A program made the position numbers and the translations under genes. Shown here piece by piece: positions 1 through 64,000 of a DNA stretch of 64,000 nucleotides; the stretch's first letter is position 1, and every line of letters starts with the position of its first letter. Origin of the DNA: Pholiota molesta (Eukaryota > Basidiomycota > Agaricomycetes > Agaricales > Strophariaceae); NCBI GenBank assembly GCA_014925825.1, contig JACGCK010000030.1:124001-188000 (forward strand). Reading direction: 5' to 3'. The notes beneath the pieces were generated by a model that worked only from the letters and a program-made list of their open reading frames with translations, ran no database searches and was not told where the DNA came from.

Positions 1-131
1 GGCTCGTTTCGTGACCGACCTTATAGAGGACTGGCATGGGGTTCAGAAAGGGAGAGATGATTACGGGTTAGCAGTTGTATATTCGAATAGGTGGTGATCA
101 CACCGAAATGACAACTACTTCCGCCTGCTGC

Positions 132-490
132 CTATATGTCATATGAAGTCCAAGTCTCTGGTACTGAATCACAAGCTTTACACTGCTCCCTTCGTAAATG
201 TCCACGCACCCCAGCGAAGGGCATTCCGGATATGCTGTTGGTGTTATTCATGTCAGTATCATTGGCGCCTGAATATAATAATGACTCGCCCTTTTTTTTC
301 TCTCGATAATCCATACCCATACATGATCATCGGTATCGATATGTCGAACCATTGGGCAATGTGTGAACCAAACGTGGTAGGCTTGCTCATAGAAAGCCAC
401 GATTTTCTCGTGATCGCGTGTGGCAAGCGCTCGTCGGTAGTGTGGGACAAGCTCGCGCAAGGCTCTAATTTCGTCCCTGGTCCATGTCAT
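132..490 (-). CDS. Uncharacterised fungal protein, partial model
   Basis: An open minus-strand exon begins near 490 with a charged helix-like stretch (TRDEIRALRELVPHYRRAL) followed by an FYEQAYHVWFTHCP segment. That pattern resembles an N-terminal module I associate with agaricomycete hypothetical proteins. A GTATGG donor follows HIDTDDH at about 321, and a TTCAG acceptor is present near 268. The downstream open stretch to 132 looks coding, but its phase does not join cleanly to the first exon, so either the splice choice is wrong or the gene is broken. The ATG at 490 may be internal and further exons could lie upstream. No function can be assigned. Confidence 0.35.
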
Positions 491-1806
491 TGCGGATGCT
501 GTTTGAGGTAAGATTAATCTGAGATTCTACATATCTATTATAAGTAAAGCAAACCACTTGAGATAATAACTCTAAATGTCTGTTGGTGGCGTTTTGGTCG
601 TGTTGGTGGCCCGTTCGTTGATAAGTGAATACGGGCTTGATATGGGGTTAGAGTACTCTTCGCACCAGCTATCGGCATACAAACGGCAGTATAGAACTGT
701 ACAGTTTATCTACTTCTTGCGTTGCTGGCCGGTATAATTAAAAGGAATCCAGAGCGAAGCAGATGTGATGAGTTGCAAGCGGCAGCAGCCAATCCAATAT
801 GGGATAAATGTCTGCTGAAAAAACATAGATTCTCGTTTGCAACACATTGAGCAGGGTCAATCCCTCCGAAACTTGAGAATAAACATTGTGTTACTCTCAC
901 CAATAGGTCTTTATAAAAAATAGGGACCTTCGTTGTGGCAGTCGCCACATATGGAATAGTCAAATATGTAGAGCCAATACCCACATGAATAATTGTCTGC
1001 TGAATCCCAGCGTCAAAACATGTAAATCGCGTTTATATACACTATTTGACGGTTTCAGGGCACCAAATTTTCAGGATTCAATCTTCGGAATAGTATCTTT
1101 TCATATTTTCATATTGCAAAGATTTCCACATTGAAGGGTGATGTGAAATAAATGTATCGCTTGAATGTAGCACAAGTCTTCTTCAAATTCATATACTAAC
1201 TATGAATGCTCCTTCGATAAACGTTGCTCGGCGGCCCAGGAAAAAAAAAAAAAGCGGCTAGATAGATTATCTATCCCAGAGCATCTCTCTTGTTATATAA
1301 TCATAAAATATGAGTGGATTGTACATTCAGGGAGCAGCATGCTAGAGTTATATGTTATAGCGCTAAGTGACTTCGGCGCTACAAAGGCCCCAAAGAGTCC
1401 TCGATGTAAATCTGTGACACAAATAATTGACTAGCTACTGAAAGCGATTACCCATTGAATCAGTGTTAAGAGGAACCTCAATTTTATATGCTGCATATCC
1501 TATTTGTGTGGCATAACATACTTAACTCTGGGTGCTTGATGGGCGCTAAGACGGCACAAATTCAACCAAGGAACGAACCCGCCAAATTCAATTCAATTTT
1601 TTTTGACGGAAACTCAAAGACACGTAGAGAGGATTCAACAACGGAATCAATTTTTGACACTGAGGCATAAGACAAATCTAAATATGCAGTATTTACAAGG
1701 CGAGCACTACATATCTAGATCTAAAAGTCTGTTTCAAGCGCGAACACAAAATGGTACAAAGATCATTCGACAAATCGGGCCATTGGAAATGCGGTCAAAG
1801 CTGGCA
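491..1806. other. Intergenic stretch, no gene recognised
   Basis: Short open frames occur on both strands but none has splice signals that join them or a recognisable domain. The sequence is moderately AT-rich with a poly-A run near 1,240. The part from about 1,600 may include the 3' untranslated region of the minus-strand gene that ends at 1,807. Confidence 0.5.
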
Positions 1807-2827
1807 CTAGGCAACAACACCACTTCCACCGCCTGCGCCGCTGGGGCCATCTCCGCCGTTAGGGCCTGCCCCACCAGGGCCTCGGTTGAAGTGGGGATAG
1901 ATAGGGCCGGGACGATAGACAATGCGTACAGCTCCTTTGGAGACAGCATCGAAAAAGGCAGCATCTGCTTCCCCCTTCGAGCTGTAACGCAGGTAACACG
2001 CCGCTTTGATACCAACTACGAAAGGGGCAACGGATGCCCTAGCGGTGCATTCAAATCAGTATGGACTTCGAACATGGCATAAATGGCGACATACCAGTTG
2101 GGAAAAACACCGACGCTGGTGCCGACAGTAACTGAGTACCAGCGGACGGATGGGTCGTTGATGTCTACACCAGGAGGAACATCAAGAATCGCACCCTCGA
2201 AGAATGGGAGGGCTGGGGCAGACGAGACTGCGGCAGGTGCAACGAGAGTCTCAGGCTCAACCTGAGGCTCTGACGCCCAGTCAAAAACACTGGGTGTAAG
2301 CACAGCGGCAGAATCTGCCACCTGAGCAGCAGGTGCCGCACCACCAACAGCCTGAACGGGGGCCATAACCGATGCAACCTGGGCAGGAGGTACGATCGAG
2401 GCTGCCGGAGCATGGGTGGTGGTAGAAACCTGAGACGTCGTGGCTGCCGCCCCAGCCCCAGCGGCCGCGGCTGCGGGATCAGAAGGACCTGCTTAGGACA
2501 TAAGTATATGATCTCCGTGAGCGAGTGTGGTTGATACGTACGAGTGGCTACACTAGCTGCACCAGAAAGGGCAGCGTCCCACTGACGCACGTCCCTCGGA
2601 AGAACGAAGTCTAAAGAAAGTTAGAGACGGCTATCAGTAAGTTATCAAATAAAGCCACCATGCCACTTACCGCGCCCCGTTCGGAGCATGATGCTCGTTA
2701 TAGCCAATAGAAGATCAGAGACGTTCAACGGCGGCAGGATGTCCTCAGAGGACATCCCATCACCGTTGTTTTGCGGATGGGTAGTCATTTCGAAAAAAAT
2801 AGGAGTGGGTGGTGGTTCAGCGTTCAA
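1807..2827 (-). CDS. RNase H1 N-terminal (viroplasmin-like) domain protein
   Basis: Four exons (2827-2671, 2610-2542, 2488-2095, 2038-1807) join with GT...AG introns of 60, 53 and 56 nt. All phases agree, giving 283 codons before TAG. Residues 1 to about 200 are low-complexity, rich in Ala, Val, Pro and Thr. Residues about 195-245 carry the RNase H1 N-terminal fold signature: a YSVTVGTSVGVFPNW strand, then after the intron SVAPFVVGIKAACYLRYSSKGEAD and an AAFFDAVSKG helix. The tail is Gly/Pro-rich. The domain is named for caulimovirus viroplasmin and, in fungal RNase H1, binds RNA-DNA hybrids or double-stranded RNA. No RNase H catalytic domain is present, so a nucleic-acid-binding role is an inference. 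The ATG at 2827 was chosen as the first in frame; an alternative Met lies 13 codons downstream. The neighbouring large gene starts 290 bp away in the opposite direction, so they could share a promoter. Confidence 0.82.
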
Positions 2828-3119
2828 AAATTACTGGGTGGTAGTGAGGATATTCCACCTTATATACGCGAATTTAAGGTTCGAGCAAAATCAGGTGGCT
2901 GAGTAGAGATTCGCAAAGCTATCTAGTTCTTGTGGTTCTGAGGGAAGATTAAACCTTATTTCTGGTTGCCTGGGTGTATAGGTCTGTGTATCGAGGCTTA
3001 CAGGCACTTTAAGAAATTTCCCTCAAATATTCCTTCATCGCCTTTCTCCAAATAAGCACTTTGACAAAGTATGTCTCCAATTATATGAATGGATTTAACA
3101 TTCACATGTTATTTTTAGA

Positions 3120-6100
3120 ATGCCCGGCAAGCGCTGGACGGAAACCGCTCAGTTAGCCTTTCTGGAATCCTTAGTCAACGAATACTTGGCAATCAAGCAC
3201 GGCGACAGGAAGTATGGGCCGTTTTGGGTTAAGCTCAAAGATATATGGTTTGAGCGCTGGCCTGAACATCTTGACATGTACCCTGGGAAGGATCTCAATG
3301 AGCTGTCCAAGACTGAGCAGGTAGACGTGGGAGAGGCGATGGAAAAGAGAATCCTTGTACGTTCTATCGTTCATAAATCTGTTCATTATACTGAGAATTG
3401 TATCTATATACAGCAACTCATGACTTGGTTCCGCTGGAAGACTAATGCATCCGCCGTTACTGCCAACGGAAGGGGTCGAACGTCGACTAAGCTCTTGGAT
3501 TGACACGTAAGAAGACGCGCGTGTTGAAGCCACACGAGATGTACAGCAAAAACCATTATGCCGAGAAAGTCCAGCCCCACGTCATGGAAGCCCTGAAGGC
3601 TCACAACGGCGTTCTTTCCGCTGGCGACAGGCTTGCTTTAGTCAACCGGTTGGCGAAGGAGCTCTACGACAAAGAAGATGACGATTTCAAGCAAGGCATC
3701 CTCCAACTGATCGAAGAAAGCAAGGAACATGATGATGACGATGATTTGGATGGTGAGAGGACCCCAGAGCAGTACCTTTCATACGTGTCTTTTGCGCTGG
3801 TTTCCAACTTATCGGATTCTGATGCATTGACTTTTTGATTAGTGCGATCGAGGAGCTACCGCGCGTATTGGGAGAAAGTCTAGACATCTTGGCGAAGCGT
3901 TCAGGATGGTCGTTCACCGTCTTAATGGGTGGGCCGCATCCAATCATGGGAGAAGGCGGCGAGGTAGTTGTCGGAAGGTATGAATTTTCGGTGGAGAACT
4001 GTCCTATTGCTGATTGAACATCGATAGTTTGCATTTTAGTGCCGTACCCAATGTGAAAAACTTCGCTGATGCAACACCAGGCTACGACGATTCCATTTCT
4101 CAGCCGTATGCTGCTTACTTGAAAACGATTTATTGTATGTTCTTTCACGTTTGCTGATTGCGTACGCTACTAATGTGCTTGTCTTTTTCTAGCAGCGGAT
4201 GTTCGAAAATCGCGCAAGATTTCCAAGACGGACACTTCCGAGTCTGCAGGCTGCAATTCCCCGTCCGAAGACACGTCCAGTGCGGAGGCGGACACTTCGT
4301 CTTCCACTATTCCTGTCTCAAGCGAAGCAGTGAACAACAACCAAAAGAAAGCGTCTTCATCCTCGTCAAATGTTCCAGCGACGCAATCATCTAAACCTCG
4401 GGTTGCCTCGGCAAAGGCGAGGAAGCCTGTCGCCAAAGTTACCAATGGTACGTTTTCTAACAATGGTACGTTTTCTAATAATCTAGCAATCCTTTCGTAC
4501 CTCTGATAAGCATACTAGATGAGATGATGGGCCGACGAGCTGATTCTGTGGACCAAGAGCAGGTGGCAGCCCAGGATCCAGGTCAGTAGTCCGATGTCTC
4601 GTTTTGTCTGTCCGAAGTTGACCTACCTCGAACACCCTTCCCCAGGGAGTCCGAACATCAATGAAAATGTGCTCTCCTTGATCGATGATGTCGTATGGCC
4701 ACCAAAACAACATACGTCTCTGATCGGTCCAGCCGGATCTATCATGCATCAATGTTAGTCCTACTTATCATCACTCTGCCATGTTAATCTGATTCATCTC
4801 GTCAAGATTCCAATTATAATGCATCATCCACGGGCCTCGGCTACGGTCCAGCACGCAATAATTGGGGCCAGGACACGTCCTATGATACAGACGGAAATAT
4901 CGTGCATCAAAGTCAGTGTCGCTCATCATCACTCTGCTCTCCTAATTTGACATCAATCTTCAAGACTACGATTTCAATGCATCATCGATGGTCCCTGGCT
5001 ACCGTCCACCTCGTGACAAATCTTATCAAGGCCTGGCTTATGATAGAGACAGAAATGTTGGGCATCAAGGTTAGCATTAATTAACATCGCTCTGTTATCT
5101 TAAACCGAGTCTACTTTCTGACTCTGATTGTCAAGATTTCGATTTCAATACGCTATCGACGGAGTCTGGCTGCGGTTCAACGCGCGATGACTTGAACCAA
5201 GGTGAGCCTTGCTTATTGTCACCTTTCTGTGAAGCATCTTGATCTGACATGGCCGCGAAGGTTTAAATACATCGTCGGCTGGATTATACCTTCCGGAGAC
5301 GTCTGTCAACCCTCTGATAGGTCAACATCAACATCGTAGCTATCGGTACCAAGACCAGGGTCAGCAATACCCTAGCTATCAACACCCGGTCCAGGTTCAG
5401 CAATACGATAGTTATCAGCGCCCAGATCAGCAATACACTAGTCATCAGCACCTTGATCCGCTATACACTGATCATCAAGTTCAGCGCCAGGGTCAACAAT
5501 TCCCTAATCAGCCTACTCAAACATACCAGGGCCAGGGTGTTAATAGGGCCGTCAATGACTTTTCAGCGTTCTTCGATCTCGCGAAGGCAAATTCTATGAA
5601 CGCAAACGCATCAGGCTCTGGACTAGCGCCTCAACCTCAGCCGCTATCGGTTATCGGAGATCAGGTTCAGCCAATCGCATCAGGTGAGTTATTCTTGTGC
5701 GATGACATGAGTTATCTCTTACATGTTACGGGTTTTTTAAGGTTACTTGCCACTCCCGGGTGCTTCGGTATCCTCATCGTCTTCCATTCCTCAACAACCA
5801 CTAGCCACAGTGCAAGTCATTCCCACGGCAGCTAGATCTCTGCCGCCGCCCCAAGGTGCCTCGGAATCACCGGCAATATCGCTCTCTCATCAACCAGTAA
5901 CCACCCAACTCAACACTTCGGGGGCTGGTGCTTCCCCAACGCATCGACATACCAATGCTTCAGTGGCCGATGCTTCCACGCCTACGGATGTAATGGCGCA
6001 ACAACCAAGCCCTCCGGCATGTGCTACAGGCCCCACTCAGAATTCAGAAGTGCCCCAAGAGGCCTCCCCGGTCGCCCAAGAAGATCAGCGTGCAAGGCCG

Positions 6101-7072
6101 GTATTGGCTAGCATAGCCGGCGGCTCAACCAATGGCCGTTTGGTTGATTCTGATGTGAGTTGTGTTCGTAGATTCATTATCACTTCGGTCGCTCATGGTA
6201 AAATCAGGCTGTTCAACATCCGGAATCTCGGCGATCTGGGCGCCCTCTCATTCCGACTAAGCGCCTTGAACAAATGAACAACATCGATGGGAAGAAGAGT
6301 CAACCTTGTGCCACGTCATCGATGGAAAAGGAGAACGTCCCTCCGAACGAGCCTCCGACATGGACTGTTCTTGCTAAGGAAAATCTCCTGCTGCGAGAGC
6401 TTGGCAAGGATTGGGTTGAGTGCGTGGATCTCTGGTTTCGGCTCGAAGAGAAGCTTGGATATGGGGTGATGACTGGAACAAGGGTGCGTCGCATTGACGT
6501 TTCTTTAATGCATTACTTCAATTAATGAGGCCCGTGATAGAATGCCCTCCCCAGCATCGGCATCTGCCCAGAAGAGTGGGGCAAATTCATCATGAAGACT
6601 CGGGGGAGCGTTCGAAATTACGAGACGCAACCAATCATTGCCGATTCAGCGGAATTTGGGCTCGCGTTCATGAAGTGGTGGCATGCCATGCAACCTGAAG
6701 ATCGACAATCGGCGGAAGCGATGCCTTCGCCGATATATGGCCTTCCTGACGGTGCTTGGGCGCCTCTTCTCAAAGCCGGGCCTAATGGGCTCATTTCTGT
6801 GCTTACGATGGCCGTTTGGTGGGGACAAGCCATCCTGTCACGTTCTTCGTATCAAGACGACAGCTCGCAACAATGGTCAGCTTTCGCTGTTGACCTGAAG
6901 TTATCATTGCGAGCAATGCTGCAGGTGGCTCCAGCGCTACCCACAGTGCAGAAGCGCAAGGCACCGGGAGCTAATAGCGCGAATAAGGAGAAGAATGCCA
7001 AACGGTATGTGTTTTAATACATATTTTCACTTGTTCGCTTATTCATGTCATCTAACAAGTGCTCGTTCTTAA
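3120..7072 (+). CDS. Large 15-exon agaricomycete protein, one apparent frameshift
   Basis: Exons: 3120-3356, 3414-3786, 3843-3977, 4040-4134, 4193-4447, 4519-4581, 4646-4753, 4807-4911, 4965-5069, 5136-5201, 5261-5683, 5742-6154, 6208-6483, 6541-7004, 7060-7072. Every junction is GT...AG and in phase, about 1,043 residues in all, except for one break near 3,500. There the frame stops right after KLLD and resumes one base off at LTRKKTRVLKP. One missing T would heal it. The N-terminal part (GKRWTETAQLAFLESLV; later AIEELPRVLGESLDILAKR) and C-terminal part (WWHAMQPEDRQSAE, LLKAGPNGLISVLTMAVWW) match an uncharacterised conserved agaricomycete family I recognise from memory. The middle (residues about 300-760) is Ser/Gln/Tyr/Pro-rich, with duplicated exons 8-10 and a glutamine-rich exon 11. 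The end of exon 4 follows TIY with a split codon. The break could be a sequencing error in a short T run or a recent null mutation. Function unknown; the layout suggests a disordered scaffold or regulator. Confidence 0.78.
4443..4478 (+). repeat. 18-bp tandem duplication across a splice donor
   Basis: Two exact 18-bp copies (4443-4460 and 4461-4478) start CAATGGTACG. Each contains the same GGTACG donor, so exon 5 of the large gene could end at 4447 or at 4465. The difference is six codons in frame without a stop. Confidence 0.8.
4646..5201 (+). repeat. Tandemly duplicated symmetric exons
   Basis: Exons 8 and 9 of the large gene are both 105 nt, both phase 1-1, and align: a DFN/YN-ASS start, a GYGP or GYRP middle, a Y-D-D/R-G/R-N centre and an HQ end. 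Exon 10 (66 nt) repeats the first half, and exon 7 (108 nt) shares the MHQ end. Flanking introns (53-66 nt) are also similar, with CATCACTCTG and GTCAAG or CTTCAAG words repeated, so whole exon-plus-intron units were duplicated. Confidence 0.75.
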
Positions 7073-7408
7073 TTGCTCTTATTGGCGAGAGCATTATTTT
7101 GGTCTACGAGTTATCCTGACTTTCTAGTTTCTTGATCATCGCATGTATGTATGTATGTCTTGTGTTTTTTTTTGTATCTATGTATACCCATATACCCGTC
7201 GTCTATATCTTGATCGCCGACTTCCATGTTTCCGTGCTTCGATCTAGACCTGTTGTATCTCTTGCTTCTTGTTATATCTCATTGTAAACGTGACCTACGT
7301 GCATGGACATTGACTCAATGTATGTATTCTTTCTTTGTGTAACTCATTGCCGTCTTTAATGTATAATATAATATATTTCTTGTTTCTTGAAATCTGTACG
7401 GCCAAAGG
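7073..7408. other. 3' flank of the large gene
   Basis: No gene seen. Contains a GTATGTATGTATGT microsatellite near 7,145 and AT-rich sequence, compatible with a 3' untranslated region and transcription end. Confidence 0.4.
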
Positions 7409-7525
7409 GGATAATGCATCAGAAGTGGAGTATACGCTACAACCAAGCTCGGACTAGCTAGAGAATCATGCATTACCATTGTTGGAGATATTGATGCATC
7501 ATCGGATACGGTGTCAAGACAGTAA

Positions 7526-7573
7526 CAATGCATTATCACCATCGGACAGCAATGCATTATCACCATCGGACAG
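7526..7573. repeat. 24-bp exact tandem duplication
   Basis: Two identical 24-bp units, each starting CAATGCATTATCACC and ending CGGACAG, inside the ATGCAT cluster. Confidence 0.9.
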
Positions 7574-8291
7574 GTCTTCAAGGATAATGCATCATTTATT
7601 AATCCATCTTCTATTAGATGGGCCGACAGCCGGCCTGTGTGATATTGGTTTGGGTAAAACTCATAGATAAGAATGGCCTATTGAACACTACAGGGGGAAA
7701 GTAGATGTTCGTAGTTGCAAATGACCCGAGAGCGAAGATGTTAGTCTTAAAATTAAAGAAAGAAATCTGAACATACAACACTTGTGCTTCGGATTGTGAT
7801 GCATCAATATGCAGTGGCGGGTGCTGGGCCTATCTTCAGTGAATGTTGCATTAATGCTGTGATCAGAGGGGATAACATACCGCTGCATGTGGCCCGGTTG
7901 CATCATGGAGAGAGTGATGCATTACTTACTCCTATTGCAACAATGCATCAATGCATGTCGGCGGCGGGTGCTGGGCCTAATCCTCAGCAAATGTTGCATC
8001 AATATTATACGGTGCTGGAGGATAATATGTTAGGATGATGCATCAGTATTATACCTACATGTGGTGCAGCCATGTCACGGTAAATATACCTTCAGAAAAT
8101 AATGCATCAGTGTTGCATCAGTGTTCACGACATTCTGGGGAGCCAAATGTCTCGATGGGTGATGCATTATCTGGTCTCTGGGTGATGCATCAGTGTTTAT
8201 CGTGTTGAGGGGCACGGGAGCCAAACTTCGGTAATGCATTACAATTTACATCTAAATACATCTTACTACAGAGAGAGAGTGATGCATCGAG

Positions 8292-8419
8292 AGTGATGCA
8301 TCACCGCGTCCACGTTCTGCTAAAGAGCGAGTGATGCATCACCGCATCCACATTCTGCTAGAGAGAGAGTGATGCATCACCGCATCCACATTCTGCTAGT
8401 GAGAGGGTGATGCATCATC
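8292..8419. repeat. 38-bp tandem repeat, three units plus a partial
   Basis: Units start at 8292, 8330 and 8368, with a fourth beginning at 8406. Each begins AGTGATGCATCACCGC, then TCCACRTTCTGCTA and a GA-rich spacer. Units 2 and 3 differ at very few positions. Confidence 0.9.
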
Positions 8420-8849
8420 ATCGTACTAGGTAACAAATGAACGATTCGCTTTCGAGACTCAATTGATCTTGCTAATAATAGAAATACAGCTGGCTCAGTT
8501 GGCATAAAACATAAGGTGCACTGAGAGGAGCGCATCACTGATCATCAATCACAAGAGGCGCACAGCGGGGTGATCAACGCATCAATGAATAAATCAATCA
8601 TGCATCAATCCGGATCAAAGCCACAACTAGAGGCCAGTGAACCGATGCATAACCTAATGCATGGTTTTCCAAAGGTAAGAGGGGGCTCCCACTGAGCACA
8701 GAGGGTATTATACTAACAGCCAATATTGCATCAGGGTTTGTCTACTATAATACACATTGTTGCATTACAGTAACAGGTTCAGGTGGGTCGGCCGCTCGCC
8801 TTGGCTGGCAGCTTGGCATCAGTCACTTGTGACCGTGCTGAGTCAGCAA

Positions 8850-9840
8850 GGGCCTGAACGTCGTTTTCGAAGGCCGGAGCTATACTTCCTCCCTGTCCCC
8901 TCCCTCCCTCCCTCTGACCTCTCCCCCTCTCTTCCCCTCGTCTTCCACTTCCCTTCGCGTGCCAAGGACGACACATGCGACAATGAAGAACCGCGAGCTA
9001 TGCGGCACAACAACAAGCGCCGGCGCTGACGTGGCACGAGGGCGGGCGCGAGAGAGGGCGGGCGGTATGGCGAGACGTCGCGTCGTCGACGTCTCGCCAT
9101 AGGTACGTACTCCTTCTTCTTACCACGGCGCCCATTAACCCCACACCATCCCAGGGCATCATGAGAACGTGGCAGCGCCGCCGCTGGCGATGCCACGTCA
9201 TCAGGCGATGGCGCGTCAAGGGAGTTACCTCGATGTAAGCCCCCCGCCCTGCCATGCGCCTATTCTCTGCTCACACACCTCCAGCTCGCAGGGCGTCGTC
9301 CGCCATATCCCCCGCCCTCTTCCCGGAGCCACCCGTCGCCCGTCGTCGCGCCCTCTTGTCCCGTCGTGCCTCCCCCGTCGAGACGCCTCCTGCGGCCCCG
9401 CCCTGCCTCGTCCTTCCCCAGCGCCCCGTCGACCCCCTGATACTCGCTTCCGCGGGGATCTCGGGAGTGCAGCGGGCCCAAGGCTTGAAAGGCGACGTCC
9501 GGCGCCGAATTGCGAGAACGCCTCACGGGAACGCCGAACGCGATGGCCGCGGTTCCAGCGCAGCGACGATGACGGAACTACGCGCACGCCGAGCGACGCA
9601 CCTGGCCGGGAATGACCCGCCGCAATGACGAACCGCGCGTAGGCCAGGTAAGGTACGCGCTGACGCGAGCAAGCATCGCCGGCGAGCGCGACTGGACCAC
9701 CAACGACGCGTGCGCGTGAGCAAGATGCGCAATAGCCGCTAAGGTGTCGCTGGCGGGCTTAGGACGAAGCATGGGCATGGAGGTGGGCATCCTGGGGATA
9801 TGCGGTGGCCCCTGTTTGTGAGCGTGCGTATGCACGGGGT
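8850..9840. other. CpG-rich tract
   Basis: A sharp rise in G+C with many CG dinucleotides and a CCTCCCTCCCTC run near 8,895. Open frames exist in five or six frames at once, as expected of GC-rich DNA with few stop codons, so none is called as a gene. It ends near 9,840, where AT-rich sequence with GTAGATTA words begins. Confidence 0.7.
9066..9101. repeat. 36-bp palindrome, 15-bp perfect arms
   Basis: The left arm starts TATGGCGAGACGTCG, followed by a 6-nt spacer and then its exact reverse complement. It sits inside the CpG-rich tract. It could form a cruciform or bind a dimeric factor; no gene start is evident beside it. Confidence 0.9.
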
Positions 9841-10196
9841 GATTTGATGCGCAGATTAGATTAAGTAGATCAGGTTTTATGATAAGATAGATAGTATGTA
9901 GATTATCATGTAGATTAGATAAGTTCAATAGACATTCCCTTTTAAGGAATTGCCTTATTTGTCGATTTCCTTTTTAAGTTAGTCTCAAAATTTCAACAAT
10001 TATGGATCTGTGCTGTAGATCTGTTTGGGAACATTTTCTAATTTTAGAGATCATGTGATTGATGCTAGTGTAAGCCAATACCTTATTTGGTCTTAGTAGA
10101 GTAGCCAATCAGCATCCATGACAGTGAATTCAAACTCAGCTAGGCCTACGTCGCCCTGCTAAATCCCAATGCAAATTGGCAGCGTGGATATATCAC
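9841..10196. other. AT-rich intergenic stretch
   Basis: Contains a run of related GTAGATTA/AGATTAGAT words (about 9,850-9,930). No gene seen. Confidence 0.4.
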
Positions 10197-10973
10197 TCAT
10201 GAATGCCAATATGCATGGTCTGATACATGATATTGACAGCACTGGCTGATCTCGCAAAAAGTAGCTTTGAAATTACCAGCATCAGCATCCGTTTCCGACA
10301 TGCACTCGAGGATTGTGGTTCTTCCTTCGACAGTAACATGTCCGAAAAAGAACGCAGAAACTATCCAGAGGCCAATTTTCTCAGTGGCTCTTTCAGCGCC
10401 AATGAAAAACAACTTCGTCAACTTCTGCAGCGTAACGGTGTGATCGATCGTCGGCTGCCTTCGGAGGGCGATGCGGGTATAGTCGTTATAAGTGAGAGGA
10501 TTGGTGATATCGTCCCGAATACTAATGGTTCTATCCATCTTGACTCGAGACCTCTTCACGATTTCGAGATGAGACCATAGGGCGCCGTCCTGAATTCTCA
10601 ATGGCTTCAATACCGCAAAAGATGCGTCAAAGACAGCGGAGTACGTACCCGGGTGTCTTTTGGCTCAAAATACTTGTTGAGCTGCCGTTCTCCGCGTGTG
10701 TCCTGAGGCAGACATCAGTTACCAAAATGCACAGATAGAGTGCTATGCATCACTTACTGTATATAAAGCAAAGACGCTTTGTCCCGCTGTACTCAGGGGA
10801 GGAGGATCACTGGCGGTCAGAATCGTTTGGCCGGACCTAATTACTTTGAAAGAATCGGAGTAGCCAGAGTCGTTGTGCTGTACGGCCACACCCGCCGGTG
10901 GGTCGAAAAACGTTGATTCGGCGACAGGCTGAGGCATGTTGTCTGAGCGATTGGGCAGTAGAGGTGCTGGCAA
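10197..10973 (-). CDS. Uncharacterised protein, tentative two- or three-exon model
   Basis: Two open minus-strand stretches lie close together. One is 10973-10743, beginning MPAPLLPNRSDNMPQP. The other runs from about 10,625 to 10,197 and includes GTYSAVFDASFAVLKPLRIQ. A GTAAGT donor follows FALYT near 10,759 and an intervening exon reads DTRGERQLNKYFEPKDTR. The junction from this exon to the last open stretch needs a one-base frame change that I could not resolve with a normal intron. No family recognised. It may be a decayed gene. Confidence 0.3.
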
Positions 10974-13671
10974 TGGATCGACCTCAGCTGCCGCAGAATG
11001 TCGCTTTTATAATGCCCATTGAGAGTCCTTCCTCAGGGGGTGATGTTGCGGCGTTATTCTCAAGCTTCTACTACCAACCTCCGAGAGGAAATTGGGAGGT
11101 TATGCCGGAGAGATGGCGAGCAGCGCTTGGTGCAAAGCGTGGGCGATTGTAATTTGGGCTGGGAGCAAGCCATAAACCCGAAAATTCGCCTTAAGTTTCA
11201 GTTCCTTTCGTAATGAACACCTGCTAGTTTACATTATTATAGGTTAGGAGCCATCGCTGAAGAAAGGGAATCGGATTCAACTTCATGAATGCCGCGGCAT
11301 TCTAATTTGATCTTCAAGTCGATCTCTGAATAGCCTTTTCATTTCCTTTTCAAGCTGGCAGCGGCCTATATCAATGCCGGCTCCGCTATGGCCCGGGGAA
11401 ATATGAACAGTAATCTATGCGAGTGGCATTACATCGAAGCACCCTGGCGAACATGCGCCGCCGACAACTTCCCTCTTGATCATAGCAGCAGGCCCAACGT
11501 ATATGCTTTTCTCTGCATCGCAGTAGCTGATGGATAAAAGGTTACAGTTGATGATCGCGGGGTGTACTAGCCGTCCAACTACTGACCCCATATGTTCTAG
11601 GAAAAAAATCGGATGTTCTTGATATATCAACCGTTTCAACAACTTTAGACACTGCACGGACGCCGTACTAACGGACTTGACTGAGTGCAGGATTCAACGG
11701 CTTAAACTTGAATCTGAGCGATGACTCTTATAAAAGCAACTTCCGAGTCCGAGCTAAGAAGTGGAGTAGATTCAAGTTGGACTCATTGGAATTAAAACGG
11801 ATCGACTACGTTAATAAGCAGCTCAGGTAGATACATATAGTAAATACCTCGCAAGCTGTTGCTTAGAGGGAGGAAAGATACAGCAATTTGGCATCGGTGT
11901 CACTGCCGTGAACTTCAAAGACGACTTGTACTAGTACCACTGACTCTCATGCATCATGTTGGATCATCATGTTGTGGCCAGTGACACCACTTCGAAACAC
12001 TGGAAGCCATTCTTGTGGCTTTATGCCCTTTGCCCCTTATCTCACAGTGCATACCACGAGTTACATATCTAGTTCACACATAAATCATTTATCCTAGGTA
12101 TTATCACTGTCTCAGCCTCCAGATGACGACGAGATGCAATTGCTTGAGGCGTTGCCACCTGTGATACCACATAGACATAACTATTACTTAAATGTGTAAT
12201 ACCACAGGTCTTAAACAATATTGTGCAGTAACTGCAGGCGTGAAACCCCAACCCAACCCTAGCCCTGAGATCCTTCTGTTCACCTTTGTCGTAGTCTCTC
12301 CTTGTAATCTCCAGCGTTCGCAACGAAGAGGAAACGGCTTGTCCACCCTCATAGGCTTTGTGCCGGCATGCTTGGACATTCAAGGATGCATGGATGTCTA
12401 CAGCGTGAATCATGCGCGCTGCATTTAAAGTGCCGGCCCACATCCCTCATCGGAGGGGAGGGGCACACGGCGGAGTGTGGGTGACAGAGCGGTGGTGGCC
12501 ATTTAATCCTAGTGCCGACAGAATCGAAAAAGAGGTGAGCGGGTGACATCGATAGCGGCGCCTGTTGGTTCCACTCAATGACTTAGTACTAAAAGCTATG
12601 ACTCTTGCCCATCTATCACTTTGAATGCTACCACTATCGCGGTTTTAGGATAGGACACTGGGTGCAAACCGGCCGACTTTCAAGTTGATTGGCAATCAAT
12701 CCTTTATCCTATTGGATTTCCGAGCTCAGATCGATATTTAGACTGAGAAAACTTGAATGCCACAAAAGCGACTAGGATGGTGCCAATGGGCGACTGCTAG
12801 CATGATAGAACCTGTCAGTGACACTCAGTTGAGGTATCATATGGAAACCCTACCGTGACCGAGGATCCTTGGAGGATCCTGGAACTTGTCCTGATCAAAA
12901 AAAATGAATGTATCTTGTAAAATAGAGATCATCTTCCAGTTTCAGAATATGTGCTTCTCTGAGTGGATACCAGCGTAGTTCTGCCGCAATGACCTGACAA
13001 TCACAAACATATCTCAAACCTCGGCGCTAATTCGTGACATTCTCACTCCTGATTGGCTGCAATGGCCACACCTCAGGCTATGTAGTAGTATTGAAGTAGG
13101 AGTCTGATCCGTCCAAGAGGCTACGTCACTGTCGGAGCGGCCCGGCTGAAATACGTTGGCCCTACGCCGGCCAGAAACCTTCTGAGTTCTCAGCGTTTCA
13201 GATTCCGCCTGATGTGTGTCTTCCCCAAGGGACATCAGCTTGCGAAGAACCTGCCGCCAGTGGCAGGCGCCGGAACAGCTGGCCTTTGCGCGCCGTCGGC
13301 CGGGACTCCTTGCCATTTAATCATGATGGGCCTGCCAGTGTTTACTAACTCTAGAACTTGAACTGCCGTCACCGTCGGACGTTCATTGCCTTCAAGATAA
13401 CTTGAACTTGAAACTTCAAGGCGTCGTCAGCTTGAAGCTACAGTCCAAATTCCAGTTTTGAACTCACGCGGCCCAGGCCACGGCGTTCCAGACATCATTC
13501 TCAGGACGCCAACGCCGTGGAAAACCCAGGGAACTAGTTACTAGTACTAGTAGTATCGATCAGCCGCTTTGACTCCCAACTTTCTGAGGCCCCACTGCCA
13601 GTGATTCGCCGCCAGTCAGAGCTGTTGGCGTTGACCTGCCCCAAGCATCTGCTCTGAGTCTTTCAAGAAGA
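10974..13671. other. Intergenic stretch with one dispersed motif copy
   Basis: A short open frame at 11,415-11,657 (minus) has no supporting exon. The only recognisable element is the motif at 12,432, listed separately. Nothing else is seen. Confidence 0.5.
12432..12472 (+). repeat. Solitary copy of the ~40-bp CCGGCCCACATCCCTC motif
   Basis: Begins GCCGGCCCACATCCCTC and ends GGGGCACACGGCG, the same order as the copies at 21-27 kb, with CATCGG replacing CGTTGG in the centre. It lies 7-14 kb from the other copies and is flanked by CATTTAAAGTGCC and CCATTTAATCCTAGTGCC. The latter recalls GCCATTTAGTGCCG at 19,490, so this may be a small relict of the same repeat family. Confidence 0.75.
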
Positions 13672-14486
13672 ATGGACTTTTTCATGTCTATCCTCCTTGC
13701 CATCGTCCCAAGCCTGAATCATGGTCATCGAGGAGATGCCCTTTCGCCGATGGAGCCGGATCCCCCTTTAACAGCTTGTGCAGACCACACCCCGCCTTTG
13801 CTTGCGCCGCTGGCGCTGGGCAATTGCAGCGACAACTCCGGCTCTGGCCCTCTCTCGCAGACGCACCAAAGTTTGCGGCGATCTCATTCATACGAACGTG
13901 GCCAAGAAAGCGAAGCACCTTCTCCGGACAGACGGGCCCTTTCTGAGCGCAATTTTACGACTTTGCATGTGATTGAGTACCTTCAGAGCCTTGCGGCTGC
14001 CCCCATCATCAAGCCGCCGTCACTATCTCTCAGCCAACATGATTATTTGCCACCTTCGCCATCCATTTCAAATCAATCACTTCTCGAAGAAAATGACCTC
14101 TCACCACCGATTCTAACGCTTCAAGAAGATTCCGCTATTCATTTCGAGGACGGACCCGATCTGGCCCAGAAAGGCGCAAATCCTGGCTTAGAAATTACGG
14201 CCCCCTTTCCTCCGATGGAGTTGGGCTTATCTTGGAACAAATCAGACGCCCTCGCAGCGACATGCACCCGGCACATTCATCATCTTCCCAGGTGCTTGCT
14301 CCTCCCCCGATCAGGAACGCAGTTGGCAACAGCATATCTTCTTCGACCCTTCTTACGACGGAGCTGTCGACCATAGGAGATGGCGTACGCACAACCTACA
14401 GGACCATCTGTGAGGTACGGCCCTCCGTCATTCATGAAAGTCATTTCCCATGTAGTGATGCACGTACAGAAGCACCGGCATCTGAC

Positions 14487-17400
14487 AAGGCGTCAGCCTT
14501 GTCTGTTAATATTATGCATGAAATTGTGGGAGTTGCCCGGATAAAAATATTGCATCCAGAGTGGGAACTGCCAGGGCGCAGCCACCTCACCTAGCTGGCT
14601 TTGAATATTTTCCGCTCATTTCTGGTCTCTCTGCTGCTCACTAGTGGCAGTGCTACCTCGACACCATGCTCAACAGTGTCAAGCAGTGCTCGACACCATT
14701 GTCAGGGTCATCCCAAAAAGGAAGCCATCAAAAATTTTCCAAAAGAAGAATGACAAATTTGTAAGCTGTTTTTCCCCATCATTTGTCAGCACCTCAGCAT
14801 CTATCATTAGATTTGACCCATTTTGGGACTTTCTGCTCATTGGCCCATCAAATATGCCATCAAGGACCAAACACATGACCTGGTACCTAACCACATGACC
14901 ACACATGACTGCAAATGAGGCAGGGACCCTCCTAGGGGTGGGAAATGCCTAAAATAGCATTTTCCCAATATCATTGGAAATGCACCTGGGTAGCTGGTGC
15001 ACCCTATATGGGAGCCACTGAGACCATATTATACCAAAAGACGCGGAATTAAATTCTAAATCCACCTGTGAAAGAATCATAGTGATAGCTTCATTGGTTC
15101 GGGCCCTAGAAGCGAATTGCTATTTGGAATAAATAAGCGCACGCATTGATGGCTGCTTTCCTCCGCAACCGCTGGGTCGTTTTCCATGATCAAAGCTGCT
15201 GTCTGTAGGTATTAAAAGTGCGCTTCGAACGCGTTCTTGAACATAATTTTACGTCCGTTCCTCGCTCCGTAAAACGCTCCGGATATATTTGCGCTCACAC
15301 CGCATTAGCGCCGGCTACGCTTCCATAATTTGCGCGCATATTATATCATAAAATAGGTTAATAAAACACCTTTCTAACGGTACCCTACTCGTGTTGATTG
15401 GACAACTCTCCGAGGCCCTATAAAGGAAATGGTCGTTTGTGAATAGAATATTAACCGCGGATCGCGCTGGAACGCGCGTAGGTACGTTGGATTCTCCTGA
15501 ATTTACCGGATTTAACGACACCCTGATTATAGGGATCAGAGGCCGGGAAAGCACTGAACTGGACATGGGGATGGGCTGGATATTGCTCTGCTGGCCGGAA
15601 AATGCTATTTTTAGCGCTGCCGAGCGCGGCCCCACCCAATCCGGGCATGAAATGGTGGCACTCTCCCCCTCCCCCTCATATTGGAAATTCATTTCCTCCC
15701 TCAATTCCTATGCAATTACTTCGTTCTTTTTTCTAATATTTAATATAAATATGTTACTATGCGCCTATAGCATTTATACACCACTATAATACATGCAGCA
15801 TTTGTTATTTCGATATCTCTGTATTTTGGACACTGCATTTGGAGTTTTCACTGTAGTTATGATGCTTATTGGCACATATAGAGCGGTAGAAAGCTAGAGG
15901 CAAGTACCTACTACAATTTCTGGTAGTTTAAAAGTTACCTGGATCTTTTCCTATAGCTCCACACCCATGAAGAGAGACATCACTGTATATACTCCTTGAT
16001 AAATACATATCTCAGCCAATACTGTAGCTATAACCAAGTTCAAGCAACCATTAGAGTATTAGACATGTCTTCTTTCGTTCTGCCACTCAACAATTCTCTT
16101 CTCAATGCATTTTATTGGCCATATGACAAGAATAGTTAAATATAGCAGAAATAGAGGTATTCTGCCTATAGCAATTCACATAACCATTCTAAAATTCTGT
16201 AGAGCTGGGATATTATAGCTCTCATCAATATCTACGATTAGAGATAGGCCGGAAAGAATTAGAGTGAGTGAGTGGGAAGATATGGTGGAAACATTCTACT
16301 GAAACATGATTTAAACATGTCTATGATAAGTAACATAGATAGCCTTGACCTAGTCCGATGTTTTGAGTACTAATTCCACCATATATTTCCACACACTTAC
16401 TCTATTTCCTTCCGGCCTATCTTGAATTGAAGGTATTAATGAGAGCTATAACATCCTACCTCCATTGAATTTTAGAGTGCTTATGTGAATTGCTATAGGC
16501 CAAATACCTCTATTTCTGCTATATCTCAGCATTCTTGTCATATGACCAATGAAATGCTCTGAGAAGAGAATCTTGAGTAATAGAAGTAAAGAAGACATGT
16601 CTAATATTCTAATGCATGCTTTACTTGTTATAGCTACAGTATTGGTTGAGATATGGATTTATCAAGAGGATATACAGTAATGTCTCTCTTTATGGGTATG
16701 GAGCTATAGGACAGTATCCAGGTAGCTTTTAAACTACCAGGAGTTGTAGTAGATACTTACCTCTAGCTTTCTACCGCTCTATATGTGCCAATAAGCATCA
16801 TAACTACAGTGAAAACTCCAAATGCAGTGTCCAAAATACAGAGATATCGAAATAACAAATGCTGCATGTATTATAGTGGTGTATAAATGCTATAGGCGCA
16901 TAGTAACATATTTATATTAAATATTAGAAAAAAGAACGAAGTAATTGCATAGGAATTGAGGGAGGAAATGAATTTCCAATATGAGGGGGAGGGGGAGAGT
17001 GCCACCATTTCATGCCCGGATTGGGTGGGGCCGCGCTCGGCAGCGCTAAAAATAGCATTTTCCGGCCAGCAGAGCAATATCCAGCCCATCCCCATGTCCA
17101 GTTCAGTGCTTTCCCGGCCTCTGATCCCTATAATCAGGGTGTCGTTAAATCCGGTAAATTCAGGAGAATCCAACGTACCTACGCGCGTTCCAGCGCGATC
17201 CGCGGTTAATATTCTATTCACAAACGACCATTTCCTTTATAGGGCCTCGGAGAGTTGTCCAATCAACACGAGTAGGGTACCGTTAGAAAGGTGTTTTATT
17301 AACCTATTTTATGATATAATATGCGCGCAAATTATGGAAGCGTAGCCGGCGCTAATGCGGTGTGAGCGCAAATATATCCGGAGCGTTTTACGGAGCGAGG

Positions 17401-18193
17401 AACGGACGTAAAATTATGTTCAAGAACGCGTTCGAAGCGCACTTTTAATACCTACAGACAGCAGCTTTGATCATGGAAAACGACCCAGCGGTTGCGGAGG
17501 AAAGCAGCCATCAATGCGTGCGCTTATTTATTCCAAATAGCAATTCGCTTCTAGGGCCCGAACCAATGAAGCTATCACTATGATTCTTTCACAGGTGGAT
17601 TTAGAATTTAATTCCGCGTCTTTTGGTATAATATGGTCTCAGTGGCTCCCATATAGGGTGCACCAGCTACCCAGGTGCATTTCCAATGATATTGGGAAAA
17701 TGCTATTTTAGGCATTTCCCACCCCTAGGAGGGTCCCTGCCTCATTTGCAGTCATGTGTGGTCATGTGGTTAGGTACCAGGTCATGTGTTTGGTCCTTGA
17801 TGGCATATTTGATGGGCCAATGAGCAGAAAGTCCCAAAATGGGTCAAATCTAATGATAGATGCTGAGGTGCTGACAAATGATGGGGAAAAACAGCTTACA
17901 AATTTGTCATTCTTCTTTTGGAAAATTTTTGATGGCTTCCTTTTTGGGATGACCCTGACAATGGTGTCGAGCACTGCTCGACACTATTGAGCACAGTGTT
18001 GAGCACTGGAGCAGAGTGGGCAGCAGGAGCACATCCACTGACCACCATAGACCACTGGCCTAACGTGGAAAATCTTCAGACTCAGCTTGGTGGAGTGGCT
18101 GCGCCCTGGCAGTTCCCACTCTGGATGCAATATTTTTATCCGGGCAACTGCCACAATTTCATGCATGAGACTAGCAGACACTGGTGAAGGCGT
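14487..18193. repeat. 7-bp target-site duplication AAGGCGT
   Basis: AAGGCGT at 14487-14493 and again at 18187-18193 directly bounds the palindromic element. It would be 8 bp with one mismatch if the next base is counted. Confidence 0.75.
14494..18186. mobile_element. 3.7-kb foldback (long inverted-repeat) element
   Basis: The two halves are inverted copies of about 1.8 kb around a spacer of roughly 80 bp near 16,295-16,372. Identity is zoned. The outer ends (left to about 14,680, right from about 17,985) have diverged. The middle of each arm (about 14,690-15,898 and 16,763-17,975) looks identical, and the inner 400-500 bp has diverged clearly. Arm termini begin CAGCCTTGTCTG on the left and, read inward on the other strand, CACCAGTGTCTG on the right. 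Both continue ATGCATGAAATTGTGG, GTTGCCCGGATAAAAATATT and GCATCCAGAGTGGG. Open frames of 116-129 codons occur as mirror pairs (for example 15439-15789 and 16871-17221). They are broken in the 28-kb copy, so I treat them as chance frames and the element as non-autonomous. A degraded copy lies at 26,974-29,494. Confidence 0.85.
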
Positions 18194-18631
18194 TCTATAC
18201 CGTTCTCTTCTCTCTCGCCTGAGCAGCTGGAGATACATTTTGCGGCCGCCGTCGACGCAAAAAATGCCCTACGATTGCGAAAATCGGTGGTAGCCGTTGA
18301 TATAAGCGATAGCTTGGAACAGCTCCTTCCAAAGCTAGCAATGTATGAAGAAGATGGGCAGATTGTTAAATCCGCCTTTCAGGACATCGACCTAATCAAG
18401 GAGGAGTGCAAGCGCAGAAAGTTATCGCCGAACTTTTTCGCTCTAGAAAATTTTCGCGAGATACTTCCCTCGCATACGCCATCGGTAATAGAGATGCATC
18501 GCAAACTATTCTCTTCCATGCAAAACGTATTGGAACACAGGGTTGGTGCTCAGCGGACTGCAGCGCAATTTTTAAAAGATCCACTGGCACTCAAAGAGCG
18601 CCGTTTGCCCCATTTGACATGCCAGCGCTAG

Positions 18632-19321
18632 ATCACCCATCTAGCTTTTCTACTCTGTAACGTACCCTTCCTTTTGTTTGCTGTAGGGCAGCGCATCACT
18701 CATTACTTTTTCTTGCCAGCACAGACCCCATCCTATTAGGGCAACCGCAGCCATGTGTGCTGGAGCTTTCTACTTAGCTGCCCACGCCCTTCCAGTGCTT
18801 TTGGCCTTGGTGGCTTCATGCGCTTTCATTTATTTTAGAGCATTTTCCTCCCTCTCTTGGACCCAAATCAATGTGCTTTTAGCATTTCAGCCTCCAAATC
18901 TGCTGTATGTAGCAACATATTTATCATCCTGCACCAATTGCATTATTTTCACACATACAACCCTGCCGCACATTATCATGATACGGTACTCTCTATTTAT
19001 CATTGAAATATTGGAAAACTCAGTCACATCCGAGTCAGCGCATCGTTATATGATGAGTGCAGTGCACTGGGTTTGTTGCCGAGCATGGTGACTCGGTGAG
19101 CTGCACCGTCGTGCCCAACGCAGCGATCATAGGGTGAGCGTCTTTGTCTTCGTCATGCGCGATGTTGTTAGTGTGAAGCCATTCGTTCCTCCGGGGTGCT
19201 CAATGCAGGAGGCGAGCTGTGAGGACAGGCGCATCCAGCGATGTGAGGAGCTGCGGGGCCAGGCGGCCATCGAAGACACGCCGACGGAGGGAGGCAGTCG
19301 TTGTCCAGCTTGGGGGTGGCT
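18632..19321. other. Intergenic stretch
   Basis: One open frame at 18,753-19,091 (plus) encodes a hydrophobic run but has no splice partners or recognisable domain. Nothing else supported. Confidence 0.4.
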
Positions 19322-21400
19322 TCAGCCATAGACGCTAGATTTCTATATGAAACCCTGGTAGTTACCTAGTAGCAGTGATAAACCCTCACCGGGAGTTACC
19401 TAGAGGGTCTTTGAGCAACGGGATTGGCTGATGCTGTAGGGGGAGGCGGGAGGGGCTGTAGGTCACATGTGGGTGAGCGGGTGATGCCATTTAGTGCCGA
19501 GGATGCCGTGGGGGGTGGCGGGATGGGTACAGATACGTAGGGCGCTGTGGATGGCGGTGGGGCGGGGGCGGGCGCTTGGGGCTGCAGCCTAACACATGTA
19601 AACAACGCCGGATTTGATGCTCGGGGGGCCGCGCTCGCTGTAGGGCGGCGTCGGGGGCGTTTTTGAGCGGGAAAAAAAGGCGGTATGTATATAAATAATA
19701 TATGCACCTAATGCCACCGTTTGCGCGCCTAGGGGAGGGCGGGAAGGGGTGGATTCGGAGGGGGGCTTATGGATGACGTTTGGGATCAATTAAATCAATT
19801 CTATTATTGGCATCAGATGACGCACTTAATTAATCCATATCTATCATTGGCTTCGGATGACGCACTGATTATTGGACATGGGGGGCACTGCCTAACATAT
19901 ACAAACATCGCTACGCGCGATGCTCGGGTGCCGTGCTCGCCGCAGGGTGGCGTCGGGCGGATTTTTGGGCGGGAAAAAAATTTAATATATAGATTATATT
20001 ATCTAAGTTGAATACAATACGTGGGGGCGAGCGAGTGGAGGGGCGGGCAATTGCTTGCGCCCTGCTCCCCCCTGCCGACCTCGCTCGCGCCCGTATCCCA
20101 TGCATGGCCCTGCCTATACCCGCTGGCAGCCGCTACCTCCGCCGCCGCCGTCGTCATCAGCCATCATGCTTGCTTGGGCCGTTGTTGTCCTCGGTGGTCG
20201 GCGTCGTGCTGGCCTCGTTGGCCGTCCGTCATCCTTGCTGGCAGCTGTGCGTGCTTGCTGTCCTCACTGGTGGTTGTCGTCGCTCGTCGTGCTGTCGCTA
20301 GCCGCCGACGTCCTCGCTGGCCATCACGCAGCCATAGACGCTATATTTCTATATCAACAGTGGCTAACTACCCAGTTACAAGGATACATCCCCACCGGAA
20401 GTTACCCAGTGGTCTTTTAGCAGGGGATTTGGTGCTGGTGGCCCGGAAAAGCCGCAGGGGTGTATTAGACACCCAAAAGGGAGTGGGTGATAGTTATTAG
20501 GTGCCGTGTATGCCGAGAGGGGTGGCAGGGATGGTGGGGGCGCCGTGGATGGGGCGGGGGCGGGGCGCGCGCTCGGGGCTGCAGCCTAACACACGTAAAC
20601 AATGCAGGATTTGATGCTCGGGGGGCCGCGCTCGCTGTAGGGCGGCGTCGGGGGCGTTTTTGAGCGGGAAAAAAAGGCGGTATGTATATAAATAATATAC
20701 GCACCTAATGCCACCGTTTGCGCGCCTAGAGGAGGGCGGGAAGGGATGGATTCGGAGGGGGGCTTATGGATGACGTTCGGGATCAATTAAACAAATTCTA
20801 TTATTGGCATCAGATGACGCACTTGTTATTGCGCCCGCGACGTTCGGGATCAATTAATCCATATGATTGGGACCCGTTGCCGGCGTGGGAGGCACTACCT
20901 AACATTTACAAACATCGCCGAGCGCGATGCTCGGGTGCCGCGCTCGCTGTAGGGCGGCATCGGGCGGCGTCGGGCGCATTTTTGGTAGGGAAAAAATATT
21001 ATGTAGATTATATTATATACATTAACTACAGTACGTTGGGGCGAGCGAGTGGAGGAAGAGGGCAATTGCTTGCGCCTGCTCCCCCGCCCCTGCCGACCTC
21101 CCCTTTGCCGCGCCTCGCTCGTGCCCGTATCCCATGCATGACCCTACCCATGCTCGCTGGCCGCCGCCACCTCCGCGGCCGCCGTCATCAGCAGCCGTCA
21201 TCCTTGCTTGGGCCGTTGTCGTTCTCGATGGTCAGCGCCGTGCTGGCCTCGTTGGCCGTCCGTCGAACTCGATGGCCACCGTTCGTGCTTGCTGGCCGTC
21301 CGTCGTGCTTGCTGGCCGCCGTTCGTGGTCGCTGTCCTCGCTGGTGGTCGCCGGCGCTCATCGTGCTGTCGCTAGCCGCTGACGTCCTCGCTGGCCATAG
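19322..21400 (+). repeat. ~1-kb direct duplication inside the GC-rich complex
   Basis: Two units of about 1 kb follow each other, the second starting near 20,330. Shared landmarks are a CAGCCATAGACGCTA start, AGTTACCYAGTRG words, GGGCTGCAGCCTAACACA (19,580 and 20,577), GCGGGAAAAAAAGGCGGTAT (19,660 and 20,667), GGGGGGCTTATGGATGACGTT (19,769 and 20,759) and a CCCGTATCCCATGCATG block (20,090 and 21,125). A shorter inverted copy lies at about 24,365-24,830. Confidence 0.8.
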
Positions 21401-22049
21401 CGTCGCTGCTGGCTGTGACCCTCGCTGGCCGTCGTCATCCTCCGGGGCCGTGGTCGTTGCTGGCCATGGTGGTGGTAATCGATCTAGAGCCGGCCCACAT
21501 CCCTCGTTGGAGGGGAGGGGCACACGGCGAGGGGTAGGTGGGGGCGCTGTCGAGCAGGAGAGCCGGACCATCCCTCCAACGAGGGATGGGAGGGCCCAAA
21601 AAGGGCGACACATCACCTGGAAGGAGGAGGATGTGGTGGTGGTGGTTATAAGGTGGGAGGGGTAGTCGAGGGGTGGCGGTCAGCGCAACGGCGGGGGCGA
21701 GACTCGCCCCTACCCGCTCGCCTGCGCGCCTGCACCCACCCGCCCTCGTTCGCACCCGCGGCCCCTCACGTCCACCCTCCCGCCCCCTGGTCCTCACTCG
21801 CTGTCTGCTGTCCTCCCTAGTGGCGCCGTCCCCGCTAGCTGGCCGCCGTGCTCACTGGCCGCCATGCTCGCTGGTCGGCCGTCCGTCGGTATGGGCAGCC
21901 TCGGCTAGTTACAAAGCCGGCCCACATCCCTCGTTGGAGGGGAGGGGCGCACGGCGACTGGAAGGTGGCGGTGGTCGGCAGGTGGGAGTGGTGGGTGAGC
22001 AGGGGAGGCGGCGGCAGCGAGCACGGTGAGGAGGGTGATAGACGGGTGG

Positions 22050-22120
22050 AAAGCGAAATCAACCAAGATTTGGTTGATTTGGCTTTCAAGCTCCGCTTGA
22101 ATCGATCGGCAATACAATTG
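22050..22120. repeat. Three consecutive hairpins at the left border of core 1
   Basis: In order: ATCAACCA-loop-TGGTTGAT, TCAAGC-TCC-GCTTGA, and CGGCAAT-ACA-ATTGCCG. The same three-hairpin string, with sequence changes, marks the left border of core 2 near 25,420. Confidence 0.8.
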
Positions 22121-22159
22121 CCGGGCGTTTCGCCATTGTCGTCGACGACGATTACGACG

Positions 22160-22790
22160 TCAATAGCTAGTTTAAAATATGATTTCACCATGTATTAACT
22201 TTCTAATAAGTATGTATAATATTAATATAGAATATGAGCGAAAAAGAACCGTTGAAACCATCAATATTCAATATTCTACCAAAACCGTGGTGATCTTCGT
22301 CATTCGGACAGAATGAAGATCGATTTTTTGAAGATGATATACATTAGTTATACCGCTTAAAACAGTGTGAATAGACAGTAGACAGTCTATAGAGCAGTAA
22401 TTAACTTTTTACCGGAGGATATTTCAATGAGGCCATTGGTATCTCGTATTCTAGCAAAACCGTGGTGATCTTCGTCTTAAGAAGATTGGTGTTTTGAGAA
22501 TGTTCTAGATTAGTTATGTTGCTAAAAACAATGTTTATAGACAGTAGATAGTCCATATAGTATATTTTAATTATTTACTGGAGGAGATCTCAATATTAAC
22601 AACTTGTACATCGATTTGCAGTAGGCATTGGTCAAGGAAGTGATAGATTTTTAAAAGATCTCTTGCCTCAAAGTAAGTCAAGTAATATTCTATTGCTTAG
22701 ACCACGATTCCTCGGACCGGAGCACATTGGAAATTTAATATAGTTATTCTAAATTATCCCTGGGTACTTATTTTCTTCATATATCATAAA
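22160..22790. repeat. AT-rich core 1 with two ~175-bp internal repeats
   Basis: A block beginning AAAACCGTGGTGATCTTCG occurs at 22,281 and again at 22,456. Both copies later share ACATTAGTTAT or AGATTAGTTAT and ATAGACAGTAGA words. No gene is seen. The core is followed by a hairpin-forming GATCAACCATGTT palindrome near 22,895. Confidence 0.7.
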
Positions 22791-22892
22791 TTGACGTCGA
22801 CCGGGACGTATTGAACGACGAGCGCGAGTTTGGCAGGTCCCGGGCCGGACGCTCCAGCCAATCGGGTGGTCGCGGGAATCGCCGGCTACAGC

Positions 22893-22922
22893 GATCAACC
22901 ATGTTCAACATGGTTGATTTCA
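22893..22922. repeat. Perfect inverted repeat at the right border of core 1
   Basis: ATCAACCATGTT followed by its reverse complement AACATGGTTGAT. The equivalent site of unit 2 is at about 26,285-26,310. Confidence 0.8.
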
Positions 22923-23389
22923 CTCCTGTACCACCACCACATCCTCGTCGCCTCCCTCTGCGCCGCCTCCCTCCTCCCTCCGCCCTCTCCTCGTTGCTTT
23001 TGCTCGCCGCCGCCCTCGACGACCCAGCCGTGTGCCCCTCCCCTCCAACGAGGGATGTGGGCCGGTTCTGGAATCTGGTACCGCGGGCGACGGGCGTACA
23101 CCACCGCCATCCATCCTCTCTCCCCCTCCTTCGCGCTGCCGCCCTCTCGTGCCCACCCACGTCTCATCGTGTGCCCTCCCCTCCAACGAGGGATGTGGGC
23201 CGGCTCCCTGCAGCGGGACGCCACGGATTCAGCAACGCCCCAAGCACCCAGGCACCCTCACCACCCACTGTTCCCTGTCCCCATCGTTTCTGGCGAGCAC
23301 GACGAGCGCTGACCGCGGCGGAGGACGACCACAGCGCATGACGGATGGCAACCACGCAACGGGCGGCGGGCGGCGACCCAGCCGAGCGA

Positions 23390-23840
23390 CAGACGGCGGG
23401 CAAGCACGACAGCGGGCGAGGACGAAGGTCGGTGAGCACGACAGCGGGCAAGCACGACAGCCGGCAAGCACAACAGCGGGTGAGCACGAAGGACAGCGGG
23501 CAAGCACGACGGCGGGCGAGCACGAAGGACGGGGAGCGCGACAGCTGGCAAGCACGACAGCTGGCGGGCACGACGGCGGGCGAGCACGACGGCGGGCGAG
23601 AACGACGGCGGGCGAGAACGACGGCGAGCGAACAGGACGGCGGGCGAACAGGACAGCCGGCGAGCACGACGGCGGGCGAACAGGACAGCCGGCGAGCACG
23701 ACGGCGGGCGAACAGGACAGCGGGCGAGCACGACGGCGGGCGAACAGGACGGCGGGCGAACAGGACGGCGGGCGAACAGGACGGCGGGCGAACAGGACGG
23801 CGGGCGAACAGGACGGCGGGCGAGCACGACAGGCGCGAGG
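23390..23840. repeat. GC-rich minisatellite, 16-bp core unit
   Basis: Repeats of ACGGCGGGCGAACAGG (16 bp) and variants with GAGCACGAC. At least six near-perfect consecutive units lie at about 23,735-23,825. The 16-bp period makes all three frames open on each strand, which explains the long spurious open frames. Confidence 0.85.
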
Positions 23841-23844
23841 CGGG

Positions 23845-23945
23845 CGGCTGCAGGTGCCAGGCAGGCGGGCGGCTGTAGGTGCCAGGCAGGCGGGAGGCTG
23901 CAGGTGCCAGGCAGGTGGGCGGCTGCAGGTGCCAGGCAGGTGGGT
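23845..23945. repeat. 25-bp tandem repeat, about four units
   Basis: Units of the form GCGGGCGGCTGCAGGTGCC followed by AGGCAG, with single-base variants. Confidence 0.85.
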
Positions 23946-24364
23946 GCAGGCGCGGTGAGGGGGGACGGCCAGCTAGCAGAACGCACGGCCGGCCAGCGAG
24001 CACAAACGACGGCCAGCGAGCAGAAGGCACGGCCAGCCAGCGAGCACCGAGCACGACGGACGGCCAGCGAGCACGGCGACCACGATGGACTGGATGGCGA
24101 GGGCGGTGGACGGTGGGGGCAACGGATGGCGAGGGCGGCAGCCACGGACGGGGGAGCAAGGACGAGCGTTCGCTCGTCCTATCTCTCCCCTCCTGTCTAT
24201 GCCTGTTGTATCTAATATATTCAATGCAGTAGTGTATACTTAATGAAATAAATGTTGTATATCAAGTAAAATCCACGGGAAAACGAGGAAAGCAACGGGA
24301 ATCGCGAGCAGGCGCCCGCGCTCGTAGCCGAAAACATCTAAAATTAGTTATTGCCCGCTAAATA

Positions 24365-24830
24365 TAGAGCGTCATCCATAAGCCCCCTGCTGAATCCACC
24401 CCTTCCCGCCCTCCCCGACGCGCGGAAACAGTTCCATTAGGTCCATACATTATTTATATACATTCCGCTTTTTTTTCCCGCCCCAAAACGCCCTCGACGC
24501 CGCCCTACAGCGAGCGCGGCCCCCCGAGCATCAAATCCTGCATTGTTTACACGTGTTAGGCTACAGCCCCAAGCGCCCGCCCCGCGCCCGCCCTCATCCA
24601 TAGCACCCTACACATCCCGCTACCCTTTTTGGGATACCCGGCACATAAACACCATCACCCGCTCATCTAGCCATCAATTTATTATCCCACGGCGCACCCA
24701 GCATGCCCCCCAAATCCCCTGCTAAAAGACCACTGGGTAACTCCTGGTGGGGATGTATCCTTGTTACTGGGTAGTTACCCACTTTTCATACATAATAGTA
24801 GCGTCTACAGGTGCATCACGTCGCTGGCTG
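24365..24830 (-). repeat. Inverted copy of the 19.3/20.3-kb terminal block
   Basis: On the opposite strand this matches the TTATGGATGACG, GCGGGAAAAAAA and CTGCAGCCTAACACA landmarks of the direct duplication. It is followed by the CTGCTAAAAGACCACTGGGTAAC block and the TAGCGTCTA end that match 20,330-20,425 reversed. Confidence 0.8.
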
Positions 24831-25419
24831 TGACCCTCGCTGGTAAGAGAGCCAGACCATCCCCAGACCATCCCTCCAACGAGGGATGGGAGGGCCCAAG
24901 GAGGGCCACACGACATCTGCAAGGAGGAGGATGTGTTGGTGGTGGTTAGGAGGTGGTAGGGGTAGTCGAGGGGTGGCGGCCAGCACAACGGCGGGGACGA
25001 GACTCGCCCCTACCCGCTCGCCCTGCATGCCTGCATCCACTTGCCCCTCATTTGCACCCGCGGCCTCTCACGTCCACCCGCCCGCCCCCTTGTCCCCACT
25101 CGCTGACCGCTGGCCTCCTCGCTGGCGCCGTTCCTACTCGCTGGCCGCCGTGCTTGCTGGTCACTGGTCGCTGGTCGTCCGTCCGTCGGTATGCGCGGCC
25201 GCGGCAAGTTACAAAGCCGGCCCACATCCCTCGTTGGAGGAAAGGGGAGCCACACGGCATAGGGTAGGCGGGGCGCCGTCGAGGCAGAGAGCCAACCCAT
25301 CTCTCGTTGGAGAGGAGGGTCGCACGGCGAGGTGGTGGTGGTGGTGGTGATTGGCAAGGGAGAGGGTAGTCGAGGGGTGGTGGCAGCGGCGGCGAGCGTG
25401 GTGAGGCGAGCAAGCTGAA

Positions 25420-25505
25420 ATCAACCAAGATTTGGTTGATTTCAGCTTTCAAGCTCCGCCTGAAACGACCGGCGAATGTATTGCCGGTCGTTTCGCCATA
25501 GTCGA
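25420..25505. repeat. Hairpin string at the left border of core 2
   Basis: GAAATCAACCA-loop-TGGTTGATTTC (11-bp stem) and GAAACGACCGGC-loop-GCCGGTCGTTTC (12-bp stem) flank a weaker TTCAAGC stem. Several stem positions differ from the 22,050 copy on both sides of the stem. Confidence 0.8.
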
Positions 25506-25509
25506 GGAC

Positions 25510-26180
25510 GCCGTTTGCGATGTCTATAGCTCTTAATGGCGCGTTTTTTGAGCTGTGGAACAATAGTTCCTTAGCATGAATACAATTATATTTAAGATTT
25601 GTCAAATTTGGGTAAAGATTGAGCTTGCAATAAGCAAAATCGTGAACGCGTGGTGATTTTCGGATTGACGCTGAAACTCTTCGAATGAAGATTGAACTTT
25701 TTAGGCAGATTTGGATTACTTATATGGCTACAAACTCTGTAAATAAATGATAGGCAATGTAAGGAATGCTTCCCAGTAATTTCTTTGCAAGAGAAACGAA
25801 TTTTAGGAACTCATACACGGAATCTACGGTACGCGTGGTGATTTTCGGATTGACGCCGAAACTTTTCGAATGAAGATTAATTTTTTATAAGAGATCTACA
25901 TTAGAGACATAGCTAAAAATTGTTTGAATGAAAGCTCAGGTATATTCAGAACAGTTTTCCAATAGTTTTCTGGCAGAAAATTAAATTTTATGAACTCATA
26001 CATGCAATCTACGAAAGATCGCTCAACTATGTGTTGAATTTCTAAAACTCATCTTGTCTCAAACTGAACGATGTAAGTATTGTGTCATTTAGCTTCAAGT
26101 ATATCAACCGGAGATATCTTAAATACGATTCAGTTGATTCTACATGACTTCTAGATAGTTAGTTTACACGTACATTCTAA
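25510..26180. repeat. AT-rich core 2 with two ~185-bp internal repeats
   Basis: A block beginning ACGCGTGGTGATTTTCGG occurs at 25,646 and again at 25,831. Both are followed by TTCGAATGAAGATT. It is the counterpart of the GTGGTGATCTTCG repeats in core 1. No gene seen. Confidence 0.7.
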
Positions 26181-26973
26181 TCTGACGTCGTCCGAGACGC
26201 CGTAGACGACGACCAGCAAGTTCGAAGACGCCGGGCCGGATTCCCGAGCCAATCGGGTGCCTCACGGAAATCCCCGGGAAGCGCGATCAACCATGTTGAA
26301 CATGGTTGATCTGTCTCTTCAACCACTCCCTCATCCCCCTCCACTCTCCACCGCTCTGCTTCTCCGCCGCCTCGCACGCCGTGTGCCCCTCCCCTCCAAC
26401 GAGGGATGTGGGCCGGCTCTGGACTTCGGTATCGCGGGCTCACACATGCATAGGGTGGCTGCTCTGCCGCCCTCCTCTAGGTCGTGCATCTGTTCGCGCG
26501 GCTCTTGCCTCGCCTCGTCTCCCTCTATTCGCTGCCCTCCTCTCGCAGCGGCCATCTTCTTGCCGTTTGCCCCTCCCCTCCAACGAGGGATGTGGGCCGG
26601 CTCTCTTTTTCATACCGAACGCTACCGCGGATGCGAGCGCCCAATTACTGCCGCCCGCCAGCCCCCGCCGTGTGCCCCTTCCCTCCAACGAGGGATGTGG
26701 CCCGGCTCGAAAGAACGATACAACCGAACGACCGACCGGATGGAGGCAGGCAAGACGGTGCAGGCGGGATATGTAGGGCGCAGGCCCAAGACGGTTGGTG
26801 CAGGTGCAAGGCGGCGGGTGCCAGCAGACACAAGGCAGTGGGTGCCGGCAGACACGAGGTGACGGGTGCCCGTAGGACCAGGCGGAGGGACAGCAGAGCG
26901 GGTGGTGGTAGCGCGAGCAAGGCGCAAGGATAGCGGAGTCTAGCGAGCACGGGGGCCGGTGCGAGCACCCCTA

Positions 26974-29494
26974 ACCAGCCTTGTCTGTTAATATTCTACA
27001 TGAAGTCATGGCTGTTACCCGGATAAAAATATTGCATCCAGAGAGGTAACTACCCACCTCACCTAGCTGGCTTTGAATAATTCTGCCCATTCCTGGTGCT
27101 CGCTGCTGGTCACTGGTGGCAGTGCTACTGCTCACTGTAGCTGCCACTGCTGCTCACTGTGCTCAACAGTGCCAAGCACTGCTCGTCGCTGTTTTCAGGG
27201 TCGTCCCAAAAAGGAAACAATCAAAAAAAGTCCAAAAGAAGAATGACAAATTTGTAAGCTTTTTTCCCCATCATTTGTCAGCACTTGACCATCTATCATT
27301 AGATTTGACCCATTTTGGGACTTTCTGCTCATTGGCCCATCAAATATGCCATCAAGGACCAAACACATGACCTGGCACCTAACCACATGACCACACATGA
27401 CTGGAAATGAGGCAGGGACCCTCCTAGGGGTGGGAAATGCCTAAAATAGCATTTTCCCAATATTATTGGAAATGCACCTGGGTAGCTGGTGCACCCTATA
27501 TGGGACCCACAGGGACCATATTATACCGAAAGATGCGGAATTAAATTCTAAATCGACCTGTGAAAGATCATATGGATAGCTTTATTGGTTCAGGCCCTAG
27601 AAGCGAATTACTATTTGGTAAATAAGCGCACACATTGATGGCTGCTTTCCTCCGCAACGCTGGGTCGTTTTCTATAATCAAAGCAGCTGTCTATAGGTAT
27701 CAAACGCGCGCTTCTAACGCGTCTTGATTATAATTTTCCGACCATTCCTCGCTCCGTAAAACGCTCCGGATAAATTTGCGCTCGCACCGCATTAGCGCCG
27801 GCTACGGTTACCATTCGCGCGCATATTATATCATAAAATAGGTTAATAAAACACCTTTCAACGGTACCCTACTCGTTGTGATTGAACAACTCTCCGGGCC
27901 CTATAAAGGAAATGGTTGTTGTAAATAGAATATTAACCGCGGATCGCGCCGGAACGCGCATAGGTCGTTTGATTCTCCTGAATTTACCGGATTTAATGAC
28001 ACCCTGATTATAGGGATCAGAGGCCGGGAAGGCACTGAACTGGACATGGGGATGGCCTGGATATTGCTTTGCTGGCCGGAAGATGCTATTTTTAGCGCTG
28101 CCGAGCACGGCCTCACCCAATCCGGGCATGGATTGGTGGCACTCTCCCCCTCCCCCTCATATTGGAAATTCATTTCCTCCCTCAATTCCTATCCAATTGC
28201 TTCGTTCTTTTTCTAATATTTAATATAAATATGGTACTATGGCCTATAGCATTTATGACCACTATAATACATGCAGCATTTGTTATTTCGATATCTCTGT
28301 ATTTTGGACACTGCATTTGGGGTTTTCACTGTATTTATGATGCTTATTGGCACATATAGAGCGGTGGAAAGCTAGAGGTAAGTACCTACTACAATTCTGG
28401 TAGTTTAGAAGTTCCTGGATACTGTCCTATAGCTCCAACCCATAAAGAGAGACATCACTGATATACTCCTTGATAAATCCATATCTCAGCCAATACTGTA
28501 GCTATAACCAAGTTCAAGCATCCATTAGAGTATTAGACATGTCTTCTTTAGTTCTGCCACTCAACAATTCTCTCTCAAGCATTTCATTGGTCATATGACA
28601 AGAATGGTTAAATATAGCAGAAATAGAGGTATTCTGCCTATAGCAATTCACATAACCATTCTAAAATTCTGTAGAGCTGGGATATTATAGCTCTCATCAA
28701 TATCTACATTATAGATAGGCCGGAAAGAATTGAGTGAGTGAGTGGAAAGATATTGTGGAAACATTCTACTGAAACATGATTTAAACATGTCTATGATAAG
28801 TAACATAGATAGCCTTGATCTATCCGATGTTTTGACTATTAATTCCACCATATATTTCCACTCACTTACTCTATTTCCTTCCGGCCTATCTTGAATTGAA
28901 GGTATTGATGAGAGCTATAACATCCTACCTCCATTGAATTTTAGAGTGCTTATGTGAATTACTATAGGCCAAATACCTCTATTTCTGCTATATTTAACCA
29001 TTCTTGTCATATGTCAATGAAATGATCTGAGAAAAATTTTTGAGTGAAGAACTAAAGAAGACCTGTATAATACTTAATGCACGCTTTAACTTGTTTATAG
29101 CTACAGTATTGGTTGAGATATGGATTTATCAAAGAGGATATACAGTAATGTCTCTCTTTGTGGATATGGAGCTATAGGACAGTATCCAGGTAGCTTCTAA
29201 ACTACCAGGAATTGTAGTAGGTACTTGCCTCTAGCTTTCTACTGCTCTATATGTGCCAATAAGCATCATAAATACAGTGAAAATCCCAAATGCAGTGTCC
29301 AAAATACAGAGATATCGAAATAACAAATGCTGCATGTATTATAGTGGTGGATAAATGCTATAGGCGCATAGTACCATACTTATATTAAATATTAGAAAAA
29401 GAACGAAGCAATTGCATATGAATTGAGGGAGGAAGTGAATTTCCAATATGAGGGGGAGGGGGAGAGTGCCACCAATCCATGCCCGGATTGGGTG
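26974..29494. mobile_element. Second, degraded copy of the foldback element
   Basis: The left arm starts CAGCCTTGTCTGTTAATATT and follows the 14.5-kb element through GCATCCAGAG, CACCTCACCTAGCTGGC, the GGGACCCTCCTAGGGGTGGG block and the GGTTAATAAAACACCTTTC block, with many small indels. The spacer lies near 28,740-28,850. The right arm is recognisable from about 28,850 but stops abruptly at GCCCGGATTGGGTG (about 29,494), so the outer ~1.2 kb of the right arm is missing. The open frames seen in the first copy are broken here. Confidence 0.8.
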
Positions 29495-32400
29495 ACACGG
29501 CGGACATTCAACTGTCAAGTCGGGCTGCCGCTTGCGCTGTTAGGTTATGCAGATATTTCCGGCGAGTATGCATTTGCCAGGTCACAATAATACCTGTCAC
29601 GCTGTTCTGTTTCTGCTCTCTTCCTCACTTTCTTCCGTTCATATCAAGACGCCTGAGCGAAATTTTGTACCCTACACCCTCCCATTTCTGAGGATAATGA
29701 TCCAGTGCATGTTCGGTGCCGAATTTTTGCAGATAGCATGACGTAGGGTCAAATGTGAGGCCTTGAGGCCTTGAGGCTTTGAAGTTTTGAAGTCCGTTGC
29801 AGCCAAGCATTCGGGACTTTCTCTAATACTTTCTAAGTCCGACGCACGCGTTCGCTGCTCCAACATTTCCACATTCCACTCTCATCGTGCAGAGGCGCAC
29901 GACACCATCGTCATTCATTCCCAAATTTGCCCTTTTTGCGATGGGTTTTCGAGTTTCCACGCGGCTTTCTAGGGATAGCACCTCGCACTCGCCACCGCAC
30001 AACGGCGTGTCTACCGGCGTACATCTAAGCGTCATCTCGAGGTTGTGCACTGGCAGTCCAGGACCCAGGACTCGCGCGTCATTCTCAAGGTCCCTATCCC
30101 TCTGTACGTACACCTCCAACCTGTCCCATATTCGATAGTATTGCCGCTCCCCTTGTATTTGCTAACCTATTGTTGCATGCAGATTCCGCTGCCGCTTTTC
30201 GCGTTCCTTAAGCCGCCACTTTCGTTCCCTATCGACATCCCCCGTCATCTCCAAGACCCTTCCATTCTGTCTGGTCCACCGCCCGCCTCCGCTCCAATCC
30301 CGAACCCAAATCCATGGCGATCCCTTGTCAACAGCTATCATCTGGCGGCCACGCCGCACATCAGGCATGCGTGCGACATCAGCTCGTACGAGCACCACAG
30401 CGCGCAGAACCCAGGTGTGTGTATCTCAACGCGTCTCTCCTCCTCTCAGCGGTACGCTTACAGCAGTCAGCTAGGCATCACGGTGCCGTACGGACACCGG
30501 AGCACAGTCAGCAGCAAGATGATAACGCTGGGAGACGAGACGATATACAGACACCGACACGACGACGCTGGGCTTCGGATGGACGACTCACGATGCGGCT
30601 AGGACGACAACGACTTGACTCACAAACGGGTATGGAACGGTGCGCCGCTGCGGGGAAATGTCAGTGAGCGCTACATTGGGTTCATCGTATACAAATTACT
30701 GACGGCGATATAGCTTTGAGCACGATAGCGCCGAGCCCCTGGATCTCCATGAGTGACGGACGCGTCACTGCAAAACACGGGAGCACGGAGATATGGAAAT
30801 GCTCGTCCGCAAGGCACCGATGACCTTCGAGGACGAGATGGGCAAACTGCCAAGTGCGGACCGACGATCGATGTCGCGGGAGATCTAGTGGATCCCTGGC
30901 AGCCAATATCAACGTAAGTACTCTTTCTCTGACATGAATTCTTATTTACTTACCTTGGCCATACCAGTCCAGCAGTCAATTTCAACCGCGCACAACACAA
31001 TGTTGCACATGCACGCAATGAAAACGCATTAGACGATTTATTTTGCACTTAGCTACTATCCTAATTCAACGACGCCCTCCAATACGTTTCATATAGGCTC
31101 ATGTAACAAAAAAAATGCGAGTTCATGACTTCACTCGCTTGTGAACTCACCAAATTTCTATTTGCTAACAATTTACGATATGCGGATCTCGTCTATAGAA
31201 GACTTCAAGTACCAGCAACTTCAGCATTCGCCACAACAGAGCCCATGACCATGACATCCGGTCTCCGCAGCTAGGCACTTTACTTTTAACTACATGGCGG
31301 GGCGCACCGCTCGCGACAAACACGTCGACAGCCGTCATCCACCATCCAATCATCGACCGCCCTTGACAATGAATCCACAGTGCAGAACGGACAGTCAAGG
31401 ACGACGATGAGAACGAAATAAGGGCGAGGAAAACGAAGATAAGGATACAGAGAAATGGGGGCACCTACAACCTTCCTGTATGCCTTTTTTTTCGTTGTTA
31501 TCGCCTTTATTCTAACGTTTCTTGCCAGCACGCGAATATGAAGGATTCTGCGATCCTGCTCAACTTTGCGATGTCACGAACGCGAGTTTTATGGTTTAAA
31601 AGCGACTTGAGCCCACGTCTAGGCTCACTTTTGTTTTCCCCCAAGTACAATCCCTGCCCATCACCTGGTCTGGCAAGACGACGACGCCCAATCGACGCCC
31701 ACGCCCTGCGAATCGCCACGTCTGAAGATGACGAATCCATCACAGCCGGCGTTCGGCGACGCAGGATGCGTCCACCACCTTCCAACTGCAACGATATTCG
31801 CGACGAGCGGGGCGTCGACAGCCCGACCGCCAACCGCCAACGACGCAGAGCCTACGGCCGACGAAGACGACGAGAACGAAACAGCGCCAACCACACTACC
31901 CTCATCCAGCCGCCGTCGCCATGTTCTCGCTAGCTCGAGCACCTATGAGCCCTAACGGCTCTGGGACTCCTGGCAAATGATGCAAGCCCTTATGCGGCTT
32001 GCATCGAATCGGACGCTATCATGCGGCGTTCGGCCGATGGGTTACCACAACGAGGAGCTTCACCCGACAACGAACATACCACCTCCTCTCCCGGTGGCCC
32101 GTCCAACGACGCGACAACGATATTCCCTCCCCGCGTTGTACCTGCCGCCAGCGCTGCTTCACTGCGCCCAAGTCCGCCCATTTCCCTGCAAAACACTGTG
32201 TACGACGACGAAGAGTCCGTCAGACCCGGGAGGCGTCGGCGTTGCTGGCAGAAACATCAACGTGAACGCCGTTATATTGTTCTGAAAGTACCACCTGTAG
32301 CTCCTCGCACCCGGCGTTTTCCAACTGCAGCCGCATTTGCGTCGTGAAAGCCACTTCCACTCCGCCTACTACCATTTTCAAGTATTACAATCGATAAACC

Positions 32401-32647
32401 GTTTTTCCAAATATAAATTGAGACTGTGATCGCTCAGTACCATGCTGGCTGCAAGCCATATTCGTCCACATCGATTGCCACCGAGCCCCCGCTAAAAAGT
32501 GTGAATAATTCTGTGAATTGCCCAAAGGCACGCTCCACACCTAATTAGACGCTGTTGAGCAAAAACTGCTGATTCATACCATAAGTATACATTTCTATAA
32601 TTTACAATCAAAAGGATTGCAAGACTTGAACATGGACCTAGTGTTTC
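29495..32647. other. CpG-rich stretch with tentative coding signal
   Basis: Several plus-strand segments look protein-like. About 30,180-30,410 has PLPLFAFLKPPLSFPIDIP. About 31,680-31,955 has SQPAFGDAGC and an Asp/Glu-rich part. 32,021-32,347 includes NTVYDDEESVRPGRRRR. A minus-strand frame at 29,823-30,119 is equally open. GC-rich DNA gives open frames by chance, and I could not link these segments with in-phase introns. They may be one disordered, Ser/Pro/Arg-rich protein or nothing. Confidence 0.35.
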
Positions 32648-35600
32648 TTAATCTCGATTATGATGTAAACTGTCAATGAGGACAGTGGTAGCTCTGCTAA
32701 TACCAAATGTACCAGCTGGTCGGGTATAGTATGCAATATGACCTATAATGTCATCTTGTTCAAGTATTTTGAAATCAAGGTGTTTCGGGTTACGGGTATA
32801 CGCAACTTCAGCAAGGAAGCCCGGACGTGATCGGTAGGGATTAAATTTTTCGTCATGGAGCGACAGAAATTTGTGTTGTGAGAGCACAATGAACATTTGT
32901 GAAATCCCGGTGTTGGGCGTGAACCTCCACATTGACTCAATATATCCAGACCCAGTCTCTTTTCCTCCAAAGTGCACAGAGCTGTTTCCAGGATGCATAT
33001 CAATCGTCGAGTAATCTCTATCTTTGTGCTTGAACTGACGAACAGGCACTGCGACAAGGGGAAGTACTCGTGCATTGTCTGGATGGGGAAAATCATTGGC
33101 ATGACGATATGCCACAGAGGGAGGGGGAGATCCAGTGTTTAGATGGGTGAGGATGGCTTCATAAACATTGGGTGGAATTTTCTTCAGTCCAGAACCACTT
33201 GGATCCTCTTTTTGAACAGGTTTTTGTAGGAGAATATCTGTGGCATTGGATTCAGAGGACTTTGGAAACAAGGAAGTGCTGCGAAGAAATGCCATAAGAC
33301 GCCCTCGCCTGCACATTTGGCGCAACATCGTGAAATCCAGTTCCCCTATCATGTGTAAAGTCAATTGACCGTTGATCATCATAGGATATAGAAAACATAC
33401 AAAGATGACTGTTAGTTTTTATATTTTGAAGACTGCCATTGTGTCTCTCACCAGCAAACTCACCCAATCGCATTAGCGGGCCCCAAAATTTCATCAATTC
33501 TGCGTTATGCATGGCATAATGGTGGTTAGGACGCGAACCGGATTTTGGAAACAGAAGTTTTGATGATTTGCGGTACTCGATATAGTGATGAAGATATTGT
33601 CCAGGAGAGGCTGGGGTTATTGAATACTTGCACAGAATGTTTGTACAGGTGACGAGGTCATGGAAATTTTGGAGTAGGTTGAGTGACTGTCCCCATATTT
33701 CGGGAAGCACGAGAGGCAGGAAGATGCTGAAGAGTGTAAACCACTGGTCTGCCTTCAATTTTCCATGTGATTTCTCTCCAAGGTTCGTTGGCGGTCGCTC
33801 TATCCAAGTCGGAATGACGGCATCTGATAAGCAAGCACGAATCTTGGAGAGTTCTGTAGCATTGAAGACACAAGTTGCTTCCCAAGAATTGTCATCGTCT
33901 TCATCTTCACCATCCTCAGAATCTGAATCGGAGTCAGGCTGAAAGTTGATATCCTCAGTATCGGAATCCTCTTCGTGTAGCAGTGTAGAAGCCTCTGAAC
34001 GTAGGCGGGTGGCATGGCTGGGACTGTCCTTAAAAAGCCGACTCTCCTCGTAAATTGATTCCATCTCTTCATCGAGAACATCTTCCCCAAGGTTAAGGTC
34101 GACCAGAGTATCAAGAGGATGAGGAGGGCCTAACTTGGAGGTTGTTTGGCCCAGTTCGACATTGTCACTGTCAACCTTGGAGGGCGCGATTCCAATACCC
34201 CACCAGACACGGACATGATGCTGGAGAACACCTTCCATCCAGTTGTGCATAATTCCAAGTAAAGTGTGACGAACAGGATCACCGTATGGTAATCCGTGTA
34301 AAGATGACCAGCGAACACCGTGCTGTTTGAAAATTTCATTGCGTTGTGTCTTTGTGGTGGCCTCTTTCCATTTAATTGCAGCAGACAAGACTTCTGGGCC
34401 GCTGCGTGCCTCCCAGGATAAATAATTTAGATCATCCATATCGGCATGTAAGAGTTTGCAGAATGAGCAGAAATGGTGAGATGCCACTCCCGCGAAACCA
34501 AGAGCCTTTCGTATGGCAAGCAAATCGCCGATGCGGGCTAAAAGCACTACACGTTTCTGGACACCCTGTGGATACTGATGTGTTTTGATCAGTTGACCAT
34601 CCCACATGGGTTTGAGCCGGTCAACAATTGGATCAGCGACAGCAGTGATTGTGATCATATTAGGCTCTCTCGGAGGCGGTGTGATACCAGCGAAAAAAGT
34701 ATTTTCGGGCAGGTGCTGGATGTCAAAGGGCAGATTCAAGCAAAACATCATAATTGCTCCGCAGGATACCGACTTTCCAGCGATTTTGTTTGTGAAAGGA
34801 TTGAACCAATCAATGTAATAGCTGAAGGTGAGGTTTCCTGGCGTAGATGAGAACATCCCGAGGCTTTGCCATGCAGGACTGTCCATGATTGATCGCATAT
34901 CATGTGGAGAGGGATTATGAGCATAGGACTTGTCAATGATATCTTCGATTCCTGGCCGAGATAAAAAGAACTCAAGCCAGGACTCAAAGTCCTGGGTTGA
35001 GTATAGTCGACAGGGTACAAGGCGTGAGCCACCTCGAGTCGATCGTGTTGTCCATAGTTTCTCACCGCATTCTTTAGATCGCCGTGTTTCACGTTGGGTA
35101 CAGACTTGAGGTAAGGAGTTCAGATCGTACTTGAAAAAACATTTTGGGCAACATATAGATCGGATAATGACAGGTTCAAGGGAGAGAGCAGACATGGCGG
35201 TGCGAATATCATGGGGTAGGTTTAATGGTGAAAGAGTGGTGTCTTGATCTTTACCCAACCGGAGCGAGAGAAGGCCACCGAGTTCAATGGCCATTTGTAC
35301 AATGACGCTTAGTACCTTCAAGAGTCGAGAAGTCGAGGCGCGGCTAAGGCCACATACTAGATGGAGCCAAGCTGCCAATGCGCACACAGTGACGAATAAT
35401 GATTTCCTCATGGTAGCAATACCTTCATTGTTCAAAGGCGTCAGCATTTTACGATAACACAGCTGTGATACAACACGTACGACCCTCTCCTTCACTCGTC
35501 ACAGTCTGTCGCGGGGTTGGGGGTGCAATTACATGATCTGTTGATTGCTGTCAGAGTTCACGATTAGCATCCATTTCGCCAAGTCAGTACTCAGTAAGCA

Positions 35601-35928
35601 TAAGACGTACTGAAAAGGGTCCTGTCTGCGGAAGTGAAGGACTATCTTGGTCTGAATTAACATCGTTCTTTCGATGATATCGACGACTCGACTCCGCCAC
35701 ATATTTTCCGGGTAGAGGCTGGCCAAAGGGGTTCGCAGCAACCTCAGACTTGCAGCATGTGCAATTGCAGAGAACGCGAGGCCGTATAGCGGCGGGCATA
35801 AAGCTTGTGGACTGAACACAATTTGAATAAGGTCGTATAGTCTCGATACCAGACCGTGATGTTCGTTCCAAAAAGGGTATCTCGCTCAGATCAGCCAGAT
35901 CATTCAAAAATGATGGCGCGGAGCTCAC
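32648..35928 (-). CDS. Tnp2-family (CACTA-type) transposase
   Basis: Exons 35928-35611, 35547-35481, 35422-33401 and 33345-32648 join through introns of 63, 58 and 55 nt with all phases agreeing. This gives 1,034 codons without a stop, the usual length for the family. The N-terminus holds a small Cys cluster (CNCTCC, residues about 54-59) ahead of a YHRKND segment. The transposase core includes FFAGITPPPREPN (about 370), HHFCSFCKLLHAD, then RWSSLHGLPYGDPVRHTLLG and IMHNWMEGVLQHHVRVWWGI (about 505-535). The C-terminus after the last intron has ELDFTMLRQMCRRGRLMAFL and an acidic/aromatic tail. Tnp2 proteins cut and paste CACTA elements in the nucleus through an RNase-H-like DDE fold. I did not find CACTA termini or a companion gene, so the element borders are unknown. 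The open frame suggests recent activity. Confidence 0.92.
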
Positions 35929-37443
35929 TAAAGCCTAAGCTTAAGCTTCCCAGTGAAAGTCGTACATGCGCTGGGCTGCGATTATCTGAGCTCCGCTGCG
36001 CGCGCAAGAGACCTCAGAGAATCACACCCAAAAGCAGAGTTTGTCGCACCAAATCTGCGTTCTCCTATCATGAAATTGGTAGGATTACTCATATTTTTCT
36101 GCTCTGGTCTGCTTTAGGCTGAGATGAGCTGCGAAAATCTGTGATATTCTGCACACTATTAATAGTACATAATACACTACTGGATCTGCGAAAATATGTG
36201 AATATCTGCGCGTACTTGAGCATCCTGCGCATCCAAAGCCTCTGACACCCAGAGGCGCTGTTCCGAACCCTCCCGACTTTCCGATTTGCTCCCGAGCAAC
36301 CCCACATACAACCCATGTCTGCTGCCCAGCCTCAGTAATAGTCAGTATAGTTTTGGGAGGAAAGTCAGAGCCGCACCTCAGTTGCACCCAGTGTCCAGCA
36401 TGCGTACACCTACTTCCGAGTCCCAGTATGGTCAGCTGTCCACCACCATAATAGCACCAGGTTGTAAGTCAACTGTGTAGGAGAGAGGAGCTGGAGGATG
36501 GACTTACTGACCGGCGGCGATGAGCAGAGAGCGGCTGTTGCTGGCACATTTCATTCTTGGCGACGCTCAAGTGACGCAGGCAACGGTCGATGGGTTAGCG
36601 GGAGAGAGTGGGTTACATGGTGGTAAGAGAGAGAGGAGGTGGGTGGAAATTACGATGTGCGTCGGGATGTCGGAGCAGGGTTGGAGGGCATGTGACTTGT
36701 CAAGGATACCGGCGCTTAGACTGGGCTAGCGCCGCTGCTGGCCAAGATTTCTCTAAGAATCTATGTCAAGGCCAAATGGAAGTAGCGTGTGTGGGTCCAC
36801 CGATATATGGTCAACAGGGGATAAGTAGAAGTGGGACCTCTTTAGGGGGGAGGATTTCTCGACATGAAGACCGCCGAGTCTTTGTAAATCTGAGCGGAGT
36901 GGCAAGTCCACAGCTCCGCTCAGATTTTCGCACACACGCACAGAATATTACAGAATCAAGCAGGTTTCGGGCAGCTGCACGCATGTGCGAGTTTCACTGG
37001 CGCCTAAGGCCTAAGGTCGTTTACTTAATTTGGATTCCTGGAATCCACCACAGCGCGCATGTGGGAAATTAATGTTACGCTTGGTCAGCCAACTTTTGTT
37101 CGGTGCACGGGCTTTGCGCCTCTCTGTTTTACTGTAAGTAACTAAGCGTCATCTATGTAATGTACTTGGTTGAGCGGGCCGCGGCTTCGCCAGGCGTGAC
37201 GAGTCCTCTTCCATTTTTGTGAACATGAGCCTCTTGAAATTCTGGGCATTTAATTTAAATAATGCGATTTTCATATCGAGTACGGTGCATGTTTGACGAT
37301 CTTAGTGACAACATTGCTCGAGAAGTTATGAGTTTATTTATAAAGAATGTAGTACATGTAGCGATAAAATTATGGGTAATATTAATAGGAATGCAGAAGA
37401 TAATGTACAAATGTTAGCAGCTGTAGGGATATAGTTGAGACTA
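35929..37443. other. Upstream flank of the Tnp2 gene
   Basis: Contains repeated words CTGCGAAAATCTGTGATATTCTGC-like at about 36,130 and 36,187, and a reversed relative at about 36,920-36,955, which may be subterminal repeats of a DNA element. No gene is supported. Confidence 0.4.
36886..36927. repeat. Inverted repeat with 14-bp perfect arms
   Basis: AAATCTGAGCGGAG, a 14-nt spacer, then CTCCGCTCAGATTT. Confidence 0.85.
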
Positions 37444-38483
37444 CTAAGGTGGAAGAGGATTGTAAATTGAGCGCGTCGTATGTCCATGTAACTTGATGAG
37501 CATCACCGAATTTTTGTGCACTACTTGTAAGTTGTAGCTCAAGTTGAGCGATACGGCATTCGGTGAAGTACCAATGACATGTCGTGACAGCATATACATG
37601 TCGCTGAGGATGCAATATATGCCACATGTATTGTTAGTCCCCGGATTCTTATTCCTCGAACGATCGGGTGAAAAATCTGTGTCAGTAAATCTCGCGCACT
37701 CTGACTTGAACTTAGAATCGATGTAATCAATGCTCAGTGTATAGGCAAAATTTCCAAGATACAATAATTTGACACAAATTTTTGGTACTGATGACAAAAA
37801 GCTGCAAGATACGATTGATATACATTTTTAATTGGATTCCGGTACGCTAGCGGAATTCGCAAACAAAGACAACTGAAAGAGACGTTAGCTTTTTTTGCGT
37901 ATGAAAGCGAGCCCACTCACCAAGAAATTGGAATTCAAGGATTAAAATTGCCTGATAGATAGTAACAGATAGTAAGATAACCGTATATGTCAATGTAAAG
38001 TTCAGAGCAACTTACCAGTTTGGAATCATTCTTCGTCTCATGCTCCAAACCGTTCTCCAGAACCACATAGAGTTGATTCTCCTCCATCGAAATGTTGGGG
38101 GTCGACCGTCGAGAAAAAAATGGACGCCTCCGATGTAATGTCCCTGTTCGCAGAATATACGCGCTGTAAGGTGCGAATTCACGCCGTGGGGCCCTGCGCT
38201 ATAAAGAAGAAAAGGCATGCAGCAAAGAGATATCGAAAATATATAGGACTTACACTACTAGAAAGACGGAGTAGTACGGAAGTTGAAGGCGAAAGATTGC
38301 CTCGATTGCGGACACTATGAGCGTCGGCGGCGGAATATAGTATAGATCGGGCTGGTCGTAGAGAATGGCGATGATGGGCATGATAGAAGCGACGTAGTGA
38401 TGTCTGTGTGACGTTGAGAAAAAGGTATGAAGTTCGAGGTTATTGGGGTTTCCGTCGTACAGAGAACTTGCTGAGTCGTGCAT
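37444..38483 (-). CDS. Uncharacterised protein, tentative multi-exon model
   Basis: A start exon at 38483-38257 (HDSASSLYDGNPNNLELHTF; hydrophobic YVASIMPIIAILYD) ends at overlapping donors GTGTAAGT. A second exon at about 38,178-38,020 follows a TTTATAG acceptor and can be read in two frames, one giving MEENQLYVVLENGLEHETK and then, through a GTAAGT...CAG intron, AILILEFQFL. A further open stretch lies at 37,797-37,444. I could not fix the frame choice at the alternative donors, and no domain is recognised. It could be a small membrane-associated protein or a decayed gene. Confidence 0.35.
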
Positions 38484-40687
38484 AAGTCCACTTATAATAA
38501 TTAAGTTATTTGTGATGTTATTAACTATTGAATGTTTTGACGCGTTTGGATTGCAAGGTATAGAGGTATTAGAACAGTTGTATATATTTTATAAACGAAC
38601 CATTGGGAAGGAAATGTAGTTACATAGTCGATCTTATGATAAGCTATATACATCAGTGGTTGGATTAGTAGGCAGTGTTTTCTGATACTATTTGATATGT
38701 CTGCAGTTCGGTCGATGGTGGTAGTAGAAAACTTGCCGTCTAAATTTAGAAGTACATTGCACGACGGGTGTATCAATGTCTACAAATTACCATAAATGGT
38801 AATTATTGATGTGTTATATGGCGCGGCTATCTGAGAGAGTTACATTGGAACTTCATCAAGTTTTGTTTTAAATAAGTACATATCCGTTTGTTTTAAGTTG
38901 TGATATGTAGCAATATAATCTAAAAAGGCAAATAAATGGGTGTAAATAAATAACTCGTTCGATCAGGGCTCAGTACTCAGTGCGCGTTAGTCTTGCAGAC
39001 ACCCTAGGGAAACTCCATGAGTGAGCATTGCTTAGGTATGAAGGCGGCAGGTCATCATAGTACCGTGTGTGTGTTCAAGTGACTTTGCATATGCAGTGCT
39101 CTGTTATGCGGAAACGTCATGTCGAAGGCTGTCGTCATGTTGGCTTGGGTGCACAATCATGGATACCTGTGCACCCAGCATGCCGACGTGTGGGATGGAC
39201 TAAAATTCGGGTCGTACTCGAAGTGACGATGAGGTTCCAGGGAGCGAGCAGATCGACTGTATCTTCGACCTCCCCAATTACGGCTGAGTTGAAAAATAAT
39301 CATCGGTTTTATATATGACTTCTAGATCTATATTCGTACATTTCAATGAAACAAATTTAAACAATATGAATGATGTTTCTCAGCCCGACGGGCCGTCATG
39401 GCAAATTTATGGTTACGGTTTGGCGAATTTACGGTTTTGAGCATGCGTATACAGAATGGCCCTATACGATAGTCCATGAGTTGCAAATACCACGCGGAAA
39501 CAAATTCTGTCGTCCGTAACATCAATGTCATGCCCGAAATTAATGCCGCTGAATTACCACCAAGACCATCAACTCTCAAAGAATGAACGGTGATGCATGA
39601 TGCACAAGCAGTTGCTGACATTTTTGACCACACCAAGTCTGAAAGAGATATAAATGAGCAAACGAAAACCTAGTACTTACTGTGCTTGAGTGGGCTATAT
39701 TCATCGAAAACGGAGTCCTAGGTGGGAGTTAGTATGGTACGTTCACCCTCTTGGTTTTTAGTTCTTGTTCAAATCACCAGGTTCTCAAGATGGCAAATCA
39801 AATGAAGAAGAGGATACCCAAGTGAAGGCGGGGACAGTGAAGATGCAAGATGCCCAACCAAAGTCCCGCGGCCAAAAAAAATTTCACAAGTAAGTATTGT
39901 TGTTCTGGTATACTGGATTACTTAAGTTGCATTCTGTAGCAAAAGGATGGTAATAAGTATGGAGGTAGAATAGTATACGAACACCACATGGAATGGTACG
40001 TGTTTGAATCTTTGCAGCTTGGATCCTAGGAGAGGACAAGGGCAATATTTCCGTTAGTTTAGGCCTATGTTCTTTGTATGCGCACTTAAAGTGACTGCGT
40101 CATGCTCAAACGAACTTTGTCATGGCCAGTAATTGAGTAAGCATCAATGACATCATGCTCGAAATCAAGGCCGAACTACCAACGATAACAAAGAACCGCA
40201 GAGGTATTTGATGACACATTATTTGCTTAGTGTCTGCACGAGCAATCGGCTGAAACACATCAAGCTCTAGTCAGTACAATCTGCTGTGCGGACGCGTACC
40301 AAAATACCCCTTCACCCTGTTCGATGGCATTTGGTGTGTCGCCATTTGCCGGAAGCGCGTAAGCTTCCGAGGACCGAGGCCCTGCCAGTAGCGGCTTGGT
40401 CCCAGAGTGGCATGAGATCACCTGGGTGGCAGTGCAGTTGGGGAATATTGGCCTGATTACACAGCCTCAGGCTCATAGTGGTTAGCATGGATAGTTGGTG
40501 TGGAATATGTGTACTCAGCCTGTGGTTTCACATACCATTTATTAATTAAGTAGCTTTTCTCGCTGCAATATCCAAGTCCTTGAGTTCAAGGGATATGAAA
40601 ATTCAAGCTACAGATGTGTAAGCTTGTCCAACAAGCAGGGGTAGCAAAGACGTGCATTCAAAGTAATAGTAAACAGAAAAAGTACAT
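38484..40687. other. Intergenic stretch with degenerate repeats
   Basis: Small open frames (38,525-38,776 and 39,343-39,636, both minus) have no splice support. A short similarity exists between about 39,505-39,590 and 40,150-40,210 (CATCAATG, CATGCYCGAAAT, GCCGM...GAAYTACCA), perhaps remnants of a duplicated segment. No gene called. Confidence 0.4.
40290..40480. repeat. Dispersed repeat, copy 1
   Basis: Shares CCAAAATACCC, TTCGCCGGAAGCGCG-like, GGCAGTGCAGTTG and GATTACACAGCCTCA blocks, in order, with about 45,325-45,475. Confidence 0.7.
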
Positions 40688-41836
40688 TTAGTCAAAGTGT
40701 GCAAGAACAGACCCTTCCATATATGCCGCTGTAAATAGCTCATTGGCAATTGGTTGTGTGGCAACTTTTTCAAGCGCCAGATCGCTATTCCGGCCGAGAG
40801 CTGCCAAGGCTGACAACCTGAAAAAGAATCCTCAATAAACATATACGAGGGATATTTACTAATAAACTCACCGATCTTGATATACGCCAGGGCGATCCCC
40901 TCTGATTACCACAAACCAGGGGACATAACTCGAATCTGGGTCAGGAGAAAATGTCCTGGAGAGTATCGAGCCTGAAGGCCCTGGATTGCTGATAGATGGG
41001 AAAGCATGAGGAGATTGCGGTGCTTCTTCAATTCTTGCAATAGTCTTAGGAATGACTTTCTTGGTTGCCTTTGTTCCTGACGGCCGTGCCATCCTGGCTA
41101 CAGCAGCTTGTTTTTTTGGGTCATCAGCCATTTTGAGCGCCTGCATTTCCTCCTGGAGCTTCCCCTTGTCAGGATAAAGGTGTTGTGCAGGCCCAACTCT
41201 ATTTTGAAGGGCGGGCGAGCGGGCAGCAGAGGGGGGAGGTGGCAAACGGGCCTTAGAATTTGGTTTATCGTCCGCCGCTTTACCATGGACGCCAGATGGA
41301 TAGGCCACACCAGTGGCGAGGGCATGCTTCCAAGCACTTTCTGCGGCTTCCAGGCTATTGTAGCCTTGTTGGACGCTTCCCTTGAAGCCTCTCGTTTGGT
41401 CTTGGGTAGCGGACCTTAGGCGGAGATGTCAATTTTTTTAACAGGCTCAGGCTGTGACAGAGTTATTCACCAAGTCAAGAAGATCCCGGTCCTTTTTCCG
41501 CAGAAAACAACATATGCCCGTGCCCCACGTTTTCGGCCACCCTTTGGGTCTAAAGCGCTCGGGGTGGTGCGCAAGAATCGATCCTCTGCAGCCTCAAGCA
41601 AATCTTCTGCCTGTGGAGAAGTTCGCTCAACTCCGAGTCCTTCAGACTCAGACCTAATCAGGCCATCAAGGCCCTCTTCCGAAGTGTCTGAGACAAACAT
41701 GTCGGAATATTCCTCTTCAGAGGACACTGGGACTGCGAATGTATGAACATTGTCATGAGATTTATGTACCGATATTGAGAGTCTACTACTCACTCGCTTT
41801 CTTCTTCCCTTTGGCTTGTTTTTTGGAGTCTGCCAT
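40688..41836 (-). CDS. Protein with two RNase H1 N-terminal-like domains
   Basis: Exons 41836-41794, 41732-41471, 41414-40872 and 40817-40688, with introns of 61, 56 and 54 nt and all phases agreeing, give 325 codons. The N-terminus is Lys-rich (ADSKKQAKGKKKA) then acidic/serine-rich. The first domain (residues about 90-145) reads YVVFCGKRTGIFLTW, then after an intron QTRGFKGSVQQGYNSLEAAE. This is the aromatic/GIF-W/YNS-LEAAE pattern of the RNase H1 N-terminal (viroplasmin-like) fold. A linker rich in Pro/Lys leads to a second related unit near residues 265-320 (WFVVIRGDRPGVYQDR, then ALFTAAYMEG-type end). No RNase H catalytic residues are present. A nucleic-acid-binding role is an inference. 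In both domains an intron falls just after the GIF/GVY core, which fits internal duplication. Confidence 0.8.
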
Positions 41837-42189
41837 CAGAGTAGTTGTTAGTTGAAGATAGAGGAGAAGGGATAAAGGCGTCAAGGGATTTAATATCCTT
41901 TCAGGGACACTGTATTGACTCGGACGAGGATGATAAGCTTAAAGTGGAGTAAGTAATGATGAGACTGAATCCAGAGTACAATACGTTTTTGTACGTACAA
42001 CTGACTTGGAGACATATGCGATACAAGGTTTTGCAGCCTGGAGGGAGTTTAGAGGCACAGTCCTTGACATATCGTGGAGTAAGTATTGTAATGTATATGT
42101 GAGATGGTGTAATGATATACTTAGACTCGGACAAGGAGTTATGTCGTTGGTGCCTGGAGAAACTCTAGATCTGCAGGTGTTTAGAGAAA

Positions 42190-42325
42190 GTCCTTGATAT
42201 ATGGTGGGGCATCGCAATAGATCTAGGCGCATTATGCTATATTTTCATATATAACGATTTAGATAGTATGGGGATACAGAAACAAGGGCAGGTATTCCGT
42301 TTGCAGCCTGAATCCGAGCAACACC
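42190..42325. repeat. Dispersed repeat shared with 53.1 kb
   Basis: GATATATGGTGGRGCATCGC, ATGGGGATA, GGTATKCCGTTTG and a GARTCCGAGC-like end occur in order here and at about 53,128-53,275. Confidence 0.6.
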
Positions 42326-43413
42326 CAGTCTGCATGATCCCATGATAAGTAAGAATTCAAGGATCTTCTCCAGAATCTCTATATTCATATCGGATACATA
42401 GAACTTTTGAGCATAGATTTCATGACGGTGAGCCTAGGACGGAGTGGCTGGTGTTTATTGTAATTCCACAGATAATGCGGGCACATTGACATTGAACAAA
42501 GGTTGTTCCTTTACCAGTTGCTGTCAAAGTACAACGATCTACGTAATAAATTGGGATGTTTCACACCCAACTTGAACGTCCAACTTGGCTCTTGGTTCAG
42601 TTGGAAGCCAAGTTGGTGATCACGCAGAATCCAACTTGATTTGGACATGGTTTTAACTTTTCCATCTTGAGATATTTTATACATTGTGCAGCTTTCTAAC
42701 AAATGCCAGTTAATAATTGTGTAAATCATACATTAGGCTACTAGGATCTCAAAAAAAACATAGGGAGGCTGGAGAATGGCAGGTTGAAAAGAGGCGGCCA
42801 ATTTAGACGCCAATTTGCGCTGCAAATTGTGGGTCGGAGCACGATTTGCATCCCAACTTGGGTCCCGGACTCGACCAGTCGGACCCAAGTTGTGGCAGCG
42901 TGAAACACCCCATTTCTACGTTGACCATAAAAACCTAGTAGGTCACCGTTCCCATCGCTGCCATCTAATGAAAGCGCTGGCTTCTGTAAGCTTCTGTAAT
43001 ACAATGCATGCCATTGTTAGTTGTTCTCTGCTGACTATTTGAGGCATGATTGCTTTTCTTGGTGGCGTAAAAATTGTAGGCAATACAAGCGAAATATGGC
43101 CTAAATACACCTGCTGACCACGGACAATGTTGAGGGTGTGGTGTCTGAAACTAGGCTCGATTGATTCGTGTTATCATGATCATGTCAGCAATGAATTAGC
43201 CCATTCCTATAGATCTAGATCTGTCATCATTGGTTTTTATTGTCCGTGAAATGATGCCCAAGAGTGGATCAACGTCAGTGGCTCCAAATCCTTTCTGATG
43301 AGAAAGAAAAAACAAGGCATGTAATGCCAAGCATCAGTATTACAATCCATTTAATAGCTTGAAATACAGTTTGATACTTTGGGTGCATAGCGGAGAGAAC
43401 GAAATTTACAGAG

Positions 43414-43431
43414 CATATAAATTATATAACC
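43414..43431 (+). promoter_or_regulatory. Possible TATA region
   Basis: CATATAAATTATATAA lies about 42-58 bp upstream of the ATG at 43,472. Confidence 0.35.
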
Positions 43432-43471
43432 AAATGTCATTTTTTAAACTTGAACCCTTTCATTGATACGC

Positions 43472-43850
43472 ATGGAATCACATGAGAACGAGCTTGACCA
43501 ATTAACGATGATCGATGTCGAGGACGGCATTCTGGTGTCAAAACGCCGAAAACATCCTCATTCGCATTCAGAAATGGTGTGTTCTGCAATCATCTTCATG
43601 CTAGAGGACTACTGATTGGCTATAATTATAAAGACGGAGCCCAACTTCCAGAAAGTTCTGGGCGAGAAAGATGCCTTGTTAGAGCTTGGGCACGAACAGG
43701 TCAAAGTCCTACGAGAAGAGCGTGACCTTGCCAGGCTCGAGCTCCAGGCTGCCAAGAATGTACGTGGCTTCCATTTTCAAACTGCCTGACCTCATGAAGT
43801 TGCTGGTAGGAAAACTTGACACTCCAGAAGAATTTGAAAAAGCTGCGTAG
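43472..43850 (+). CDS. Small coiled-coil protein
   Basis: Exons 43472-43576, 43634-43759 and 43800-43850 join in phase (introns of 57 and 40 nt, the second short but with a clear CTGAC branch box), giving 93 codons. The N-terminus is acidic with a KRRKHPH basic patch. The middle forms a heptad-rich helix (KVLGEKDALLELGHEQVKVL followed by REERDLARLELQAAKN), and the end is LDTPEEFEKAA. No known domain. The next gene, 406 bp downstream on the same strand, also encodes a small coiled-coil protein, so the two may be related or interact. Confidence 0.65.
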
Positions 43851-44176
43851 CAGGGCTCATGAAATCAGAGATGGCAGTAATACTTGACCCATAAAGTTGT
43901 GAAATCAAATTAAGGCTTGAATACCCAATCCTCTGAATGGAAGCTGGAAATAGGGTTGCAGATTCAGATGTTCCGCATAAGACTTGAGTCAAAGTGCCCC
44001 GGAATGATCATGAGCGCTTGTTTTTCCAAATTTGGAAATCAGGTTTGTACGCATGTGTTTAACAGGCGAATACAACTGTTCGAGATGTAGAATATATTCG
44101 GTGAAATCATACATGCCTCGACGTACATGTAATCGATTCAAATTCTAAAGTATGTAGGGTCCAAGATCCTAGCATC

Positions 44177-44183
44177 TATAAAA
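44177..44183 (+). promoter_or_regulatory. TATA box
   Basis: TATAAAA, 74-80 bp upstream of the ATG at 44,257, with CTCAGTCTATCTGACC between them as a possible transcription start area. Confidence 0.5.
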
Positions 44184-44256
44184 GCAGCCTTTTAAGCACA
44201 CGTTAAATCTCAGTCTATCTGACCATCGCTGTAAAGCTTCCCCAGGTCTTAGTCCC

Positions 44257-44568
44257 ATGTCCAACCTGATTTCTTTCAATGCAGGAGCAGCGCCCGTCGC
44301 GCAAAAGCCGCAGAAGACGTTCTATGCGGTATGTCCAGAATTATCGAGGTCATTGATGTATATTAATTTATTTTGTGTTTCCTTTAAATTATAGGAGGCT
44401 GTTCTCGCCGAGATGCAGCTAAAGAAGGAGAAAAACGAGAATCTCAAGCTTAGGATGGAGATATCACGCCTGAATGGCTTGCTCGCATCTAAGAAATCAC
44501 GCAGTCTCCGCGACTGCCGTCTCTCCAGATGCCACCTTCATGATTCCCTCTCAAACGATGTCGAATGA
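44257..44568 (+). CDS. Small coiled-coil protein
   Basis: Exons 44257-44328 and 44395-44568 flank a 66-nt intron, phase 0, 81 codons. After an N-terminal SNLISFNAGAAPVAQKPQ segment the second exon opens with EAVLAEMQLKKEKNENLKLR and RMEISRLNGLL, a leucine/lysine heptad pattern typical of a short dimeric coiled coil. A basic Ser/Arg tail follows. A TATAAAA box precedes it. No basic DNA-binding region adjoins the coil in the way expected of a standard bZIP, so that label is not used. Confidence 0.65.
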
Positions 44569-45858
44569 ACAAGGATGATACAGTTGTTCCATCGATCCAG
44601 CCTACTTTTATGTTCTTCAAGAACCCTCCTCATATTTCCGGTAACCGTTTGCCCACCAGTACCACCTGTATTTACCTAACCATAGCTTAGTGCAATGGTA
44701 GCCAGTCAAACAAGATTTTCATTACAGTGTTATGGGTAGCACGTGATGTGCATGTGTGGCAGGCTCGTCGTTGAGCATAAAATTAATGGCACTGTATCAT
44801 ATCTGCGTAAAGGTAGCTGCGTAGCTGCCAGTGGGCTGCCCACTAATCTATTTTGGTCCAAGACGTGGAATGTGTCTGTACGCGGCGTACGCTGCAGACA
44901 GCTGCAGACACACGTCATAGACATGATCATATGCGGGCTACATGTGTTTTTTTTGACAAAAAGCGCTAAAGGCCGACTACTTATTACCTACTATTACCAA
45001 CAAAGGACCGACAAAAATAACAAAAGACCGACTATTTCCTGATCATGATCAGCACTTATCTTAACAGGCCTTTTTTGCTGCGGTATCTGATTTATAATCA
45101 CTATAATACTAATTAGTACAGGCACGTAGAAAAGAATTCAGGTTGTCTATTCTCCCGTGAGAAGCATGGGTAAACCTCTAGTAAAGATTAAAATTAAGAG
45201 GACTCCTTACGCTGGGTAGTGGCCTAGTCAACCAGCTGAGCATTAAATAGGAGGTGAGCATTTAAATCCAAGCCTCGTTCGAATTAGATACAAACTCTAA
45301 CGATTTACATGTTCGGACGAAGGTGAAGGGCGTGCCAAAATACCCATCAACGTGTTCGACCACATTCGCCGGAAGCGCGTTGGCCAGCGGCATCCATTGA
45401 GTACGGAGTATGGAGTGGCAGTGCAGTTGAGGAACATTAGCCCGATTACACAGCCTCATGCCCAAGCCTTTGGATTGGAGCCTCTACAAGATAACGCTCT
45501 AAGTCTATTTATCATGGTTATGTGAGCCTGGCATAAAGTTAATATAGAAGCCATTGATCTGAATTATGCCACATGCGCCTCAGGTAATAGATCACTAAGG
45601 CTTTAGGGTTTCGAATTCGAAAAAAGGGAGCGGGGAAGGCTTTTAAGGCCATACAAAAAAAACTGAAAATGACAGTAGTGAGTATGTATAAGTAAGAACA
45701 ATCCAAAATAAACTGCACAAGCGCTCATCGTGATCATGATTGCACAGATAATCTGTCCAAACATGCAAAAAATAAAAATAACGATAGCTTTTAAGAGTGA
45801 AATTGACTTGTAAACAGGTTGGTTAGATTCGATGGTGAGGTTCAACTCCAGGTATAAA
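44569..45858. other. Intergenic stretch
   Basis: Contains the repeat at 45,325-45,475. On the minus strand the repeat can be read as a short peptide including ALPANVVEHVDGYFG, probably a gene relict. No gene supported. Confidence 0.4.
45325..45475. repeat. Dispersed repeat, copy 2
   Basis: Counterpart of 40,290-40,480; same block order, same orientation, clearly diverged. Confidence 0.7.
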
Positions 45859-46941
45859 TCAATAAAATGCATCGGCTGGAAGTTGGAAATCATCACCACG
45901 CGCCGTATCTTCAAAGAATACTCTGTAGACACTGCCGGCGACAAATCCCAGATTACATATGACAACACATATGATGGTCTGGCAAATTTTTGAGTGTTGT
46001 TACTGCCACACAAATGATATACATACCATCAAATTTGCAAGCCAGATCATCATCGTCCTGCTCAGAACTGGTTCATGTAAGAAAGCAATTGTGAAAGCAG
46101 TGTTGATCGCAAAGATCCATGCCGTGCAGGAGTAGCTGATGAGCATGATTTTTCTTTGTATGGGATCCTTCAAGTGCTTGGTCATGATCACATATAGCGC
46201 TAAAAGTGTCATCAACAGGTCAACAGAGGACTCCGCTATAGAAGAAATGTTTGTTAGCACGATATAATGATAACTTTCATTGATTGGAGCACCTGTCAAA
46301 ATGGCAATCACCGCAGTCCTCGTAGTAGGGCATCTTGATCCAGGTATGAGTAGCCATGATAGTTGTATGGCACATTCATAGTTCGCAATGGCGAACAAAG
46401 AGAGGCTTATGGGAAATAAGATAGAGGCCATCAGGATGCATAGGCGCCTTTTCTTCGTACAGTCCTTGTAAATGTGACCAACCCCGAAAAGAACGCTCAG
46501 TCGGGTTGCCCTACGAGACAATAAAGAAACCGTCATCCTTCAGATCAAATAAAAGGCTCACCATGTTGTGGTTATTTTGATGTCCATAATGACCCAGTAA
46601 GCTATGCTTTGAGTCTGGTAGGAAAGCTGTTGGGCTGTGGAGCGTATGACCTCGTGTTGCAAATGTCACAATTTAGAGAATAACTTACAGGACACGGAGA
46701 GATGAACGAACATGGCAATATTCCCTAGACTTGCAATTCCACTTGCAAGGTCGTCCCACCATAAACACGACTTCCAATATCGATAGACAAGTCGCCAGAT
46801 CGTTAATCCGGCCGCCAAAGCCTGACCAACAATGAAGACCACTACATAAAGGTGTGTGAATGGGAAAATAGAACGCAGATAGAGGCACTTGTAGCAAGGC
46901 TTACAGGTCGTCCATTGTGAATCATGTTCTTGGCCATACAT
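45859..46941 (-). CDS. Multi-pass (probably seven-helix) membrane protein
   Basis: Six exons (46941-46905, 46841-46689, 46634-46562, 46510-46293, 46235-46027, 45978-45859) join with introns of 48-63 nt in perfect phase, 269 codons. Hydrophobic helices are evident at LVFIVGQALAAGLTIW, GIASLGNIAMFVHLSV, LCILMASILFPISLSLFAIA, SSVDLLMTLLALYVIM, IMLISYSCTAWIFAINTAF and a last TIICVVICNLGFVAGSVYRV. A loop motif YWKSCLWWDDLA lies after the first helix. This is the pattern of basidiomycete integral membrane proteins often annotated only as hypothetical or rhodopsin-like. The short first exon (12 codons) means the start is less certain than the rest. Likely in the plasma or an internal membrane; ligand unknown. 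Confidence 0.78.
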
Positions 46942-49054
46942 TTGGGTGCCCGAGGAAAACACGGAACGTGTGCCCGCTGCTCACTAATTGAATGGTCGAA
47001 TGCAGGTTGTTACTGGTGGCCAACTCGCTGAGCGTTGCAGTTGTTGGTTGAGTTGAAAGCGGGGCGGACCTGATTTTCGGGGGGCCTAGCATCAAAAGGA
47101 AACTATCGGTTGACCCTCTCTACATTCGCAATACATACTTGTTACACACTTGGTTACCGATTGTAAATATCAATGTCTATGGTTGCAAGTTGTAGGAAGA
47201 GGATGCACAGTAAATTTATTCACCTTTAAACCACGCTGCACTGTTTTCAATTTGAGAGTTGGATCCGTAAGTACGTCTGTTTATTTGGTAGTCAGCAAAA
47301 GGGCATGTACATGTCATGTCGTCCTATGCAGCATCTGTATCATCCCACATCTTGCACCAAATTCTGCTTCAGTCGCAACGTCTTGAAAATACTATCCCAA
47401 GCAGAGGAGTTGACGCTTCAGATAACATGCCAATGGATATATGGATTTTTACCTGCAGTCGTAAGTCTATACTTTTATCGACCATCACAAACAGTGTTGA
47501 TTGTCGACAAGACCAAGACAACGTCATAGAAGCCAGCCCTATCTGCAGAAGTTCAATGCATCAACGAAGCATGAAAGCATGAACGTAGATCAGAGTGTGC
47601 TCACTACAGGATATGAAGGCTTGGAAATGGTCGCAGAAGTCACGGTTGGCGCACTACCGATGGCAATCTATACACTGGAGTATTTGGGTAAAGACTAGGG
47701 CCAGAGGTGAGTCTAGTTCATGAACAGTTCAAAAACGACCGTCTGCTCATATTGAAGGGCCTCTCAATGTGATGAACAGTTCAAAAACGACCATCTACTC
47801 ATATTGAAGGGCCTCTCAATGTGCAGCCTTGACTCTTTTGCAATGTCTACCACAGAGTGTGCCAGGCTGGGTTCTTGCAACCCCAAGACAGCCCAATAGT
47901 CCTGGACTCATTTGCTGATATCTTCAATGTGTCCAGGCCTCCCAATCTGCGGCGAAAAGCAGTAAGAATTCAACGATAGATACGTCAATTGGAGTTCCAC
48001 ACCTTTGAAGAATAGCCCTTGGGCTTGCCCCACAGCAGTCAGGAGCTGTCAACAATGGGAAGCCTCCAACCGTAGGGGTTGCATGGACCGTGGATGCATC
48101 ATGGGATCATTTACAGTTGGAGGTTAGTGGAGCCCGTAAAGATCAAGATGAACCGCTTATTAAAGACATTAGAACGTTCTGCCAGTTATCTTGCTAGAGC
48201 CAGCATCGCTCGGGGAAAAAACTCGGTCTGTAATCAGACAGTTATCTGAGTGATTTTCATTACGATGAAGCACTAGCTTCGTGTCAGAGCTGTACAGATG
48301 AATATCCTGATAGCAGCTTTACATTATGAAGAAATCTTTTCTTCTCCTCGGAGAAGAGTTTCTCCAACGATACACCCTGTGAAACTAATCAATGGGATGG
48401 TGAGTCATGCATTGTGCCACAGGATTGGAACTTGGGAACTTGCCGATCGTCAGACATTACGAGGGAATATGCTGTTACGTGCGTACAGTTTGGTTGTCTT
48501 GAAGAAATGATTCTTACCATTGAATACAGGCACAAAATGTGGTTTATACCGCCCAGGTGATGGGCTTCCTCTTCTGGCAATACATGTGGCAAAAAAAAAA
48601 TGAAGGTCTCAGTGTAGTATGATACATAATACTCACCTTTACATCCTCATGCTTCCAGATAAACAGCCTGAGAATCAGAAATTTGTCTGGTTATTTGTCA
48701 GGACTCGAGGGGAAGACCATGCCCCCTATCTGCAAAGCTGACGTCCAATCCCGAAAGGTGCACATCAAGAAGACTCCAGGGCGCAGACCATCTCATGGCA
48801 TCCCACACCCACCTATCAGTAAAACCGACCTCCACCCCACAAGGTGCATCAGGTCAAAAGGAATTTCTTTGTAGGGTCTGACATTTGTTTGAAGATGCAC
48901 GCTTGAAGCACGGCCAATCTTGAGCACGCAATAGTTTCATTTCTGTTTGGCATTGAAGGTGAGAAGAGTTATGAAAGGCTGCGATGTAAATTTCTTACCA
49001 CTTGTGTAGATGAATCGTGGTGTTGTTTCAAGTTGACAATCTGGGGGATAATTG
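46942..49054. other. Intergenic stretch
   Basis: Several short frames on both strands but no coherent gene. Contains a 52-bp tandem duplication at 47.7 kb. Confidence 0.45.
47720..47823. repeat. 52-bp tandem duplication
   Basis: Two units starting ATGAACAGTTCAAAAACGACC at 47,720 and 47,772, both ending GGGCCTCTCAATGTG, with two substitutions between them. Confidence 0.9.
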
Positions 49055-49418
49055 AGGGCATAGAAAGTAGGCTTGCATCGGCACAGATCAGCCTAGTAGA
49101 CATGTGCATTAGAAGGTAAGTAGGTGGGCTGTCGACAATAATTAATACCTAATTCTTGCCACAGATGCTGCGAATGAGCGCAGAGGAGAAGCCAGGAGGC
49201 AGGGCTGCTTTGTCGTTACAACCGCTGCGTTGGTAATATTGATCTGGTTCTCCCCATGAAACAACGTAGTGAGTCGAGGGTGTTCTCTGGATATTCAAGG
49301 ACATGGCAAGGTTACTGGCAGAGGGAATCAGAATCATTGGGTCGTCAGACTGAGACTCAAACAATTCCACTATTGGATCATGTGATGGCTGGACGAGCTG
49401 GTAAATTTCGATGTTCAC
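49055..49418 (-). CDS. Possible gene fragment
   Basis: A minus-strand open stretch (VQPSHDPIVELFESQSDD; later LPPGFSSALIRSICGKN) looks coding. A second stretch reading ADLCRCKPTFYALNYPPDC lies below an intron-like segment. The stop directly after CGKN means they do not join in phase, so this is either a relict or a wrong frame choice. No family recognised. Confidence 0.3.
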
Positions 49419-49693
49419 GTTTAACCATTAACTATATGATCAATCATCACTCGCCCTCGCCACGTTTCACTCTCAAGTCTGGGTGAAAATCTATTGGTTT
49501 GCAGAGTGCGAGTGCACCCTTTTATTTTCCCTCTCCAAATTTATGACTAAGGTAAACGCCCGCCCCCTCCTACGTCTCCATTTGATTTCACTGACAACAT
49601 GGCCTGCAGGAATCCTTGGGCCACTTCCACTTCAGAACGATTGTTGTTGGCATAGTTGGTTATCGCATCCGTTTAATGCAAAGCAATTGCCAA
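49419..49693. other. Short intergenic gap
   Basis: Nothing recognised. Confidence 0.4.
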
Positions 49694-51205
49694 TCAATTC
49701 ATTCCTTCTCGCAGCCTCTTCAACCCTGTTTGGATGCTCTTCACATACACCTCAACAGGAATTATCGTCCCCGTAAGGTCCACTACAACCATGCGTTCAC
49801 GCATATCCTCCATGTCTTCGCTCGTTGCTTGTAAAGCCTGCAATGCCGCAGCAACATGGACGAGAGCCTGCTTTCTATATCTATCCCACCTCTTCAACAG
49901 GAACAAACGGCACTCATAACTTTTCAAAGATTTCCTATTTCCACCAAGTTTTGTCCAAAAGTCTTCGAGAAGATCGGATTTGGCAGTTGATATAGACCAC
50001 TCTTCATGGGCAACAACTACGTGCAGTGTTGCAAGTCGTTCTTCGAGATTATTCAGGTGGCGGAGGTTTTGTTCGACTTCGACAATCAGCTGTTCCATGT
50101 TGGCAGAAAAGACGTTCATGGCTCGCGTGACAACGTCGCCGATCCTGGAAGACCAGGAAGAAGGTTTGTTTGCCCGTGCACTTGCTATTGATCGAAGGGC
50201 GTAATTGTTGACTGCCATCATACTGAGCCAGGAACACTTTATAAACCATGATCATCAACAAAGATAATACAGTACTCACTTATCAAGCGCTCCACCAACC
50301 TCGGTGGCCAATTTTTGGAGACCCCGTTCCGCTTTTCCCACCTGAATGGAAATTTTGTATAAAGATACGGCCAGGTCGTCTTTCGCTTTCAAGTCTATGT
50401 CATGGATGCAAGTTATGAGGTCTGTTGCTATTATTTCTGCCATCTTGATTTCCAAAGACAATGCTGAGCCTGCAACTATGTCTCCTAGGAAAAGTTCAAA
50501 TGACTGTGTTTGCACATCCATCACCTTCAAGTAATCGGCCCATTTTGGAGCCAAGTTTCCGCCTGAGTTCGTCAATAATGAAGAACTAGGATTAGAATTA
50601 CACAACAACGTGGAAGATATGCCTGGAATGATACAGAGTGGTTCAAAGGCACGGCCGAGAGCTTTTGATAAGTAGCCCGTCATAGCCATCGAAAGGAAGC
50701 AGGCGATGCAGAACACAGGTGGCCATCGAGTGAGGTGACTGATGGTTTTCAATATGCTGAACACATACTGACCGCCAAATTTGACAACTTCAGATAAAGC
50801 GCTGAACACGAGGTCGCTGGTTTCACCGGAATTTGCCTGTGCGTCTATGAGAGGTTCGAGGGATGGAATGGAGGTTGGAATGTAGGCCAGTTTTCGAGAA
50901 GTATTCCCGACTTTAGCCGCCTTGCTTGCACCTCCTTTACGCGGCGATGTTTGAAACCTGACAACTCTCTCTATGCAAACGGCTGAGGGGGCATCAGCGA
51001 AAGCTGATTGTCGACGTGCCTCTTGTTTGTTGTCGGTGCAGTCAACCCATTCGCCGTCTTCCTCGCTCAGTAGTCTTTCACCCAACTTCTTCCTCTGAAG
51101 GCAGTTGTCAAGGTCGCGACTGGTCGCTGTCGTTGAATATGCGACCTTGGTGTTTAGCTCCAGTGTGTTTAGCTCCAGTGTGCCCATGTTGGGAGAGCAT
51201 AACAA
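49694..51205 (-). CDS. Basidiomycete membrane-anchored coiled-coil protein
   Basis: Two exons (51205-50280 and 50222-49694) flank a 57-nt intron, 484 codons. The N-terminal 100 residues are hydrophilic. A strongly hydrophobic stretch near residues 165-185 (WPPVFCIACFLSMAMTGYLS) is a likely membrane segment. The rest is helical with long coiled coils: LFLGDIVAGSALSLEIKMAE, IQVGKAERGLQKLATEVGG, then VEVEQNLRHLNNLEERLATL and a GGNRKSLKSYECRLFLLKRW motif followed by HVAAALQALQATSEDME. I recall this two-part layout (one membrane span, long coil, GGNRK-L motif) from uncharacterised agaricomycete proteins. A repeated LELNT near the N-terminus means several start codons are possible. Confidence 0.78.
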
Positions 51206-51564
51206 TTGTATGATCGGTCAGTCCTTTTGAGCTAGTGCAGCTCCTGCAAGCTCCTAGCCTAACAACGCTCTAACTTTTTTGTACCTCGAGAACATGGGTA
51301 GCTATGCGACGCCTAGTTTCCTTATAGGCCCTGGCAATGTAGTACATGTACATTGTACAATAGCCATTCATGTTGTGATGTTTGGTTTTGCTATTGCCAT
51401 TGTATTCTCGACTCGCCGACTGCAGACGATGTGGGCGAAGATGGCTTGCAGCCGGCAGCTTTACACATTCTTGAATTAGATTTGGAAAAATGATTTGTCA
51501 TTATGTACTCGATGTAATACTATAAGCACGATACATCTCCTCATGCCTTATTTCCTCTAGATCT
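51206..51564. other. Intergenic gap between two minus-strand genes
   Basis: No gene seen. Likely promoter of the coiled-coil gene and 3' flank of the WD40 gene. Confidence 0.45.
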
Positions 51565-52836
51565 TCAAGTTGGCTTCCACCTCCACATCATGATGCGACT
51601 TTTACCACCGGTCATGGTAGTTAATGCGGCTGCAATTAGAACGCTGCCATCCTTCAGATCACAGGCCTGCATTTTGTGTTAGTTCGTCGAGCACTGGATG
51701 ACTGTAATTGTAGGTATCATACTGTAATCATCTCCACCATGACATCTTGCCCAATCTTGATCCAATGGAGTCGTCTTCCTGATTTGCAATCAAAAATGTA
51801 AATTCTCCCACTGTCGCTTGCCCACACGATTGCGCGAGACTCGTCCATAAGAGCGACACCCTTTACACATGTTTCCTTGCAATATTGTAGGGGGAAATGT
51901 TGCAGGAGTTTTGCGCTGTCAAACGCATATAGGTCAACGCCTTTCCCAGCCTTATCGATGGCACATCGACGGTTATCAGTGTCAATTGCAGCATGTTTGC
52001 TGTGAAATAATGAAATAATTCCAATTGGTAGGTCAATCTTGTTGTGTGCATAACAACTTACATAGGATTCCTGAGTGACAAATGGGGACCCTCGTAATCT
52101 CCACTATGGGCCCATCGACTCCTATGAATAATTCACGTTTGATCATGAAACTTTAATTGCAACGCGACTAATGGACTCACACAAATCCATCTTGCTCGAA
52201 AATCACGAGATCATCGTAGTCGAGCACAATCCTTTTGGGGAAAATAATGTCCTTCCAATATGCATTGGACCATGCGGTTACTAGGTCAAAGTTCACGTAG
52301 TCCTTGAACATGCAAACCGTGATTACTTCTTTGGAAGTAGTAATGGCAACAAAAGCCTGCTCGTTGTAAATCCCGGCCGCGATCTGGATGACTTCTGCAT
52401 CGCGATCGATGAGAATGGAAGAGATCGCACGAAAGTCACCCTGCTCTTGATATGTTAGAATTTGGCCATGGGTGACTTGTTAAATTTGGTCTGCACACTT
52501 ACCTTGGGATAACGACGTTGAACCATTAATAACCATCCCATGGCGTTTCCGTACGCCAGAGTTTGAATGCTCTCATCCAGAGAAGGAACCCAACACATGG
52601 CGGACACCTGGGAGCATTCGTATTCAATGTCGGGTGGCAGTAAAATCAGGATGTCCTCGTTGGTGTCCACATTGCGCATTTTGACCCCGTCCACACCTAT
52701 CACCTTCATTAAGAATATCTTCAGAAATAATGACATAGAGCTCACCGCCGCGGGCAATTATGCCACCGTCCGGTGAGATTGCAATAGCTAGTGTTCTATT
52801 AGAATATTCGATGCTCGTTTCTTGAAGACGTAGCAT
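51565..52836 (-). CDS. WD40-repeat protein
   Basis: Six exons (52836-52746, 52696-52503, 52440-52181, 52121-52062, 51999-51723, 51666-51565) join with introns of 49-62 nt, phases all consistent, 327 codons. WD40-like blades are visible: LAIAISPDGGIIARGG then GVKMRNVDTNEDILIL (blade 1), QVSAMCWVPSLDESIQTLAY with LMVQ (blade 2), a middle blade ending LVIFEQDGF, VKGVALMDESRAIVWASDSG then RIYIFDCKSGRRL (late blade), and a closing SRIMMWRWKP strand. The family builds a beta-propeller protein-interaction platform. Many agaricomycete paralogues of this type exist and their partners are unknown. The ATG at 52,836 is the first after the likely promoter. Confidence 0.85.
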
Positions 52837-52868
52837 GATGATAAGTTCTGGTTCCAATTCAGCCAGTA

Positions 52869-52880
52869 ACCTATATATAC
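52869..52880 (-). promoter_or_regulatory. Possible TATA box of the WD40 gene
   Basis: GTATATATAG on the minus strand, about 35-45 bp upstream of the ATG at 52,836. Confidence 0.4.
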
Positions 52881-53561
52881 TTAGACCGTTTTTTGTTCAC
52901 ATCCTTTGAATTTGTTGAGTACGAGGCTACAGTACCGTTATAATTATGATGCAATGTTTGTCAGTTAATGAATTTCTTTCATGGATGAACGACGGATGGG
53001 GATGACCAACAATACTTCTATTAGCACCTCATTTTGTTCGCATAGATTATTATTAACGGCTGAATCGAAGGGGATTGCAGAATGGTAAATAAGATAGATC
53101 TAGAGTAAGGGTTCGATTAAATAAGGTGTTTGGATATATGGTGGAGCATCGCCTAGTACTTATTATTTGCTGCTACAGAAGGTACAATATGCCGTTTTTT
53201 CATTTATAAGGATACTTAGTATGCATGGGGATAAGTATAAGGGAAGGTATGCCGTTTGAAGTCTGAGGTCGAGCGACGTATGATACATATAAGTATAGGA
53301 ACATAATATTAACATAATACAGAATACAATAAACCAGGCACAAGGATCCCGGATAGTGACTGATTACCATCATAATTATAATGACCATTTGCAAAGCAGA
53401 CCGATGACTTTAAGCCTTGCATTTCAATCTGTAATTATAATGGGATTTCATGCCAACATCATAGCTTCGAACATTTCGAAGCCCCATCCTGCCTCCGTTT
53501 CAAAGTTACTAAACACAATACACATGTACATGTACATGTTGCAATTAAAGTCCATAGTTAA
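52881..53561. other. Intergenic stretch
   Basis: Contains the repeat at 53,128 and ACATGTACATGTACATG near 53,522. No gene supported. Confidence 0.45.
53128..53275. repeat. Dispersed repeat shared with 42.2 kb
   Basis: Same block order as 42,190-42,325, same strand. Confidence 0.6.
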
Positions 53562-54525
53562 TTATATCAAAGATGTCGATAAAAGGTGTCGAAGGGCGCC
53601 ATATGTGTTGTCCTGCAAATCATCAAGGTAACTAGTGGAAGAGACGCGCAGAGCACCAGCTTGCATCCATTTAGGGCTACTGAACATTTGTGCTAACTGA
53701 TGCAAGTGCATGCATTCAAAGCCTTCAGCTGTAGTTTGGAAATGCAACGTCCTCATAAAATGCAGTCCGTCCAAAATTTCAAGGAAGCGCCGAAGGAGGT
53801 CTGGAAAGATGCAATGGCATTCAATCCTGCTTGCCTGATCATGATCACAGGAGCATTGGGCATCATTTGGGAAATGGACGTTCTGGCCGTGCCAAGGCAT
53901 CAATGTCTGCAGGGTGAGGGATTCCAATGAAGATGACCTGATGGTTGACAGGGCGTTGCAGACTGCTTTCAAGTCGTGTGTTCTGAATGACAGTGAGCGC
54001 AGGTTGGTCAAGTGACTAAGATCTATGTCTGTTGCAGAATGTTAAATGAGTACTGCTGTTTGGGCAATAACAGATCTAAATGCGAATACCTTCATTTGAA
54101 AGATCCTCGCAAATAAAGCGATCGTAAGCTATGCCAATGCTCAAGCGCTTCATGGTTTTCGAATTTGCTTCGAGGAAAGACTTCAATGCTTTGATTGAAC
54201 CCCATCCTTTGTGAGACGAGCGGGATATCAACAGATCCAATGTCTCTATCCTGGTAAAAGGAGATCCATTAAGGTTGTTGAGCCCGTCGAAGAATAGTTC
54301 GGATGGCAGCAATCGCAGAGAAAGGTTCCTAATGTTGTGGAAAGATGATCCGGACGTGTTGCGAGGTAGCTCTATGACAGTCCGGTCAACTGTGTATACA
54401 GCAAGCGTGTGAAGACAAGGAAAGGATGCAATGAGGTCCCAAGCATTCTCGCTAAACGTAGGCCATGCGTTGAATGAGAAATGGGTGATATTCATGAGGG
54501 TGTGAGTTGAGGTCCAAGATACACC
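53562..54525 (-). pseudogene. LRR/F-box-type gene truncated at its 5' side by the KDZ element
   Basis: Two exons remain: about 54525-54090 and 54028-53562, joined by a 61-nt in-phase intron. The protein fragment has leucine-rich strands in the style of fungal F-box/LRR proteins: IASFPCLHTLAVYTVDRTVI, NIRNLSLRLLPSELFFDGL, IETLDLLISRSS, then NLRSLSFRTHDLKAVCNAL, SLESLTLQTLMPW and MRTLHFQTTAEGFECMHL. A Cys/His-rich CSCDHDQASRIECHC insert is present. There is no start codon before the KDZ terminus: the frame runs straight into the ACCAGTGTC end at about 54,526-54,534. The missing N-terminal exons, including any F-box, should lie on the far side of the element. Confidence 0.65.
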
Positions 54526-54625
54526 AGTGTCCGTTAACTTCATGCATGAAATCCCGCTAGTTGCCCAGGAAGACTTATGCATCCAGGCCGCTAACTACGC
54601 CTACACAGCCACCTCACAGTCACAT
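54526..54625 (+). repeat. Left terminal sequence of the KDZ element
   Basis: Begins ACCAGTGTCCGTTAACTTC, then ATGCATGAAAT, GTTGCCC, TTATGCATCCAG, AACTACGC and CAGCCACCTCAC. The same words in the same order start the foldback elements at 14,494, 18,186 (reversed) and 26,974. It interrupts the LRR gene on one side and lies 124 bp from the transposase stop codon on the other. Confidence 0.7.
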
Positions 54626-54748
54626 TGCTCTGCCTTGTTTCACATCACCCCGGCATGTTTCCGGCACATTCGGCATTCTATATACGAGAAATATCACATG
54701 ACGTTCTTGGAATTCAGGAATTCATAATGATTAGATTAGATATGAAGG

Positions 54749-57700
54749 CTACATAAAAACGTCATTATAGATAGCAGGCTGTGCGAAAGTGGACTGATGC
54801 GCTCGGATGTCGGGGATATGGACGCTGTCGCCGCCTCCAATGCCGCCACTGCTTCCGTCGCCACCCGTCGTGCCCACACGAACCGCGTGAGTTGCACCAG
54901 CACCGGGGCGTGGTGACAGACCTACTCCGCGTCGTGCAGCATTGCCTGCAGCAGCGGCGCTACCATCGCCGCCACTGCTACCGTCGCCGCCACTGCTACC
55001 GTCGCCGCCACCGCGTCCGTCGCCGCCCATCGTGCCCACACAAACTGCGTGAGGTGCGCCAGCACCGGGGCATGGTGACAGACCTACTCCGCGTCGTGCA
55101 GCACCGGCGCTACCATCGCCGCCACTGCTACCGTCACCGCCACCGCGTCCGTCGCCGCCCATCGTGCCCACATGAACTGCGTGAGGTGCGCCAGCACCGG
55201 GGTGTGGTGACAGACCTACTTCGTGTCGTGCAGCAGCGGCGCTACCATCGCCGCCACCGCTTCCGTCACCGCCACTGCTACCGTCGCCGCCACCGCGTCC
55301 GTCACCGCCACTGCTACCGTCGCCGCCACCGCGTCCGTCGCCGTCGCCTTCGTTCTCGCCCTGTCCCTCATTGCCGCCATTTTCGCCGTTGTCATCGTCA
55401 TCATCATCGTTGTCATCATCAACAGCGCCGGCGTCAATGTCAGTTTCATCCACTAGGTTTAGCGGGGTCTTCCATATCTTCTGGAATGCTAATGAAAGCC
55501 TTCGTTGGACTGCTGCCTGGGATATGGCATAGGATATTAGGCCCTCTTCAAGCTCGGGAGCGACACCGGTCCGCGATATTTGTCGTGCATCCCACCATTT
55601 GGCCCGCCAATCCAAGAATTGCAGCACACGGCGCATTTCCTCCAGAAGGAGGGAAACCTCCTCTTTGCATCGTTGGACACGCGCCCTACTCCTTGACCAT
55701 TCCGATCGCAAGATCTCGTCATCCCCTTCGCTACTGGCGCCCGCGTTCGCAGAACCAACCCTCCATATCCACGAAACTGTGTTTTTGGTTTGTCCTGTCC
55801 CGTCGCGACGACTACGCTCGCTAGGAAGGGCTTCCATCTCCACCTCATCAGCATCCTCGGCACCTTTAGGCTGGCGGCCATCCTCCCATATTCCCCTCCT
55901 TCCGGGGCCATTCGACCGCCCCTCCGGGTCCACGTAGCTTCGAACGTCACCATTTAACAAGGGCTGAAGGGTCGTCTCCCAGGAACCTGGCCCAGAAATG
56001 GCAAGCAAAGCCGCGCGAGCTGCGCGATACTTTTCGACTGAAGTAAGAGCTCGCTGATGCACGCGGTCGATTAGTGCTCGCGAACGGGTACCTTCCCTCT
56101 GGCCGCGGATGTTGGCATTCTTGAATTGAATCATCCGGGTTTTAAGGCGTAATGTTCGGCGTAAACTTGCGAGTGCGTCGACACATTGAGCAGTCCGTAG
56201 TTGTACCTCCATTTCTGATAGTCCCTCGATACAAGCCACCGCTCGACGGTTTGCTGGCAAACGCGAAGGAAGAAATAGATCCATGTCCTCTGGGTTTGGA
56301 TCCGCATCCCATGCCGTTGGACCCCCAACTCCAACATCCGCTTGATATTGAAGTAAGCCGGGCATATATATCGCACAAAGAGGTTCCCAATTCTTTATGT
56401 TTTTCGCGAGAGCTGCTCTCTGCTCTTTTAGAGAGCCTGCTTGAAGCTCGGTGGTGGATTCGCTCTGCACTTTAGCACGCATTCGAAGGCGCCTTCTTTG
56501 AGACCAAGCATTAGACGAACTCCAGAGCCAAGATAGAATCTTCGAGTACTCACTGAGAATCCTCTAGACTCAGGCCCATAGCCAGCCAAGTGGAGGGGCC
56601 AGTGCTATGGAGAGCTGGAACTCGCAGCGCTCGGGCCTTATCCTCAGCTGCTAGCTCCTGCCTAACGTCTGCCTCACTAAGGCCTAGTTCAAATAAAGCA
56701 AAGGGTCAGCAATTAAAATACATCGAGAGCGCGCGACATACGTACCTGCGCCTTCGATGGAAAAAGGATTTGGCGCCGATTTTGGGAATCGATCCGCATC
56801 CCAGGCAGCGGAAATTTTCTCCCAATTGGCAACCATCGGGATTGGTAGAGACTCGGTGAAGCCTCGATGAGCTTCAACTTGTCGGTTTCTCTCGGCCACG
56901 GCTGCCTTATATCGTCGCATGAGTGTGGAGCCTGAGGAAATCCCAAATTAGTTTGATGAGCTCGATGATCAGGGCAAAACACTAACCCATACTGCAATAC
57001 TTTTGCCAATTCCAAAACCCAAAGTGATCATCGAGGATATCATGCCTAGAGCCTGGCCCGCTCGTTTTCGTTGAGCCGCCGAGCCCATTATGGCCGGCCC
57101 AGACCCTTTCAGGAACTTCTCCATCGCTGTTGCCTACACCAACCGCAAGGTTGAATGAGAACTGCTCGTGGTCTTTCTCAGCATGCGCAGGTTCGTGAAA
57201 TTTCGGAATCAGAGGCCGCGTCACAACATGCGGCTGCAAACAAAGCTCGGCTGGCCAGTGTTTCATCCTCTTGTGGAGTTTGGTGTACCATTGGCAAGCA
57301 ATATCGTAGCTAATTGTAATCGATGAAACCTTGGAGGTGCGCACTGACGATGCAAAAATATAGTCCATGTTTACATATCTGTAGGTTCAGTTTAGCAAGG
57401 AACAGGCGCGAGACATTCCTAAGGTGACGTACCGTTCGCCTTTTTGGAGATTCCCGATGCCGTTAGGTAAAATCATTTCACCCCGACCGCAAAAAGCCCC
57501 TCCAACGCCAGTATACCGCAGCCCACGCGAGAACCGCGTCAACGCCATTACTAGCGCCAGAAAGCCGACGCATGTGCTGATCTAAAAAAAAAATGTTAGC
57601 AAGTCTGCAAGCAAGCAGGATGAAACCGTACGCACATCGTCGTCATCCATTTGGCTAACAATATGACGTTCATATGGTTCTCGGCACACCATATATGCCC

Positions 57701-59073
57701 AGCCAGTCCCTAAACCCGGGTCCGAGGAGTAGTTCGATACCAGCTGATTTTTTAATCGAAAGTTGGCGTCCAAGCAAACGAGCAGGCAATAAAGAAACCT
57801 GCATACCTGCGTCAGTTGAGGGCCATACGGTGGGTTCAGCATCTGCGTACCTTTGGTCTTCCGGCGCATCAGCCCAGTCGTCGGGCAGGTTGATACCTGG
57901 GTGTGGACAAGAAGGGCACATTACTGCTAGCTCGCCGTCTTTCGTCGCCGCAATGCCAGCCTCGTCGTGCCCTCTAGCCCCGCGCTTTAGCAGTTTGAGA
58001 TGCCTCCATTGAAGTCCAATGCGTAACAGCGGCCTGTACCTAGCCCGCTGCTCCTGGATGATGACGTTGTCGGTAAGCCGTTCTAATGCTCGATATAGGT
58101 CGTATGTTGAGACTTTTGATGTCAAGGATATCATGTGAAGGAGGCGCAGCAGCTGAAACGTAACACATATTCGTGTCGTGATTTGAGTCGCCGGATACAG
58201 GCCTCGACGAAGGAGCTGCAGATGGCGGGGGATGGCGCGATGACAGTCGCAATAGCTGAGTGCGACCTCGTGAACGCCGTTCGTATGGATAACCCTGAAG
58301 TCTTGATGGCAGGCAGCAGGGCTCGAGCAGCGCATGCTGGCATGGTTGAGGTGAATTTCTAGGCCTAAACTCTTAAGGGAAACCCTCAAGAATGTCCCCC
58401 TGGTCCATTGCTAGAGCACGTTCAAGTAAGAAATCCGAAGGCACCTGAAGAAACATAGGGCTCACCTCGATGGAATGGAAGGGCAGTTTCTGGTGCCGCT
58501 TTACACAACAGACCTTACAGGAAAGGTCGGGGAGAAAGCAATCAAGGCAACGGTATTCGGCCATACCAATGGTCTCGCGCTTTCGCGAAATGCAGTCTGG
58601 GCATCCGCCGTCCTTCTTGAAATCGCCGCGGCCATCCCAGCGAATGTCCTCGTCCAAATACTCAGCGCGGTGCTGGTTTTTCCAGAAGACATGAGGTCTT
58701 GTCTGGATAAGTATGTGAGAATTATTACACAGAAGGGAGTTGAGCTACTCACAGATACCCCGCTTCGCTTGTATTTTTTTTTAGGAGGGCCATCGACGCA
58801 GGAAGGGCCGCTGTCAAAAACCTCGGCTTGCATTTCTTCGTCGAACCAATCCCCAGATTCATCTAGAGCAAGTTCTTGATCATCCTCAGGAGCCCACGAA
58901 GATCCAACCGCCCAAGTCGTCCTTCCTTTTTGCGGTGAACGAGCAGTTTCAGACGCGATATTGCGTGAAGTTAGGCGGGATGAGCGAGAGTGGACGACCT
59001 CTATGTCGTCTTCGAGGGTTATACGGTCATGGTAATGCGTTTTTTTAGATCTTTTTAGAGGACGAGAGGACAT
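54749..59073 (-). CDS. KDZ-superfamily transposase
   Basis: Nine exons (59073-58753, 58702-58466, 58410-57851, 57798-57636, 57581-57433, 57378-56987, 56931-56746, 56683-56554, 56495-54749) with introns of 50-62 nt join in perfect phase to 1,294 codons without a stop. Residues about 140-186 form the CxC2 Cys-cluster that precedes KDZ transposases (CPDC ... YRCLDC ... CKVCCVKRHQ ... PFHSIE). Family core motifs follow in order: LVCLDANFRL, DPGLGTGWAYMV, GRGEMILPNG with GNLQKGERYVNMDYIF, the catalytic-region SYDIACQWY (about 502), FHEPAHAEKDHEQFSFN, GVGNSDGEVPERVWAGHN and GPGSRHDILDDHFGFWNW (about 600). Then comes the helical region with NPFSIEGA, QRRLRMRAKV and IYMPGLLQY. The last ~190 residues are an acidic run and a Gly/Asp/Ser repeat tail. 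KDZ enzymes cut and paste large elements in the nucleus. All recognisable motifs are intact. Confidence 0.95.
54825..55345 (-). repeat. In-frame minisatellite in the KDZ C-terminal tail
   Basis: Three longer units (about 54,868-54,938, 55,029-55,100 and 55,164-55,234) encode RRGVGLSP-PGAGAPHAV-VGT with a few changes. They are separated by variable runs of a GGDGSS/GGDGRG-coding repeat (9-18 bp period) that continue to about 55,345. The repeat keeps the frame throughout. Confidence 0.85.
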
Positions 59074-59198
59074 AGACAAGAGGACATAGATAAGTTTGAG
59101 ATAAGTAGCGATGTAGAATCGATACGGCCAACAACACTGTTGTAGCACGTGTAAATTGTAACAGGAACAAACAATGTTCCCACTCAGAGTCAGAGTCA

Positions 59199-59534
59199 AT
59201 GAGCCCTTCGTCCAGTTTTCAACGTTCAATAACTTCAAATCGCCGAAGCCGAAGTCCTTCTAAGGATGCGAAGCACAAACCATTCAGCAACAAGCCCGTT
59301 CGACTAAAGTTGGTGAGTGAGTATTGTTTCATATTCGATATTTTATCCCATTTCCAACATGCACCTTATCTAACTCGCACCTTCACCCCACAGCATCATA
59401 TCTACTCACAGATCTATCATTCTTCGTCGAGAGAAGCCTCCGAGAGAGAATTTCGAGAGAGAAATGAAAACATGCGGAGGCACGAAGCCCGCGATCTTGA
59501 CCTATGGAACGCTTACCTCCGGATTGAGAGATAG
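59199..59534 (+). CDS. Small basic helical protein, KDZ-linked
   Basis: Exons 59199-59312 and 59394-59534 flank an 81-nt intron, 84 codons. The N-terminus is Ser/Arg/Lys-rich (SITSNRRSRSPSKDAK). The second exon encodes a charged amphipathic helix (SREASEREFRERNENMRR followed by HEARDLDLWNAYLRIER). The start codon is 126 bp from the divergent start of the KDZ transposase, so the two may share a promoter. No function known. Confidence 0.55.
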   Translation: MSPSSSFQRSITSNRRSRSPSKDAKHKPFSNKPVRLKLVSEYCFIFDILSHFQHAPYLTRTFTPQHHIYSQIYHSSSREASEREFRERNENMRRHEARDLDLWNAYLRIER

Positions 59535-59552
59535 GATGGAAGGTATGCCCGC

Positions 59553-59940
59553 ATGCCCCTCAGTTCAGCAACTACTAACCGCATAGTAGCTATTACCCGG
59601 ATCCCCAAGCCCATTATCAATGCCTCTTTACGCACCATCGCCGTCCTTGCTGGTAAGCCACATAACACCAGCTGGGAGGCCGTCCGCCAAAGTGTCACAA
59701 AGGTCATTCGCGAAGCCACACCCAATTGCTACTTCCCCTGGAAGGCAGCCAAACATCGACGCGCTGAGCTGGGGATCTCCCATGACGGAGCCAAATCTAA
59801 AAGGTATGAACGATTGGCTTGTAATTGCGGGCAATAACACTTATCAGCTCGATTTTAGCGACCGGGCAACCTCCATCGTGGTACTCAGATCGCCTGCGTT
59901 TTCTCTGTGCCCACTGCCAACGGGCATATTTAGAAGGTAG
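59553..59940 (+). CDS. Small uncharacterised protein, KDZ-linked
   Basis: Exons 59553-59803 and 59859-59940 flank a 55-nt intron, 110 codons. It contains KPIINASLRTIAVLAGKP, then a WEAVRQSVTKVIREATPNCY segment and YFPWKAAKHRRAELGISHDG, which read as genuine protein sequence. The end (PLPTGIFRR) is less certain. It begins 19 bp after the preceding gene's stop on the same strand, so the two could be one transcription unit or one gene with an unrecognised splice. Confidence 0.45.
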
Positions 59941-61056
59941 CTGGATACGCAAATGAGCGATCGCCGCCTGGGCCCAATTTCACATATACTACGAGACAAA
60001 CCGCGAAGTACTGCGGCTGCACGACCTTCGCTTTGGCGAACCCTCGTCTCCACTCTCAGCAGGATCAGACTTTGCGGAATCATCTTGTTTTTGTTTAATA
60101 CCTACTTTGTACCTTAGCTTTGTACAATACACATCCTGTATGCCCGTCATGGTGTTAATACAGAGCTTTTCGAACCTTAATACAACAAGTCGATTTGAGT
60201 ATGAAAGCTGAAAAGCTGTACTTCGCCGATAAATACCAGTCTGTATACTGAACCCTGGAAAGCTATACTTCACCAATAACAGTCTGCGTGCTATTTCATA
60301 CTGTAATGCGGAATGTGTAGTGAGTAGTGAGTTTAAGTGGAAAGAAATTTAATTTATGAATGCTGGGTAAAGTAGCAATCGACTTCAACTAAGTTACATA
60401 TACGTTCTCTGATGAAGTCCGTGTGGCGACATCGCGACGTTATTAAAATTTTCACCACTTCTTCACCCTTCGTCACCACTTTTATGCAAGTTCTTAGAAG
60501 AGATAGGTAACCCAAGTGTACAATCGCCGTTTAATGACACTACAGCTGCACGCAAACCCTCAGACACGGAAGGCGGTTGTGCCCGTGGTGACATCGCAAC
60601 TTGGGAATTTTTAAGAACGAACTCTCCAGAACACTTCCCAAGTTCACTTCGGAATAAAGTAAACATGTATTGTAATAAGCTATCTGTACAACCTCGCATC
60701 CTAAACCGCGCATTTACATGTACTACCTTCCTCCGTATGCAATCTGTGGCAACATCTCAATGCAATCAAACCGTTCTCCGCCGTTCTATCGAAAGATTTC
60801 CAATATTATTTTGGATTCTAGTAGATATATACTGTTGTTTGCAGTAAATGTAATATAATTTGCACCGCTGCTTGTATATTCATCGCACAGAAGCTTTGGA
60901 CTCACTACAAGCCTCTGCAGCACCTATCGGAGTTCAATCAATATCTATAACGGGTATAAAGACGGCCTAATATGGCATTTAATCGGGTTGAGATCCCAGA
61001 TATGATCTGCTCATGGTACTTAAACACCGCGTTAGAAAACCAGCCACCCCAGCAAA
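59941..61056. other. Intergenic stretch
   Basis: No gene seen. A pair of GAACCCTGGAAAGCTATACTTC/GAAAGCTGTACTTC-like words near 60,205-60,270 is a weak internal repeat. Confidence 0.45.
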
Positions 61057-61561
61057 ATGGAGCCCAATGCCACGGATCCGTATATTACATATGTAACTCC
61101 TGTCGATGAGGGCCCCAAACCTGATCGACACAAGGTGTTCTATCAACGGTGTGTTCCATCCTCTGACTAGCTCATTGGTTTACATCCTCATATCTCGAAT
61201 ATACATAGAAATTCGCGCAGGTTAAAGCAAGAATCTCGCGAGAGGTGGCATAGGTGCGGTCCTTTTTCGAAGACCCGAATGCCTGAATGTTAACACACGA
61301 ACTTTGCACGAACTACTCCCTTTAGGAACCGAAAGAAGTACGAAACACTTCCGAAATCCAAGCAGGAGGAGATTAAGGAACGTCGTCGACAATCCGGTGC
61401 AGCGTATCGTGAGAAGCATCGAGACGAACTCAGGGTGAAGGAGCGGATGCGCCGGTAAGAATACTGAGGAGGTCTATTTTTCCGTTGCATTGCTCACCCA
61501 TTTGTCTCGTTACACTAGCCAGCGTCGAAAAGCTACAATTGAGCACTCGGATAAATTGTAG
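61057..61561 (+). CDS. Small basic helical protein
   Basis: Exons 61057-61148, 61221-61253, 61326-61454 and 61519-61561 join in phase (introns of 72, 72 and 64 nt), 98 codons. After an acidic start (EPNATDPYITYVTPVDEGPK) the remainder is strongly basic and helical: KQEEIKERRRQSGAAYREK, then HRDELRVKERMRRQRRKAT. Resembles repeat segments in transposon-linked agaricomycete hypothetical proteins. DNA or RNA binding would be a guess from charge alone. Confidence 0.6.
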
Positions 61562-62061
61562 ATTGAATTACTACTATAGTTAGAGCAAAACCTGGCTTAT
61601 GTCTATCATGGGCGGCATCTTTGAATGGATGATACGAAGTCATGGTTTCTAAAAGGAGATTTCGAACAGAACCATATCCTTCTATTTACGGTTCATACAG
61701 GATCGGTAAATCCCATTTCAGGGAAACTGACTCTGACTTGCTCAAAGCTCCGTGTTTCAGAAAATGCCGTAGTTGGAAACTCTAGCTAAAAGGAGGAATG
61801 ATATTATGTTTAGTTATCCGAGATGGAAATTCTAGCGGGAATAAGAGATGATATTATGTTTAGTTGTCCAAGATGGAAATTCTAGCCGAAAGAAGACATT
61901 TAATTGTCCGAGATGGAAATTCTAGCCGAGATAAGAGATGATATTATGTATAGCTAACAGAGAACAGCCGAAAGCATACTAGCTACTGAAGAAGAGCTAC
62001 CAATAGCAACAGCCAAGACAAAGTCATATTTGGGAAGGAAGGGCGAAAAATCTCAAGCCCA
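61562..62061. other. Intergenic stretch with a tandem repeat
   Basis: No gene. Holds the repeat at 61,768-61,955. Confidence 0.5.
61768..61955. repeat. 41-50-bp tandem repeat, about four units
   Basis: Units share CCGAGATGGAAATTCTAGC, a variable AAGA-rich part and GATGATATTATGTTTAGTT. Full copies start at about 61,818, 61,868 and 61,909, with a diverged first unit before them. Confidence 0.85.
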
Positions 62062-62862
62062 TTACTGAGCGGCGGATGCAGAGTTGTCGGCATCAGCAGC
62101 CACAACGTTGGCGGCATCAGCAGCCACAACATTGGCATTGGCATCCTCGGCCTGCTGAGCGACGACGGCTGGGGCATTGTTCTTGGATTCGTCGTCAGTT
62201 TCATCATCGCTGATGGCGATGATTTCAAATTCGCGAGGCACACGGGAGGGCCCAGCCACACGGGAAGGCCCAGTCACACGGGAGGGCCCAGCTGCCATAC
62301 GGGAGGGCCCAGCTTGGGTGGGCGTAGCCGGGGCATAGCGAGAGCGTGCCGCAGTGGTGTTGTTGCGTTTTTCATGGGGAAAAAAGGATTGAATGACCTG
62401 ACGGCGCTCGAACGGGCCGTTATTTCCCGCAGGGGCTGGGCGATGGATAGGCTCAGAGCTGTTTGAGGTTTGGAATGTTGGTTAGCACACAGCGAGAATG
62501 TGGAATAGAGGGCTGTGCGTACCGTTTAGGTTTCATCATTATAGCCGGGGGGGTTTCGGTCGTGTCGATCTCCAGTTCGGTCGTCTTCGTGGTCGTCTCA
62601 AAGACGTAAAGGCCTACCAAGTGTTCAGCTCGTTTGAAAGAGGGAAATGTTGAGCGTCTTACCTTGGCCTGGTCTGCGGTGTTTGGCGAGGACGCGTCTT
62701 CCCGTTACAAGGATGTTGCGCTGGTAGAAGGTATGAGTGTCCTCCGATGCCACACCTGCGAAAAGGGATCAGCGTTGAGTACACAGTGCGAAATACGTGC
62801 TTACGGGCATCGCGAACTTGAGAGTCGTTAGAAGACAGTGAGGCGCTGCGAGAAGGAGGCAT
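62062..62862 (-). CDS. Disordered protein with GPSR(V/M) repeats
   Basis: Exons 62862-62805, 62755-62663, 62613-62523 and 62458-62062 join in phase (introns of 49, 49 and 64 nt), 212 codons. The N-terminal half is basic (GRRVLAKHRRPGQGLYVFE). A repeated AGPSR/TGPSR block (five copies, residues about 130-155) precedes an acidic ISDDETDDESKN segment, and the end is an Ala/Asp/Asn repeat (VVAADAANVVAADAD). No domain recognised. It is divergent from the next gene, sharing a 431-bp intergenic region. Confidence 0.6.
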
Positions 62863-62896
62863 GTTGGCTACAGAACATGGGCTCACCTCGGGGCAG

Positions 62897-62903
62897 ATTT
62901 ATA
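62897..62903 (-). promoter_or_regulatory. Possible TATA box
   Basis: TATAAAT on the minus strand about 35-41 bp upstream of the ATG at 62,862, in the 431-bp divergent intergenic region. Confidence 0.35.
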
Positions 62904-63293
62904 GCAATCAGGCCAGATCTGAGATGCAGAACGAGGATTCGGTGAAGGTCGATGGTTGGTTGAGGTTGAAGGGTTGCCGCGTGACGGTGTTGTGACTCCA
63001 GCTGCTGTTGAGTGATTCGGCGCTAAGTCGGAGATCCCCGTGGTCCTCACAACCCTGCGTATGGGCCTTTGTGGACATCGGAATCAAGACCGTACTCAGC
63101 TACGTATCGACCTTCCTGCTACGACAAAAATTCACTGATCGGACCATCCAAGAAAGGCTTGCCGCCGAATTTACTTATGCACTCGCGCTCAGATTTTTCC
63201 GGAGTCCCGACGATCTTCAAGTGGCTACTGCTTGCTCGTTCCCAACTCCACCATCCTTGACCCAAGCTCTGATTTTTTTTGCAAACATAAACT

Positions 63294-64000
63294 ATGGTCA
63301 ATCCTGGAGCGTTTCAGGGGACTCGAAAGGACTTTCTCACCGCTCAAATGGACCTCTACGCTGCAGCGGTGACTGGGAATCATGTTGCCGACACTGTAGC
63401 CGACATTCAGCGCCGCTACTTTAAGCGCTACCCAACTTCTTTAGAGCATAACGTGGAGCCCAGTGAGGAATGGCTGGCCCAAGTTGACGATAACGCCCCC
63501 GACGACGACTTACTCCCACCGGATGAGGCTCTGCTCGACAAAGAAACGTTTGATATTGCTGAAGCTGCCTACAACGAGCAGCTTAAGGCGCTGAAGTTCC
63601 GTAAAGAGGTGCCTACTTTTTCCTTTTATCTCGATGATTAAATGTCTTACCGTCTGACAGCAAATTTCTCGCCGCTTGATCTACCAACACGCAAAGGCCA
63701 ACAACCCCACAAGGCGTGTCGAACTTGGATGCGAGGATCCTATGGCGATTTTGCTCGCCAAATTAGCGGGCATTCCTATCAAGAAACCACGCCTCCGGAC
63801 TGCCTCGAACGTCTGGGGCCAACTACATCGGGAGATTGTTGACCCGATATACGACCAGCGTGTTAAGGACGAAAATGTCCCAGCCAACAAGCGCGCTGCC
63901 CTTCGAATGCGTGTCTACAAAGAAGGCTTCGAAGAGCTTACGCAGGATGAACGGAAGGAGTACGAGAGGAAGGCCATCGAGGAGCATACCGAGGCGGTGG
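63294..64000 (+). CDS. KDZ-region conserved hypothetical protein, 3' end outside window
   Basis: Exons 63294-63608 and 63661 to beyond the window flank a 52-nt phase-0 intron. The first exon begins MVNPGAFQGTRKDFLTAQM and has AAAVTGNHVADTVADIQRRY then FKRYPTSLEHNVEPSEEWL, a start I recognise from conserved agaricomycete hypothetical proteins. The second exon has SNVWGQLHREIVDPIYDQRV, VPANKRAALRMRVYKEGFEE and LTQDERKEYERKAIEEH. This last part has the spacing of an HMG-like helix bundle, but the match is weak. Open to the window edge; function unknown. Confidence 0.65.

What the first reader, a model, noticed from the sequence alone, without database searches (positions are those of the whole stretch)
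14494..54625. Foldback elements share their termini with a KDZ transposon 36 kb away
The ends of the 3.7-kb palindromic element (both ends), the left end of its degraded copy at 26,974 and the left border of the KDZ element (54,526) carry the same ordered words: (A)CCAGTGTCYG or CAGCCTTGTCTG, ATGCATGAAAT, GTTGCCC, GCATCCAG and CAGCCAC. Non-autonomous long-palindrome elements driven by a KDZ transposase would be a new kind of KDZ derivative as far as I know.
Basis: partly seen in the sequence, partly recalled or inferred. Interest (0 to 1): 0.78.

Follow-up and report, generated by a model that had tools for sequence, protein, structure and literature searches.

The report
Palindromic hitchhikers of KDZ transposons
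Two large, gene-less inverted-repeat elements in this fungal-type genome carry the same ends, and the intact one the same 7-base footprint, as nearby KDZ transposons, so they are very probably parasitic elements moved by the KDZ enzyme.

Summary
The 3,693-bp palindrome (14,494-18,186), its truncated relative (26,976-29,495) and the KDZ element (left border 54,522) share about 90 bp of terminal sequence. The KDZ element runs past the window to 66,388 and has a perfect 7-bp target duplication. A second KDZ element (C46, 18.2 kb) has the same ends, a 7-bp duplication and 1,886-bp inverted repeats 98.6% identical. A third (C163) begins with 1.2 kb homologous to the arms of the window's palindrome. 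Of 26 end pairs examined, 17 have exact 7-bp duplications, one 8 bp, eight none. At least 28 elements of the 3.7-kb family and 13 of a 4.4-4.8-kb family have paired arms. In five family-A elements the arms average 98.5-99.9% identity from 180 bp inward while different copies average 92-98%, and the central loop occurs in both orientations: arms recombine with each other. A sub-family with unequal arms shows the same inequality in all 9 two-armed copies placed, so palindromes spread as units. Best reading: non-autonomous, Galileo-like foldback derivatives of Kyakuja-type KDZ transposons. Mobilisation by KDZ transposase is inferred, not shown.

The parts
14494..18186 (.). 3,693-bp palindromic element (family A), non-coding, arms 93% identical overall
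   Evidence: self-alignment 7-3687 against itself reversed; longest ORF wholly within it 129 aa
14487..14493 (+). left 7-bp target duplication AAGGCGT
18187..18193 (+). right 7-bp target duplication AAGGCGT
14494..14608 (+). CAGCC-type end of the palindrome
   Evidence: alignment of 19 ends, 32 invariant columns
18072..18186 (-). CACCAG-type end of the palindrome
16291..16373 (.). central unpaired loop (about 83 bp), found in both orientations among copies
   Evidence: arm extents, pairing of arms
26976..29495 (.). truncated second palindrome: one full arm plus part of the second (self-palindromic 28,113-29,495)
54522..64000 (-). KDZ element, part inside the window; continues to coordinate 66,388 (C224:190,388), 11,867 bp in all, 86-bp imperfect TIR
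54515..54521 (+). left 7-bp target duplication CAAGATA of the KDZ element (right copy at 66,389-66,395, outside the window)
54522..54613 (+). CACCAG-type end of the KDZ element
   Evidence: 97% identical over 92 bp to ends of C345 and C411
56985..57386 (-). KDZ transposase domain, open frame (PF18758, E 9.5e-35)
57673..58410 (-). CxC2 cysteine-cluster open frame of the transposase gene (PF18803, E 8.5e-38)
63291..63638 (+). open frame of a second gene region of the KDZ element; a similar frame occurs in C46 (by eye)
   Evidence: no Pfam match

Best explanation
The palindromes are non-autonomous foldback-type derivatives of KDZ (Kyakuja-like) DNA transposons. Shown: they have the same two unequal terminal sequences and the same 7-bp target duplications as KDZ-encoding elements of this genome; their arms are homologous to the terminal regions of such elements; a family with unequal arms has multiplied with that inequality kept. 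Inferred: KDZ transposase binds the roughly 100-bp ends and cuts and pastes the palindromes in trans; the first palindromes arose when a KDZ element with long inverted repeats lost its interior, for instance by aborted gap repair that switched from one repeat to the other; afterwards arm-to-arm gene conversion and crossing-over kept the inner arms alike and flipped the central loop, while the outermost bases stayed distinct.
For: Shared ends: 32 of 134 alignment columns invariant over 19 ends from 3 KDZ elements and 7 palindromes. TSD: 17 of 26 end pairs exactly 7 bp, one 8 bp, both complete KDZ elements among the 17; chance about 2e-70 with equal base frequencies. Long-TIR KDZ: C46 carries 1,886-bp TIRs at 98.6%. 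Matched partners: C46 TIR to the palindrome C113 87.6% over 959 columns; C163 KDZ terminus to 3.7-kb palindrome arms 78-83.5% over about 1.2 kb; window KDZ ends to C345/C411 92-97% over 86-148 bp. After the window's own, C163 and C46 are the closest KDZ proteins (82 and 80%). Arms: means of five A elements 98.5-99.9% in each bin from 180 bp inward, versus 92.4-97.8% between copies. Loop orientation 7:7 in 14 A/B elements and 0:9 in the unequal-armed C family, Fisher p 0.014 one-sided, 0.019 two-sided. Unequal arms in 9 of 9 two-armed C copies placed (86-87% against 91-92% to the window arm). Literature: Kyakuja elements of Laccaria bicolor make 7-bp TSDs with 5'-CA..TG-3' termini (PMC12730594, section 3.2.1 read).
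Against: 8 of 26 end pairs have no TSD (C615:844k, C64, C242, C607, C345, C127, C2, C113). Only two KDZ elements have both ends placed. No matching end was seen for most other KDZ genes. The published Kyakuja families are said to have no TIRs, whereas these have 86 bp and 1.9 kb. The arms of the window's palindrome match no complete KDZ element closely: C163 is at 79% to them over their outer 1.2 kb, and its other end is off the contig. The direction is open: a KDZ element could have gained long TIRs from a palindrome. End flavour relative to the transposase gene is opposite in C224 and C46/C163. Homogenisation is uneven: in C333 single bins fall to 95.7%, and in C78 the arms are identical already from 60 bp.
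Confidence: 0.82

Rival explanations
1. The ends belong to another transposase (hAT, or a P/Galileo-like element, also a 7-bp-TSD foldback), and KDZ genes only sit inside such elements by chance.
For: 7-bp TSDs are known for Galileo and for hAT7 of rust fungi. hAT dimerisation domains are present in this genome, 51 matches.
Against: None of the 51 hAT matches lies in the two complete elements C224:178,522-190,388 and C46:238,722-256,912. No P-element match, but its control was silent, so this is weak. C163 and C46 are collinear over their KDZ genes and flanks, apart from about 5 kb present only in C163, as expected of one element and not of chance nesting.
Confidence: 0.06
2. The palindromes are assembly or segmental-duplication artefacts.
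For: Long palindromes are prone to misassembly (general knowledge); 8 of 26 end pairs lack a TSD.
Against: At least 41 elements with facing arms on many contigs (28, 13 counted), near-constant length within a family, and exact 7-bp TSDs in 17 of 26 end pairs. The two ends differ in flavour.
Confidence: 0.03
3. The palindromes are mobilised by KDZ but did not arise from it: an unrelated long inverted repeat captured KDZ ends, and C46 later gained its long TIRs from a palindrome.
For: The window's KDZ element has only an 86-bp TIR; the inner third of the A arms gave no match to the KDZ elements in hand in the listed alignments (searches list only the best pieces per pair).
Against: C163's terminal 1.2 kb, next to its KDZ gene region, is homologous to the arms; C46's TIR and the C72 arm are of nearly equal length (1,886 and 2,006 bp).
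Confidence: 0.3

Closest known systems
Kyakuja lineage of KDZ transposons (Laccaria bicolor Kyakuja-1_LB, -2_LB; PMC12730594, section 3.2.1 read)
   Same: 7-bp TSD, 5'-CA..TG-3' termini, KDZ transposase
   Different: described there as having no TIRs and as coding, TET-bearing elements; here TIRs of 86 bp and 1.9 kb and many non-coding palindromes
Galileo (P superfamily, Drosophila; PMC3573991, passages seen)
   Same: long TIRs, two-TIR copies without transposase, 7-bp TSD, chimeric copies lacking TSDs, conversion between TIRs suggested
   Different: other transposase superfamily and host; ends here come in two distinct flavours
Mutator/Foldback Tm1 (PMC3169594) and Tetris (PMC4079207), search listing only
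   Same: foldback elements by their titles
   Different: nematode and fly hosts; Tm1 is a Mutator type
KDZ1-3 of Cryptococcus (PMC12810828, passages seen)
   Same: KDZ-CxC transposase, about 9-11 kb, transposition observed
   Different: TSDs of 4-8 bp, TIRs 139-241 bp; the paper contrasts its findings with hosts where shortened elements transpose

Membership tests
KDZ/Kyakuja, non-autonomous member | terminal sequences shared with KDZ-encoding elements | tested here: met
KDZ/Kyakuja, non-autonomous member | same target-duplication length (7 bp) | tested here: met
   17 of 26 end pairs, both complete KDZ elements among them; 8 pairs without; 7 bp for Kyakuja in print
KDZ/Kyakuja, non-autonomous member | 5'-CA..TG-3' termini | tested here: met
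   19 of 19 aligned ends begin with CA
KDZ/Kyakuja, non-autonomous member | mobilised by KDZ transposase | not testable with these tools
   needs an excision or transposition assay
KDZ/Kyakuja | no TIRs, as published for the Laccaria families | tested here: not met
   86-bp TIR in C224, 1,886-bp TIR in C46; the KDZ domain and 7-bp TSD still place them in KDZ
KDZ, coding member (window 54,522-66,388) | KDZ transposase domain and CxC cluster | tested here: met
   PF18758 and PF18803
KDZ, coding member (window 54,522-66,388) | intact, expressed transposase gene | not tested
   the frames matched are open, but splicing and expression were not examined
Foldback-type element | long inverted repeats make up nearly the whole element | tested here: met
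   four of four A-D elements read in full, arms 85-96%; F: C72 arms 2.0 kb with a 0.76-kb loop, C113 arms 1.29 kb with about 2 kb between
Galileo / P superfamily | P-element transposase in the genome | tested here: inconclusive
   PF12017 no match, but nothing rang in the controls
hAT | hAT transposase inside elements with these ends | tested here: not met
   none of 51 matches lies in the two complete KDZ elements
MITE | short (under about 0.8 kb; limit recalled) | tested here: not met
   3.7-4.8 kb

The most novel reading that the evidence does not exclude
Making long palindromic derivatives is a regular by-product of Kyakuja-type KDZ transposition: three KDZ lineages of one genome each have a best-matching palindrome family. 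These palindromes persist for long by recombining arm against arm (conversion of the interior, flipping of the loop) while their outermost bases stay unequal, and they could feed back on their parents, for example as long hairpin transcripts that silence KDZ ends.
Probability: 0.3. Interest if true: 0.75.

Novelty: new variant of a known kind. Interest (0 to 1): 0.58.

Why it matters
KDZ transposons are reported from many fungi, but in the papers seen here only coding copies are described. If KDZ ends drive dozens of long palindromes, unclassified inverted repeats in such genomes can be assigned, the cis-acting ends of KDZ become testable with small reporter elements, and long TIRs are seen to have arisen in one more transposase superfamily, as in Galileo. 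Related families with and without arm homogenisation are a natural experiment on gene conversion in palindromes.

Tried and rejected
Zero-spacer palindrome: rejected, about 83 bp in the centre do not pair. Single flavour of end: rejected. Re-copying of one arm at each transposition as the general cause of arm identity: disfavoured, because the 9 two-armed C copies placed all show the same inequality; these copies were compared with the window arm, not with each other, and other elements with C-type ends (for instance C169) were not among the candidates scored. hAT or P transposase as owner of the ends: see the rivals. The border of the six-copy KDZ family around C226 was sought on one side and not reached; L006 (C400) did not align with them. 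C163's right end was sought and lies beyond its contig. The TET/JBP-like frame of C46 is a resemblance recalled from memory: Pfam gave 2OG-FeII_Oxy_3 at E 0.005, under its cut-off, a 185-aa piece gave no Pfam family and no solved structure; the KDZ frame matched no solved structure either. The place at 3,428-3,459 scoring 32 with the KDZ end: taken as chance.

Rows dropped: the A_C624 CACCAG-side arm was included but does not align; it and C64 (two CACCAG ends) were left out of the within-element means, leaving five elements. The tree contains the unalignable row and is not relied on. Loop orientation: of 28 elements, C555 and C264 could not be assigned, C64 is ambiguous, C21 and C607 are family D (one each way), leaving 14 A/B-like (C223 has a D-like CAGCCATG end but A/B-like arms; C85's second end was not seen) and 9 C; for C320 and C615:202,601 the flavour was read from the CAGCC end on the other side.
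Full report
Setting. The window is C224:124,001-188,000 of a 65.6-Mb, 625-contig genome. It is not named; KDZ transposase genes with CxC2 clusters point to a fungus, which is inference.

Observation. In a scan of the whole window the next place, 3,428-3,459, also scored 32 over 34 columns without the terminal words; so 32 is what a 64-kb scan can give by chance, and the copy's membership rests on its 92% identity to the palindrome. The palindrome is 14,494-18,186 with arms 93% identical and TSD AAGGCGT. The relative at 26,976-29,495 is truncated. The KDZ element begins at 54,522 and ends outside the window at 66,388: 11,867 bp, an 86-bp TIR at 93%, TSD CAAGATA. It encodes KDZ (PF18758) and CxC2 (PF18803) domains.

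Genome-wide. The inner end pattern finds 62 matches against 1 in the control, the CAGCC-type end 98 against 0, and the CACCAG-type pattern 125 against 0 (its 3-mismatch rows include CAGCC-type ends and the printed list was cut). Elements normally have one end of each flavour. Nineteen ends from three KDZ elements and seven palindromes share 32 invariant columns of 134. Of 26 end pairs examined for target duplications, 17 are exactly 7 bp, one (C29) is 8 bp and 8 have none. The exceptions include C64, with two CACCAG ends, and C2, which joins a 3.7-kb-family arm to an F-type end: they look like recombinants, as Galileo's chimeric copies without TSD do (PMC3573991, passages seen).

KDZ elements with these ends. 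C46:238,722-256,912 is 18.2 kb, TSD GCGATGG, and has TIRs of 1,886 bp at 98.6%. C163 carries the CAGCC end at 44,064, followed by 1.2 kb homologous at 78-83.5% to the arms of families A-D, followed by a KDZ gene region collinear with C46 except for about 5 kb; its other end is off the contig. After the window's own copy, C163 (82%) and C46 (80%) are the nearest KDZ proteins of the genome. So the three most related KDZ copies all have the end. For the next ones (C444, 72-74%, and copies at 60% or less) no end was placed. That is not evidence of different ends, nor is it evidence of the same ones.

Palindrome families. A-D: 3.7 kb, 28 elements with facing arms, four read in full. F: 4.4-4.8 kb, 13 with paired arms counted; two were read, C72 with 2.0-kb arms and a 0.76-kb loop, and C113 with 1.29-kb arms at 99.5%. 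K/E: C345, C411, C157, 3.8-4.2 kb, richer in G+C, inverted repeats eroded. Partners: F with C46 (C113, 87.6% over 959 columns), A-D with C163, K with the window's KDZ element (148 bp at 95-96% and 92 bp at 97%). The counts are lower bounds, since the searches score only the best candidates.

Arms. In five A elements (C224, C78, C333, C356, C615) the arms agree on average at 98.5-99.9% in each bin from 180 bp inward; the least alike is C333, with single bins down to 95.7%. Different copies agree there at 92.4-97.8% on average. In the outermost 25 bp CAGCC-side ends of different copies agree at 100%, CACCAG-side ends at 98.8%, the two sides at about 73%. At 120-180 bp the figures are 98.3, 77.4 and 67-70%; there C78 has identical arms, so conversion has reached further out in it. 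Copies thus differ from each other while each is nearly symmetric inside: the arms are homogenised within the element. The asymmetric central loop lies on the CAGCC side in 7 and on the CACCAG side in 7 of 14 A/B elements, but on the CACCAG side in 9 of 9 C elements; in C10, the one C element read in full, the arms are 85% alike (Fisher p 0.014 one-sided, 0.019 two-sided). My reading: arms that are alike recombine and flip the loop, unlike arms do not. Since the nine C copies show the same inequality (86-87% on the CAGCC side, 91-92% on the CACCAG side, to the window arm), palindromes transpose as units and need not be remade each time.

Mechanism. Shown: shared ends, shared TSD length, shared arm sequence, unit spread of family C, arm homogenisation in family A. 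Inferred: KDZ transposase acts in trans on the ends; the origin is loss of the interior of a long-TIR KDZ element. The origin is less certain than the mobilisation, because the window's KDZ element has short TIRs and no complete KDZ element in hand closely matches the inner third of the A arms.

Known or new. Kyakuja elements of Laccaria are reported with 7-bp TSDs and CA..TG termini but no TIRs (PMC12730594, section 3.2.1 read, other passages seen). Cryptococcus KDZ1-3 have TIRs of 139-241 bp and TSDs of 4-8 bp (PMC12810828, passages). The survey of Laccaria bicolor TEs holds neither 'palindrom' nor 'foldback' in its main text (PMC3411680, term search). A search for foldback, transposon and KDZ together found 0 papers. 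Searches on Kyakuja with terminal inverted repeats (4 papers) and on Zisupton with non-autonomous and inverted repeat (11 papers) showed no such element in the titles and abstract openings listed; most of those papers were not opened. Only open-licence PubMed Central papers were searched. I therefore call this a new variant of a known kind: foldback derivatives are known for P and Mutator elements, but I found none described for KDZ.

Noticed in passing
G000:C224:120,892-121,690: A second KDZ gene about 2.3 kb left of the window, 48% identical to the window's in the transposase frame.
   Followed up: no
L091/L090, C46:246,945-247,760: Open frame in the C46 KDZ element resembling a 2OG-Fe(II) oxygenase (Pfam E 0.005, under cut-off); by recall like the TET/JBP enzymes of Kyakuja elements.
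   Followed up: partly
L001-L005, L007 (C332, C226 twice, C259, C612, C62): Six KDZ copies 99.8-100% identical over 3.7 kb, a recently active but more distant KDZ family.
   Followed up: partly
L056/L087 (C2:614,575-620,241), L057/L055 (C64), L049/L043 (C615:844k): Elements or end pairs without target duplication, two of them with mixed or equal ends: possible marks of ectopic recombination between palindromes.
   Followed up: partly
L027/L051 (C624:141,714-146,678): A palindrome 4.97 kb long whose CACCAG-side arm is interrupted from about 120 bp inward, apparently by an insert; its TSD is intact.
   Followed up: no
window 23,330-23,945 and 54,842-55,343: Dense internal repeats; the second lies in the 3' part of the KDZ gene region.
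   Followed up: no
window 19,323-21,294 and 21,563-25,247: Further repeated blocks between the two palindromes, direct and inverted, about 80-89% alike.
   Followed up: no
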